From positions 9,064,501 through 9,128,500 of the forward strand of contig NC_091669.1 in NCBI RefSeq assembly GCF_042453785.1: a DNA stretch of 64,000 nucleotides, given 5' to 3'. Positions 1 to 64,000 of this stretch are shown piece by piece; the first letter of the stretch is position 1; each line of letters starts with the position of its first letter. The notes under the pieces are model-generated. The model had not been told where the DNA came from. It did not search any database and saw nothing but the letters and a program-made list of their open reading frames with translations. Source of the DNA: Malus domestica. Lineage: Eukaryota > Streptophyta > Magnoliopsida > Rosales > Rosaceae. Both the position numbers and the translations under genes were made by a program.

Positions 1-3000
1 TGCTTTGGAACTTAATGCCAGCCCCTATAAAAATCTGCACTCGACGGAGCTTCAGAAATCAAAGAGGCGCCTGCTCAGAAATCGAAGAGGCGTTTGCTTT
101 CTCAAAAGCTGGGCTGCTTAGAGATCACGAGGGTTGATCTTAGAAATCGAAGAGCCGTTTGCTTTCTCAAAAGTTGGGCTGCTCAAAGACCACGAAGGCC
201 GATCTCAGAAATCGAAGAGGCGCTCGCTTTCTCAAAAGCTGGGCTCCCTAGAGACCACGAGGGCCGATCTCAGAAATCGAAGAGGCACCTACTTTTCCAG
301 CCTTGTCAGCACCTGTCACACGCACACTCAGCTTTGCGGAAATTATGGGCATTCTGTCAAAGACTTCTGGGGAAGTAGAAAACACATGAATCTTACTGTT
401 CAATCACCCACTTCCCACACGCAACAATAGCTCATGGGTACCACAGATAACTTTGCCAAAGTTCTCTGCCAAAGTTGAGCACGTGAAGCTTGCAGCTCCC
501 ACTACATCGCTCTGACCAAGAAGGGTAAAAGAATAGCAAAGAAACAGCACTAACAAAGTTTAGACCCATAAATTTTGAAGGTCTAGCTACCATATTATTA
601 CCCACAAGGGTAAAGGAACAGTACCACTGCTGGATAATTGGAAAGTCCATGTATGTCAACCTCTGTGCTTCGTGGCAAGGTAGACTAGCAAACATGCCCA
701 ACCTTTACTCACATTCGAGAAAACACTCCCAATAAGATTGCTTGCTCCAAAATCGAAGAGGCACCGTCCTCCGAATCTAAAGAGCCAGACTCCCAACATG
801 ACTACTTTCTTAAAAATCGAAGAGAGGGTAAAGGAACAGTACCATTGCTGGATAATTGGAAAGTCCCTGTGTGTCAACCTCTGTGCTTCGTGGCAAGGTA
901 GACTAGCAAACATGCCCAACCTTTACTCACATTCGAGAAAACACCCCCAACAAGATTGCTTGCTCCAAAATCGAAGAGGCACCGCCCTCCGAATCTCGAG
1001 AGCCACTCTCCCAACATGATTACTTTCTCAAAAATCGAAGAGACACTGCTCCCCGAATCTCGAGAGCCAGACCCCCAGCATGATTGCTTTCTCAAAAATC
1101 GGTGAGGCACCGTTCTCCGAATCAATCGAAGAGGCGCTCGCTTTCTCAAAAGCTGGGCTGCTCAGAGACCACGAGGGCCGATCTCAGAAATCAAAGAGGC
1201 ACCTACTTTTCTAGCCTTGTCAGCACCTGTCACACGCACACTCAGCTTTGCAGAAATTATGGGCATTCTGTCGAAGACTTCTGGTGAAGTAGAAAGCACA
1301 TGAATCTTACTGTTCAATCACCCACTTCCCACACGCAACAATAACTCATGGGTACCACAGATCACTTTGCCAAAGTTCTCTGCCAAAGTTGAGCACGTGA
1401 AGCTTGCAGCTCCCACTACATCGCTCTGACCAAGAAATGTAAAAGAATAGCAAAGAAACAGCACTAACAAAGTTTAGACACATAAATTTTGAAGGTCTAG
1501 CTACCATATTATTACCCACAATGGTAAAGGAACAGTACCACTGCTGGATAATTGGAAAGTCCCTGTGTGTCAACCTCTGTGCTTCGTGGCAAGGTAGACT
1601 AGCAAACATGCCCAACCTTTACTCACATTCGAGAAAACAGTCCCAACAAGATTGCTTGCTCCAAAATCGAAGAGGCACCGTCCTCCGAATCTCGAGAGCC
1701 AGACTCCCAACATGACTACTTTCTCAAAATCGAAGAGAGGGTAAAGGAACAGTACCATTGCTGGATAATTGGAAAGTCCCTATGTGTCAACCTTTGTGCT
1801 TCGTGGCAAGGTAGACTAGCAAACATGTCCAACCTTTACTCACATTCGAGACAACACTCCCAACAAGATTGCTTGCTCCAAAATCGAAGAGGCACCGCCC
1901 TCCGAATCTCGAGAGCCAGACTCCCAACATGATTACTTCCTCAAAAATCGAAGAGACACTGCTCTCCGAATCTCGAGAGTCAGACCCCCAACATGATTGC
2001 TTTCTCAAAAATCGAAGAGGCATCGTTCTCCGAATCTCGAGAGCCAGATACCACAGACCACTTTTTCAAAGTGCTCTGACAGAGTTAAAACATGTGAAAC
2101 TGGCAGCTCCCACTACCGTGCTATGACCAAGCAGGGTAAAGGAATAGCATTACTACTTGTTGTTAGGGAGACTCCTATATATGTCGACCTCCATCCCCAA
2201 CGGACAGGCAGACCTGCAAAAATGCTCAACCCTTCATCATATCTGAGAGGGCACTCCCAACAAAGCCTTTCGAAATATTCAGCTTTCTTTCCCCCCGATA
2301 ATACCTCTGCAAACAAGCTATACTAGAGCAAGAATATCTCATATCATCAGGGTTAAAAGCAAGAGTATCCCATATCATGCTTTTTCCCTGTTTTTTCTTT
2401 TGACCTTGTTTTTACCTGCAAGACAAGGAGAAAGAGAGCAATCAGTCAGCACTTGGAATCAAGCTTCCAGCCAGGAACTGACTGCCTGGAACCCCTTACC
2501 TGATTACTTACCTGGCATTGCTCTCGAGTACTCATCTTCAACATCTTATGTTTCCAGGGAAGATTCCGCATCTGCTTGAGGAACAGATAGGGCAAGTGCG
2601 AAGGATACAAGGAAGCATGTGGAGACAAGCGTAACAGCACACGTGCCGATACATCAATTACTCTGTCAAAAGCAAAAGTATCCCATATCAGCAGGGTGGA
2701 ACGTACTCTAGATTTGATGGACTTGTTTTGACCCTCAAATTCTTCAGTCGGCCTTATACTCTGGAGGAAACCAGAAAACCCTCCAGCTCAGTTCAAGAAT
2801 AAGCCTGTGGAAAGTTACTTCTTCAAAAGCAAAAGTATCCCATATCATCTCTTCTCATTTTTCTTCTCTTTATCCTTCATGCTGCTGCAAGATGGGGAGA
2901 AGGTGAACAATCAGTCGGAGCTCTGATTGCTTACCTTGTCTGTCACCTCTTTCAGCAGACCCCCTAGCTCGGCGACTTGGGGGACTCCTACTACATGGTT

Positions 3001-3480
3001 TGTATCGCGCTTGACCAAGCCTAAAACTACAAGTAAGCTTCAAGTGAAATTGATACATTACCTTGTGCATCTCCACCAGTTAAAGATACCACCCCTGGAT
3101 GGAGGAAGAGTACTTCCAGAGAAGATGCCACATCTACCTATGAGACAGATAAGGCAAGTCAAGACGACACCACACTCTGATACTTAGAAGTTTCGTGATT
3201 ACGAGATCATTCTCCCACAATATTTCCTAATGTCATTTGTACTAAATCATTCACTCGTACTCACTAAAGGAGAGCTTGAACCTATGTACTTGTGTAAACC
3301 CTTCACAATTAATGAGAACTCTTCTATTCCGTGGACGTAGCCAATCTGGGTGAACCACGTACATCTTGTGTTTGCTTTCCTATCTCTATCCATTTATATA
3401 CTTATCCACACTAATGACCGGAGCAATCTAGCGAAGATCACAAAAAGCGACCGTTTTCGTTACCTATGATCTATCTTGCA
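1..3480. repeat. Complex LTR-retrotransposon-type repeat block
   Basis: No host gene is visible here. The first 2 kb is built from short units containing 'aaatcgaagaggc' and from a larger direct duplication: the stretch near 266-830 recurs near 1180-1740, an offset of about 912 bp. Each large copy also contains a subrepeat of about 220 bp starting 'gtaaaggaacagtacca' (near 611, 831, 1521, 1742). Further right, 'gtatcccatatcat' recurs near 2366, 2677 and 2836. The stretch 3300-3450 resembles the R/U5 end of a plant LTR (polyA-like region followed by 'gacgtagccaatctgggtg'). I read it as a degenerate LTR or non-autonomous retroelement block; exact element ends were not found. Confidence 0.6.
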
Positions 3481-3489
3481 AGAGAACGG

Positions 3490-4057
3490 AGAATTAGATG
3501 GAGATCTCAACCATAGAATACGAGCTGGATGGAAAGAGTGCATCCGGCGTGTTGTGTGACCGTCGTAGGCCACTGAAGCTCAAGGGAAAATTTTATAGGA
3601 CGGCAATAAGGCCAGCGATGTTGTATGGCAGAGAATGTTGGGTGGTGAAGCATCAACACGTACACAAAATGGGTGTAGCGGAGATGAGGATGCTTCGTGG
3701 GATGTGTGGGCACACGAGAAAGGATAAGATTGGGAATGAGGATATCCGAGGTACAGTAGGAGTAGCCGAAATTGTAGGAAAGATGAGAGAAAATCGGCTC
3801 TGGTGATTTGGACATGTGCAAAGAAGGCCGACTGACGCTCCGGTTCGAAGATGTGACTACGGGACAGAGGTTCAGGGCCGAAGGGGTAGAGGAAGACCTA
3901 GGAAAACTTTGGAAGAGACTCTAAGAAAAGACTTAGAGTACTTGGATCTAACGGAGGACATGACACAAAACCGAGCGCAATGGCGTTCTAGGATTCATAT
4001 AGCCGACCCCACTTAGTGGGAAAAGGCTTTGTTGTTGTTGTTGTTGTTGTTGTTGTT
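3490..4057 (+). mobile_element. 3' fragment of an RTE-type LINE with (TTG)n tail
   Basis: This is the truncated 3' end of a non-LTR retrotransposon. The plus strand encodes the conserved end of the plant RTE-type ORF (residues such as FYRTAIRPAMLYG, MRMLRGMCGHTRKDK, and GRRGRGRPRKTLEETL). One in-frame TGA at 3804-3806 falls where the family usually has a tryptophan codon; the frame then resumes and ends at TAG 4014-4016. A GTTGTTGTT tail at 4029-4057 is the typical 3' end of these elements. The 5' part (endonuclease and most of the RT) is absent. It lies antisense to VPS11, downstream of its last visible exon. Confidence 0.85.
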
Positions 4058-4272
4058 CTGTGCAGTTTCAGACCTAACTAGAATCCCATGCAACATTATC
4101 TGATACACTGCTTTGACAAGATTACACTCGTCATTCGTGCCATTACAAAAGTTTCCAAGGAACACGTAAATAAGAAACATAAAATGTTAACCAACTTTTA
4201 CTGGAAGCAAGCGAAATGAACAAAAGAGGTACAATAAATAAATTCACAATGACAGCTGCAGTAAGGACTAAC

Positions 4273-7154
4273 CTGATACTTTTCAATTGCTCGACGGTCC
4301 TCTTCGATCAGCTTTGATTCTTGTTCAAGCTTTCTGGCAATGTAATCCTTAATGACAGAGAGTGTGAGACATGGATTTCTGGACAAAGTTTGAAGAACAA
4401 TAATAGGAGGCAATATGTCATCCCTTTCTATATATGTCAAAACTTCCTTCACTTCTTTGGAGCAATCTTCTCCAAGTTCACCAAAATATTTTAGCAGATC
4501 TGCCCAAAGAGTGGGGTCCCCACCCTTCCCTGAATCCCCTAGTCGTTTGCAGCAATCAATCAAACCCTCATGGTCATGAGCTTGCATGTAGCAAGCAATC
4601 ACCTCTTTATACAGTTTCAATTTTTCATAGAGATACAACAGGCCTTCCTTAAATGCATTCATTTCACAAAGAATTACGGCAAGGTCAACATCATAAAGCG
4701 GAAATTCCAGGTCAGATGGCCATGCACTCTTAAGAAGTCGTAGCCCTTTCTGTTGCTTTTCAAAACGGTCCTTTTCCTTGTTTGAATCTTTGGTATCAGC
4801 AATCAATTTCCCATTGGACTGGCTTCTTGATGTTGCAGCTGCACCTGATCTAGCCCTGAGATTAAGATCTTCACCATTGCTAGCTTGTGATATTGATGGG
4901 AAGCTCAAGTCAGTGGACAAGTACAACTCCAAGAGCGTGTTATGGATTTCTACTTGTGCAGGAGAGTCCTTGACCTTGTCGGTATATTTTTCAAGAAAAT
5001 CCATAAGCCAGGGAAGATGATGGGTGAAGATGTTGAGAAAATCAACCGGAGATGGCAACATTGTCAGGTATGAACCATTAGCGGCTCCTCTCTTGGATGA
5101 TTCACCATCCTCAGTGCACAGCCTCATGAGTATCTCAATTGTTTCCACAGGCTTGTGCTCTATAAGAATCTTACCATACTCTTTCACTGTCACTCCAGCT
5201 TGGCTTGGTTCAAGGCTTGAAATATATTGCAAAGCTTCCTCATATCGGCCAAGATCTTCAAGTAAGATCTTTAAGTACCATTCGTGCTTCCCAGCCTTTT
5301 TAGCAACATACATTGCATGCTCATGGTAGTTGGTGGCACGGCAGACTCTTATTGCAGTCTCCACATCAAATTTATGTTCCCCAACACCATCCTCACTTTT
5401 AATGAACACATTTAGTTTGTCAACATCTTTCAATTTTGTATAGCAATTCAGTAGAAGAGTGGTATGATCTTTGGAAGCAAGCCCCTTCTCATGCAATTTT
5501 TCCAAGTAATTTGTAAGGTTGTAGATTCGTTGTGCATCTAGAAACTTCTGTATCACATAAGAAGGCTCGAGGTGACCAATGGTATGGATATACTGTGCCA
5601 TTGCCTCATCATAATCTTGCTTGCTATATAGATGATCCCCATACTTTCTCAGCACTTCTGCAGTTGCGGCAGCATCCGCTTGCTGACTTTGAACAAGGTT
5701 GATGGCAACAGTATAAAGATTCTTCTTAAAGAGCATATCTAACTTGCTCTCCATATCCTTCTCCCCAATGCACAAAGCTGATTTGTCAGCCATGATAAGT
5801 ATTATGTTGCCCCATTCACAAAGCATGTGAGAAACCTCTTTGACCGCTAGGCTGTGAGCGATTAAACGGTTCTTCAAGTCATAAATGTTGAAAGTGTTGC
5901 TGTTATTTCTTTGATCTGCAATAACACAAAGAAGGTATCCACGAAACCACCCTAAAAATTTCTTTTCTCCTTCAAAAGCCCAACATGGTCCACGCCCATC
6001 AACTTCATAAAAATACACGGCCTCAGGTCGACCAATTATCAACTCCTGTCACAATAAGTAAATAAATAAAATGCTAAGGCGTACAAAAACATACACCAAC
6101 GGAAAAAGGAAGTAGAATTGCGTACCAAGCGATCACTCATTGCAACACTGTTCATATTACTTCCAATCTGATCTAGGGTCTGCCGCCTTGTGTTTGAGGG
6201 TTGATTCTGCAAGATGAACAAGCTCACAGAGGAAGGAGTTACAGCAAACAACTGAAGAGCTTGACCGTCCACTCTGAACCCCAGTCCCGTAATTGAGGAC
6301 TGGCTCTTGTCAGAATGGATTTCCACCTGAAGCTTAAACCGGGTGATTCGTTCTCGAGCAATATCCCCTTTAATGCAGTAAATCGAACCATTATCCAAGC
6401 CAATAGCTATAAGCAGTATCGGAGGTGCCTCCTCTAGTACTAAAAATGATGTAATCTGCAGTAATAAACAATGACTCGATTCAAAACCCTATTGTCTCTA
6501 TCAAATTCGGGGGTTCACAAATTCCAATGGGCAGAAATACTACCTTTGCTTCAGGAAATTGGTTGGTGAATATCCGCAAGATTCCAATGCAATCAGGGCT
6601 CGTTGTGCTTGAGCTCGTGCCCTCGGACTGCATTCTATCCAGGTCGAAAACCTTGAGGCACATTGCCGATTGCTGCGGAGTAATTTGTTCATCTTCTCCA
6701 ATTGTCACCAAATAGTTGCGTTGCTGATTTCACAACAACAAGAGCAAAATTAACACACTTTTCACCTCCTAATCACTCTCTAAACAAATTAAAAACTAAT
6801 CCTAATATTAAACATCAAAAGTTCAACAAAATTCCAATTTTCTCTTTTCCTGTTTTTCCGTTTGTCACATTTTCCCGAGAAACAAACAGAAAATGACCAA
6901 ATCCAGACAAAATGTTGCGAGAGGAGGCTGACCTTGAGCTGCTGAAGGAAGAGCGCGGAGGAGGAGTGAGCTTGGAATCCGTAGCTGAAGTTGAGGCCGC
7001 GGTCCAGGAAGCTGACGGTGCCGTCGTCGCAGCCGATCACCACCTTCCCTCTGCCGCTCGAGCAACACTCGATCTTCCCTTCCACCTCCTCGGGAATCGC
7101 GCACTTTCCCGCCAATTTCTCCTCGAAGAACTCGAATTTCCTCCACTGGTACAT
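4273..7154 (-). CDS. VPS11: Vacuolar protein sorting-associated protein 11 (VPS11), C-terminus missing from window
   Basis: VPS11 is a core subunit of the HOPS and CORVET tethering complexes that drive fusion at late endosomes and the vacuole. Four exons on the minus strand fit with canonical borders: 7154-6933 (ATG at 7154; 74 codons), 6723-6544 (60), 6455-6126 (110) and 6045-4273 (591), giving 835 residues in one frame. The N-terminal part (MYQWRKFEFFEEK) matches the beta-propeller region; exon 4 carries the alpha-solenoid/clathrin-type repeat region. Exon 4 ends AIEKYQ followed by a good donor (GTTAGT at 4272). Family members run to about 930 residues and end in a RING-H2 finger. That last part is not found in the 4.2 kb to the left, which holds a LINE and LTR debris. 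It may lie beyond the window or be lost. Confidence 0.93.
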
Positions 7155-7292
7155 TTCGAGAAGCTCTTTTCGGTTTTTTCAGCAAATTTAACGAGCTCGC
7201 CGGATCGGACGGCACTGATTTCTCGAGCTGAGATCGGCGGCCAAAAGCCGAATACTTGGCGCCAAAAACTCAGAAAGATTATACCTTTCTCT

Positions 7293-7330
<38 letters not shown>

Positions 7331-7440
7331 CCTGAAATTCGTCTTCCTCCTTTTCTCAGGTAATCGGGTCGGGTTGTACGGCCGTCCCAGAAGAATAACG
7401 GTATTTCGGATGAGCAAGAAAGCGTAAACGACGCCGTATG
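7155..7440 (-). promoter_or_regulatory. VPS11 5' leader and promoter with CT/GA tract
   Basis: The sequence directly upstream of the VPS11 ATG contains a long CT-repeat on the plus strand (about 7281-7328), which reads as a GA tract in the sense direction. Such tracts are common in plant 5'UTRs and core promoters. I did not find a convincing TATA box. Confidence 0.45.
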
Positions 7441-8194
7441 TGTAAAATTATTCAGTTTTCTTAATTTGGGCACATTCTTGTAGAAGCCCAATTTCCTTCA
7501 GACATGGGTGAGAAGTAAGGCCCGTACTGAAACTACTAAAACCCAGTGTAAAGTGATTTTCGCATATCGATTTTCTCACGACAAGATATTATAAACCTTG
7601 TTGTTTTTTTTACTAATAATTGTTTGATATGAAATTTTGATTTAGTATCTATTTCGACTAAATAGAAATTAGGTATCACTAGACCAAATAATATTGAAGA
7701 ACTTTCTAATTTCCAGTTCACCTTCTTTGTACCAAGCAAAACTTCGAACTTATATATGAAATTCTAATTTTCAAAGTAAAATTATTATTAACATTCTAAA
7801 TAAGTCATTTTACATCCTCTTTTTCTCTTAATTTTTATGAAGAATGAGTGCTTGACATTAATTTTTTTTTTTAAAGTGCTTAGTAATAATTTTAAAGTGA
7901 CGATAACAAATTTTTTTTTATAAAAAAAAATAATATATAATTTACACCATAAAAAGAAATAAATGTACGATAATTGCCGAAAAGAAACTTAAGAAAATAA
8001 ATGATGTCCTGCATGGGAAATAAATGGATCTTTTGACCCAGCATCACATGCACATGACGTGAGCCTATAGTGACTGTCCTACCACCTGGAGTCGTTGCTT
8101 TGCAATAGATGAAGAAGCCCGACACAGGGTGGACGCGTTTTGGTTTTAAGGGACATTGATAAAACACTCTACCAAATTGTTGCTAAACCTTCCA
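7441..8194. other. AT-rich intergenic sequence, no gene seen
   Basis: AT-rich DNA with short homopolymer runs. A short open frame on the minus strand (7892-8167) has no recognisable domain and a low-complexity end, so I do not call it a gene. Confidence 0.5.
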
Positions 8195-8199
8195 TATTA

Positions 8200-8730
8200 G
8201 GAATTTTAATCACTTAATTTTAATCTAATTAGGGTAATAATCTTTCAACTAAAAATTCATTACCATATGTCCCTCAACTCATTAAAACGTGCAATTATGG
8301 TCCTCTTTGTCTACTCTGTTAGAACTTTCGTCAAAATTGGTCACGTGTCATGCACGTAAAGCTAAATCAAGGGGCAAATATGAAAAATCAAATAAGAAAA
8401 ATTGTATCAATGGTCCCTAAACTTTACTTCAACTGAAGAAATGGTTCATCAACTTTAACCTAATTGGAGCAATGATCCTTCAACTTGAACTTGATTGTAG
8501 CAATGGTTATTCCAACATAACTCATTTTGATATAATTATGACAGAGTTAACGAAAATGATCATAGCTACACGTTTTCGATGAGTTGAAAGACCAATTCTG
8601 ATGACATTGATGAAATGACTATAGCTACATGTTTTGATGAATTGAGAGATCATAGTAATGAATTTTTAGTTGAGGAATCATTGCTCCAATTTGATTAAAG
8701 TCGAGGGACCATTACTACAATTTACTCTTA
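8200..8730. repeat. Inverted-repeat (MITE-like) element
   Basis: Sequence around 8400-8480 (containing 'caatggtccctaaacttta' and 'aattggagcaatgat') is present as an imperfect reverse complement at 8655-8727 ('caatttgattaaagtcg', 'gggaccattactacaattt'). A further related arm lies at 8215-8262. The arrangement suggests nested non-autonomous DNA elements. No clear target duplication was found, so the superfamily is open. Confidence 0.5.
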
Positions 8731-9039
8731 GTTTCTAATCCCCAACTTAAACTTGTTACGTCTCATCTCGTGTTCTCGTGTTGGTTTGTGCCGTGCTAAG
8801 AATCTTGACAACCTAACAATGGTAGTTATAATGCTTTTATTGGAGCTAGTTAACCTTAGTGTTTGAAATTTTCTTTAAAGTGACAAGCAAGATGTTTGAT
8901 GAAATGACTTGTGAAGTTCATTATAGGAGCCTCTTTACACGCCCTCGTTATCACAAATGCATGCCTCCACCACCACAATTAAACAAGTTATATATGGTCT
9001 AGGGTTTACACTAATCTCGTATCGTGTAAAAAATTACCA

Positions 9040-9680
9040 CACAATCACGGTCCATTACAAATATCATCGATATTGTTTGAACTTAACCACCTATTACTAG
9101 GTGTTGAGTTTTATCACTAAATGTCTTGATAATATTAAGAGTGAAAACTCTCATATATTAGTCGTATATTATTTTGTCGTAACTAATGTTGAATCCTATT
9201 CTTCAACACGTCGGCCTCCTCATGAGCGGTCTCACACGAGGTCACAAGGGAAACCAATTCGCACATCTAGAACTGGTCAAGTCATTATATCGAAGCTGAC
9301 ACAACTTTTTGAGAGCTTAGTCATCATTTAGGGACTAGAGTCAATGCAACTTTTTGAAGGCCTAGTCATTTAATATCTTAAGCAGTTAAGCTGGAGCTAG
9401 CGCAACTTTTATAAAGCCAACTTAAGGAGGCAAATTCGAGCCCAATAAATCAGACTAGGAAGTGTCGAAAGAATAGCCTGCTTTAATACATGATAAACTT
9501 TTTAGGCTCAGCATGGTCCATCACCAATATCACTGATATTGTCCAAACTTAACCACCTATTAGTAGGTATTGGGTTTTATCATAAAAGGTCTTGATGATA
9601 TTAAAGGTGAAAACTCTCATATATTAATTGTATATTGCTTTGTCATATGACTGATATAAGATCTTATTCTCCAACAACTT
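9040..9680. repeat. Pair of direct repeats of about 170 bp (TRIM-like)
   Basis: A stretch containing 'ccacctattactaggtgttg' and 'gtgaaaactctcatatatta' near 9040-9206 recurs near 9508-9676. The same pair is present in the right duplication copy (27258-27441 and 27726-27911). Two terminal direct repeats around a short non-coding middle resemble a small non-autonomous LTR element. No primer-binding site was identified. Confidence 0.4.
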
Positions 9681-10131
9681 CACGCTTTACAATTACGAGT
9701 ACCAGCGCAACCATATACCATTCTATATCTTACAACAAAATCACAAAAAACACATCCAGGTCAGATTGCAACATGCATTACAAGTGGATTTTACCACATC
9801 CAGATCAGATTGCAATATGCACTACAATTGGAATTTATCGATCTGTCGGGTCCTTGCGGCTAGCTCAGATTAAAACCCTGAAACCAGTCATGTTTCAGTT
9901 TCAGCCAGTACCATCCTGATAAGGTTGCCCTAGACTGCCACTCAATTACTTGATGCTACAAAACATGAGCCATGCAAATAGCTAACAAGGCCAAAAAACA
10001 TCAAAGTCAGCCGCCATCCATATATATATATATGTATATTTACATATGTAATGCAGTAAATAACAAAGGTTGATCAAGTTGAGTGGAAGATATACAGATA
10101 GATATGATATAGTTGTTGTTGTGATCTCTTA

Positions 10132-10231
10132 TCAAAAGTGGGCCAAACTTTTTCTGCTTTCTGCATATAAAGCTTTCACATCCCTTTTGCCTCTGTGTTG
10201 TGTATTTCTGTAGTCCTGCACCACATGTTGC
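10132..10231 (-). pseudogene. Possible terminal exon relic of an unidentified gene
   Basis: On the minus strand an acceptor-like TTTTCCAG is followed by an open frame of 32 codons (QHVVQDYRN ... SRKSLAHF) ending in TGA at 10134-10132. The matching stretch in the right duplication copy (near 28290-28400) differs at three bases: two are silent and one turns CAG into TAG. I do not recognise the protein and see no upstream exons. It could be chance, but the silent changes hint at former coding. Confidence 0.25.
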
Positions 10232-12140
10232 CTGGAAAATAACACAAGTTAAAAAAAGCTAGAGATGATTAGTTGAACGCATGTGAAGAAACCATAATTT
10301 TTTAGTCCTTTCATCTTCTTTTTCTTTAATTATTATGGTATCCCAAACATTTCTACAAGAGCAGGCAAAAAGTTAAATGGTAGACTTGTTTTCCGGTTTT
10401 AAAACAGTACTTTAAGTTTATAGGTTGAGTGATTGAGTACACGTAAGTCTATGACGCTCAAATCTTCACTTTCTGATGATCAAAAGAAAACAAAATTATA
10501 TCTCCCTGAAACTATTTAAGTATTATGTAAGTTGATGATGGTGTTGTCATGTTGGTATAATTATTTATGTAATTGTGACATTAAGACTAATAAGTATGCT
10601 GTGCAGTTTAAATAATCATGATAGGCATGATTATCCTGATTATTTTAATTATTTTAATTATTTTAATGGGATTAATGGATTAGAACAAGCAAGTGCCAAA
10701 TAAAGCCAGAAGGGCATCGGCTTCGTTCAATTTAATTATGTTGGCTGATACCGACTAGGGTGTCGATATCACATACCTCAATCATATTAAGGGTACCATG
10801 TACTTATCATATTCTCTTTGATAAATTAACATATTAGCCAGTCCTAATCAGTATTATTCATAAGTCAAATATGTTGGCTATAAGCTTCACCAAATATATC
10901 CTATGTGAAGGGGTTTTCTGTGCATATTTTCAAGTCTCAAACTTAAAAGTTGGTGTAAAACACATCATCAACTTAATACCAGAAGAATGTTATGATTAAC
11001 CCACTCACTTATGTATCTTATTCCTAATTTTAATGATATTCTATTACAAAAAGGAAGGGGGATATTATACTCTAAGAGCAGCTCCAGTGGTGACCTAAAA
11101 GTATAGAGAATTGGGTTGCATTGCCTCCAACCTCCAAAACCCACGTCCAACGGCCCAAAAAAATGAAGGCCTATTGCTGGGCTCCACCAAGCTTATTGAG
11201 TTGCCTAGCCAACGCATGCAAGGCCTTGGGCCTGTTGGCAAGAAGCGATGTCATCATCACATCAAAGAGCAGACATAGGGCCCACCAAGTGTTTCACTAC
11301 AGAGCCCAATGGTTCTTTATAGCTGCCTTTCTCCGCTGTTGGATTTCCAACAGTTTTCACATCTTGATCGTTTGATTTCGAACGATATTTTTTTTTTTTT
11401 TGGAAATTATAGATTTGTGTCACGTGACACAATCTGACGCATTTGAATTAAAAAAAATAAAAAAATAGAAATCGACAATCAAGATTAATCCAAAGGTAAA
11501 ACAATCCAACAAAATACCAAAAAATTTCATTTTTTTTTAACAACACACTTAACAAACTTACAAAGATCAACCATTTCCTTCATTCGCCTTTCATTTTTTT
11601 AATTAATTATGCTTGTTTGTAATGCTATGCTTTGTATTTAAAATTAAATTATCAATGTTAAATTGGGAGTTTTATTTTCAAAGAAAAAAACTTGCTAAGT
11701 AGTAAGTATACACTTACAAGGCATAACAAAAAATATATATATATATATACATATATTTGTAAATAGTAGCCACCCTTGCCCTTGCCCTTCCTCTTCTCAA
11801 ACGGGTGGACTTGCCCAAACACAATTACTGTTCAGAGGAATTTTACTGCCCTTGCCCTTGCACTCCTAAAACGGGTGGACTTGCTCTAAAAAGATGGGGG
11901 TTGGGTTAGGCCGCACAACTTGATATCAAATTCAACATAAATACAATATGCACCGTTATTCATGTGAATCGAACTTGAGACCTTTTACTTACAAGTGAAG
12001 ATAATTATCAATAGACCATAATACTAGTTAGTTAATTCCAACTATTAAACCAACTTGTGTGCATATGTGACTGACCTCGACACTACTATAGTAGTGTTAA
12101 CTTTTTATACAATTAGTTAAACCAAACCCCATAAAGTTTA

Positions 12141-12296
12141 AGAAAAACTAATGAAAATGGCTTGAAAACTTTGAGTTTTAATGATAAGGACAAAATAAAG
12201 GGTAAAGTGAATAGTACCAGGATTGACTTTTTAGTGTAAAAATGTGGTTTTTCGTTAAAGTGAACAGTACCAGGTGCTTTTCGTTAAAGTTCCCGT
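12141..12296. mobile_element. 156-bp short interspersed element, absent from the other duplication copy
   Basis: The right copy reads straight through 'ccataaagtttatggtg'. The left copy has 156 bp inserted between two copies of 'aagttta' (12134-12140, 12297-12303). Inside, 'aaagtgaatagtaccagg' and 'aaagtgaacagtaccagg' form an internal repeat. A relative of the same family lies at about 53700-53880. It has no clear terminal inverted repeat, so SINE versus MITE is undecided. Confidence 0.7.
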
Positions 12297-13598
12297 AAGT
12301 TTATTGTGTTTTTACAAAACCTCTTCATGTTTAAGATATCACACTATGAACTTATGAGTTCATAATAATTTCTCATACATGTCTATAATAACTATAAAAA
12401 GTTGACAAAGCACCAACGATCAGAACCAGCTCATGCACACTTGTATAGAGTGGTTAACACTCATCTATCAGCTCATGCACACTTGTATAGAGTGGTTAAC
12501 ACTCATCTATTAGCACAACTATCTTAGTAGTAATTGCCTTTGGATTGCTCTTACTATTCACTCTATACAATAATTAACACTCTATACTCACTTTCCTTGT
12601 CCTTGTCCTCACCGTCGCCCTTGCCCTCGCCTGCATATGTCAACATTCATTATATCACTCGCCCTTAGTAGTTATAAATGTTCTACAATTGTAATTAGTA
12701 TTTTAAAATAAAAGAACAATATTTGAAATTACTAAAAACTCATTAGGCAACTTAATTAACAGAAAGTTCCCATTCAAACGGAAAAAAAAACCTCCCATGA
12801 ATTTCTCCATTTCTGAATCTAGATTAGATTCACAGGATCACTTTTTTTAGTTTTGTTTTTCACTCAAACAACAATATTTTGTGTATCCTCCTTTTGAATA
12901 GGTCGCACCCGATCAACAAAACTTTTTGTTACTATTTTACCCCTGCTCTTGTTTTACTACCCAACTAATTTTTCTTAGTTAATTTTAATCTCAAATTAAA
13001 AAACATATATCAAAACATATTGATATGCAGTCCAACATCTCGTTTTTCACACGTTACTATTTTACCCTTGCTCTTGTTTTACTACCCAACTAATTTTTCT
13101 TAGTTAATTTTAATCTCAAATTAAAAAACATATTGATATGCAGTCCAACATCTCGTTTTTCACACGATACTATTTCAGATTTCTATTATACGCTGCATGT
13201 TTTGGATTCAATTTTTGACACTTATGATTTATACCATAGTGATCATGAGAGGTTATCGACTCTCAAAATAATAGACTATCATGACGAAACCATTGGTTAA
13301 TCTACGTATAAGAAAAAAAAAAGTTTTCCCACTTGATGTTGTATCATTGCCGTAATAAATTGGATTATTGGAGTAATACAAATTGGCTTTTGTGCTGATT
13401 TTAATATTACAAGGTACAGTTACAAATTCATTACTTTTTGTAAAAAAAGTTTCTTCGAAAAGAAAATAAAAAAGGGAAAAAACTCAACCACTAATCACGG
13501 AGAAGTGAACTGGGTCTTTAAATAGGGAGGGACCCATGTATCGCCACATAGGATTTCTGCACATGATGACGCATGTCCCACATCAAGTTAGTAATTTA

Positions 13599-14651
13599 GG
13601 GTGCGTTTGTTGTGCCGGACTATCTTGGATTAGACTAGTTTCAAGGACTAAACTGGATTGGTTTAGACTAGACTAAGCTGGATTAACTTAGTGAAGCATT
13701 TGGTGCAATGTTGGACTAAGAAGCTAAATAATAACAAATTCTAATATTATATTATTTAATCTATAAATTATTAATATTTTATTATGATCTTATCTTTTTC
13801 TCCATCTTTTCCTACCATTTCCATCCCACACTCTCCCTCTTTTTTTCCTCCTAGACCTCTCGATTCCTGTCTCTCTCTCATTCCCGGTCTCTCAGTTCTT
13901 CGTCCCACCTTCTCCCTCTTTTTTTCCTCCCAGACCTCTCGATTCCTGTCTCTCTCTCATTCCCGGTCAAGCTCCTTATCGATTCCAGTCTCTATTTCTC
14001 TATCCTCCCTCCCTCTCTAGCTATGCGCTGTTCGAACAAAAACCTCATGGCTCCATTTTTCCCGACGAGTTGCAGGTTTCCCGACGTGTTTTCAGGCCAA
14101 CCCTAGTTGAATTGGATGAAGTTAGCACCGCCAAAAAATTCCTCACCATCCCTAGACCAAGATCTTAGCTTTGCATGCTCGAATCTGTCATGGATTCGAA
14201 GAAGCCCAAATAGGCCGAGACTTTCAGACCATTTTCCAGCCACATTCGACCACCTTTTGGCCTCGATTCAGGTAGAATCGTAATCTTGTCACTACCAGCT
14301 TTAATTTGGTATATTTTATATGAATCTGCTTTCGGTTTCTGGGTTTTTGGCTTTTTTGGGTTTTCTGGGTCTCTGACTTGGAGATCTTATGGACAGATGA
14401 TAGGGAGGTGGGGAGAAAGACAGTGGGAGGGCAAGTTCTCAAGCGTGGGGTGAGGCAAAGTGAGGGGAAGCGGGGAAACGGGACTAGCAATCCCCTCCTT
14501 TTCGGGGGCTCTCGCTAAGCCCAGCTAACGAAGGATTTAGTCGGCACGAGTCCGCCTTTATCCCACTAAACTCAATCACGGCTTGCACCAAACATGGGTT
14601 ATTAGTCTTAGCCAGTCCAGTCCTAGCTAAGGAGGTCAAATAAACGAGGCA
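13599..14651. mobile_element. PIF/Harbinger-like non-autonomous DNA element
   Basis: The right duplication copy shows the empty site ('gtaatctaaagtgc'). In the left copy 1053 bp are inserted between TTA (13596-13598, target base C changed to T) and CTA (14652-14654), which fits a 3-bp target duplication. The ends (left GGGTGCGTTTGTTGT, right end reverse-complementing to TGCCTCGTTTATTT) are imperfect inverted repeats of Harbinger style. It encodes no transposase I can recognise; the open frame at 13784-14020 is low-complexity Ser/Pro. Confidence 0.65.
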
Positions 14652-14745
14652 CTAAAGTGCACTCAGTCCTGCGGTTACGATTTCACTATTTATCCACAAA
14701 CACCAACGCCTGGAGAAAAACAAACTGTAACTAGCTGCCACATGG

Positions 14746-14751
14746 CACGTG
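14746..14751. promoter_or_regulatory. G-box core CACGTG in the left duplication copy
   Basis: The palindromic CACGTG is kept in both duplication copies. The right copy reads gccacgtggc at 31413-31422, upstream of the CCCH zinc-finger gene. Here it is cut off from that gene by about 17 kb of inserted DNA. Confidence 0.35.
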
Positions 14752-14823
14752 GCGAGCATGCATATAGAGATTAGATTTTCGCACCCCAAACACCAACGGC
14801 GAGATTAAATCTAGACCGCTGAT

Positions 14824-14858
14824 AGCACTTCACCTCACAGAAGTCCAGCGTTTATTGT
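14824..14858 (+). repeat. 35-bp copy of the viral RT region at the viral/host junction
   Basis: These 35 bases are identical to 16691-16725 inside the reverse transcriptase, yet here they abut host duplication sequence on the left and the coat-protein zinc-knuckle region on the right. This marks a rearranged viral end. Confidence 0.95.
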
Positions 14859-15447
14859 GAAAAAGTGGAACGAGAAAAGAGACTTCAAAAGACCAATCAG
14901 ATGTTTCAAGTGTGGAAAAGAAGGACATCTAAGTAGCGGATGTGACAATAGAGCCGCTTCAGGATATAGATGTGATATTTTTAGTCAAACTAAAATTGAC
15001 TTAATGGATATTAAAACTGCTGAAGATTTAGAGGATGATCCCTCTATATACTCGATAGTATCAGAAGAATTCGTTGATTTGAGTAAGATTGATCCAGAAT
15101 ATGAACCCGATGACAGTAACGATGAAGCAGACTCAAGATTAATATCGGAAATGACACCAGACACTGCTCTAATGAATACCGACCATATGGATATTCAACA
15201 AATGAAAGTACTCATAAGACCAGATACAGATATACCATTAGACACTAGACTTTTAAAATATCCTTGTAGACATGAATGGAAAATAGGACCAGGAGACATT
15301 AATAATGTGTGCAAAGCATGCATGATATCAGTACAACTGAAAGAAAGAGCAAAATGTTTTAAATGTGGGACAGAAGCATGCATGCTGCATAGTATGTATA
15401 GAAACTTTATTCGAAATCACATTACGAGAAGAAGGCCCAAAAACTGA
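14857..15447 (+). pseudogene. Caulimovirid coat-protein-like fragment with CCHC zinc knuckle
   Basis: The frame contains CFKCGKEGHLSSGC, a CX2CX4HX4C zinc knuckle as in caulimovirid coat proteins, followed by an acidic stretch and a second Cys/His-rich stretch near the end (CRHEW, CKAC, CFKCG). The N-terminal bulk of a coat protein is missing. The reading frame is entered directly from the 35-bp RT-derived piece. A frameshift near 15440 moves the likely continuation into another frame, where a lysine/glutamate-rich helical stretch runs to a stop at 15569-15571. Confidence 0.7.
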
Positions 15448-15742
15448 AAGGACGTACGATACAATACTGGAACAGAGGTTGCATGATATGGATAAAAAAT
15501 GGACATTAACCCAGACAGTAATCCAAACCTTAAAAGAATGGAAAGAGACTTACAAGAATTTGCGGGAATAGAAACCGTCGGGATTAAAAGATAAAGAATA
15601 CGAAGCTCGTTTATTAGAATTCCAAAAGGAGATTCAAGCTAGACAGAATAAAGGAGTATCATTGAATATGAGTTCATTAGAGTCACCATTAAGTTGTAAC
15701 AACCCAAATACGCTATCAGCACCTCAAGTTAAATAAAAAATT

Positions 15743-17125
15743 TTGGTCGATGGACAATGGGAAATAAGTGTGATGGGATTAGTAGATACTGGAGCTACCA
15801 GTTGTGTATTTGATATGTCTCTAGTACCAGAAAAATACAGGAAAAGGGCAAAATATCCAGTACAAAGTCAAGGAATCGATGGGAACTTTTTTACATATGA
15901 ATACTTACTTAAACCTTCCACTGTAAGATTCTTCACAGGAAATTGTGGATGGAGTGAACCGTATGGATTGCCAATACACAACGTTTGGCTTAGAGATCTT
16001 AGAAGCATAGGACTACCAACCCACTTTATTATCGGAACCCAGTTTATCTTCCGTCATGGAGGAGGAATGACTGTAACAAAAGACTATGCCTTATTCCATA
16101 AATACACGACATCAGCTTTACTAGAAGCCAAATTTGATACCAATAGTTCAGCGGAATTACTACCAACCAAACTTGCAGAAGAACTTGAAAAACTACGACT
16201 AACATCAGAGTTGCGAGAGAAGCATGGTGGAACCCTTAAGAAACAATACCACAAAACTCAAAAAACCAAATTACTAAAGGATTGTAAATGCGAAGTGAAA
16301 GGAAGTTGTATGAAACAACAAAAACCAGACACGGTATATTTTGACACAATTGGATGTATACCTAAATTAGTAGAACTAGAATCGCCAGAATGGACTACCG
16401 AGATAAAAATTAAACCAGACGCATGGTTTATACCAAGAGCCTTATGTTACTCAGCTACTCTAGATCCAGATGATTTTGAAATTTCAAGTATTATAAAGAA
16501 TTTGGAAAACCAGCACTTGTTATCAGATGATCTGAAAGAATATGTTCATGACAAATCAGTGATATGTAAATTAGAGATAAAGAATCCTAACTACTTGATT
16601 TCCGGAGGAAAGATAGAATTCACTAACATAGACATACAAGACATGGATCAACACTTGAAAGAGCTACTTGACTTAAAATTTATATCAGAAAGCACTTCAC
16701 CTCACAGAAGTCCAGCGTTTATTGTAAGAAATACTGCGGAAGAACGAAGAGGAAGGTCCAGAATGGTAATTAATTACAAAAGATTGAATGACAATACCGA
16801 AAGAGATGCTTATGATTTACCAGATAAATCCATGTTAATAAACTCGATTCAACATTCTGAAATTTTTAGTAAATTTGACTGTAAATCAGCTTATTGGCAA
16901 ATTCAAATGCATCCAGAAAGCAAATCATGGACAGCCTTTACCTGCCCTTCAGGATTATATGAATGGAATGTAATGCCATTTGGTCTCAAAAATGCACCAT
17001 CAGTTTACCAAAGAAAAATGGACCAGATATTTAAACGTCTGAAAAAGTTTTGTTTAGTTTGTATAGATGATATTCTAATTCACAGTAAATCCAGAAGGGA
17101 ACATTATTCTCCAAGAAGAAGATAG
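15743..17125 (+). pseudogene. Caulimovirid protease and reverse transcriptase, disrupted
   Basis: A retroviral-type aspartic protease is marked by DTGATS near the start. The RT domain follows, with NYKRLN, FDCKSAYWQIQM, MPFGLKNAPSVYQ and the catalytic box CIDDIL near residue 440. A stop (TAA) lies shortly before 15743 in the same frame. After the catalytic box the frame is lost through what looks like an internal deletion ending near 17104. Plant pararetroviruses use this polyprotein to replicate through RNA; this copy is non-functional as read. Confidence 0.85.
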
Positions 17126-17129
17126 AATT

Positions 17130-17875
17130 ATACAAACCCAGGATAAGTTTCTTAGGATCGGAAATAGGCAAAGGAACTATCACCCTACAACCTCATATTA
17201 CCAAAAAGATATTGGAATTCCCAAATAAGATTGAAGATACAAAGAAACTACAAAGCTTTTTAGGACTAGTAAATTACGCCAGAATTTACATTAAAAATTT
17301 ATCTCAATTACTTGGACCCTTATGGGCTAAGTTATCTAAAAATGGACAAAAACACTTTAATAAACAAGATGAACAACGGTACAGGAAATTAAAGAAAGAT
17401 GTAAAAATCTGCCAGAGCTTTATCTGCCACTTGACTCAGATTACTTAACCGTTCAGACAGATGGATGTGAAGGTGGATGGGGAGCAGAACTAATTGCTAA
17501 ACCCACTAAGATAAGTCATAAGAAAAATGAAAGAATTGCCAGATATGGATCAGGTAAATTTGCAGAAACCGACAAGTTATCTTCGGTAGATGCGGAGATA
17601 TTAGCTATTGTATACGCACTCGATAACTTTAGGCTTTATACTTTAGGAAAAGAAGAAATCACGATAAGAACAGACTGTATAGCAATTGTAAAAGCATATC
17701 ACTCTTTACAGGATGCTAAGCGAACGGGAAAAAGAAGATGGGTTAACTTCTACACTAAGTTAATTGAAGCAGGACCACGCTCGATCAAATTCGAACATGT
17801 GAAAGGCTATAAATACAGACCAAAATTCTTCATTCAAACTCACCAAGCAATCAAACCATATCTTTACTCTTAAAC
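17130..17875 (+). pseudogene. Caulimovirid RT connection and RNase H region, frameshifted
   Basis: After a frame change the plus strand reads the RT thumb/connection (ISFLGSEIGKG, KLQSFLGLVNYAR). A second frameshift near 17415 leads to an RNase H domain with the DGCEGGWGAEL start, the AEILAIVYAL helix and an RTDC segment. The frame ends with TAA near 17873. The order agrees with a caulimovirid polyprotein end. Confidence 0.75.
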
Positions 17876-17889
17876 CATCAACAATCTTT

Positions 17890-18217
17890 ATGAGCATTAT
17901 TCAGTCTTTTCTACTCCTTGCAATTTTTATTTTATCACTTGAACTTCTATACCAGAAAAACCAGTAAAAATATCCAAGCATCTGAAGATCTTAACCTGAA
18001 ATACTACCAAGCCCTTGAAGATATCGAAACCCTTCAAACAGAAATCTCAAGGCTCAGATACCAGAATCGCAGAAGAGCTGCAATCGGAAAGTATATGATA
18101 TGACAGGTAAAAGAAAGAGATCGTGCACAGAAGAAATAATTACCAGAAGAATCATACAAGAAGAAGATAATTACAACAGATACCAGGAATACCAGATTCA
18201 GCAAAATACAAGAAGTA
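17890..18217 (+). other. Viral downstream sequence with short coiled-coil frame
   Basis: An open frame at 17918-18103 has a heptad-like stretch (YYQALEDIETLQTEISRLR). It follows the RNase H and is cut by the hAT-like insertion. It may be a remnant of a small viral downstream ORF; I cannot name it. Confidence 0.4.
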
Positions 18218-18225
18218 GACCCAAC

Positions 18226-20019
18226 TAGGGGTGGGCAAACGGGTACAGGAACCGCGGGTAGGGGCGGGTAATTCAGGTTCGGGGCGGGTCCAATATTTCT
18301 AAACACAAAACGGGGCGGGGCGGTTCGGGTATATGAAATTATCGGGGCGGGGCGGGTCTTAAAATAGAAGGGAACGGGCCCCCGGCCCGGCCCGTTTCTT
18401 TTCCTCATCCCTAGTCTTCTCGATCTCTATTCCCCGACACTTTACATTTCACTCATACCCGGCCCATTTCTTTTCCTCATCAGTCATCCTTAGGCTTCTC
18501 GATCTTTCTTTTCCTCATCAGTCATCCCATACCTCGAGACCTCCTCCTAACTCGCTCCCAGCCTCCCACCGTCCCAGCTCCATACCCCGCCACCATCATC
18601 GTCAGACCTCCATCTCTCCTAATTTGCTCCTCTCTTCCTCGCTGCGTCCGCCGCCATGTCTCTCTCTCTCTCTGTGACGAACTCAAAGGGACGGACGAAG
18701 TTGAACAACTCGAAACGACGCCTCCTCCGTCTGAATTAGACCCATATTTGCAGCGCACGACTCTGCTCATAGTCCTCTTCAGTTTTAAGGTATTACGTTT
18801 TAGGGATTTAGGATTGAAAATTAAATTAGGGTTTTCTAGATCTAGGGGTTTTGTTGGGTTCTTGAATGGCTGCTCACTTGACACCACATTCCTCACAATT
18901 CTACTTGTGATTGTTATTAATGTGAATTTCTGCTTGTAATTTTGAATTAGGGTTTCAGGGATTTTAGGGATTTTGAATTTGGGTTTTAGGGATTTTAGGG
19001 CATTTCATCCAAATTTACTTTCAAATATATCATCTCATTTCATCCAAATTTTCAAATTTGACTGCAGAAGATAGGGAAGGTTTTGCAGTCATCCCGTGGC
19101 TGGTATTGATGATGCCTTCACTTCATCTCGTGGCTCCACCAAGACCCTTTTATTGATACAAAATTGTGTTCAATTATTTATTTCATCTTGTTTGCATTGA
19201 TTGATATATATATCGTTGTGCTAATTTGAAATGTTTGACAAACTGTTTATTCATACCGTTGACAGAGCTCTTTACTCTGAGAATTAGGCTTGTTGTAGTG
19301 TGTTGGCTCATGTATGATCACACTGTTTATATCCCTAAAATTGTACTTGTGAAGATTTGCAACCTCTGAGAATTAGGCTTGTTGCAGTGTGTTGTAGCAA
19401 GCTATTTGTATTGTTTAAAATGTGGATTGCTTTGTTTTTAAAAGTTGAAATCTTTGTTGAAACCCTTCCTGCAATACTTTTAGTTGAAGTGATACATTAT
19501 CTTTGATATATTGTATTGGGATATGATGAGATGTTTTCTATAGTCTTCTACTTTGGAACCCAACTGATGTAAGTACTAGTCTTCCTCTTTTTAGCATATA
19601 GTTTATTTCTCTTGTTTTCAGTTGGTTTCATATCATATTTAAACCTTAAAAATAAGAATGATTCAACATATATCAATAGAATAGGGATGGATTTAGTTGT
19701 TGGTTTTATTCGTGATCTGATGTGAATCTGTGCAGGTGAATTTGTGCAAAATCTGCACACTGCATGCAGTGTCACTGTGATTGTGCAGTTGCAAATTGCA
19801 ATCTGAGCAGTTTGCAATCTGTGCTGTTAAAAAAAAAAAAAAAAAAAAAAGGGTACCCGTGGACCCGACCTGAATAGGCCCGTTTCAACCGGGCCGGGTA
19901 ATGTGCGGTTCCTATACTAGAAAATCCAATCCCCGCCCCGTCCCGGCCCGTTTCGTTTAAGCTCCGGTTCCTACAAACTTAGGTTCGGCCCGGCCCGCCC
20001 CGGCCCGTGCCCAGCCCTA
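18226..20019. mobile_element. hAT-like non-autonomous element 1 (1794 bp)
   Basis: The ends are TAGGGGTGGGCA and, reverse-complemented, TAGGGCTGGGCA, typical hAT termini. It is bordered by an exact 8-bp target duplication, gacccaac (18218-18225 and 20020-20027). Next to the ends are GC-rich subterminal repeats (cggggcgggg on the left, cggcccgccccggcccg on the right). The middle has a TC-rich leader-like stretch and an A run (about 19829-19850), but no transposase. The open frame at 18522-18896 on the minus strand is low-complexity. Confidence 0.88.
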
Positions 20020-20027
20020 GACCCAAC

Positions 20028-20192
20028 AACAGTCAGAAGATATAAGAAATTGCGGAGATAATCGCAGATCACCGGAGCTTCACTAAAAAAGGTTTAGTTG
20101 AAGCAATCCAGAGCATTTTATACAGCTGAAAATGTTTCCAGGAGCACCAACTCCAAGAAGGGGCCGAGCGCCACTTCAACCGGCTCTACCTA
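20028..20192 (+). mobile_element. Pararetrovirus segment 2
   Basis: This continues the viral sequence after hAT element 1, from the second copy of its target duplication up to the accta target duplication of the Copia element. Removing the insertions makes it contiguous with 14824-18225 and 25169-25306. It contains a short proline/arginine-rich frame of unknown role. Confidence 0.7.
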
Positions 20193-20520
20193 TGTTGAAG
20201 TGTATTTTCGCCTCTAGAGTCAGCTAACATGTTCTTTATGATAGCTCTAAGCATTAGAGTAATTAGTCTTCTTTCTTTGATTTAAGGGATGTGATTAATT
20301 GGTGAGCTACCATGTTCTCTAGGAATAGCTCTAGGCACTAGAGTAATTAGTCTTCTTTCCTTGATTTAAGGGATGTGATTGATTGGTGCAAGTTGTTTTT
20401 TTGTAAGGTGTAGATTAGGCTAGCTTCTCTTTCTTCCCTCTCTTTCTTCTCACATATATCTGGACCCCTTGTACATTAAACTCATTAAATACATTACAAA
20501 TTAAAGCCATAATTTCTATA
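20193..20520 (+). repeat. Copia 1 5' LTR
   Basis: Starts tgttgaagtg and ends tttctata next to the primer-binding site. It contains two units of about 83 bp starting near 20222 and 20305 (agctaacatgtt / agctaccatgtt). The 3' LTR differs at several positions and has an 8-bp duplication at its start. Confidence 0.9.
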
Positions 20521-20598
20521 TGGTATCAGAGTAGGTTCTTTTGTAACCTGTCTCTGCCATTCTTGCTGCTGCGAATTTTTTCTTTCAAAGTCTAAGTC

Positions 20599-21705
20599 AT
20601 GGCTGAAGAAAGTTCTGTGAACCATGATGAGGAAACTCATCATAGTCTCTCTCCAAACTTCTCAGATGTTGAGGTTGACACCAATCAACGTTTATGTTCA
20701 GTTCTCTTAAACGAGTTCAATTATCTTCCTTGGTCCCGAGCTGTTTCACTAGCTCTTGGAGCCAAAGGGAAGTTAGGGTTTGTAAATGGAAGTGTGGAAG
20801 CTTCAGACCGTTCTTCCTCTACATACGATGCATGGCTTTGCAAAGATCAACTTGTCATGTCCTTGCTACTCAACACCATGGAGAAACATGTTGCTGAAAT
20901 TTTTAGCTACTCCAATTCTGCACATGATCTTGGAAAGCTTTGCAGGATATGTATGGAAATCAAAACAACTATGCGCGGGTCTTCCAATTAAAGAAGGACA
21001 TTGCCAGTGCTCAACAAGAAGGGAACGCGTTTGTTCAACACCTTGGGAGTCTCAAAGCCATGTGGAATAAGTTGGATGTATATCTCCCACATACCACAGA
21101 TCCTACCATTCTCTTAAAATGAGCTGAGGAAGACAAAATTTATCAGCTGTTAGGGAGTTTGAGCTCTGAGTACGAGGACCTAAAGAGTCACATCTTGATG
21201 AGTCAAGACCCTACCTACCTTCAACAATGTTTGTGCAACTATCCAATGAAAAGAAGCAAGGAAGAAGGTTATGAATGCTGATTATAGCCCCATATTGACT
21301 GAGACTCGGGCATATGCATCAAATTACAAGAATTTAGAAGCCAAGGTATACAAGGGAAGAAACACACATCTAAAATTGGAAAGATGATACAAGGTCCTCA
21401 CAGCAATTTCAACCTCATTTCAAGGCACAACTTGCTAATGCTCACCCTCTTACTATTTCACAAGGATCCATGGAGTTCAATGCCAATCCAATATCATTGA
21501 TCAATGAATTTGCAGCTTACCTACAAAGTAAGGGACACGAAGGAGGCTCACATGGTCAAGGCAATGAAGAGGGTAGTCACACATCTATGTTAGGACAATT
21601 TGCCAGGTTTCTTGCTGGAAATGAGAAAGTTCCAAAGGGAGAAGCATCAGGTATACTCAAAGCCTTCACTACTGCCCTATTAACTAGTACTGAAACTGAT
21701 TGTTA
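20599..21705 (+). pseudogene. Copia 1 gag region, broken
   Basis: It begins MAEESSVNHDEETHHS and contains the Copia Gag core (FNYLPWSRAVSLALGAKGKLGFVNG). Frame changes near 20950 and a stop at 21120 interrupt it; later parts are readable in other frames, including FQLKKDIASAQQEGNAFVQH near 20985. A segment with NPISLINEFAAYLQSKG (21470-21706) precedes a stop and the protease region, which includes an IIDSGATYHM-like stretch near 21710. Confidence 0.8.
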
Positions 21706-21964
21706 GATAATTGATTCAGGCGCCACATATCATATGACAAACAAAGTTACAAATTTACATCATTTAAAAAAAATTTCAAGTCCCTCGCATGTGTCTATTG
21801 CAAATGGAAAAAATGTCTTAGTTTTGGGAAAAGGAGAAATAAACTTACTCTCTCAAAAAATACCTTCAACTGCCCTCTATGTACCAACCTTTCCTTTCCA
21901 ACTTTTATGAATTGGAAAGATCACCAACACTCTAAACTGCCATGCTATTTTCTCACCAAATAAT

Positions 21965-22495
21965 GTGATGTTTCAGGATGTTCTCACCATGAAGATGATT
22001 GGTGAAGGGGTCTTCATAAATGGACTTTACTACCTGTGCAAGAATGCCTGTTTCACTCAAGCTCTTCAAGCCAAATCGAAGTCCATAGATGAAAACCAAC
22101 TTTGGCATAGGAGATTAGCTCACCCCTCTGAAGTTGTCTTGTCTAAACTGTTTCCAAATTTTTGTAACCCTTATCCTACTTGTGATACTTGTCAATTTTC
22201 TAAGTTTACTAGGCTACCTTTTGGTAATTCAATGTCTAGGACAAGTAAACCTTTTGAAATGGTACACACCGATGTATGGGGACCTGTAACTGAATCAATG
22301 GAAGGGTTTAAGTACTTTGTTCTATTTGTTGATGATTTCTCTCGATCAAGTTTTCTATATCTTATGAAATCAAAGAGTGAAGTCCCAACCATTTTCAAAG
22401 ATTTTCACATGCATGTTAAAAAACAATTTCAATCAAACATTAAGGTTTTAAGGTCAGATAATGGCACTGAATTTCTATCCAACAACATGCTTTAA
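21965..22495 (+). pseudogene. Copia 1 GAG-pre-integrase and integrase, truncated by stop
   Basis: LWHRRLAHPSEVVLSKL with the CDTCQFSKF pair is the zinc-binding region of integrase. HTDVWGP and RSDNGTEF hold the first two catalytic aspartates. The frame stops at 22493-22495; the catalytic glutamate region (PQENRVAERKNR) follows in the same frame after the stop, and the next open stretch runs 22586-23515. Confidence 0.85.
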
Positions 22496-22585
22496 TACAT
22501 AAGTTCTCAGGGTATCATACATCAAACCAGCTGTGTAGGGACTCCTCAAGAAAATAGAGTAGCCGAGAGGAAAAATAGAGATCTC

Positions 22586-24041
22586 TTGGATAAGACTCAT
22601 GCTCTCATGATCCATATGCATGTTCCAAAGAAATTTTGGTCATTTGCCATACTTACTGCCACTTATCTCATCAATCGACTTCCAAGTCGTGTGCTAGGGT
22701 TTAAATCTCTTTATGAAGTTCTCAAGGGGAGGAAAATAGATTTGACACACTTCAAGGTGTTTGGTTGTGTTTGTTTTGTTCACATCCAAACCTTGAACTG
22801 TGACAAACTAGATGCTAGGGCAACCAAGTGTGTGTTTATGGGATACTCGGCCACCCAAAAGGGATACAAGTGTTTCAATCCAGTCACTAAGAAGTGCACA
22901 GTTTCAAGAGATATGAAGTTTAAAGAAGATTGTCCCTATTTTACAAGTCAGGAGGAGGATTTAGTTGACATGTTCCCACTCCCTCAAAACTTTAATCATC
23001 CGATGTTGGAAGAAAGATCAGTCACTGTGAGTCCAGATTGTGAAGAGGTACAAACTGACCAAATTATTGCCAGTGAGAGTGAAGAAGAGCCCTACTCTAA
23101 TCATTCTCAGTCCACTACAGAGTCTCAGGTGATTAAGAGAAACCCTCCTCGAATCAGAAAACCTCCAGCTAGGTTGCAAGACTATGTTACATATGCCTCA
23201 CGGCATCCTATCACTGAATGTATCAGCTTTAGTAAGTTCTCAACATGTCATGCTGCATTTCTTAGTGAAATTGATAAACACTGTGAACCAAGAAGCTTTC
23301 AAGAAGCTTCTCTTCTCCCACAATGGAAACAAGCCATGACAGAAGAGCTTCGTGCACTGGAAGAGAATCACACATGGAGTCTAGTTCAATTACCACTAGA
23401 AAAAAGGCTGTTGGAAGTTGTTGGATCTACAAGACAAAATTCAAAGCTGATAGATCTATTGAGAGACACAAGGCTAGACTTGTTGCTCGAGGTTTCACAC
23501 AAACCTTTAGAGTAGATTATAAGGAAACATTTGCACCGGTGGCCAAGATGAACTTAGTCAGGGTTTTACTTTCAGTTGCAATCAATTGTGGGTGGTCACT
23601 CTACCAAATGGACGTGAAGAATGCTTTCCTTCACGGAGAGTTGCAGGAAGAATTGTATATGCAGCCTCCTCCAGGCTATGATGGTATCAAAGGTAGCATG
23701 GTTTGCAAATTGCACAAGGCAATATACGGATTGAAACAATCACCAAGAGCTTGGTATGCCAAGCTTAGTTCTAGTCTGAAAAAGGCTAGATTCGTGCTAA
23801 GTAATGCTGATTCTTCGTTACTTGTAGCACCAGTGGGAAGTTGGTGGTCTTCATCTACGTTGATGATCTTATCATCATTGGAGATAGTACCGTGGAAATT
23901 GAAGCACTAAAACTCTCACTACATCAAACTTTTGCTATCAAAGATTTGGGAAGGTTAAAGTATTTATTGGGGATCGAAATGGCAACATCTTCAAAAAGAC
24001 TGTTTCTACATCAACGGAAATATGTATTGGACCTTCTTTAA
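22586..24041 (+). pseudogene. Copia 1 integrase C-terminus and reverse transcriptase, frameshifted
   Basis: The first frame (22586-23515) covers the integrase end and the linker to WKQAMTEELRALEENHTW. A frameshift near 23410 moves the RT into another frame (RLVARGFTQ, YQMDVKNAFLHGEL, IYGLKQSPRAWY). Another near 23840 brings in the catalytic YVDD within IYVDDLIIIGDS. The element cannot produce an intact RT as it stands. Confidence 0.85.
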
Positions 24042-24129
24042 GAAGCAAAAATGCTTGACTGCAAGCCTGCTATCACTCTCGTTGATTGTAAACTGAACCT
24101 CAGCATAGATGGAGAAACCATGCATGATG

Positions 24130-24810
24130 TAACCTACTATCAATGATTAGTAGACAAACTCATAAACCTCACAATCACTCGTCTAGATATCACTTATGCT
24201 GAGAGCTTGGCTAGTCAGTTTATGCACTCTCCCATTGTTGATCACCTTAACATTGTTAAGAGAATCATTCGTTATCTCAAAGGTTCAATAGGGCAAGGAA
24301 TTACAATGCACAACAATCAATCTACTGTCATTAGTGGCTACACAGATGCAGACTGGGCAGGTAATGCAATTGATAGGAAATCAACCACAAGCTATTGTAC
24401 ATTTGTTGGTGGAAACCTTGTCATATGGAAGAGCAAGAAGCAACATGTAATTGCTCGTTCCAGCGCAGAGGCTGAGTATCGAGCCATGGCAGCCACTGCT
24501 TGTGAACTCATTTGGCTTAAAGGGCTTCTTTCAGACTTAGGGTTTTCTAGTTCTACTCATATGTCACTTATGTGTGATAATTAGGTAGCCATGCATATTG
24601 CTGCCAACCCTGTGTTCCATGAAAGAACCAAACATATTGAAGTGGATTGTCATTTCATCAGAGCTCAAGTTCAAACTTAAATCATCCGGACCATGTTCAC
24701 ACAAAGCCATGATCAATTGGCAGATCTCTTTACAAAGGCATTGGCATCCACTCAGTTCCATCGATTATTAGGCAAGCTTGGCTCAGTTGACCTCCTCGAT
24801 CCAGCTTGAG
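24130..24810 (+). pseudogene. Copia 1 RNase H region
   Basis: Contains YTDADWAGNAIDRKST and the WKSKKQHVIARSSAEAEYRA core typical of Copia RNase H. It is followed by [17 protein letters not shown] and QLADLFTKAL. Stops at 24582-24584 and near 24680 interrupt it. It ends just before the polypurine tract. Confidence 0.85.
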
Positions 24811-24816
24811 GGGGAG

Positions 24817-25163
24817 TGTTGAAGTGTTGAAGTGTATTTTGGCCTCTAGAGTCAGCTACCATGTTCTCTTGGGATAGCTCTAGGCACTAGAGTAATTAGT
24901 CTTCTTTCCTTGATTTAAGGGATGTGGTTGATTGGTGAGCTACCATGTTCTCTAGGGATAACTCTAGGCACTAGAGTAATTAGTCTTCTTTCCTTGATTT
25001 AAGGGATGTGATTGATTGGTGCAAGTTGTTTTTTGTAAGGTGTAGATTAGGCTAGCATTAGGCTAGCTTCTCTTTCTTCCCCCTCTTTCTTCTCATATAT
25101 ATCTAGACCCCTTGTACATTAAACTCATGAAATACATTACAAATTAAAGCCATAATTTCTATA
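24817..25163 (+). repeat. Copia 1 3' LTR
   Basis: Follows the polypurine tract and ends tttctata before the target duplication accta. Compared with the 5' LTR it starts with an extra 8 bp (tgttgaag repeated) and has several substitutions plus a short duplication near 25050-25060 (gctagcattaggctagc). Confidence 0.9.
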
Positions 25164-25168
25164 ACCTA

Positions 25169-25306
25169 CCAGACAACAAAGAGCCAGATTTCCTCAAACC
25201 CAAACCAGAATTCCTCTATCTACCCAAAGTATCAGCAACCCAACCAGACTTGCACCACAAACACCCGAAGTCTAAGCTGCAGCAGTTAGGCAGTCTTCAC
25301 CAGAAG
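25169..25306 (+). mobile_element. Pararetrovirus segment 3
   Basis: Viral sequence between Copia 1 and hAT-like element 2. Its right end, accagaag (25299-25306), is the target duplication of that hAT element. It is proline/glutamine-rich if read on the plus strand. Confidence 0.65.
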
Positions 25307-26999
25307 TAGGGGTGGGTTCAAATAACCGAAAACCGAAAAAAACCGAAAACCAAACCGAACCGAGGCCGAAAAAAACCGAACCGAAAAAAAACCGAACCGA
25401 AACTGCCAAACCGAACCGAACCGAATCTGGCTGGTTCGGTTTCGGTTTTTGAGGTCTAGAAACCGAACCGGACCGAACCGAACCGAAAAAAAAATATATA
25501 TATAAATACCAAAAAATATGTTAGCTGATGGGTTCGAACCCCTGACCTGTAGGTTGGGTTTAGGTGCTGTCAGCCAACTTGACTGTAGGCTTTCTATTGT
25601 TATAATTGTACCAGTATATTATTTATAGGTTTATTATATTGAATGCTTTATAAAATTTCTTAAGCTTAAAACCCTAGCCGTCTCAGTGTCCCATTCCCAT
25701 TTCATTTTCAGATCTCAAAGTCTCTCTCTTCCCGTCGCGGCTTCCTCTCTGCTTCCTCAGTCTCTCTCTCTCCCTCTCCTTCCTCTCTTCCTCCAAATCA
25801 CTCTCTCTAGTCTTCTCTTGTCCTCCTCGTGGATTCTTTCTTCCAAACAATGATTTTCCCTCGCCCCTTTTCGAGACCCGACGAAAAGAGGAATTGTAAG
25901 AGCTTGCGACGATCACTGCAGCAAAGGTTGTGGGTAATTTCGTTTCTGAACACTATTAGACTATTAGTTGAGATTTGATTAATTTGTGAGAAATTTTGGT
26001 TATGCACCGCAATTTGTTTTGGGTATGTTGGGGAGTGTCTGTCGATTGTGTTTTTTCAGTGTTGCTTGTAATCTGATTCCATTTTTGTTTTTGGGTTTAG
26101 GGATTTTGAGATTGTTTATTGATTGGAGAAGATGGCGTTGGGAAAGAAGTGCAAGAGTTGCTTGAAAGCGAAGCGTGGCAGCGGCGGTGCTGTTGCGGCG
26201 GAGGCGGAGCCGATGATGGAGTTAGGGTTTGTGAAGTACACGCGAGCTTTGGGGAGGAAGAGGATTGGGATTTCTAACAATGGCGAGGAGGCATCGCCGG
26301 CTGATTTGTATCCCAATACTCCATTGAAGAAGCAGCGGAGTGGGAAGATGATTTGGGAATCGAAAACTGCCGCCTCCTCCGCCCTAGAAGCTCTGCCTCA
26401 GGAGATTCTGGTTAGCCCCAAATTCTCAATTTTTTGCGATTGAACAATCAAATATAAAATTGGTTTCGATTTAATTCGTTTCTAATCACATTTCTCTTTC
26501 TGTGCATTGCAGATTAAGGTTGTGTGTGGAGTCGATCACGATGATTTGAAGCGGCTTTTCCGTGTATCGAAAGCGATTAGAGAAGCGGTAAGTTTAATTT
26601 GTTCAATTAACTTCAATAATTAATTTTTAATTTGTTTTTATCAATTGGCATTGATTTTGATGTTTCATATTGTTTGATTGCAGACTCTGGTTGCGAAGCA
26701 GTGGCATTTTGCTTCTTAGTCAATGATGTATCTTACCTCATGAATATTGAAAAACCGTCCTGGAGAGATGGAAACATGTCATATTTTCTATTTCTATCTT
26801 ATGTTGTGGTTGTTTTGCATTTTTTGGAGGGACAAAAAAAAAAAAAAAACCGAAAAAAAACTGAAACCGAACCGGAAAAACCGAACCGAAAAAAAAACCG
26901 AACCGAAAAAAAATTGGGCCGAACCGAACCGAACCGAAAATTCGGTTTGGTTTCGGTTTTGGCAAAAAACTGAACCGATAAGAACCGAACCCAGCCCTA
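25307..26999 (+). mobile_element. hAT-like non-autonomous element 2 (1693 bp) carrying a captured F-box gene fragment
   Basis: The termini taggggtgggttc and gaacccagcccta are a 13-bp inverted repeat with one mismatch. An exact 8-bp target duplication accagaag lies at 25299-25306 and 27000-27007. Many 'accgaaccgaa' subterminal repeats sit inside both ends in opposite orientation. The middle (about 25640-26730) is unlike the ends: it holds a leader-like TC-rich stretch and three F-box exons. No transposase is present. Confidence 0.92.
26132..26719 (+). pseudogene. Transposon-captured F-box gene fragment (FBS1-like), splice sites intact
   Basis: Three exons with canonical borders can be read: 26132-26410 (ATG GCG TTG; 93 codons), 26513-26587 (25 codons) and 26684-26719 (11 codons and TAG), 129 residues in one frame. 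The start MALGKKCKSCLK and the F-box (ALPQEIL then IKVVCGVDHDDLKRLF) resemble plant F-box stress-induced 1 (FBS1, At1g61340-type) proteins, which dock to SKP1 in SCF ubiquitin ligases. Family members, as I recall, are longer; here the frame stops right after KQWHFAS. It lies wholly inside the hAT-like element, so it is best read as a transduplicated fragment. Whether it is transcribed is unknown. Confidence 0.75.
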
Positions 27000-27007
27000 A
27001 CCAGAAG

Positions 27008-27025
27008 CCCAAGGAGATGAATGGC
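27008..27025 (+). other. Last viral bases before the right duplication copy
   Basis: A short stretch between the hAT element's second target duplication and the point where similarity to the left duplication copy starts (27026). By position it belongs to the pararetrovirus piece; it is too short to prove. Confidence 0.4.
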
Positions 27026-30000
27026 AGAATCTTGACAACCTAACAATAGTAGAGTTATAATGCTTTTATTGGAGCTAGCTAACCATACTGTTTGAAATTT
27101 TCTTTAAAGTAACAAGCAAGATGTTTGATGAAATGATCCGTGAAGTTCGTTATAGGAGCCTCTTCACACGCCCTCGTTATCACAAATTCATGCCTCCACC
27201 ACCACAACTAAGCAAGTTATATATGGTCTAGGGTTTACATTAAACCCTGAACACTTTTGACAAACCTTTTAGGCCCATCACGGTCCATCACAAATATTGT
27301 CAATATTGTCTCAACCAAACCACCTATTACTAGGTGTTGGGTTTTATCACAAAAAGTTTCGATGATATTAAGGGTGAAAACTCTCATATATTACTCGTAT
27401 ATTATTTTGTCATGATCAATGTTGGATCCTATTCTCCAACATGCCGGCCTCCTCATAAGCAGCCTCACACAAGGTCACAAGGGAAACCAATTCGCACATC
27501 TGGAACTGGTCAAGTCATTATACCGAAGCTAACACAATTTTTTGAGAGCCTAGACATCATTAAGGGACTAAAGCCAATGCAACTTTTTGAAGGCCTAGTC
27601 ATTTAATATCCTTAAGTAGTTAAGCTAGAGCTAGCGCAACTTTTCGAAAGCCAACTTAAGGAGGCAAATTCGAACCCAGTAAATCAGGCTAAGAAGTGTC
27701 AAAAGAATAACCTCCTTTGATACATGATAAATTTTTTAGGCCCATCATGGTCCACCACCAATATCACTAATATTGTCCAAACTTAACCACCTATTAGTAG
27801 GTATTAGGTTTTATCATAAAATGTCTCGATGATATTAGGGGTGAAAACTCTCATATATTAATTGTATATTATTTTGTCATATGACCGATATAAGATCTTA
27901 TTCTCCAACAACTTCACACTTACAATTACGAGTACCAGCGCAACCATATACCATTATATACCTTACAACAAAATCACAAAAAACACATCCAGGTCAGATT
28001 GCAACATGCATTACAATTGGATTTTATCGATCTGTCGGGTCCTTGCAGCTAGCTCAGATTGAAACCCTGAAACCAGTCATGTTTCAGTTTCAGCCAGTAC
28101 CATCCTGATAAGGTTGCCCTAGACTGCCACTCAATTACTTGATGCTACAAAACATGATCCATGCAAATAGCTAACAAGGCCAAAAAACATCAAAGTCAGC
28201 CACTATATATATATGTAATACAGTAAATAATTCAAAGGTTGATCAAGTTGAGTGGAAGATATACAGATAGATATGATATAGTTGTTGTTGTGATCTGATC
28301 AAAAGTGGGCCAAACTTTTTCTACTTTCTGCATATAATGCTTTCACATCCCTTTTGCCTCTGTGTTGTGTATTTCTGTAGTCCTACACCACATGTTGCCT
28401 GGAAAATAACACAAGGGAAATAAAACCAGAGATGATTAGTTGAACGCATGTGAAGAAACCATAATTTTTGTGTCCTTTTCATCTTCTATTTCTTTAATCA
28501 TTATGGTATCCCAAACATTTCTACAAGAGCAGGCGAAAAGTTAAATGGTAGACTTGTTTTCCGGTTTTAAAACAGTACATTAAGTTTATAGGTTGAGTTA
28601 TTGAGTACACGCCTCAAGTCTATAACGCTCAAATCTTCACTTTCTGATGATCAAAGGAAAACAAAATTATATCTCCCTGAAACTATTTAAGTATTGTGTA
28701 AGTTGATGATGGTTATGTCATGTTGGTATAATTATTTATGTAATTGTGACATTAAGACTAATAAGTACGCTGTGCCGTTTAAATATTCATGATAAGCATG
28801 ATTATTTTGATTATTTTAATTACTTTAATGGGATTAATGGATTAGAACAAGCAAGTGCCATATAAAGCCAGAAGAGCATCGGCTTCATTCAATTTAATTA
28901 CGTTGGCTGATACCGACTAGGGTGTCGATATCACATACCTCAATCATATTAAGGGTACCATGTACTTATCATATTCTCTTTGATAAATTAACATATTAGC
29001 TAGTCCTAATCTGTATTATTCATTAGTCAAATGTGTTGGCTATAAGCTTCACCAAATATATCCTATGTGAAGTGGTTTTCTGTGCAAATTTTTAAGTCTC
29101 AAACTTAAAGGATTGGTGTAAAACACATCGTCAACTTAATACCAGAAGAATGTTACGATCAACCCACTCACTTATGTGTCTTATTATTCCTAATTTTAAT
29201 GATATTCTATTATAAAAAGGAAGGGGGATATTTTACTTTGAGAGCAGCTTCAATGGTGACCTAAAAGCTCAGAGAATTGGGTTGCTTTGCCTCCAACCTC
29301 CAAAACCCACGTCCAACGGCCCAAAAAATGAAGGGCTATTGCTGGGCTCCACCAAGCTTACGGAGCTGCCCAACCATCTCATGTTAAGCCTTGGGCTTGT
29401 TGGCAAGAAGTGACATCATCATGACATCAAAGAGCAAACATGGGGCCCACCATGTGTTTCTCCGCTGTTGGATTTCCAACAGTTTTCACATCTTGATTGT
29501 TTGATTTCGAACGATAATCTTTTTTTCTTGGAAATTATAGATTTGTGTCACCTAACACAATCTAGCCCATCTGAATTAAAAAAAAAATAGAAATCGACAA
29601 TCATGATTAATCTAAAGGTAAAACAATCCAACAAAATACCAAAAAATTTCATTTTTTTAACAACACACTTAACAAACTTACAAAGATCAACCATTTTCTT
29701 CATTCGCCTTTCATTTTTAATTACTTATGTTTGTTTGTAATGCTATGCTTTGTATTTAAAATTAAATTATCAAAGTTAAATTGAGAGTTTTATTTTCAAA
29801 GAAAAAACTTACTAAGTAGTAAGTATAAACTTACAAGGCATAACAAAAAAAAAATATATATATATATATATACACACACATATATTTGTAAGTAGTAGTC
29901 ACCTTTGCCCTTGCTCTTCTCAAATGGGTGGACTTGCCCAAACACAATTACTGTTCAGAGCAATTTTACCGCCCTTGCACTCCTAAAATGGGTGGACTTG

Positions 30001-31492
30001 CTCTAAGAAGATGGGGGTTGGGTTAGGCCACACAACTTGATATCAAATTCAACATAAATACAATATGCACCGTTATTCTTGTGAATCGAACTTGAGACAT
30101 TTTACTTACAAATGAAGATAATTATCAATAGACCATAATACTAGCTAGTTAGTTAATTCTAACTATTAAATCAACTTGTGCGCATATGTGACTGACCTCG
30201 ACACTACTATAGTAGTGTTAACTTTTTATACAATTAGTTAAACCAAACCCCATAAAGTTTATGGTGTTTTTACAAAACCTCTTCATGTTTAAGAAATCAC
30301 ACTATCAACTCATGAGTTCAGAATAATTTCTCAAACATGTCTATAATAACTATAAAAAGTTGACAAAGCACCAACGATCAGAATCAGCTCATGCACACTT
30401 GTATAGAGTGGTTAACACTCATCGATTAGCATAACTGTCTTAGTAGCAATTGCCTTTGGATTGCTCTTACTATTCACTCTATATAGTGATTAACACTCTA
30501 TACTCACTTTCCTTGTCCTTGTCCTCACCCTCGCCCTCGCCTGCATATGTCAACACTCATTATATCACTCGCCCTTAGTAGTTATGAATGTTCTACAATT
30601 GTAATTAGTATTTTAAAATAAAAGAACAATAATTGAAATTACTAAAAGCTCATTAGGCGACTTAATTAACAGAAAGTTCCCATTCAAACGGAAAAAAAAT
30701 AACCTCCCATGAATTTCTCCATTTCTGAATCTAGATTAGATTCACAAGATCACTTTTTTTTGTTTTGTTTTTCACTCAAACAACAATATTTTGTGTATCC
30801 TCCTTTTGAACAGGTCGTACCCGATCAACAAAACTTTATGTTACTATTTTACCCCTGTTCTTTGTTTTACTATCCAACTAATTTTTCTTTGTTAATTTTA
30901 ATCTCAAATAAAAAAACATATTGATATGCAATTCAACATCTCTTATTTCACACGACACTATTTCAGATTTCTATTCTATGCTACATGTTTTGGATTCAAT
31001 TTTAGCACTTATGAATTACACGATAGTTATTAGAAGAAGTTATCAACTTTCAAAATAATGAATTATCATGACGAAATCACTGGTTAAATTGCATTATTGG
31101 AGTAATACAAATTGGCTTTTGTGCTGATTTTAATATTACAAAGTACAGTTACAAATTCATTACTTTTTGTAAAAAAAGTTTCTTCAAAAAGAAAATAAAA
31201 AAGGGAAAAAACCCAACCACCAATCACGGAGAGGTGAACTGGGTCTTTAAATAGGGACCCACGTATCGCCACATAGGATTTCTGCACATGATGACGCAGG
31301 TCCCACATCAAGTTAGTAATCTAAAGTGCACTCAGTCCTGCGGTTACGATTTCACTATTTATCCACAAACACCAACGCCTGGAGAAAAACAAACTGTAAC
31401 TAGCTGCCACATGCCACGTGGCGAGCATGCATACGGAGATTAGATTTTCGCACCCCAAACTCCAACGCCGAGATGAAATCTAGACCGCTGAT
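27026..31492. repeat. Right copy of the large direct segmental duplication
   Basis: Matches 8799-14823 along its length, without the PIF/Harbinger-like element, the 156-bp element or the 42- and 125-bp tandem duplications. It runs without interruption into the unique promoter region of the CCCH zinc-finger gene at 31493, so this is the copy in the ancestral position relative to that gene. It includes the TRIM-like repeat pair (27258-27441, 27726-27911) and an AT/CA microsatellite near 29853-29885. No intact gene is seen. Confidence 0.93.
31413..31422. promoter_or_regulatory. G-box palindrome gccacgtggc
   Basis: A perfect ACGT-core palindrome in the duplicated segment upstream of the CCCH zinc-finger gene. 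Such motifs are bound by plant bZIP and bHLH factors; activity here is inferred only. Confidence 0.4.
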
Positions 31493-31579
31493 TGTCCACA
31501 AGGTGGGGCCCATTTCTACTTGCATGTCAGCCACCTACTCTGGCGACAGGACAAGAAGACAAAACAGAACGTACGGGGT

Positions 31580-31589
31580 CCCACGTGGG
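31580..31589. promoter_or_regulatory. G-box palindrome cccacgtggg
   Basis: A second CACGTG palindrome, in unique sequence some 280 bp upstream of the GA-rich 5' leader of the CCCH zinc-finger gene. Confidence 0.4.
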
Positions 31590-31859
31590 TCTTCTGTACA
31601 CCCACATCGGTATTTCCGAAAATTTGTTTTTAATTTTTAAAAAATTAGTTGGGGAAACAAAAAGAAAAAAAAATTAACTGAATGGACTATTTCAATATAC
31701 ATGGAGGACAATTTGGGGATTTCAGTTGGAGTCTGTTTCGAAAATCCAGGCTCATTTTCCATAAATTCCCGCAAATTTCTGTAACGACATGTTCCACTAC
31801 ACCCTGTAATTTAAAAAAAAATTAAATTAAACATATTTTTTTTATAAAAATTCAGCAAA

Positions 31860-32343
31860 ACAGAGAAGAAGAAGAAGACACCATTAGGATAAGAGTGAGA
31901 TGCAGTAAGAGAGAGAAAGAGAGAGAGAGAGAGAGAGTACAGAGACAGAGTGGTGGTGTTTTATATTTTTTTAATTAATTATTAAAAAAATGAAATTGTA
32001 GTGTTTTTTTTTTTTTGTTGTGTATATATTTATATAGTTTGCTGATTTTGAACCAAAGACAAGGCCCCTCTCTCTTGTATTCTATCCCTTCTGTCAGTTT
32101 GCTTTTCTTAAGAATGTGTCCTTTCTGTTTCAGAGAAGAACTGGAACATAATTGCAGAAGAAGAAGATAAAAATAGCAAGAGAAAACACCACCTAGAGAG
32201 AGAAAGAGAGGAGAGAGAGAGGAGGAGGAGGAGGAGGAGGGAGTGAGCAGAAGAATCAAATAATCTATGGCTGCTATGGAGGAGGAGGTGGATTACTGGT
32301 GGTGGTTCCTTTGACTTCGGTGGTTTCATCTTCTTCTCAAAAG
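31860..32343 (+). other. Probable 5' non-coding exon of the CCCH gene
   Basis: A GA-rich leader (a pure GA tract near 31918-31936 and a GAG-rich stretch near 32200-32240) ends at a donor AAG|GTTTGG at 32343/32344. The next acceptor that fits is TTATGCAG at 33562, just before the main ATG, so the 5'UTR would have an intron of about 1.2 kb. The transcript start is not known. Confidence 0.55.
32267..32314 (+). CDS. Upstream ORF (15 codons) in the CCCH gene leader
   Basis: ATG at 32267 opens MAAMEEEVDYWWWFL and closes at TGA 32312-32314, within the presumed first exon. It would be translated before the main ATG if the exon is as drawn. The acidic stretch and three tryptophans in a row are unusual. 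A role in repressing the main ORF is conjecture. Confidence 0.4.
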   Translation: MAAMEEEVDYWWWFL

Positions 32344-33576
32344 GTTTGGTGGGTTTATTTGTTTAGATCTTTTTTTTTTTTGCTCGTTAATGGCTGCATA
32401 CTTACCATTTCTTGCTGTTTTTGCTCCTTTTGTATGCTTAATTATGGCCAAAGTTTTGGCCTTTTGACTTGGGTTTTTCTATAACTGCATATCAAAATAA
32501 AAAATGAAAAATATTGATAGCAACTTCAATCCTGTAATTTTTTTTTTTTTTTTTTAATTTCTGTGTTGCTTCAACTTCTGGTATGGTTTTTATGTTTCTG
32601 AAAATTTTGATGCAGGCAAAGGGTGTTGGTTTTTACTTGAGTTCTGTGATTTTTGCTTGGAAATTAAGAACCTATTTTTTGCCTATTTTTATTATTTATT
32701 TTAGAATAAAATTGAAATGGTCGGGTTCTCTTCTGGCTGCAAAGCATATGAAAATTTGACAAAAGATGTTTTCTGGGTTTTATTTGACCTTCAAATCTGA
32801 ACAAAATTCACAACCACTGCAGTTTTTTTTTTTCAAAAGTTGAAACCTTCACCTTCTTCTCCTTCATGTTTTTTTTTTTTTTTTGTCAAGAGAAAAAATT
32901 GAAGTAAAAATACTAGACTTGGTCAGGAAAATAATTTACTGCCTTTTTTTTTTAAAATCCTGGCTTGGTGGTTAATAATAATGATGATAAATAATTTAAT
33001 AACAATAATAAATAAATAAATAATACGTATGCTGGTAATTAGAGAAATAAATGTTTGTTTTTGGTGTTGATTTTCTTGGGTTAAATTCACCATCCTCATT
33101 TTCTGTTGAAATGTTGCCTGCAGCTTGTCCTCTTTTCGAATTTGAGGTCGATATTTTCGTGTTGTGTTGGTATAAAATATGGATGGGGGGCAATTTGTGG
33201 TGACTGAATATGGTGACTAACAAATATAGAAGCTGCTTATGGTTGAACCAGCTAGATGACCTTTTTATTGGTCTCCCTTAATAAAGAGGTTTCTTACCCG
33301 AAATAGCGTTTTGGAATGCTGCTTGAAGGTTACATAAATCTGCTCAGAGGCTTGTTTCTTTTGTTCACTAGCTTTGCATCATTTTCTGGTGTATGCTGAC
33401 GAAGAAATCGATTTCTTCTATCGTCCATTAATTATTTTTGGGGTATATTTGGATTAATGACTAACTTTCTATATGCGTTAATCTGCTGTTGTTATTCCTA
33501 TCTGTTTGCGCATTTTCGGCCTTTATAACAATATGTACTTGTATTTTACTTGTCTTATGCAGTGTTGCAATCTGAG

Positions 33577-36561
33577 ATGGATTTTTCTGAGTCCACAAAA
33601 GTTGTGTACAATAGGATCCAGAAGATAGAGCCTGAAAATGTGTCCAAGATTATCGGGTATCTTCTGCTGCAAGATCATGGTGAGCGTGACATGATCCGAC
33701 TGGCTTTCAGCCCTGATAATTTGATCCAGTCTTTGATTAACAAAGCGAAAGCTGAGCTCGGGTTATGCAAACTGGCAGTGTCTGCTTCAATCTCACCTCA
33801 GGTGAACCAAGTTCCTGTTTCCGACTTACCTTTACAATTCACTCCATACAGTCCACGACCGGTTTCATCTCCCACAACCATCGGAGCAGCAAATCCATAT
33901 AGGGAACTGTCTGGTGATCAGCAACCACTGCAAGCCATAGAGTTTGTTCCACCAGGGTACTCAGATTCAGCGATTGAAGATTATCGCCTCCAAAATCAAA
34001 TGCAGTTTCTGCCCGAGTTTTCAAGCAATTACTGTTATCATGAACCTGCATTGAGTGTGAGAACCAGTCGAAGGTCTCCAAGCTTGCCTGAATTTCCCCT
34101 TAAGGTATGCCATTACTTCAATAAGGGGTTCTGTAAGCATGGAAGCAACTGCAGGTACTTCCATGGCCATCCCATGCCAGAAAGCTTTTCACAGTTTTGC
34201 AGCCAAAACTCAAATGAGCTTTCAAACGATGATCACGTTGTCTCCCCTGGCTCCCTTGAAAAGCTAGAGATTGAAATAATTGAGCTTTTGAAATCTAGAA
34301 GAGGGTTCCCAATATCAATTGCCTCTTTGCCGATGATGTACTATGAGAAATATGGGAGAACTCTTCAGGCCGAGGGATACCTCACTGAGAGCCAGAGACA
34401 TGGTAAAGCTGGCTACAGCCTGACAAAGCTTCTTGCTCGATTGAAGAACAGCATTCGCCTTATTGACAGGTAACTCTTTGTTAATTGCTAAAGTTTTTTC
34501 TCACATCATTTTTTTTGCTTGCTAGAAGTGCTTGACTCGAGTGGTTGTGCAGACCTCACGGACAGCACTCAGTTATATTGGCAGAAGATATCCCAAAATA
34601 CTTAGAGTATGCTGGTGAGAAAACAGAACCTGGTGGGATTATTGCTGGTTCTCGACAGATATATCTGACCTTTCCAGCCGAGAGTAATTTCACGGAGCAA
34701 GATGTTTCCAACTACTTCAAGTAAGGACACCAAAGAAATTTCCCTTTCAATTTCTTAACTGTTCATTTGAATTTGCTTATACTTTGAATATTGGTTGACA
34801 AACTTCTGGTTGATTTTTAAGTTTATCTGTATTTTGTAGCAAATATGGGCCAGTTCAAGATGTACGCATCCCGTGTCAACAGAAGAGGATGTTTGGTTTT
34901 GTCACCTTTGTTTATGCAGAGACGGTGAGGCATATTTTGTCAAAAGGGAATCCTCATTTTGTATGCGGGGCTCGTGTGCTGGTGAAACCTTACAGGGAAA
35001 AGTCTAGGCTTGTTGACAGGTAAAACATTTTTATTCGTTCAAAGTCAAAGTGATTGTCATTTTTGCTGTGCTTAGTTATATTTTACTCAAACCAAAGTGG
35101 TTATTTTCGTCTGTCCTTAGAAACCAATGAACATCTCTGAGCCTTATTTCTGCTTGTAGTTACAATTATGTTTATGTAAGTCTTGATGTTGTTGTGGTCT
35201 GCATTGAACTTAGCCTCTGATTTTGTTCTGTTTTTCCTCTATAGCATGACTTACTTATGCATCGTATTGTATAAGCGTTGTATAAGACGCTTCCTCATAT
35301 ACATTTTTTTATAGGTGGGAACCGGGTGCTACTTGTAGTTGGTTTCCATTAAGTGTGTCTGAACTTTTCCAGCAGAGTTTCTCTTACTTATGAATTACTT
35401 ACCAGCATTCTTAGCTTTCAAACTTATCTATACACCTATCGCTTCATTTCTCTCCTAACTAAAAGCAAATATAGCTTTTGTTCTCTAAAAGCAGAAATTA
35501 TGTCCACTAAAATTAGTTAAGACTAATTCATACTCTTAATTTCTTTTAATAGTCAACATTGTAGGTTTGGCCAGCTGGCACTTCTCCCTCGAAGAAAGTT
35601 GAAACTGCTTGCCTCCATTTTATACTAATCTGCTTTCGAAAATTGTTTTTCGTTTTCTTTTTCCCCTCAATTGCAGCCTAGCTTTTAATGCTTTATTAAC
35701 GGTTTCTGAAGTATCTGCTTATGTGTTCCATGTCTTCTCCCCTATGGTTTTCTACTAATGTTTAAACTTCTGAAGTTTATGTCACATGTGCAGGAAGTTT
35801 TCGGAGAAGATGCAGCACTCCACGTGCTACAATTCACATTTCATGGATGGAGATTCAGAGCTTCACCCAAGTAAGCAAATTCTTCAGATAAATGCAGTAA
35901 GTGTCTATTTTAACCTTTTTGGTTTTTGAAAGCACGTCTTAACTAATAGAATCTATGGTGTGCTTAATATAGTGCCCAGAGTTTGTGATAGCGCAAGATT
36001 TCTAAGGAAGCAGTTCATAGAGGAAAATGAGCAAGCACTCGAACTTGAGAGAAGGCGCCTCTCGGAGATGCATTTAGCAGCTAAGCCCTTATCCCATCAT
36101 TTCTATTATGGCTACTCGATGGATGAGCTTAAGCATCCAGAAGGTATACTAAATGCAACTTTTCAATTCATGATTTGTCTTTGCCTAGCTTATTTCTTGT
36201 TTTTTTTCGCCCATTTTCGAGCTAATATTCTTCCGGGATATGTCACTGTAGCCCATGCAGAGCAAGTGGAATTCCCATCCTCAAAGGAATTTAATTATTT
36301 TCTGGATGTTTTGAATAATGGTTCCACCAGTGAGGACAAAATCAGGCACATTAATACTAATTACAGTGGTCAGGATAGGTATACACACCATTGCTTGTTC
36401 ACGTTGAACTTGTAATACTTTAACCAATTTCTTTTTCATCTCGGTTATTTTCTTAACATTCTCTTCTTTGTTTACGCTTGCCATGCAGCGGTCAAGGAAT
36501 TAACCTTCCAGAGAGCCCATTCGCGACTCAAATGGCGAGTGGCATATCAACAGTTATATAG
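33577..36561 (+). CDS. CCCH zinc-finger protein with LOTUS (OST-HTH) and RRM domains
   Basis: A predicted RNA-binding regulator resembling Arabidopsis C3H18 (At2g05160). Seven coding exons with canonical borders: 33577-34469, 34553-34720, 34840-35019, 35794-35870, 35973-36143, 36261-36378, 36489-36561 (TAG). They sum to 1680 nt and 559 residues without a frame break. The N-terminus (about 1-65, [18 protein letters not shown]) resembles a PABC/MLLE-like helical domain. A single CX7CX5CX3H finger lies at 178-196 ([19 protein letters not shown]). A LOTUS domain spans about 226-310, and an RRM about 332-408, with RNP2 IYLTFP and RNP1 RMFGFVTF. A glutamate/arginine-rich helix follows. The start MDFSEST is the first in-frame ATG after the acceptor. 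A nuclear or cytoplasmic mRNA-regulating role is inferred. Confidence 0.93.
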
Positions 36562-37050
36562 GGGATTCAAACAAACAGTAAATTATAGAGAGGTAGAGCA
36601 CCGGATTCCTAGACTAAGACTAATTCGTGGTTTCGATACAGCAGGAGAGGCCTTCATATTCTTCTATTTTCATTATACTTTTACCTCAATTTCATCGGTC
36701 CGTCAGCTAAGTAGAGAGAGAGTTCATACCAACTGAAGAAGAAGAGAGAGACACAGTAGACAAGTTATGTTCTTCCCCAATGTTACACCGGGCGAAGGAG
36801 ATCGCAGAGAAGAAAAGACATAAAAGCTAATATGTGACAGGTTTTTTAAGCCTTTTTTTTTCTTTTTCTTCTTTGTTTTAATATAATCACAGAGGATGCA
36901 GCAAGGAAGAGATGGGTTTTTAGAAGTGACTGAGATATAGTTTGGTTTAGTTGAAGAAGAAGAAGAAGAAAGTAAGTAGTAGTAAAAATATGCAGGTGTG
37001 TGCAGAGTAAAGAAGAAAAGGTGTAGAGATCTCTGCGACATAAACAAATT
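36562..37050 (+). other. Probable 3'UTR of the CCCH gene
   Basis: Follows the stop codon directly and is AG/T-rich, with a T-run near 36843-36872. No other gene signal is seen. The polyadenylation site cannot be placed. Confidence 0.4.
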
Positions 37051-39130
37051 CTAATAATTTATACAAAGTTTCTATTTACCTTAGTAAATATGTTTCAAAA
37101 TTCCATGCACTATATGGATGATGAGATTTATACATCTAGAATTTTTCTACAGTGCTGTTAACTGCACTTTTAAAATGCGGATATGTTGTCAATATTGTTG
37201 ATACTTCGACCATACAAGATGGTTAACCGCACTATAGAAAAACTATACTTAGCGTTGATATTATGATACTTTATTTTATTTTGGACTGAAGGGTAGGCCA
37301 TATTTTGGTCCACCAACCTTGTATTCATAATTCATTCTCTTCCCATGATTAGGGGAATCAAAAGGTGGCATAATTAAATTATGGTAATTATGCTTAGTGG
37401 TTCTTGCATCATTTTGTTTTTCCTGCAATTAGTTTAACTTTTCTTCAGAATAAACATCTTTGTCTTGGTGTAGTTGTTATAAAGCAATGGAATTTATTGG
37501 TAGATTAAGCTTTTGTTAATGATCATTATTTTAATGAGTGATTAGGGTTTTGAAATTGCATGTCCTAAAAGTTGAGGGGATGTGATAGGAGGATTTTGAG
37601 GCTGGTGGTTGATAAATATGCAATGGCACCTTTCTCTTTCTTTCTGGCTTGAAGACAGAAATGGGACCTGGTTTTGATTTGTTTGATATTTGTAGGACCC
37701 TGTAATTATATGACCCTTCAATGTTAAGCTAGGGCACCAAAAGATATTGAGCTGTAAATTTGATATTTTATGTGAAGTCATGTAATATACAGCTAATCTT
37801 CATGAATCTCTAGTCCAAAATTGCTTAAAAATCCCAAGTGAAACAAAATTTCAAGGTTGTGAAAAGCTGTGTCATTGTAACTTGCAAGTGATACTATAGG
37901 CTTATCACCTCCTTTTTCACACAGAAAAAGATCGATTTTCTATGGTGCTTCGGAGTATTAGATACTTCAGACTTTTTAGTTGTTAGATCTTTGGTCAGAA
38001 ACACAAAAGTCAATATCTAATGGTTAAAAAGCTTAGAGTATCTTATAATTTAGAGCACTCTAGAATGGGTATCTTCTAAAATCGAATTTTCCTCGACAAG
38101 GCGCATGTAACTCAAATGGAGTGTTCACCGTTGCAATTGAGGTTGCGTTCTGTTCCCAAATGCCCCTTCCACAAATATTCCTCGGTCACGAAATCAGTCC
38201 CTCTTTTCATGTGGTACTTGTCATGCGATGCCTACTCTAGAAAAACGAGGATATAGCACAGTTACAAGACAGATTCTCTCGACAACAAAGATGGTGCTGC
38301 CTTGGCACATTAAATTCAAAGGTGGTCCATGATGTAAGCCCAAGACAAATTAGGTTTTTTAGGTGGCACTGATTATTTTGTCACATGATTGTGCTTGCTT
38401 GTTGGGAAACATTTACATTGAAACTATCGGATTGGTGAAACAGAGAATTTGTTAATCAACAAGAAAGCAGTCACGGCACTTCGTCTCCGCTGTTTACTGT
38501 CTACGGATTCTGCTCTGTTTCTCGTCTTGTACTTGGTTCTTCTTCCAAAGCTTTCTGTCAATTGGGACAACCGAGCAGAAAATTGTGCACACCGATGGTC
38601 CAACGTTTAACCTAAAAAAACATAAGGGTCTTGATCTTGTTTTTCACTCAACGGGCGGAATGATTCGAAATTAGATTCTCTTTTAATATCGAGAAGAGAA
38701 GTTAACGTGTTTGAACATACATCCATGGATATAAAATTTGTCAATCTGCGCAACAAATCTTTTTAATTTTCACAACATTGAAAAAACAGGAAAACTACTG
38801 CTAGAGTAGAAATTAGGAAGTGGGGGTTTTTTTCTAATGTACTTTCATGCAACGGGGGTGTCAGTGTTTGAAAATTGTAATAAACGATAAAGCGTGATTA
38901 ACTTGAAATACTGTCACGATACTCTTTATCATAAATGGTTTTGTACCGCTGAAGTGGCACAATCAGTACATTGCTATACATCATACATCATTAGGCAATT
39001 ACTTGGTCCTTGGGCAACTTTGAAATTCAACAAAGGCGCAGTCGGATCTATTTGAGAAGATGAAAGTGTTGATCATAAATAGTGAATCTGAAAACATAAG
39101 TTGTACAGGGATCCATAGAAGTTGAAGTTC
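37051..39130. other. Intergenic, no gene seen
   Basis: AT-rich sequence without a long open frame, known domain or clear repeat. The left end may still be 3'UTR of the CCCH gene. The right end is 3'UTR of the minus-strand DUF423 gene. Confidence 0.5.
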
Positions 39131-40633
39131 TTAGAATAGCAAGCTACCCCAAGCAGCGATGAAAGCAAAGCCACCGAAAGGAGCCAATGTCGAGTACTTT
39201 CTATCCTCAAGGAATGCCACAGTATAACACCTGCAAAATCACAATATTTCAATCAGTATTAACTTCTGAGAATGAGAATACAGTGCAAGCACTGCCATGA
39301 ATATTGTTTCCTCGCAGAAAAGCAACCGGAAAAGGTCCCCTGGAAAGATGCATAGACTCCGCACTCAAGGCAGAACCCTCAACGTGCAGTTTGCCAAATG
39401 CCAAGCCTTGAGCGACTAGCAAACGAGGATTTCTTGAGTCCAGAAACGAAATATTGACACCCTGACCCTACACATCGCTACCATTGCAATAAGCACGTAC
39501 GTAATGTCACTGTGCCAATTAACCGTTTGATACATTTTTCCATCCAGAACCCCCATTACTCATAGAGTATAGGATTATGCCATGCCGACAAACAAAAACG
39601 ATTCTCAATCTTGCATATATCATACATAAAGATGTCCCTCTCTGGAAAAGTAAAATACACAAAGCCAACTGCATTTGTAGTTATATTAACCGTAGGCTAG
39701 TTCTGTGACTTCATTTGCATCCTAACAAATAACAAGGCAAGTGATTTTACTCGAATTTCAGATTCAACTAGCTTCATTTAGCAAAGAAACCTTGAAATGC
39801 GAATGAATGTTTTAACACGATAAACATAGTGTTTCAGTATAAACTTAACCAAGCAATTAGATAAAAAAGAAGAAGTGCAGAGGCATGGAACTTACGTCCC
39901 GGAGAATGCGAGTATTCCAGTAGTCAAAAGGCCTCCAAACTGCAAAACAAAGATGAAATTAGAATATGTACTCACAGACGAATTCGCAGACGAGCAACTG
40001 ATTAACAAATATCACAAAACTTGAAATTGAGCAATCACCACACATGCCCGAATGTTAAGATTCAGACCCGCAGACGATGGTTTGAATTCAACTCAAAGTA
40101 AATTGATAAAGTTTTAAACTTTTTAACTCACAATGGTGGGGCGTTTCGTGATGGGGGCAGCAAGGAGAGCTGCTGTGTGAACCAAATGGTACAGAGACGC
40201 CGTCTGCCAAACCTAACCCATTATTTGCAACACAATCAAATCCCAGAAAATTCAAAAACTGAACATAAAACCATGAAAAATATGAGTTAAAATCAAATGG
40301 GAAATAGAGTATGAACCTCTTTGTAAGTTGGGTTTTGGGGTTTGAAGCCATGGGCGCCATATGTGCCCAACCCCAGTGCTGCCATTCCTGTTTTCATAAA
40401 ATTCACAAATTGGGTTTTCTCAGATTTGATAGAAATAACAAAAAGGAGATTGAATTTATACAAATTAAGGGTTTATATATATATATATACATGCTAATAA
40501 ATATTGCGATTTCATGGAGACTGTGGATCCCAAAAAACAGCAAAGATTAAAACTTTTCGAGTGTGGGATAGTAAAAGCGTAAATTAGAAATACCAGAGAG
40601 CGCGGCTACTTTATGCCACAGCTGAGGATCCAT
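39131..40633 (-). CDS. DUF423/TMEM256-like small membrane protein
   Basis: Five exons on the minus strand with canonical borders: 40633-40594 (ATG), 40387-40317, 40212-40132, 39939-39896 and 39230-39131 (TAA), 336 nt and 111 residues. The protein starts MDPQLWHKVAALS and contains the family hallmarks GLGTYGAHGF and ASLYHLVHTAALLA. It ends APFGGFAFIAAWGSLLF. Four hydrophobic segments can be seen, and the length is normal for the family. The biochemical function of DUF423/TMEM256 proteins is not established; a membrane location is inferred from hydrophobicity. The exons are short and the first intron begins after only 40 coding bases. Confidence 0.9.
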
Positions 40634-41200
40634 TGTTGTTTCTTCTCCTGCTTCTGTTTCAGTGCCTCTCTCACTTTCTGGTGTATGGGGATTGGCGGTG
40701 GTTCTGGAAACTGGAAAGAGGTTTGCCAGTAAGAGTCCCTGTTCCTAAACGGCGTCGTATTTAACTTTTTGTCCTTTTAGTTATTGAAATTAGAAGATCA
40801 GAAAAGGTAATGATTTTCGAGCTCTCGTTTTTTTATTCCTTCTTAAGCTCCTTCACTTATTTCCTTCCTAAGCCCCTTCACTTATTATTTCTATCTCGTA
40901 ACTTTATTTAATCAATCTGATGACGAGAAAAATAGAGATGAAATCAATACAGAAAAACTCGAGTGACAAAATCAACTCCCCTGGAACACTTGGATGAGTG
41001 CGGGACATCTTTTGATCTAAAGCTTCACCCTCTCTCGCCACTTGAGCTAACTCTGAGCGCTCGAAAACAAACAAAATTTAAAGTCTGTTATCGACATGCT
41101 AATTTTTTCTCCGACTATATGGTCGGAAAAGCGAAAACAACGAAGCAACCGTCATCCCAGACCGAGATTTGCCAGCCTTGTCATCCTGCAAACTGAAAGA
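40634..41200. other. Intergenic between DUF423 and J-domain genes
   Basis: Contains the promoter and leader of the DUF423 gene (right of 40633) and then unassigned sequence. An open frame at 40963-41196 has no recognisable feature. Confidence 0.4.
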
Positions 41201-41641
41201 GCACTACAAGGAGCTCAGTCCAAAGTGGAAACCCTATCAGCAATATTGTTTAAGCGTTCAAAAATATAAACACAGAAAATATGATAAGATAAATGCAACA
41301 GATTGGCAAGAAAATTCAGATTAAAAGTAAAAAATTGCACCAATTAAATAACTGTTGATTTCCCAATCTGTCCTGAATAAGGTGTTACAACTCTCCTGGA
41401 TAAGTCACAACTATGAGGGTAATTATGTAAAACAAAGCAGTCATTAGACTCTGAAACTGTTGTCACAAGTTTTACTGGGTAAAACATAGCACCCCGTAAA
41501 ATCATTTGGGGTTTATGTTTCTCTGGCCACTTGCCAAAGGGTGACATATTTGTACAGTTAAAACCTACATGTTGTCTAAAGAATGCTAGAACGTAACAAC
41601 TCCCGAGCAACTCTTGCTTCCCTGCTTTTAGCATGTCGCGC

Positions 41642-43753
41642 TTAAGCCTCAGGTTCCACTGCAGCGTGAAGAAGCTCGTCGGGAGTTGCAGCTGGATCAA
41701 GATCCCAGCACTTACCCGGCAGCTTACTCTGTTCTCCCATGAGTAGCCACGATGGCACCTGGTGCGAGAAGCGTAGCATCTCTCTTTTTGGAATCCATTG
41801 AATGGCTGCTTTGTCTGTATTGCTTTGGTATACTGTCTTGAATCCAGACAGTTTCACAAGGGGGGATACACAGACACCAAGATCTTCGGAGTAATCATCA
41901 AGAACTTCCACCATTACGTACTGGTGCCTCACTTCACCTGGAGTTGATCTGTCCCAATTTTTTGACCAGTTTCGATACATAGCCCAAATGTCTCCGCTTC
42001 TGGGGTATATCCGAACACAGCCTCCTCTGCCTGCTTTCTCCCGGCTCAAAACATGAGAGAAAATGTTAACTTGCTCAATGACATCAAGATTCCGTGCCCT
42101 AAAATTTCCACAGGATTTGGTAAACCCACAATCTAGCCAGTTCACGAACCCGAATTCACTATCAGTTTTAGAGTTCAAGTAAGTAATGACCAACTTGAAT
42201 GGTTTTACAGAAACCACTTCACGAATCAGACAGTACAGGCGAGGCATACCATCTTCTTCATCATACAAAGCCCAAATTTGCTTTGGCTTGAAAGATTCTT
42301 CTGACCTATCTTTATCAAAATCATGGAAGTCGGGGTCAGGGACAGTTATGCAGAGAGGCTCAGTATTCTTTATCTCTAATTTATGTGCTTGTGCAACTTC
42401 TGGTTGACGCACTTCAGCCTCTCTTTTTGTGTTCTTTACAGCAGCAGCAGCAGCTGCCGCTTCTGATGCCAACTTAAACTCGTCTAATTTCTTCAAAATT
42501 TCAGTTCTTGCCTTTTCAAGCAATAACCTCTTAGTATCAAAAGCCGGTGCCATGGAGCAACGTCTAATTGGAAGTTCCCCTGAACTAGGAATTTTCTGAT
42601 CATTTCCAATGCTCCCATTTCCATTGGCTAGTTTTGCTTCTAAAGCAGATTTTGATACTTTTTCGTCAAGCCCATTTCTAAAACTCGCTCCCACAGTAAG
42701 CTTCCTTTTCTTATCCCGTCCATTGCTCTTAGATTCAGGCGGCTCATTAAAGCTAGCAGGCACGTTCAGCTCCACTTTAGCCACAGCAGTTGTAACGGAA
42801 CGTTTTCCATTCACTCTTGATTTCACCTTCTCTCTAGCTTTCTTAACATTTCCATTTGACTGATAAACAGTACCAGGGGATATAGCTGATGACCCATGAG
42901 GAGCTGCAACACCAGCAGAGGTTCCAGAATATGAGTTCCACTGAAACGACATGTTTGAAGTATATTCATACCCATGTCCAGAATGCAAACTTGAGACCCC
43001 GTTTCCTGGGAAAAAGGTGCCATTGCTTGGAACATACGTAACCCCATCAAATCCATGATTCGCATACCCATTGCTAGGCATATACGACCAAGGACAAGGA
43101 GTATAAGGAAAAGAACCATTTGCTGGGGCCGCCCCAGATTCCACAGCAATGAAAATACCTCGGCAGTTTTTACATGAAAGTCTTTTGTTCACATACTTAC
43201 GGAGATACTCATACTGAACCTTGCAAGAAGTGCAGACGGTCCAGAAAGTGTCAAGCCTACCATGAGATGCTGATGAACTGGAACAATTGTTGAAACCTGG
43301 AACCCCACCAGCGTGAACTGAAGACAAATTGGGCTGATTAACTGCGGCTGCCAAGTGTTTATTTCTCTGAAGATCATACAATCTTTTCTTAGCAGTGTCG
43401 GACAACACAGTAACTGCTTCAGAAACAAGTTTGAAAGCCCCGTCAGCTCCCACACATTTGTTCTTATCAGGGTGGAGCAAAACAGCCATCTTTTTGTACT
43501 GCTTCTTCACTGCATATTTACTTGCAGAAGGCTTCAGTCCAAGAATTTTATAATGATCCATTTCACCATAATATTTTGCCTCAGACGCAACATAAACATC
43601 AAATGTGGCCAGCATATGAGATATGCCCTCCAGTTCCGGGTACAGTGATTTAGCTTTTACTGCATACGTGATGGCACCTGCAAAATCTTTCTCAAAAAAT
43701 CGCTTCTCAGCGATCTCTTTCGCTTTAAGAGCCTCCTCCATGTTAACTTCCAT
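41642..43753 (-). CDS. J-domain (DnaJ) protein with DUF3444
   Basis: An intronless coding sequence of 703 residues, a plant-specific class of HSP70 co-chaperone. I chose the ATG at 43753 (MEVNMEEALKAKEIAEKRF) because that start is conserved in the family; an upstream in-frame ATG at 43795 lacks similarity. Residues 66-130 form the J domain, with HPD at 94-96. A CX2C...CX2C ribbon-like stretch follows (VCTSCKVQYEY ... CKNC). A low-complexity middle with basic nuclear-localisation-like runs (GRDKKRKL) leads to DUF3444 from about residue 475 to 690 (KPKQIWALYDEEDGMPRLY; SGDIWAMYRNW). It likely recruits HSP70; client and location are unknown. From memory it resembles Arabidopsis At2g05230/At2g05250. 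Confidence 0.92.
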   Translation of the reverse strand: MEVNMEEALKAKEIAEKRFFEKDFAGAITYAVKAKSLYPELEGISHMLATFDVYVASEAKYYGEMDHYKILGLKPSASKYAVKKQYKKMAVLLHPDKNKCVGADGAFKLVSEAVTVLSDTAKKRLYDLQRNKHLAAAVNQPNLSSVHAGGVPGFNNCSSSSASHGRLDTFWTVCTSCKVQYEYLRKYVNKRLSCKNCRGIFIAVESGAAPANGSFPYTPCPWSYMPSNGYANHGFDGVTYVPSNGTFFPGNGVSSLHSGHGYEYTSNMSFQWNSYSGTSAGVAAPHGSSAISPGTVYQSNGNVKKAREKVKSRVNGKRSVTTAVAKVELNVPASFNEPPESKSNGRDKKRKLTVGASFRNGLDEKVSKSALEAKLANGNGSIGNDQKIPSSGELPIRRCSMAPAFDTKRLLLEKARTEILKKLDEFKLASEAAAAAAAVKNTKREAEVRQPEVAQAHKLEIKNTEPLCITVPDPDFHDFDKDRSEESFKPKQIWALYDEEDGMPRLYCLIREVVSVKPFKLVITYLNSKTDSEFGFVNWLDCGFTKSCGNFRARNLDVIEQVNIFSHVLSREKAGRGGCVRIYPRSGDIWAMYRNWSKNWDRSTPGEVRHQYVMVEVLDDYSEDLGVCVSPLVKLSGFKTVYQSNTDKAAIQWIPKREMLRFSHQVPSWLLMGEQSKLPGKCWDLDPAATPDELLHAAVEPEA

Positions 43754-44620
43754 GTAGGAGTAGAGATCACTTGAAAACCAAAAATCTCGAAACAAAATCT
43801 ACAACCAACCCAATGTGCTTAACTGTAGAAATAGCTGAATTCTCATATGTAACCACATTTTCATTTCTGCAAAAGATAAAATCAAGAATCTTTATGAGTA
43901 TCAAACTTCAATTTTCTACTTAGCACTGTGACTGGCTAAGCCATTCAAATTTCTCTCATTAAGACATTAATACCCATAAATGCCGAAATCATTTACCAGG
44001 CTAAAACAAAATTCAATTTCAAATCTCAACCCAGAAGCAATGCTAATCAATCCAAAATTAATCCAATCACCAAAACGGCTTATAATTATCAGATTAACCC
44101 TATTTTACAGCGAAAAATTACGATCCATGCAACATAAATGCGAAGAAAATCGAGTTTAACTTTCCATCATTTTCCTCAGTTTTTTTTCTCGGCAGCCAAA
44201 CACCCTAAACCAGCTATCAAAACAAAGAATCTAGCACTTCAAACCCACTAACAAGCATGCAAATCATCTCAATTTTCCAAATCAAGCCCCAAATTCCACT
44301 AAATTCCACAGCTTCACAACTATGCACAGAGATCGAAAACCAAAATCTAAAATCCAAAATATTATTAACCCAGATTAAAAATTCAGCACGAAACCAAAGT
44401 AAAAAGTAAAAAAAATTGACTCACTGAAACTCGAGCCGAATGAAGGTGAAGAAGAAAACCCAGATCGCCACGTGTGCTTGGGAGCTCGAGCAAAATCAAT
44501 CAAGCTCAGCTAATTGCAAATCTCACTGTATCTAAAGCACAAATCACTGAGAGAGAAACTCATTTTTAACAACCCAAGAGTGGAAAGAAGGTTTACCAAA
44601 CGGTAAAGTTTCTATTTTTA
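43754..44620 (-). other. 5' leader of the J-domain gene with a probable 558-bp intron
   Basis: Reading the minus strand, a donor CA|GTGAGT at 44424 and an acceptor CTTTTGCAG ending at 43867 would remove 44424-43867. That leaves a non-coding first exon at about 44425-44600. 5'UTR introns are common in this class. This is inferred from splice signals only. Confidence 0.5.
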
Positions 44621-46396
44621 GGGTTTTTGCTGCGAAATCGGGTGGTTGGGTCGGCGGATTTGGTGCTGGCGATGGCCGAGTGCGGCGATCGACGGCGTGG
44701 AATTGGCGATTCCGTCGATATAGGTGTCGGAGATTTGGACAGGATTAATTTTTTGGTAAAAAGTTGGTTTGAATTTTTTTTTTTAATTTTCAGTGGGAGT
44801 AAACAGTGTGTTAATAGTATTTAATGGTGAGGGTTGCTATTCTGCGCTGCCATGTGTTAACGGCGTTACTTTTTTTCCGTTTGGATTAGGGGAGTGTTTG
44901 GTAGTGGGCAGAAGAAGTGGACTTGGATTAAGCTAATTGTTTAATCAATTTATTTGGCTGAGATTTGGTAAATAGCTTCATTTGATTATTACTAATTAAT
45001 ATGCTAAGGATATCATGTTTTTAGATCATATTTTGTATCACAGATTTTGACGTTAAAATTCAATTTTTATTTTATGATTTAATGAAAAAATTCAACATCA
45101 ATCGTCTCATCGTGTAGTCTATAAATAGTATAACTTAAGTAGTTGGATTTTCTAGAATTATGAATAATCTTACAACAATCATATATGAAAAGGGAATTGT
45201 TATTGACACTCCAAAAATCTAATTGTGCACTCCAAAATTTCTATATTTAGTAAGAAAAATACTTTTATAAAAAGTCCACAATTAAATTTTTGAAGTGCCA
45301 ATAATAGTTCTCTGAAATTGTGCAAAATTATCTAATTTATGTAAGTATTGGGCTTTCCATTTCCGAAGCCTTATTGGGCTTTTACCTGGATCTACTTTGT
45401 AGTTCTTTCCTTACCCTTGGTGTTATAATTACTTTTAATAATTACTTTTAATTCAAATCACTGAGCACCAAGTATTGTTTTTGACCCCGAATGACATGTT
45501 TTCTTCAATGAAAATTTCGAAAATTTCAAGTATTTTATCAAAAGTGTAACTTTTTATATACTTTTTGTCACCTCATGTTTATGGCACAATATTTTATTAG
45601 GTTGACGCATAAATTGACGTTAAAATGTAAGGTGACAGAGAGAGTCCATGAAAAGTCATTCTTTGAGAGTCTCCTTAGCATTTCTCTTATGTTATTTATG
45701 TAGCTATCCGGGTTTTCCTTTTTCGAAGCCCTATTCAGTTTTTTTCGACTTGCTTTCTAGTTATTTTTCCTTGATTTCAAAGTCTTGTCTTATTCTGATT
45801 CTTGACTACCTTGCATTTACTACAACGTGAGTATTAAAAGTAAAACAAGTTTTGATTACACAATAAAATTTATAATCAAGTACCTCAAAAATCAAGAATC
45901 ATATCAATCGCTTTCCAAATACACAACTTTCTTATGTAAGTAGAAAATGCCTAACCACATTCCATTGTTGGTGTTCCATTTGTTATTTGTAGCATCCACA
46001 GCCATCACATATCATGTTAGTTAGCATATCAAGTAGCTCCTGGTAACGTTTTCTTTACTTGTCTCTTTGGACAAGATTGCCACCCGTGTGTGGATGTGAC
46101 ATATACTACTTTAACTTCATCACTTTTACCTTACATGCTGGGTTAAAATTGGAATTATGCTATAAATAACATTTTTTACTACCTATCTCCCTTGTGTGTT
46201 CTAGGGAGAGATTTTTCAATGTGTCTGAAGAACAGACGGTACGTCTTATGTTATTATACAAGTAGATGAAAGCTCTTGGAGAGTGTATAGTGTGAGTTTT
46301 GTGGATCATGCGCTCATATTTTTTAAGACTTACATCAAACAGATTTATTGTTACCGTAACGTTTTAGTTCAATGATACAATATATAAAAATTTATC
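44621..46396. other. AT-rich intergenic sequence, no gene seen
   Basis: Short open frames only. I see no known domain, RNA gene or clear element ends before the 337-bp duplicated flank begins at 46397. Confidence 0.5.
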
Positions 46397-46733
46397 TTCA
46401 CATGATATTTCATTATTGTACTGAACAGTCACATGATGATAAACCCGTTCCATACAACTTTCAGTATTCTTCAACATTTCAGCTTTGTATGGGAAGACAA
46501 AATAAATAATGAATTACTGGTGCTCTTTTTCTTTTCTTTTTTCCAATTGGTATTATATTCTTCTTCTTTTGGCCCGTAAGTTTTGTCTGGTATTAAATTG
46601 AAATCTTCTAGGACAGATACCCAATCTCATCAAATACTATTATATCTTCTATTAAAAAAAAACAAAAAGAAAATTCATGAAAAATGTTTGAAAACTTTGA
46701 GTTTTAATTAAAAAAACAAAAAAATGTTGTAAG
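46397..46733. repeat. Left copy of a 337-bp host direct repeat flanking Copia 2
   Basis: Starts ttcacatgatatttcatta and ends atgttgtaag directly at the LTR. The same 337 bp are at 53438-53774, with one difference that I can see (ttcagct versus ttcacct). The right part overlaps the short-element family also found at 12141-12296. Confidence 0.95.
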
Positions 46734-46991
46734 TGTTGTGGTCTATTTTATCTGACAGAGGGACTAGAGCCGGCGGCAGAGAGAGAGAGGAGAGAGATGT
46801 GTGTTTGTAGAATTGTAGGGGAATGTGTGTGTTGTTATCCCTCCTACATTGTGCCTTTATTTATAGTAGTAAAGGGAGAGAAGATATTCCTTCTCCTCCA
46901 AGTAATACAAGTTGCAATAGGAAAGGATAACTAGAATCAAATCTTATCTAGGATTTACACAATCATACTTAAACTAGGAATGTTTACAACA
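46734..46991 (-). repeat. Copia 2 3' LTR
   Basis: 258 bp, complete, beginning tgttgtggtc and ending tttacaaca on the plus strand. It contains a GAGA-rich stretch near 46778-46798. Next to it at 46992 is the polypurine tract. Confidence 0.95.
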
Positions 46992-47408
46992 CTCCCCCTT
47001 GAGTGGGTAAATACTCAAGGTAGATTCAGCATCATGCAGAAGTTGAGGAAGTCGACTCGTCGGCATTGATTCCAAGGAACAACGCTTATTCTCAATAAGG
47101 TAGGAACTTGCATAAGTAGTAAGTCTCACTAAAAAACCCTAAGGCTATGGCAAAAACCCAAGTAGGGACAAAATCCATAGTCTAAGGAAAAATGCGTGAG
47201 AAATGCAAAGTCAAAAGAAACGTCTACAGGACGTCATCAGGGATATGACCAGCCCAAGGTGGGTGCCTCGTTAAAACCTAGTTAGGTAGCAAAAACCCAG
47301 TGGGAAAAATGCTCCTAATCGTAGGGAAAAAGAGTACATTAAGATCAAGCAAGTATCCAGAAGATACTCCCCCTGAGTTTGACATAATTCCAAAGAGAAA
47401 TAGCAAAG

Positions 47409-50400
47409 TTACAACTCAGAAAGTTTACACATACCAATTCCATGAACAAGCTTCTGAAACGTCGCCTTCGGTAGTGATTTGGTGAAGAGGTCGGCCAGAT
47501 TGTCTTGTGATCGGATTTGCGTGACTTCAATCTTCTGATGCTCTTGTTGTTGATGTGTAAAGAAGAACTTCGGCGCAATATGCTTGGTGTTGTCTCCTTT
47601 GATGTAACCCTTCTTGAGCTGTTCGATGCAAGCTGCGTTGTCTTCAAAAATCGTCGTCGGGGCATTAACGGCGGGATGAAGATCACAGGAGCTTCGAATA
47701 TGGCCCACTACTGCTCTCAACCAAAAGCATTCCCGAGTTGCTTCATGTAAGGCGAGAATTTCAGCATGGTTAGACGAAGTGGCAACTAAGGTCTGTTTAG
47801 TTGACCTCCAAGATATTGCGGTGCCTCCAACGGTAAAGACATAACCCGTCTGAGAACGCGCCTTGTGCGGATCAGATAAGTATCCAGCGTCGGCATAACC
47901 AACAAGGCGAGAATCAACCCGATGAGCATAGGGTGCGGCATCACTCGAGGATTCGTAGGGATAGAATAAGCCCAAATCCGTAGTACCCTTAAGGTAACGG
48001 AAGATGTCTTTCACGCCAGTCCAATGTCTGCGTGTTGGTGCATTGCTGTATCTTGCCAAAAGATTAACAGCGAAAGAGATGTCGGGTCTAGTGCATTGAG
48101 CTAAGTACAATAAAACGCCTATCGCACTTAGATAAGGAACTTCAGGCTCCAAAATCTCTTCATCATCCTCCTTCGGACGGAAGGGATCTCGCTTTGCATC
48201 TAGCGTACGAACGACCATAGGAGTACTCGAAGACTTCGTTTTATCCTCATTAAAACGGCGCAACACCTTCTGGGTGTAGTTCGATTGATGTACTAGGATT
48301 CCATCCGAACAATGCTCTATCTCGAGGTCGAGACAGTATCGAGTCTTACCTAGATCTTTCATCTCAAATTCCGACTTCAGGTGCGAAGCAGTTCTCGCGA
48401 GCTCTTCAGGAGTTCCGATGAGATTCATGTCATCGACATATACTGCAACAATCGCAAATCCGGAATGTGACTTCTTAATGAACACACAAGGGCATAGTTC
48501 GTTATTCACATATCCCTGACTAGTCAAATACTCACTTAAACGGTTATACCACATTTTTCTGGATTGTTTCAAACCGTATAGTGAACGCCTCAGCCGAATT
48601 GAGAGCGTGTTCCGGGGTTTGGAAATATTTGAACCAGTCAATGTAAGTCCTTCGGGAACTTTCATATAAATTTCCGTATCAAGATCCCCATAGAGATACG
48701 CGGTTACTATGTCCATCAGCTGCATATCCAGTTTTTCGGAAACTACCAAACTGATAAGGTATCGAAAAGTAATCACATCCATAACGGGTGAGTAAGTTTC
48801 GTCATAGTCAATCCCGGGGCGTTGTGAGAAACCTTGTGCTACAAGACGAGCTTTGTAACGCACAATTTCGTTATTCTCATTACGCTTCCGAACGAAAACC
48901 CACTTGTAGCCAACGGGCTTCACATGTGGAGGAGTAGGAACTACAGGTCCAAACACCTTACGTTTCGCAAGTGAATCAAGTTCGACTTGGATTGCTTGTT
49001 TCCAGTTTGACCAATCAGCTCTACGTCGACATTCATCAACGGAACGCGGTTCAATGTCATCGCTCAACATGATCTCAGTAGCTACTGCAAATGCTAATGC
49101 ATCGTCGACAATCATCTCATTTCTACGCCACACATCATCTAAGCTAGCATAATAGACCGAAATCTCACGATTCTCGGGAGGAGGATTCGTCTCTTCAAGG
49201 ACGCTTCCATAATCTAGAATTTCCTCATGAGTTGGGTAAAATGAGTAAGCGATAGTCGGATTCACGGTAGGCTCTTCAGGACCTTGTGCCGTGGTTTTCC
49301 TCTTCCGGGGGTGTGAATCCTTTGAACCAAGGGGTCTGCCACGCTTTTGTGTAGGGGCAGATGATTGACTAGCCGCTAATGTACGTGGATCACCAGAATT
49401 GGCGTCCCGGGCTTCCAGGAGGGTAGTCCTTCGTACATTTGGTACATCCATCTTTGCAGGCGTATTCGCAGCTGGAATATGTGATCTTGTCACGCGCGCT
49501 AGATCGGTGAAAGCATCTGGCATGCTCTGAGCTATGCTCTGGAGATCTAATATGCGCTGCACTTCAGCTTCAGACTGAGCGGTGCGGGGATCTAAATGAG
49601 ACAAAGTGGGAGTCGTCCACGATAATTCGCGTCGTTCATTAGGAACGTTGACGTTCTTATCTCCCCCTAACGAAGGGAAGACTGTCTCATAGAAGTGACA
49701 ATCCGCGAAACGAGCGGTAAACAGATCGCCTGTCAAAGGTTCTAAGTAACGAATAATCGAAGGAGAATCATATCCGACATAGATTCCCATCCTTCGCTGA
49801 GGCCCCATTTTTGTACGTAAGGGCGGCGAGATCGGCACATAGACCGCACAACCAAAAACGCGCAGATGCGATATGTCGGGTTCGCATCCGGTGACCAACT
49901 GAAGGGCACTAAATGGTTGTGTCGCAACAGGCCTCAGGCGGACCAACTTTGATGCGTGTAATATTGCATGGCCCCAAGCAGCGATCGGGAGCTTGGTACG
50001 TATGACCAACGATCGAGCAATCATTTGTAAACGCTTAATGAAAGCCTCTGCCAGGCCGTTCTGGGTGTGAACATGGGGTACAGGATGTTCAACTTCAACC
50101 CCAACCGACCTGAGCCAACAGTTTGGAGAATGCAGCGTTCCTTGTGGACAACAAGCACACGTGTGACCAACGTGTAGAAGCGTCAACCAAAACCATAAAA
50201 TATCTAAATGGTCCGCAGGGAGGTTGAATCAGTCCACAAATGTCCCCCTGAATCCGTTGTAGAAAAATGGGAGGATTCGAACGAATCTTGTCATAAGAAG
50301 GCTTAGTAATAAGCTTTCCCATAGAACATGTTTGACATGCAATTTCATGGATCGAACTTAAGCTTCGGGTTAGTGGATGCCCGTGTGAAGTTTTGAGGAT

Positions 50401-50892
50401 ACGGCGCATCGCTATTCGTCCAGGATGTCCCAAACGATCATGCCAAAGTGTAATTTCGTGCGCGGTCCCTGTGGTAGGGCCGGCCACATAGTGGCATTCT
50501 ATGGGGCGTATGGTCGTAGTATACAGACCACTCGGGTTACGCTCCATCTTCTCTAGAATACGCTTCTGGCCATATTCGTAGGAAGTTACGCACAGAAATT
50601 CAACTCCGTTTTCTACGTGGGTTTCAGCGTGATAATTGTTATCTCTAATGTCCTTGAAACTTAGTAACGTTCTTCCGGAACGTGGAGAATAGAGTGCCTC
50701 AGCAATGGTCAAGATTGTACCATTGGACAACATTATACGTGCCTTACCGTATCCTTCGATCAGGTTGGATGGGCCTGAGAGGGTTGTCAGAGGTGCATTC
50801 TTAGGTACGAAGTTAGTGAAATAGATGCGTTCACGCAAAACAGTATGCGTGGTTGCACTATCTGCCAGACAACTAACTTTCCCACTAGTCAT
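47409..50892 (-). pseudogene. Copia 2 pol: protease, truncated integrase, RT, RNase H
   Basis: The first part (50892-50110) has the protease (CLADSATTHTVL) and the integrase zinc region (LWHDRLGHPGRIAMRRIL, CQTCSMGKL), up to SKLLAQ. At about 50109/50110 it joins directly to SVGVEVEHP in another frame. The stretch that normally carries the second catalytic aspartate (DNAGEF in relatives) is missing. The second part is one open frame of 925 codons. It holds the integrase end (HTQNGLAEAFIKRLQ), a long linker and the RT (RLVAQGFSQRPGIDY, SLYGLKQSRKMWY, YVDDMNLIG). It ends with RNase H (YADAGYLSDPHKARSQTG, LVATSSNHAEILAL). RT and RNase H look intact. Confidence 0.92.
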
Positions 50893-51141
50893 ACCTTAGA
50901 ATGAAAAATTAATTTGAATCGGTCACATGCATAAAAGTTTATAAAAACAAGTATCAATTCAAAATAATTTCATTTATTCAAGGAAAAAACTTAATATCCA
51001 AAATAAATCGCCAACTAATAATCCAAAACATAAAGGAAAATTGTTCAAAATCAACAAAAAAACAAGGTGGGTTCGGCCACAAGGTGGAATTCGGCCCCAA
51101 TTGTCTTATTTTAACTGAAAAATAAGTCTATGTCTAAGATT
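50893..51141 (-). other. AT-rich spacer between gag and pol of Copia 2
   Basis: About 250 bases without an open frame lie between the gag stop and the pol start. In the sense direction it has AATAAA (plus-strand tttatt at 50973-50978). Its end is a pyrimidine-rich ATTTTTCATTCTAAG just before ATGACTAGTGG. This could serve internal polyadenylation or splicing to separate Gag from Pol; not shown. Confidence 0.5.
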
Positions 51142-52122
51142 CTAATCTTCCATAGGAGTGGTATCCTCCTGAAAATCAGAAACCTCCATCTTTGTAGTCT
51201 CCGGTTCGTCCACTTGCAGGAAGTTTGATTCAAACTTCGTACGACGAGAATGATATGCATCCACAACCTTCTTGGGAGCACGGCAAATACGGGACCAATG
51301 GTCCTTGGAACCACAACGATAGCACATATCGTCATTCATTGTGGCAGGTGCTTTGCCCTTATTCTTGAAGTTCGGGGCCTTAGGAGCGAGGTTTGGGCGC
51401 TTCTGGGCTTTGTTTCCTCCCTTGGATGGGCCTTGGCTCTGTTGACCTTGGTGGGATGGTTTCTGGCCGCCCTTACCACGCCTCTTTTGGCGTTTTGGGT
51501 GCTGATTAGTGCTATAATGTGCTTCAGGCACAGCAGTAGCCCCAGTAGGTCGAGCTTGATGATTCTTCATCAACAGCTGGTTCTGCTTTTCAGCAAGAAG
51601 TAAAACAGAGATCAAATCCGAGAACTTAGTGAACTTCTGAGCTCTATATTGTTGCTGCAGGACAATATTAGAAGCAGAGAAGGTCGAGTAGGTCTTCTCC
51701 AGGAGATCCTCTTCAGTCAAAGTTTCATTGCAAAACTTGAGAAGTGATCGGATTCGACAAACTTCAGAATTATATTCATTCACAGACTTAAAGTCTTGGA
51801 AGCGCAAGTGCTGCCAGTCGTGTCTTGCTTCAGGCAAGAATATGTCCTTTTGGTGATCGAAACGATCAGCCAAAGCGACCCATAATGCACGTGGATCCTC
51901 CTCAGCAAGGTACTCAGTTTGTAGAGCGTCATGGATATGTCTTCGAATGAAGATCATAGCAGTGGCTTTTTCAGCCTCGCCAACAGGTTTATCTGTGGCT
52001 TCTTCAATAGCAGGACGCAAGTTCTTTGCAGTGAGGTGGAGCTTCACATCTTGAACCCACTTGAGGTAGTTCCTTCCAGAAACCTCCAAAGCGGTGAAGT
52101 CGAGTTTGTTCAAATTCGACAT
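51142..52122 (-). CDS. Copia 2 Gag with CCHC zinc knuckle
   Basis: An intact frame of 326 residues starting MSNLNKLDFTALEVSG. It has the Copia Gag core (YLKWVQDVKLHLTAKNLRPA; LWVALADRFDHQKDIFLPEA; SVNEYNSEVCRIRSLLKFC). A basic linker rich in K, G and Q leads to a CX2CX4HX4C knuckle (CYRCGSKDHWSRIC). It ends in an acidic tail and its own stop codon, so it is not fused to Pol. It would form the virus-like particle that packages the element RNA. Confidence 0.95.
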   Translation of the reverse strand: MSNLNKLDFTALEVSGRNYLKWVQDVKLHLTAKNLRPAIEEATDKPVGEAEKATAMIFIRRHIHDALQTEYLAEEDPRALWVALADRFDHQKDIFLPEARHDWQHLRFQDFKSVNEYNSEVCRIRSLLKFCNETLTEEDLLEKTYSTFSASNIVLQQQYRAQKFTKFSDLISVLLLAEKQNQLLMKNHQARPTGATAVPEAHYSTNQHPKRQKRRGKGGQKPSHQGQQSQGPSKGGNKAQKRPNLAPKAPNFKNKGKAPATMNDDMCYRCGSKDHWSRICRAPKKVVDAYHSRRTKFESNFLQVDEPETTKMEVSDFQEDTTPMED

Positions 52123-52239
52123 GTTCCTATCACAAAATGGATGAACAAGATGTGGTTAGTGTAATGGAGAAAAATCAATCCATTCACATAGGAGTAGAAC
52201 ATACAGGTTCTAATAGTCATGTATTGGTTTAATTTTGCA

Positions 52240-52465
52240 TGAAAAACTTCGGGTTTTCATGGGTGATATATTTAAGTGAAAACTTCGGGTTTTCAAACAA
52301 GGCATGTGTATAAGAAACTTCGGGTTTCAAAGTAATTATGAACTTCAGGTTCATATATTCCTGCAGGCAAACACAAATATATATGCAAACAAATATGCAA
52401 AGAATATATGCAGAAATATTGTATAATGATAAGTGAATTAATTTATTTTTGGTCTTCGGGGCCAA
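52240..52465 (-). promoter_or_regulatory. Array of short hairpins in the Copia 2 leader
   Basis: Five inverted repeats share the plus-strand apex 'cttcgg' (once 'cttcag') but have different stems: 52240-52263 (catgaaaa/ttttcatg), 52279-52297 (tgaaaac/gttttca), 52316-52330 (gaaac/gtttc), 52339-52357 (tatgaac/gttcata) and 52449-52465 (ttggtc/ggccaa). In the element's RNA the apex reads CCGAA, once CTGAA. The first four stems pair fully in that sense apart from one extra base in the first; the fifth has a C-A mismatch. They lie 120-345 nt upstream of the gag ATG. Confidence 0.7.
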
Positions 52466-53179
52466 ATTAAAGTGTGGGTGAAAATATAAAAACCCATATT
52501 ATTTAAAAAAAAATTAAATAATAAAATCTCGGGGCCTAAAAATATAGGCCAAGAACCCTCGGGTGGGATTACAGGCCCACGGGGTGAGAAGAGGGGAATG
52601 GGCTGCTGTGTGCAGCCCTAAAAAAAAAAAATTCGTTTTTTTTTTTTTTGTATTCAATTATATTATATGCATGTATAATTTTAATGAATCACATATTTAC
52701 GTTGATGCATATGCAAATAATAGTTTCAATGCATGTACATATGTAGGATTCAATTCATGACAAATATCAAATTCACATAATTGTAGCAATTTTGATTATG
52801 AAGCATACACAATTTATGTAGAATCTAAAATACGTTAAACGTAAAGTTGGGTCATGCATCATGGTGAATGTTCATGCTATCAGGGCTTGCAAAATATCGA
52901 GTTAAAAGCCGTTGTTTAGAAAGAACCTGATTGCGTGATGATATAGATGAACTGGTTTGATGCAGAAAAATTATTTCTTCAATTTCGGCTTTCATCTTCA
53001 AGCTTGTATCACGTTCAACATAAGAAGAAAAATAAATTGAATCAATAACAATATATGAATTCAATAAAATCAAGATTTAATCAATTAAAAATAATTGAAA
53101 CGTAATACTCCCCTGATTGTAGACGAATAAATTCTCTTTAAATTCTTCTAAGCACAGCGTGAAGAGCGTGCTGATAACG

Positions 53180-53436
53180 TGTTGTGGTCTATTTTATCTG
53201 ACAGAGGGACTAGAGCCGACGGCAGAGAGAGAGAGGAGAGAGATGTGTGTTTGTAGAATTGTAGGGGAATGTGTGTGTTGTTATCCCTCCTACATTGTGC
53301 CTTTATTTATAGTAGTAAAGGGAGAGAAGATATTCCTTCTCCTCCAAGTAATACAAGTTGCAATAGGAAAGGATAACTAGAATCAAATCTTATCTAGGAT
53401 TTACACAATCATACTTAAACTAGGAATGTTTACAAC
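53180..53436 (-). repeat. Copia 2 5' LTR
   Basis: 257 bp, identical to the 3' LTR except one base (gccgacgg versus gccggcgg) and the missing last base at the host junction. Inward of it, the minus strand reads cgttatcagcacgctc, a Copia-style primer-binding region. Confidence 0.92.
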
Positions 53437-53437
53437 T

Positions 53438-53774
53438 TTCACATGATATTTCATTATTGTACTGAACAGTCACATGATGATAAACCCGTTCCATACAACT
53501 TTCAGTATTCTTCAACATTTCACCTTTGTATGGGAAGACAAAATAAATAATGAATTACTGGTGCTCTTTTTCTTTTCTTTTTTCCAATTGGTATTATATT
53601 CTTCTTCTTTTGGCCCGTAAGTTTTGTCTGGTATTAAATTGAAATCTTCTAGGACAGATACCCAATCTCATCAAATACTATTATATCTTCTATTAAAAAA
53701 AAACAAAAAGAAAATTCATGAAAAATGTTTGAAAACTTTGAGTTTTAATTAAAAAAACAAAAAAATGTTGTAAG
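53438..53774. repeat. Right copy of the 337-bp host direct repeat flanking Copia 2
   Basis: Same length as 46397-46733 with no indel. After it the host sequence continues as 'tgaatagtatcaag', which completes the short-element family member whose start is in this repeat. Confidence 0.95.
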
Positions 53775-53880
53775 TGAATAGTATCAAGAATGATTTTTTA
53801 AAGTAAAAATATCTTTTTCGTTAAAAGTGAATAATACCAAGAATGTTTTGTTAAAACTCTAAATAAAAAAACTTTAAATA
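53700..53880. repeat. Diverged copy of the short interspersed family seen at 12141
   Basis: Shares 'tgaaaactttgagttttaat' and the 'gtgaatagtaccaag'-type motif repeated with 'tttttcgttaaaa', as at 12141-12296. Copia 2 is inserted within this family member, and the left part is repeated at 46680-46733. Confidence 0.6.
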
Positions 53881-55048
53881 TTTTGGTTTTTTACTTTCCG
53901 TGGATGATCATGATACAGCTCATTCACCATACCAAAGAGCAAAGACCCTATTCTTTCATTAAATAGTTTGATGATGGGTAGATTAGTAACGCAACATAGA
54001 GACAAACTTGGTTTAGACCGACTAACTGGCTGGTCCGACCAATTAAAATCAAAATCTTATCAATAGTTTATCGACATGTCAATATTGATAAATTTTATCA
54101 ATACATCAATTCACTAATAGAAATTCACACGATAAGTAACTAACAATATGACATCATTTTTTTAATTGACTAGACTGTCTAACTAGCAAGCTGGTCATTT
54201 GATCTATAACCTGCATTTTTCTCTACAACATGACTATTACAATGACACTAAAATAGACCCCACACCACTAACCTATGACAAGAAAATTTTCAGTTTGTCG
54301 AAAATATAAATCCGATACACCAAATATCATAATACAAGAAGTTGTATTTTTTTTTCTTTTAAATATTCAATCATTTGTATCATAACACTTAGTAAATTAA
54401 GTTGTATTCCTAATACACTGAAAAATTTCTCGCCCATTAATTTAAAGAAAAACTAAGGAAAAAGTTTTTGTGGAATGTCATCTTCGGATTTGAAAATGTG
54501 GTTAGGAAACTGGTTGGAACCTGGAGTGAGTCAATGATCGCCTATTTGTTGGACCACCCAGTAGATTAGGCTCTGTTAAGTCCCAATCAACCATTTTTGT
54601 GGCCCATATCTCACTTTATAAGAGACACACGCTCTAAAACAATTGAATCACAATGCCCAATTGCCATTGGGAGAACTGGGTCTTTGTGGCCTACCATGCT
54701 AAAACTTAATGTTTTCTCACAAGGTTGTCTTTTGAACTCAAAGGGACTTCAACACTTTTTAGCATTCCGTTGCACAACTAGGGTTTTCTTTAAATATTTT
54801 TATGGTTATGTTGGACGCTTTCAAACTCTGAATTTGATTGATCTTACTCATCGTTCTACTTACTCTTACTACTGCGCTGATTCTAGTGACTTAACGTTTG
54901 ATAAAATACCATATAAAGAAAAAACTAAAGAACAATCGTTTCCATATTGAGTTTCCATTTGGAAATGCATCTTTTCCATTTTTTTTCTTTTTCATAAATG
55001 GAATTGAATTTCCAGAGCAAAAAAAAAAAAAAAAAAAACTGGAATTAA
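53881..55048. other. AT-rich intergenic sequence, no gene seen
   Basis: Contains a 117-codon open frame at 54597-54950 with no recognisable domain, and an A run near 55017-55038. I see nothing else. Confidence 0.45.
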
Positions 55049-55061
55049 AAAATGGGCTTTG

Positions 55062-55221
55062 TACTATGGTTTAGTAGTATTTTTTTTTCACTTATACGTG
55101 AGAGATCTCAAGTTCAACTCCGCCAAAGGTGAATTTGAACCAAATTATTACTAGGCTATTGTGAAAATTAGTCCACACCCTTACCTTCTTAGTATAAATA
55201 TTATTGTTTGTTGAAAAAAAA
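55062..55221 (+). mobile_element. SINE-like element with pol III boxes and A tail
   Basis: An A-box-like atggtttagtag (near 55056-55067) and a B-box-like agttcaactcc (55110-55120) are followed by a body and an A tail after 'ttgtttgttg'. Flanks 'aaatgggctttg' and 'aaatggctttg' look like an imperfect target duplication. This fits a tRNA-derived plant SINE; the boundaries are approximate. Confidence 0.55.
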
Positions 55222-56394
55222 ATGGCTTTGATTTAGGAATCTCTTTGTCAATAGGAATAAGAGGAAAAAGAGGATCCACTAAATTTTGGCATTAGCCCTT
55301 TTTTTTGTCAAGGCGTGCTTAGCCTCCCAAAGATTCTGAGTCCAATTTTGTTTGAATAAAATTACAACAAATATGTTGATAAACATAAAAATTAGGTACT
55401 ACCAATGCCAAAAATTAAGCAATTAAAAATTAAAAATAAATAAGTAGGTAGGTTTCTACCATCTCGCTTTTTCCCCTTCCAAAATTATTAGTAGGAATAA
55501 TCCAATTTAATAAAATCAGTCCAATTCCTTAAATTTAATTATTTTATTATCAATAATTATCTCTTCAATGATGTAAAAATCAAATTTATTCCTAATTATC
55601 TCTTTGATTATTTCTTTTTATTTTTATTTTTTGTTATTTCTTGTTCTTCCTCTTGCTTTATCCTATTTATAGATTTTATTTTAATTTTTATAATCAACTT
55701 ATATTACAGGTTAATTGTATTTATCTACCTATATGACAAAAAAAATTTCATAGTCAACCTACCACAGATTAATGTGTGACAGCCCGTCCCAAATTATTTT
55801 TTTATTGACAGTGTGAAATGTCTATTTTACCCTTGGACGTTGTGACACACCCCAACCCGGAATGTCCACTAGGACTCCGAATTGAGCTGTGTTGGTCGAC
55901 ACCTGGAAGGTGACGAAGCTATAAAGTGTGATGATGTGGAAATATTGTGAATAAATTTAAACCTAAGAGTGCCTAAATACCAGAGTGCACTGGTGAGCGA
56001 GAATGAACCCACTTCACACGTGATGTTAGAGCATAAGCAAGTACAGAAGAGTGAATTAAGAATCGTAGCCTTGAATAATCTTCAATACTAAGAATCACCA
56101 CGATTCCTCAACGATAAGAAAGCTCAGCTAAGAAGACCTGGGGGTGAAGACAAGACAAAGGTGAGTGGCCTAGTAATTAAAATTTTAATAGAAATCATAT
56201 AAATTGCTATAACCCATCGCTACGACACCTGTATAATTTCCAGACTTAGAATATAAAAATATACATTTTTATACACATATATTGATACAAGTCATGCTTC
56301 ACATATTTAATCATATGTTAACTTATCACATATTCATTACGTCTACTAGCTCATCACGTATTCACCACATATGTTAACTCATCACATATATTCA

Positions 56395-57025
56395 TTATAT
56401 ATACTAGCATGTAAGTCGGAGTCACCTATAGTGACATATACGACATATTCATAACTCATCACATATCTCATCAATCATGGCTATCATATAAGTCGGAGTC
56501 ACCTCTAGTGACCTATACAACATATTGATATCTCCTCACATATCTCATCAGTTATGGCTAGCATATAATAGTCGGAGTCACCTCTAGTGACATATACGAC
56601 ATATTCATATCTCATCACATATCTCATCAGTTATGGTTAGCATATAATAGTCGGAGTCACCTCTAGTGACCTATACGACATATTGATATCTCATCACATA
56701 TCTCATCAGTTATGACTAGCATATAATAGTCGGAGTCACCTCTAGTGACCTATACGACATATTCATATCTCATCACATATCTCATCAGTTATGGCTAACA
56801 TATAATGGTCGGAGTCACCTCTAGTCACATATACGACATATTGATATCTCATCAATTATGGCTAGCATATAATAGTCGGAGTCACCTCTAGTGACCTATA
56901 CGACATATTGATTTCTCATCACATATATCATCAGTTATGGCTAGCATATAATAGTCGGAGTCACCTCTAGTGACCTACACGACATATTGATATCTCATCA
57001 CATATCTCATCAATTAACTAATATA
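56395..57025. repeat. 79-bp tandem repeat, eight copies
   Basis: The anchor gtcggagtcacc occurs at 56415, 56492, 56571, 56650, 56729, 56808, 56875 and 56954. Steps are 77, 79, 79, 79, 79, 67 and 79. Each unit holds a hairpin gtcac-ctcta-gtgac (a few variants) and 'catatctcatcagttatggc'. It has no CRISPR character. Confidence 0.93.
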
Positions 57026-57894
57026 GTAAACTTACTTGAATTTACCTAAACTTACCTGAACTTACATGTGTGTCATGCGTACCTTTGCACTTCAGAGCGT
57101 TCACAGCACCACAATTATATATATGCAAACAATCCAACTCATTGTTTAAGTATTATTCAAAAGGCATGGCATTTTTAAAGCATAAATCATTTAATTGCGT
57201 TTTTCGGGAAAAATCATTTAAGGCATGGTATTATTCCAAACAACAGTTAAGTTTCCGTCAGGGTTGGCCGCTCGTGGGGGCGCGTCTGGCGATGCCCTTG
57301 CCGGCGCGTGGGTGCTCAGAATTTTTTTCTAAAAATATGGGGATGTTCCTGGGGTTGAGTAGGTATCGATGATATATTCAAATACCCCAATTTAGCACTG
57401 TATGAGAAGTTTTTACCTAGTTTTGTGTATGTGCTTTAAATAATATTTATATAGTTGTTTCGCATATAAGTGAGACTTAACTTGAGGACGAGCGCAGTCA
57501 AGAAAGGCTCGGGGGTTACGACCCTTCCACATATCAGTGAGTGGGCTTTTGGTTTTCAGTATATACTTATATAGTTGGTATTTTTCCCAGAAAATGAGTT
57601 TAAATGAAATTTATGTTTTGAAATGTCATGCATATGGTATCATGCTTAGACTATGAATTAGTTTAGTATGCATAAATGTGATTTAACGTTGTGGGCGCTC
57701 AGGTAAGTATGAGGTAAGTTGTAGACTGTTTATATGAAATGATGATTATGTGAGATGTGTTGAGAGCTCATAACCTGCACTCCGGTGTTAGTGATCCCGC
57801 CCATGGTTAGGGCCATAGTCCTTCACGTGATGTTCACCTCCCGCACCATACGCTCACCTTGGATCCAAGTTAGGTGCGCAGTCTTGTCATACAG

Positions 57895-58080
57895 ACCACT
57901 TTAGGTGGTTCCGACTCGTAGGTGACCTGCGATTATTCGCACAGTCTTCACGTGATCGTAGCAATAGAGCGTATTTATTTACATCTAGTCATGTCGTACA
58001 TACCACTTTAGGTGGTTCCGACTCGTGTGTAGGCATACTTGTTGAGCTATAGATTCAGCCGTACATGCCACTTTAGGTGG
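57895..58080. repeat. Three inverted copies of the subterminal core motif
   Basis: The motif accactttaggtggttccga occurs at 57895 and 58002, and a variant ccactttaggtggatccgg at 58068. Its reverse complement (tcggaaccacctaaagtggt) aligns with the 79-bp unit core (tcggagtcacctctagtgac), so the right side carries the same core in opposite orientation. Confidence 0.75.
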
Positions 58081-58183
58081 ATCCGGCTGATATGTTATTT
58101 CACCTGAGTTACTTATTATGTTATTTTGAGATATTTGACATGTCATACTTTTGAATATTACTATTCTGAGCATGGTTTTGAGA

Positions 58184-58185
58184 TT

Positions 58186-58216
<31 letters not shown>
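58184..58216. repeat. AT microsatellite
   Basis: A run of about 15 TA dinucleotides. Confidence 0.9.
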
Positions 58217-58219
<3 letters not shown>

Positions 58220-58619
58220 TTCTATCTTCTGGGAAATTATACAGGTTTTACGGCGAGGGGTTAGAATTTTTGTTAAATGAAATGGTTTTGAAAAGCTTTG
58301 TTTTTGTCCACTCACACTTTCTGTTTTGTGCCCCTATAGGTTCTAGTTAGGTGTGCTTGTTGGTGGCTTACGAGGAATTCACGACAGCTCTAACAGATTA
58401 TTGCCAACATAGGATTATCTTTGTTGTTGTATAATTAGTATTCGTCCAGCTGGACTGCACTTAGACTACTTATGCTCTAATTGTGAATTTGCACATTACC
58501 TTATCTAGTGCTTTATTCGCATTTCCGTTTATCAATATTGCTTCCGAACTGTGCACATGGTTACGTCGTTCTCACGTGACGACCAACATGCCCTGATCTA
58601 GGTCGGGGTGTGTCAAATG

Positions 58620-59081
58620 TGTCTTACTTGTAGGTATATTATGTTTTTTTCTACATTTTAGTTAGGTTTCATATCTCACTTACAGGTATAATATACATTC
58701 ATAAATTTGTCACTTGAGTTAGGGTAGAATGCTTCTTATATTAGTTTTTTTGTTATAAGATATTAATTAGATATTTTAGAGTTGAAAAATGCATAATATT
58801 AAAAGATTTTAATTGATTTTTAATATTTTTAGAAAACATTAAATGAGTATAAAAGAAATAAATACATATAATTAAATAACTGGACACATTCCTAAAAACA
58901 CTCTATGATTTTAGACCTGGATCTAAAAGTCCCAATTAATAAATCAAATCACAATTATTTAGTAACCCTAGCAGGCTAGTAGTAAAAATATATAAAATAA
59001 AAAAATCACCTTTTTACGATATGAATACTACTATTACTCATTGGGACCCACTAAAGTTAAAAGCGCTAAAAAGTCAACGAA
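58620..59081. other. AT-rich sequence downstream of the SNE-like gene
   Basis: No open frame or element recognised. The right end is the probable 3'UTR of the minus-strand F-box gene. Confidence 0.45.
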
Positions 59082-59552
59082 TCACACATTCACAGTGTTG
59101 CAGAGGAACATGAGAGACGATGCGGACGCATCCCCGCCACCACCGGCGCCGAGCCTCCCGCTTCTCTCGTAGTAATCAACACAGAACAACGACAGCGAGA
59201 GCTGGACCTCGTCCCGCGTCCAGACTCGCTTGACCATTTCCGAGTCACTGAGTCGACTCAGGACAGGGCGCATGCAGACCCTGTAGAGCCTCTTGTAGCC
59301 GCCGAGGGCGACGACTACGGGTCTCACGGAGCAGGGTGGGGGAGATGACACGTGTCGGAAGCAAAGGTGTTCCCAGATGGTGTCGTTTCTGGCGACTGTG
59401 GACCAGAGGTGGCAGACGCAGGCGGCGACGCCAAGGGAGGGGCCGTCGAGGCGTTTGAGGATCTCGACGAGGATGTCAATGTGGTCGTTGATGAAGAACT
59501 TGGGTCTTTTCTCTTTACTGTCTTGTGATGATGTGTTTTGGTTTTGATGCAT
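59082..59552 (-). CDS. SNE: F-box protein SNEEZY/SLEEPY2-like
   Basis: An intronless gene of 156 residues, close to the length of Arabidopsis SNE. The F-box lies at about residues 20-62 (INDHIDILVEILKRLDGPSLGVAACVCHLWSTVARNDTIWEHLC), followed by the GGYKRLYRVCMRPVL stretch. The family's C-terminal motif VWTRDEVQLSLSLFCVDYYER is also present. These proteins are SCF ubiquitin-ligase receptors that help degrade DELLA repressors in gibberellin signalling. The start MHQNQNTSSQD is the only in-frame ATG before the F-box. The tail is glycine/alanine/serine-rich (GAGGGGDASASS). A TATA box sits about 130 bp upstream. Confidence 0.92.
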   Translation of the reverse strand: MHQNQNTSSQDSKEKRPKFFINDHIDILVEILKRLDGPSLGVAACVCHLWSTVARNDTIWEHLCFRHVSSPPPCSVRPVVVALGGYKRLYRVCMRPVLSRLSDSEMVKRVWTRDEVQLSLSLFCVDYYERSGRLGAGGGGDASASSLMFLCNTVNV

Positions 59553-59682
59553 GGTGGTTTTTGGTGGTGGTATATGGTGTCGCTAACTAGCTAGCTGATG
59601 CAAAGTTGCAAACTACACTTGCACTACAGAGAGAGAGTGAGAGAGAGGAGATAAATAATGAAGAGAGACTAAAGGGTTTATA

Positions 59683-59692
59683 TATTTATATA
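59683..59692 (-). promoter_or_regulatory. TATA box of the SNE-like gene
   Basis: On the minus strand TATATAAATA precedes a GA-rich leader and the ATG at 59552 by about 130 bases. Confidence 0.6.
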
Positions 59693-59761
59693 GGCTTATG
59701 CATGAAGGTGTAATTTGTAGTCATAAAGTGAGGTTTAGCCGTTACGGGGGTTTGACTTGTG

Positions 59762-59797
<36 letters not shown>

Positions 59798-60063
59798 ATT
59801 TTGGTTTTTGGTTAGGGTTGAGATTGTTTGATCAACCTGTCGTTAATACTGGTCAATATTCACAAGTTACTGTAAATTATTACTATATATCGACAACATA
59901 TGATTTTAAAAATGGATGTTTATCTTAGCAAATGTTTTAAGTTATCAAATTTGTATTACTATATATCGACAACATATGATTTTAATAGTTCACTTATTAA
60001 TAATATAGGACACAAACTTTGAACATCACGTCATTTGATGAATAAGTTGGATAAATATATTTA

Positions 60064-60351
60064 GGTATCGTTTGGTATGCAGACGGGACGAGACGGGATA
60101 AGACGGGACATAATGAAGAGGGAGCAAAGATGCTCTTGGATGGAAACAAGGAAGAAGAAGGAGACGGAGAGGTTATAATTTTGTGTTCCATTAATATGGA
60201 ACGAGTCGTTCCAGGAGGTGAGGCGGAAAGAAAATTTATCCAAAATTCGTCCCGTGGAACAATGCGTTCCACCCGTTTTAGGCGCACCAAACGTGGGACG
60301 GAACATCTCGTCCCACTTCGTTCCGTCCCGTCTCATGTATCAAACGGTGCC
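60064..60351. mobile_element. Tourist-like MITE (288 bp)
   Basis: The left end GGTATCGTTTGGTATGCAGA and the right end, reverse-complemented GGCACCGTTTGATACATGAG, are imperfect inverted repeats. The element is flanked by TTA on both sides (60061-60063, 60352-60354), as for PIF/Harbinger-derived MITEs. Internal 'gggacgagacggg'-type repeats recur. Confidence 0.8.
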
Positions 60352-60354
60352 TTA

Positions 60355-61020
60355 AGTCCCTCCCTAATAGCTAGTACTCTTAGCTATACTGTTCTGTTAA
60401 CGAGTAAGTTTAATTAATAAAGAAAAGAAAAATGAAGGTTTGGGTTGGAGAAGGAGGAGGGATGCCTAGTAGAGTCTGTGTATCTTGCGTGGGTATCGAG
60501 GGAAGGGAGAAGGGGCCAAAGGAAAAGTTCCAAGGCACAGATAACTGGAACCGATGCTGAATATTGCTCGTCTCTTTTTTTTTTTCTTTCATTTTCTGCT
60601 TTTGAATATTGTTTTTTGGGGTTAAGTAGCTAGATTTGTTGTTTGTTGTTTTTGTTGTTTTGTATATTGTTATTGTGTGTGCAGCTGTGAATACTTCAAG
60701 ACTTTGGTTTTAAGCCCGTGTGAAAGTCTATGGTTATTGCTTCGCTGCGTGTCTTCGTCTACGTTAAGCCAAGTTGTGGACCATCTAGTAAGTATGGTAG
60801 CAGCTAGGGTTTTGTAGCGTGCGTGTGTGTGAATAATTCTAAGGACAAATAACTTCCTAGCCTCTAAATATAAAAAACAAACCCTATGAAGGGATCCGTA
60901 CAATTATCAACGATCACTAATTCTTTGCATACTCGCGTACGATTGCCAATGATATATATTTTATAGTTTTTATTAAAATAAAGGCAGCAATATGCGATTA
61001 GCGGTGGCATTATGCCATTA
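60355..61020. other. Intergenic, no gene seen
   Basis: No element or conserved coding sequence was recognised. Only short open frames are present. Confidence 0.45.
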
Positions 61021-61315
61021 TGTAACATCCCACATTATCTAGGGAAGTGGATCCTATAAGCCTTATATGTATATTCTTATCCCTACCTAGCATGAGATCT
61101 TTTTGGAGCTCACTTGCTTCTGGTTTCATCGAAACTCCGAAGTTAAGCGAGTAGCGCGCGAGAGCACTCCTATGATGGATGACCCATTAGGAAGTTCTCG
61201 TGTGAGTTCCCAGAAATAAAACCGTAAGGGTGTGGTCGGGGCTCAAAGCAGACAATATCGTGCTACGGGGGAGTTGAGCCCGAGATGTGATGGGGGCCCG
61301 GGCTGGGATATGACA
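61021..61315 (+). mobile_element. Cassandra-type TRIM solo LTR with 5S rRNA-like promoter
   Basis: A 295-bp TG..CA unit from tgtaacatcccacatta to gctgggatatgaca. The middle (about 61105-61205) resembles 5S rRNA: 'aactccgaagttaagcgag', 'cgagagcactcctatgatgg' and 'gaagttctcgtgt'. Cassandra elements are the known TRIMs with a 5S-derived RNA polymerase III promoter in the LTR. No second LTR, primer site or polypurine tract is nearby, so I call it solo. The flanks share only atta. Confidence 0.85.
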
Positions 61316-61327
61316 ATTATCTTAACA

Positions 61328-61328
<1 letters not shown>

Positions 61329-61392
<64 letters not shown>

Positions 61393-61397
61393 TGTAT
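61329..61397. repeat. Compound microsatellite (TA)n-(TATG)n
   Basis: A TA run is followed by about eight TATG units, adjacent to the Cassandra LTR. Confidence 0.9.
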
Positions 61398-63250
61398 TTC
61401 ATAGTTGTAGTAAAAATAATCCACTCTCACTAAATTGAGCTCTAATAAGTTCATGACTCAACTACTTATAATTTGCTTAAGTGGTGGAGGCCAAATGGAA
61501 GGATAAAAGGAACTGCATGCTGCATCAGATTCAGATGATGGGTTTCTTCTTCTTCTTCCATGTAACACAGAAAAGTGATATTATATCACATAGGAGGATG
61601 TGTTTACAAGTTTCCTCTGCAGGAAAAATAATTGAGACGAGGGGCATTGGATACCAACCACAGCAAGAGCAGACTTTTTAGATGTGAGTCAGCAACTATC
61701 TGCTTGTCCTCATGAGGTTGGAATTTGGCTCAGAAAGGAAGCCCCCCCCTCCCCCCCCCCCCCCCCCCCAAAGTCCTCTTAGACAGGAAGCATATAACAA
61801 ACGAAAGAAAAAAAATACCAATAAAATAAAAGGCTTTGAGATTTGACATTGGATTTTATAAAGATAGGAGGAGGACTACTACCCCACACAATTTCCTGCA
61901 TTTTAGAGAGCTGCGTGTTTTGTATTGTGTTGTTGGACTCACTTGAAAGAGAGAGCACTGTTTTCTATTCTCTTGCAGTGAAGAAAGAATTTGATAAATA
62001 ATTGCAAAACTACAAGCAGATCAAACCTTTAAGGCACATGAAATTTTCACAGTTTTTCACTCACTCCCCTGAAGTCTGTCATTTGTACTTTGTTGTTTGT
62101 AAAGTATGTGCCACATAAATAGGTCAACATTACTCTATTCTAAACTTGGAGAGGGGTGGCACTGTAGCTAAGCTACATTGCAATTGAGCCATGCATGTAA
62201 ATGTAATTAGCTAGGGCCTATTTAAACGTATATGGTTTCTTTTTAAGGTTAACGGTTTTATTAGTGGAGCAAGTTCATTTTCATCAAATAGATAGTGGGT
62301 TGAATGCTATAATATGTAAGTACACTTAGTTGTATTGTTGTTGAAAACAAATGTATCCTTTTCTAATATTGCTTTAATTTCATTTTGTGGACAGAAATCA
62401 AAATTTTTTTTCTTGCACAAATATATGGTATTAAAAAACTTGAGTATAATTCTTTATTTACATGAAAAATTTCTCGACCTGTTATAACGCGCGAGCATGA
62501 ATACTTGTGTATATTATTATTAGAAGAAAGGTTTTCCCCTATGGTTTGATCAAATCTTGCATTTCCCTACTATTTGACCAAATATTGCATTGGCACTCAG
62601 ATCTATGACCCAATAAGTCGAGCATATCATAGTTGGAAAGTTAAATCAGAATGAGAAATGAAATTCATGCACCTTATATGTTTTTTACGAAAAATTAACA
62701 AAAATATTTCGAAACTTTAAATCTTAACCATAAGTATTTTAATAGCTTTATTTAATGATTAGAATAAGATCAAACATTAAACAGCCCAATTAGATTGCCC
62801 AACCAAAATAATTGACCGAGTTTCGATTTTGCTCTTTGACAATTTTCGTTCTACCGGTTTTCTTATTTTCAATTTTAAATTCTTCATAAGTTTCTCATAC
62901 GGTAACGAAATCACGCAAAGACACATATTATGATTTTGTGTTGATGCCTTCTTTCTTCTAATACAAGACCCCACACCTTGAAATTTAATGTCTATGGAAA
63001 TCAAGCTCTTCAAAGGTGACGTTTTTCCAGTGATTTTTGCCAATTTTCGACCAAACCTGATGAAATTAGTCCTCAACCCAAGAGAGAAGATCCTGTCCTC
63101 ATAGGCTTCCTGTGAAGCAACAGAGTTATAGACTAAGAAAACACTCAAACAAACTTATAAAATAATATGTAATCTATTGGCATGTGGCACTACATCATCT
63201 ATTGATCCTATACTGTTATCACTTTCTTTTTGTGTACATGCCTCCTCAAA
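61398..63250. other. Intergenic, no confident gene
   Basis: Holds a C-tract (61742-61769) and a 123-codon minus-strand open frame at 62777-63148 (MSVFLVYNSVASQ) without a recognisable domain. The rest is AT-rich. Confidence 0.4.
61742..61769. repeat. Long poly-C tract
   Basis: Eight C, one T, then nineteen C on the plus strand, hence a long G run on the other strand. Confidence 0.9.
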
Positions 63251-63264
63251 ACTGATACTTTCAG

Positions 63265-63510
63265 ATTTGGTTCTAGAAATAGTAGCGGCATTTAGTTCTG
63301 GAAATAATCGCAGTATTTAGTTCTAAAAATAGCGGTAATGTTTAGTTCTAGAAATAGTTGTAGTGGTAGTTTTCGGTTCTAAAAATAGTAGCAGTGACAA
63401 TGTTCAGTTCTAGAAATAGTTGCAGTGTTCAGTTTGAGAATAATGGCAGTACAATGTTCAGTTCGAGAAATAGTGGCACTACAATGTTCAGCTCTAAAAA
63501 TAGTTGCAAT
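63265..63510. repeat. Degenerate minisatellite of about 25-40 bp units
   Basis: Roughly nine units of a motif near 'ttcagttctagaaatagt' followed by 'ngcagt', with spacing variants (tttagttctaaaaatagcgg, ttcagttcgagaaatagtgg). Confidence 0.8.
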
Positions 63511-63659
63511 AGTTTAACGGATTTACTAGGGTAACGCCCATTAAGGGCAAGGGCAAGAAGAAAAAAATGGGAGGGTTGCATTTGCTTCCAAGCCTTGAGT
63601 TTTAATATTTAGAGTTTGATATATGTAATTTGTGTTTTTTTTATTAAATAGAGTTATTA

Positions 63660-63722
63660 GGGCGTCAGGTAGTCGACAGCCCGGATAAAGGAGGAGGGGG
63701 AGGGCGTCAGGTAGTCGACAGC
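63660..63722. repeat. Direct repeat of 21 bp at 42-bp spacing
   Basis: ggcgtcaggtagtcgacagcc occurs at 63660-63680 and 63702-63722, separated by a GGA-rich stretch. Confidence 0.85.
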
Positions 63723-64000
63723 CGGCACTCCATGATCACGTCGAATCCTTATTAGGGTATTTTCAGTTAAGAAATTTTTTTTAGAAAAGTCCTTTCCATT
63801 AAATCTCTTTTTTTATGCACACCTTTGTTAATTTATATTCATTAGATTGGTTTTAATTTATTCAATTGGAATGCGTTGTGTATGTAGTTGGAAAAATGAG
63901 TTGTGAAAATCATATTTTCCAATTTGAATCTCTCTGTCCCTCCCATCTTCAATGAAAGATTTTCTAAACAATGGCAAATGCTTTTCCAACAAAAAAGAGA
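63723..64000. other. Right end, nothing recognised
   Basis: AT-rich sequence with no open frame of note. Confidence 0.5.

What the first reader, a model, noticed from the sequence alone, without database searches (positions are those of the whole stretch)
8799..31492. Pararetrovirus DNA sits exactly at the junction of a large direct duplication
Seen: one segment occurs twice in direct orientation (8799-14823, 27026-31492), and the similarity ends at 14823 and starts again at 27026. Everything between is viral DNA plus later transposons whose target duplications can be removed cleanly. Known: caulimovirids have no integrase and enter genomes through break repair. Inference: a staggered or double break was repaired with duplication of the host segment and capture of viral DNA as filler, so one event made both. 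The duplicated DNA is the upstream region of the CCCH gene.
Basis: partly seen in the sequence, partly recalled or inferred. Interest (0 to 1): 0.85.

Follow-up and report, generated by a model that had tools for sequence, protein, structure and literature searches.

The report
Viral DNA trapped at duplication seam
In an apple chromosome, a decayed piece of an ancient plant virus sits between two copies of a duplicated host segment, most simply because one DNA-repair accident copied the host DNA and trapped the virus; a second, much younger insertion nearby has the same layout.

Summary
A 4.5-kb intergenic host segment (A) occurs twice (8799-14823; 27026-31492; 281 differences in 4,439 aligned sites). 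Between the copies lie 3.7 kb of caulimovirid or unassigned DNA and three later transposons with 8-, 5- and 8-bp target duplications. The homeologous locus on contig C17 has the order VPS11-L-A-R-CCCH, no detected virus, and not this duplication, though it has a different one of its own. L-A-R is therefore ancestral. New: the first 35 viral bases at the A1 edge exactly copy reverse-transcriptase DNA 1.9 kb further in, i.e. templated or rearranged viral filler; no strict microhomology there. New: a young copia element in the same window (46397-53776) is flanked by 339-bp host duplications (99.7% alike); the part of that segment matched on C17 occurs there once. Capture of reverse-transcribed DNA during duplication-forming break repair is the best explanation. 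A two-step history (duplication, later insertion with a deletion across the seam) is not excluded. The layout equals 'Z-pattern' integration of Merkel cell polyomavirus (PMC7470373, passages). Ten paper searches listed no plant caulimovirid case that I recognised.

The parts
8799..14823 (+). Host segment A, copy 1 (A1); its left edge is ancestral
   Evidence: A1 and about 25 bp of L next to it align continuously with C17, A2's left neighbour does not
27026..31492 (+). Host segment A, copy 2 (A2), 4,467 bp; continuous with R towards the CCCH gene
   Evidence: A2 and R align with one C17 stretch apart from about 120 bp absent from C17 that span the edge
14824..14858 (+). 35-bp viral filler at the A1/virus seam
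   Evidence: Exact copy of 16691-16725, E 9e-15 in the window; the only other genome match of the 624-base query
16691..16725 (+). Donor of the filler, inside the reverse transcriptase frame
14859..17873 (+). Caulimovirid core: zinc knuckle, A3B protease, reverse transcriptase, RNase H; frames broken
   Evidence: Pfam; tblastn; homologues
17874..18225 (+). Continuation of the insert, not assigned
   Evidence: no homology search of its own except against C17 (none)
18226..20019 (.). hAT-like transposon, 8-bp target duplication GACCCAAC
20028..20192 (+). Insert piece, not assigned (probably viral)
   Evidence: Position between recognised transposon footprints
20193..25163 (+). Copia LTR retrotransposon, 5-bp target duplication ACCTA; LTR differences 15 of 327
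25169..25306 (+). Insert piece, not assigned (probably viral)
25307..26999 (.). hAT-like transposon, 8-bp target duplication ACCAGAAG
27008..27025 (+). Last 18 bp of the insert before A2, not assigned
12141..12296 (.). MITE-like insert in A1 only (empty site in A2)
13596..14651 (.). TIR-type repeat insert in A1 only (empty site in A2); its right part has many genome matches
46397..46735 (+). Second case: host segment X, left copy, 339 bp
53438..53776 (+). Second case: host segment X, right copy, 1 difference in 339
   Evidence: 125 bp of X match C17 once, between matches to L and R
46734..53436 (-). Copia element between the X copies (LTRs 46734-46991 and 53180-53436; 1 substitution in 257, last base of the right LTR changed or lost), no 5-bp target duplication found

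Best explanation
A chromosome break between A and R was repaired by a process that joined viral DNA to the broken A end and, from the other viral end, joined or copied again from the left edge of A through to R. The result is L-A-virus-A-R in one event. Shown: the topology, the ancestral L-A-R order, the sharp edges, the viral filler at the A1 seam, the later transposons. Inferred: that duplication and capture were simultaneous, and the route (break-induced copying as in Z-pattern virus integration, or joining of two breaks on sister chromatids with viral DNA between them). The first viral bases at the seam were copied from, or broken off, another part of the same kind of viral DNA.
For: Viral DNA begins at the very base after A1 ends, and only 18 unassigned bases, after a transposon footprint, precede A2. 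The homeolog has L-A-R without virus and without these breakpoints. A 35-bp viral patch lies exactly at the host/virus join. Ages are compatible: the copia inside the insert has LTR divergence 0.046 (95% CI 0.026-0.075) against 0.053 (0.046-0.061) for A from 9700 on and 0.063 for all of A, so by point estimates the insert was there for most of the life of the duplication, though the interval is wide. The insert carries 3 later transposons in 3.7 kb against 2 in 8.9 kb of A (p 0.16), so it does not look younger by this measure. A second insertion in the window, a copia element, has the same layout with 1 difference in 339 (host copies) and 1 in 257 (LTRs), so duplication and insertion are close in time there, and the matched part of X is single on C17.
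Against: No strict microhomology at the A1 edge. Viral frames are slightly less decayed than A predicts: 1 stop against 3.2-3.7 expected (p 0.12-0.18), 2-3 frameshifts against about 6-7 (p 0.03-0.18), 0 of 35 differences in the filler (p 0.09-0.20); none decisive, all leaning towards a younger insert. Duplications without this virus are found nearby (60 kb downstream; C17). The tail pieces of the insert are not proven viral. No orthologue and no reads could be examined.
Confidence: 0.66

Rival explanations
1. Two steps, duplication first: a slightly larger segment (x-A-y) was duplicated in tandem; later viral DNA was captured at a break whose repair deleted y and x across the seam, which leaves the present edges.
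For: No exact coincidence is needed: a 1-kb deletion has about an 11% chance of spanning the seam, 100 bp about 1%. Decay counts lean to a younger insert. Duplications are frequent locally.
Against: Needs an extra event and a chance placement. Copia LTR divergence inside the insert leaves little time between the steps by point estimates, though the intervals are wide. The second case (X-copia-X) would need the same coincidence again.
Confidence: 0.24
2. Two steps, virus first: virus next to a single A, then an unequal exchange duplicated A, followed by loss of the outer virus copy.
For: Tandem arrays of endogenous caulimovirids are reported (PMC10377300, section 12 read).
Against: Predicts virus DNA at 8798 or 31493; none is seen there, the A1 left edge is continuous with the homeolog, and the capsid-region piece has no other full match in the genome.
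Confidence: 0.04
3. Assembly artefact: two haplotypes laid end to end.
For: No reads could be inspected.
Against: A1 and A2 differ at 6% of sites and by two transposons; in 1,909 columns shared with C17 both copies carry private changes (30 and 41).
Confidence: 0.04
4. A1 and A2 are long terminal repeats of one giant retrotransposon.
For: Direct repeats flank gag-pol-like genes.
Against: No TG...CA ends and no 4-6-bp target duplication found; A exists as single-locus host DNA in synteny at the homeolog; the protease is of caulimovirid A3B type and no integrase was detected.
Confidence: 0.02

Closest known systems
Z-pattern integration of Merkel cell polyomavirus (PMC7470373; abstract start and passages seen)
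   Same: Virus without integrase (recalled); viral DNA flanked by direct duplications of host DNA; partial viral genomes occur; the authors propose microhomology-mediated end joining and break-induced replication for this pattern.
   Different: There: human tumours and cell lines, junctions more than 17 kb apart in most cases (one sample with 6 bp), microhomology enriched on the viral side. Here: germline fossil in apple, 4.5 kb, no strict microhomology at the testable edge, a 35-bp viral filler.
Endogenous florendoviruses and other endogenous caulimovirids (PMC4241990, PMC10377300; passages and one section read)
   Same: Order zinc finger - protease - RT - RNase H, fragmentary, proposed capture as filler during break repair; florendoviruses are reported in Malus.
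   Different: (TA)n association not seen here (longest (TA)n within 1 kb of each of the four edges is 6 bases); the passages report short stretches gained or lost on insertion, not a kilobase host duplication. Genus not determined.
Tandem-duplicating insertions in rice, patch-mediated break repair (Vaughn and Bennetzen 2014; seen only as summarised in PMC7407515)
   Same: Insertions with tandem duplication, ascribed to offset nicks followed by end joining.
   Different: Described there for insertions of 10-1000 bp; fits X (339 bp) in scale, not A (4.5 kb); foreign reverse-transcribed DNA between the copies is not part of that summary.

Membership tests
Caulimoviridae (endogenous) | Zinc knuckle - A3B-type protease - RT - RNase H in this order | tested here: met
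   Pfam zf-CCHC, Peptidase_A3B, RVT_1, RT_RNaseH; the best homologue carries the last three, and the listed hits include named badnavirus proteins (P0051, P0055)
Caulimoviridae (endogenous) | No integrase | tested here: inconclusive
   Pfam found none in the ORFs scanned (18415-18936 lies in a transposon), but short ORFs after RNase H were only read by eye and the insert is partial
Florendovirus | ORF1 MP-CP-AP-RT-RH polyprotein plus florendovirus-specific ORF2 | tested here: inconclusive
   Domain order fits; no MP found in the insert; no named florendovirus sequence was available; RT tree places it with unnamed P0002 and P0012 (90/88, long branch)
Z-pattern (MMBIR-type) virus integration | Viral DNA flanked by direct host duplication derived from a single-copy site | tested here: met
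Z-pattern (MMBIR-type) virus integration | Microhomology on the viral side of the junctions (a statistical trend in the source paper) | tested here: not met
   0 bp at the A1 edge, where the donor is known; the other edge is not testable
Z-pattern (MMBIR-type) virus integration | Duplication and insertion in one event | tested here: inconclusive
   Ages compatible, order not resolved
LTR retrotransposon (A as LTRs) | TG...CA ends and 4-6-bp target duplication | tested here: not met

The most novel reading that the evidence does not exclude
Apple germline chromosomes capture free reverse-transcribed DNA, both pararetrovirus DNA and LTR-retrotransposon cDNA, without integrase, during break repair that re-copies the flanking host DNA (339 bp to 4.5 kb). 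The two cases in one 64-kb window would be an old and a young example of one recurrent route that inserts retroelement DNA and duplicates host regulatory DNA together.
Probability: 0.3. Interest if true: 0.72.

Novelty: new variant of a known kind. Interest (0 to 1): 0.52.

Why it matters
How caulimovirids enter plant chromosomes is argued largely from flanking (TA)n repeats and rearranged copies; the 2023 review says the mechanism remains speculative (PMC10377300, section 12). A fossil that keeps the host-side scar (duplicated target, single-copy homeolog, viral filler at the join) makes break-repair models testable. If one event made both, virus capture is also a source of host tandem duplication. 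The young copia case offers the same test on near-identical copies. A functional effect on the CCCH gene is not shown: A1 and A2 gained private changes at similar rates (30 vs 41, p 0.24).

Tried and rejected
Rejected: A as LTRs. Gene content of A: no stop-to-stop ORF of 150 aa or more lies inside A1 or A2; ORFs of 60 aa or more were listed for A2 only (8, some crossing an edge) and not searched. Rfam: 0 matches at gathering score in 64 kb. Fragile-site structure: four 141-base stretches at break sites, folded as single-stranded DNA, show nothing unusual (z -0.74, 1.39, -0.07, -0.38). Viral relatives in IMG/VR: one scan with an RT piece; 8 stretches matched a pattern, none confirmed. Capsid-region ORF against the protein database: 1 hit among 69 candidates, 13% of the query covered, so the viral side of 14859 cannot be placed. 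RT placement: tree of 62 rows (the window and 61 of the 120 listed of 303 hits, those that passed a length cut), long branch, no named florendovirus in it. A first alignment of whole A1 with A2 misplaced the A1 insert and overstated divergence (K 0.085); replaced. Base-rate survey of direct repeats (120 bp or more, 85% or more, 1-30 kb apart) in 124 kb of C9 and 41 kb of C17: a cluster of large tandem duplications outside the window, no further clear LTR pair; one C17 pair in leucine-rich-repeat gene DNA shows a 4-bp flank match, taken as chance; too small for a rate (the last 18 kb of C17 were fetched later). In one search two short stretches of A were aligned to two C17 places each, so some columns count twice.

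Literature: ten searches, listings with abstract starts only, unless a paper is cited as read in passages; one search listed nothing. Passages of PMC8346255 and PMC1899175 were also looked at. I recognised no report of a plant caulimovirid flanked by a kilobase host duplication; most subscription papers are not held.
Full report
What is there. The window lies on contig C9 of a 651-Mb, 19-contig genome. Its VPS11 exon is 100% identical over 96% of the query to a Malus domestica protein, so apple is the likely host. Between VPS11 (start near 7154, minus strand) and a CCCH-type gene with the AtC3H46 PABC domain (stop-to-stop ORF 33529-34473) one intergenic segment, A, occurs twice in direct orientation: A1 8799-14823 and A2 27026-31492. 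Edges are sharp. With two A1-only inserts set aside, 281 of 4,439 sites differ; the excess of differences sits mainly in the first 900 sites and in two short stretches further on; A has internal repeats in parts of these.

The insert. From 14824 to 27025 I find viral or unassigned DNA (3,723 bp in all) and three later transposons. Viral homology is shown for 14859-17873: zinc knuckle, A3B-type protease, reverse transcriptase, RNase H. The frames are broken: homology moves through frames 2, 1 and 3, with one in-frame stop; the capsid frame is frame 1, so a third shift before the protease is possible but could be a natural ORF border. The pieces 17874-18225, 20028-20192, 25169-25306 and 27008-27025 adjoin viral DNA once the transposon footprints are recognised, but nothing assigns them independently. 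The transposons have target duplications GACCCAAC, ACCTA and ACCAGAAG. The capsid-region piece has no second full match in the genome (the tool warns that its first look can miss sequence). For the RT-RNase H piece 40 of 241 candidates were scored; the 39 matches other than itself are distant (70-72%); the five whose DNA I compared (L035-L039) are closest to P0008, i.e. another caulimovirid-like family.

A filler at the seam. The first 35 insert bases (14824-14858) are identical to 16691-16725 in the RT frame. In the genome the 624-base capsid-region query finds only itself and this place. A ends GAT, the donor is preceded by GAA, so there is no strict microhomology there. Short patches copied from nearby templates at joins are a recognised mark of end joining (established knowledge; not tested here). 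A break in a rearranged or concatemeric viral molecule would look the same.

Ancestral state. A2 used as query found the homeologous locus on C17. I read C17:9900001-9941000. It is syntenic with VPS11, L, A, R and the CCCH gene. At the L/A edge, about 25 bp of L next to 8799 and A itself align continuously with C17, whereas A2's left neighbour does not; window 8116-8791 has no match on C17. A2 and R align with one C17 stretch, apart from about 120 bp (31416-31536 in this alignment) absent from C17 that span the edge, so the exact A/R base cannot be checked there. Six viral or insert pieces gave no match on C17, and eight caulimovirid-like proteins gave one insignificant match (E 0.15). So L-A-R with no virus is ancestral, and C9 is derived. 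Against a simple reading: C17 has its own duplication of an inner part of A (about window 10648-12748) around 5.9 kb of unidentified DNA with inverted repeats, and a 14.6-kb insert inside one of its copies. This is a different event, and shows that duplication around inserts also happens here without caulimovirid DNA.

Age. In 1,909 columns shared with C17 (some counted twice), A1 and A2 differ at 4.2%, and each differs from C17 at 15.5-16.0%; the duplication is much younger than the split of the homeologs. At 1.3e-8 per site and year (a rate quoted in PMC5659011, passage) K 0.055 gives about 2 million years; scaling by a Maleae genome duplication of 30-50 million years (recalled) gives about 8-13. 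I keep the wide range.

One event or two. For one event: viral DNA starts at the base after A1, a filler lies at that join, and a copia element inside the insert has LTR divergence (0.046, CI 0.026-0.075) close to that of A (0.053 from 9700 on; 0.063 overall), so by point estimates the insert is nearly as old as the duplication. The insert has 3 later transposons in 3.7 kb against 2 in 8.9 kb of A (p 0.16). Against: stops, frameshifts and filler identity all lean to a younger insert, none decisive (the frameshift expectation uses indels of non-coding A and may be too high). The main rival is a tandem duplication followed by virus capture with a deletion across the seam; it needs no exact coincidence, and I give it 0.24.

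A second case. At 46397-53776 a minus-strand copia element with LTRs 46734-46991 and 53180-53436 is flanked by 339-bp direct repeats X (1 difference); no 5-bp target duplication was found. The LTR limits follow from TG...CA ends and the polypurine-like tract after the left LTR (read by eye), so X is not part of the LTR. The right X runs on through a MITE-like stretch that the element interrupts on the left. On C17, 125 bp of X match once between matches to L and R, with no element matched there (18 kb read). Here X and LTR divergence are both near zero, so duplication and insertion are close in time. This is an independent example of the same topology, and I weigh it as support for the mechanism; with two cases in one window I cannot say how common it is.

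Mechanism. Both routes considered (viral end priming copying from the left edge of A, i.e. break-induced replication; or two breaks on sister chromatids joined through viral DNA) give L-A-V-A-R. The polyomavirus Z-pattern is the closest described analogue (passages of PMC7470373). I favour the copying route slightly, by analogy; nothing here separates them.

Verdict. Observation confirmed and sharpened; interpretation partly supported; a new variant of a known kind.

Noticed in passing
46397-53776: Young copia element flanked by 339-bp host duplications instead of a 5-bp target duplication; the matched part of X is single at the C17 homeolog. Used as the second case.
   Followed up: yes
L020-L022 (C17:9909055-9931619): The homeologous intergenic region has its own duplication of an inner part of A around 5.9 kb of unidentified DNA with inverted repeats (9925196-9926650), plus a 14.6-kb insert with leucine-rich-repeat gene fragments.
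   Followed up: partly
L024-L029 (C9:9132887-9185942): Cluster of large direct duplications (up to 3.2 kb, 98% alike) just downstream of the window.
   Followed up: no
25307-26999 and 18226-20019: Two hAT-like elements with similar ends (TAGGGGTGGG / CCCAGCCCTA) sit at separate places in the insert; the first-named holds a gene-like stretch (about 26130-26720, read by eye).
   Followed up: no
74-2149: Nested tandem repeats with units of about 65, 217 and 914 bp.
   Followed up: no
56364-57016: About eight tandem copies of a 79-bp unit.
   Followed up: no
L035-L039: A different, dispersed caulimovirid-like family in the same genome: 39 other RT matches at 70-72% among the 40 scored of 241 candidates; the five compared are closest to P0008.
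   Followed up: partly
31416-31536: About 120 bp that span the A/R break edge are absent from the C17 homeolog, so the same spot changed in both homeologs or on one side only; no unusual folding found.
   Followed up: partly
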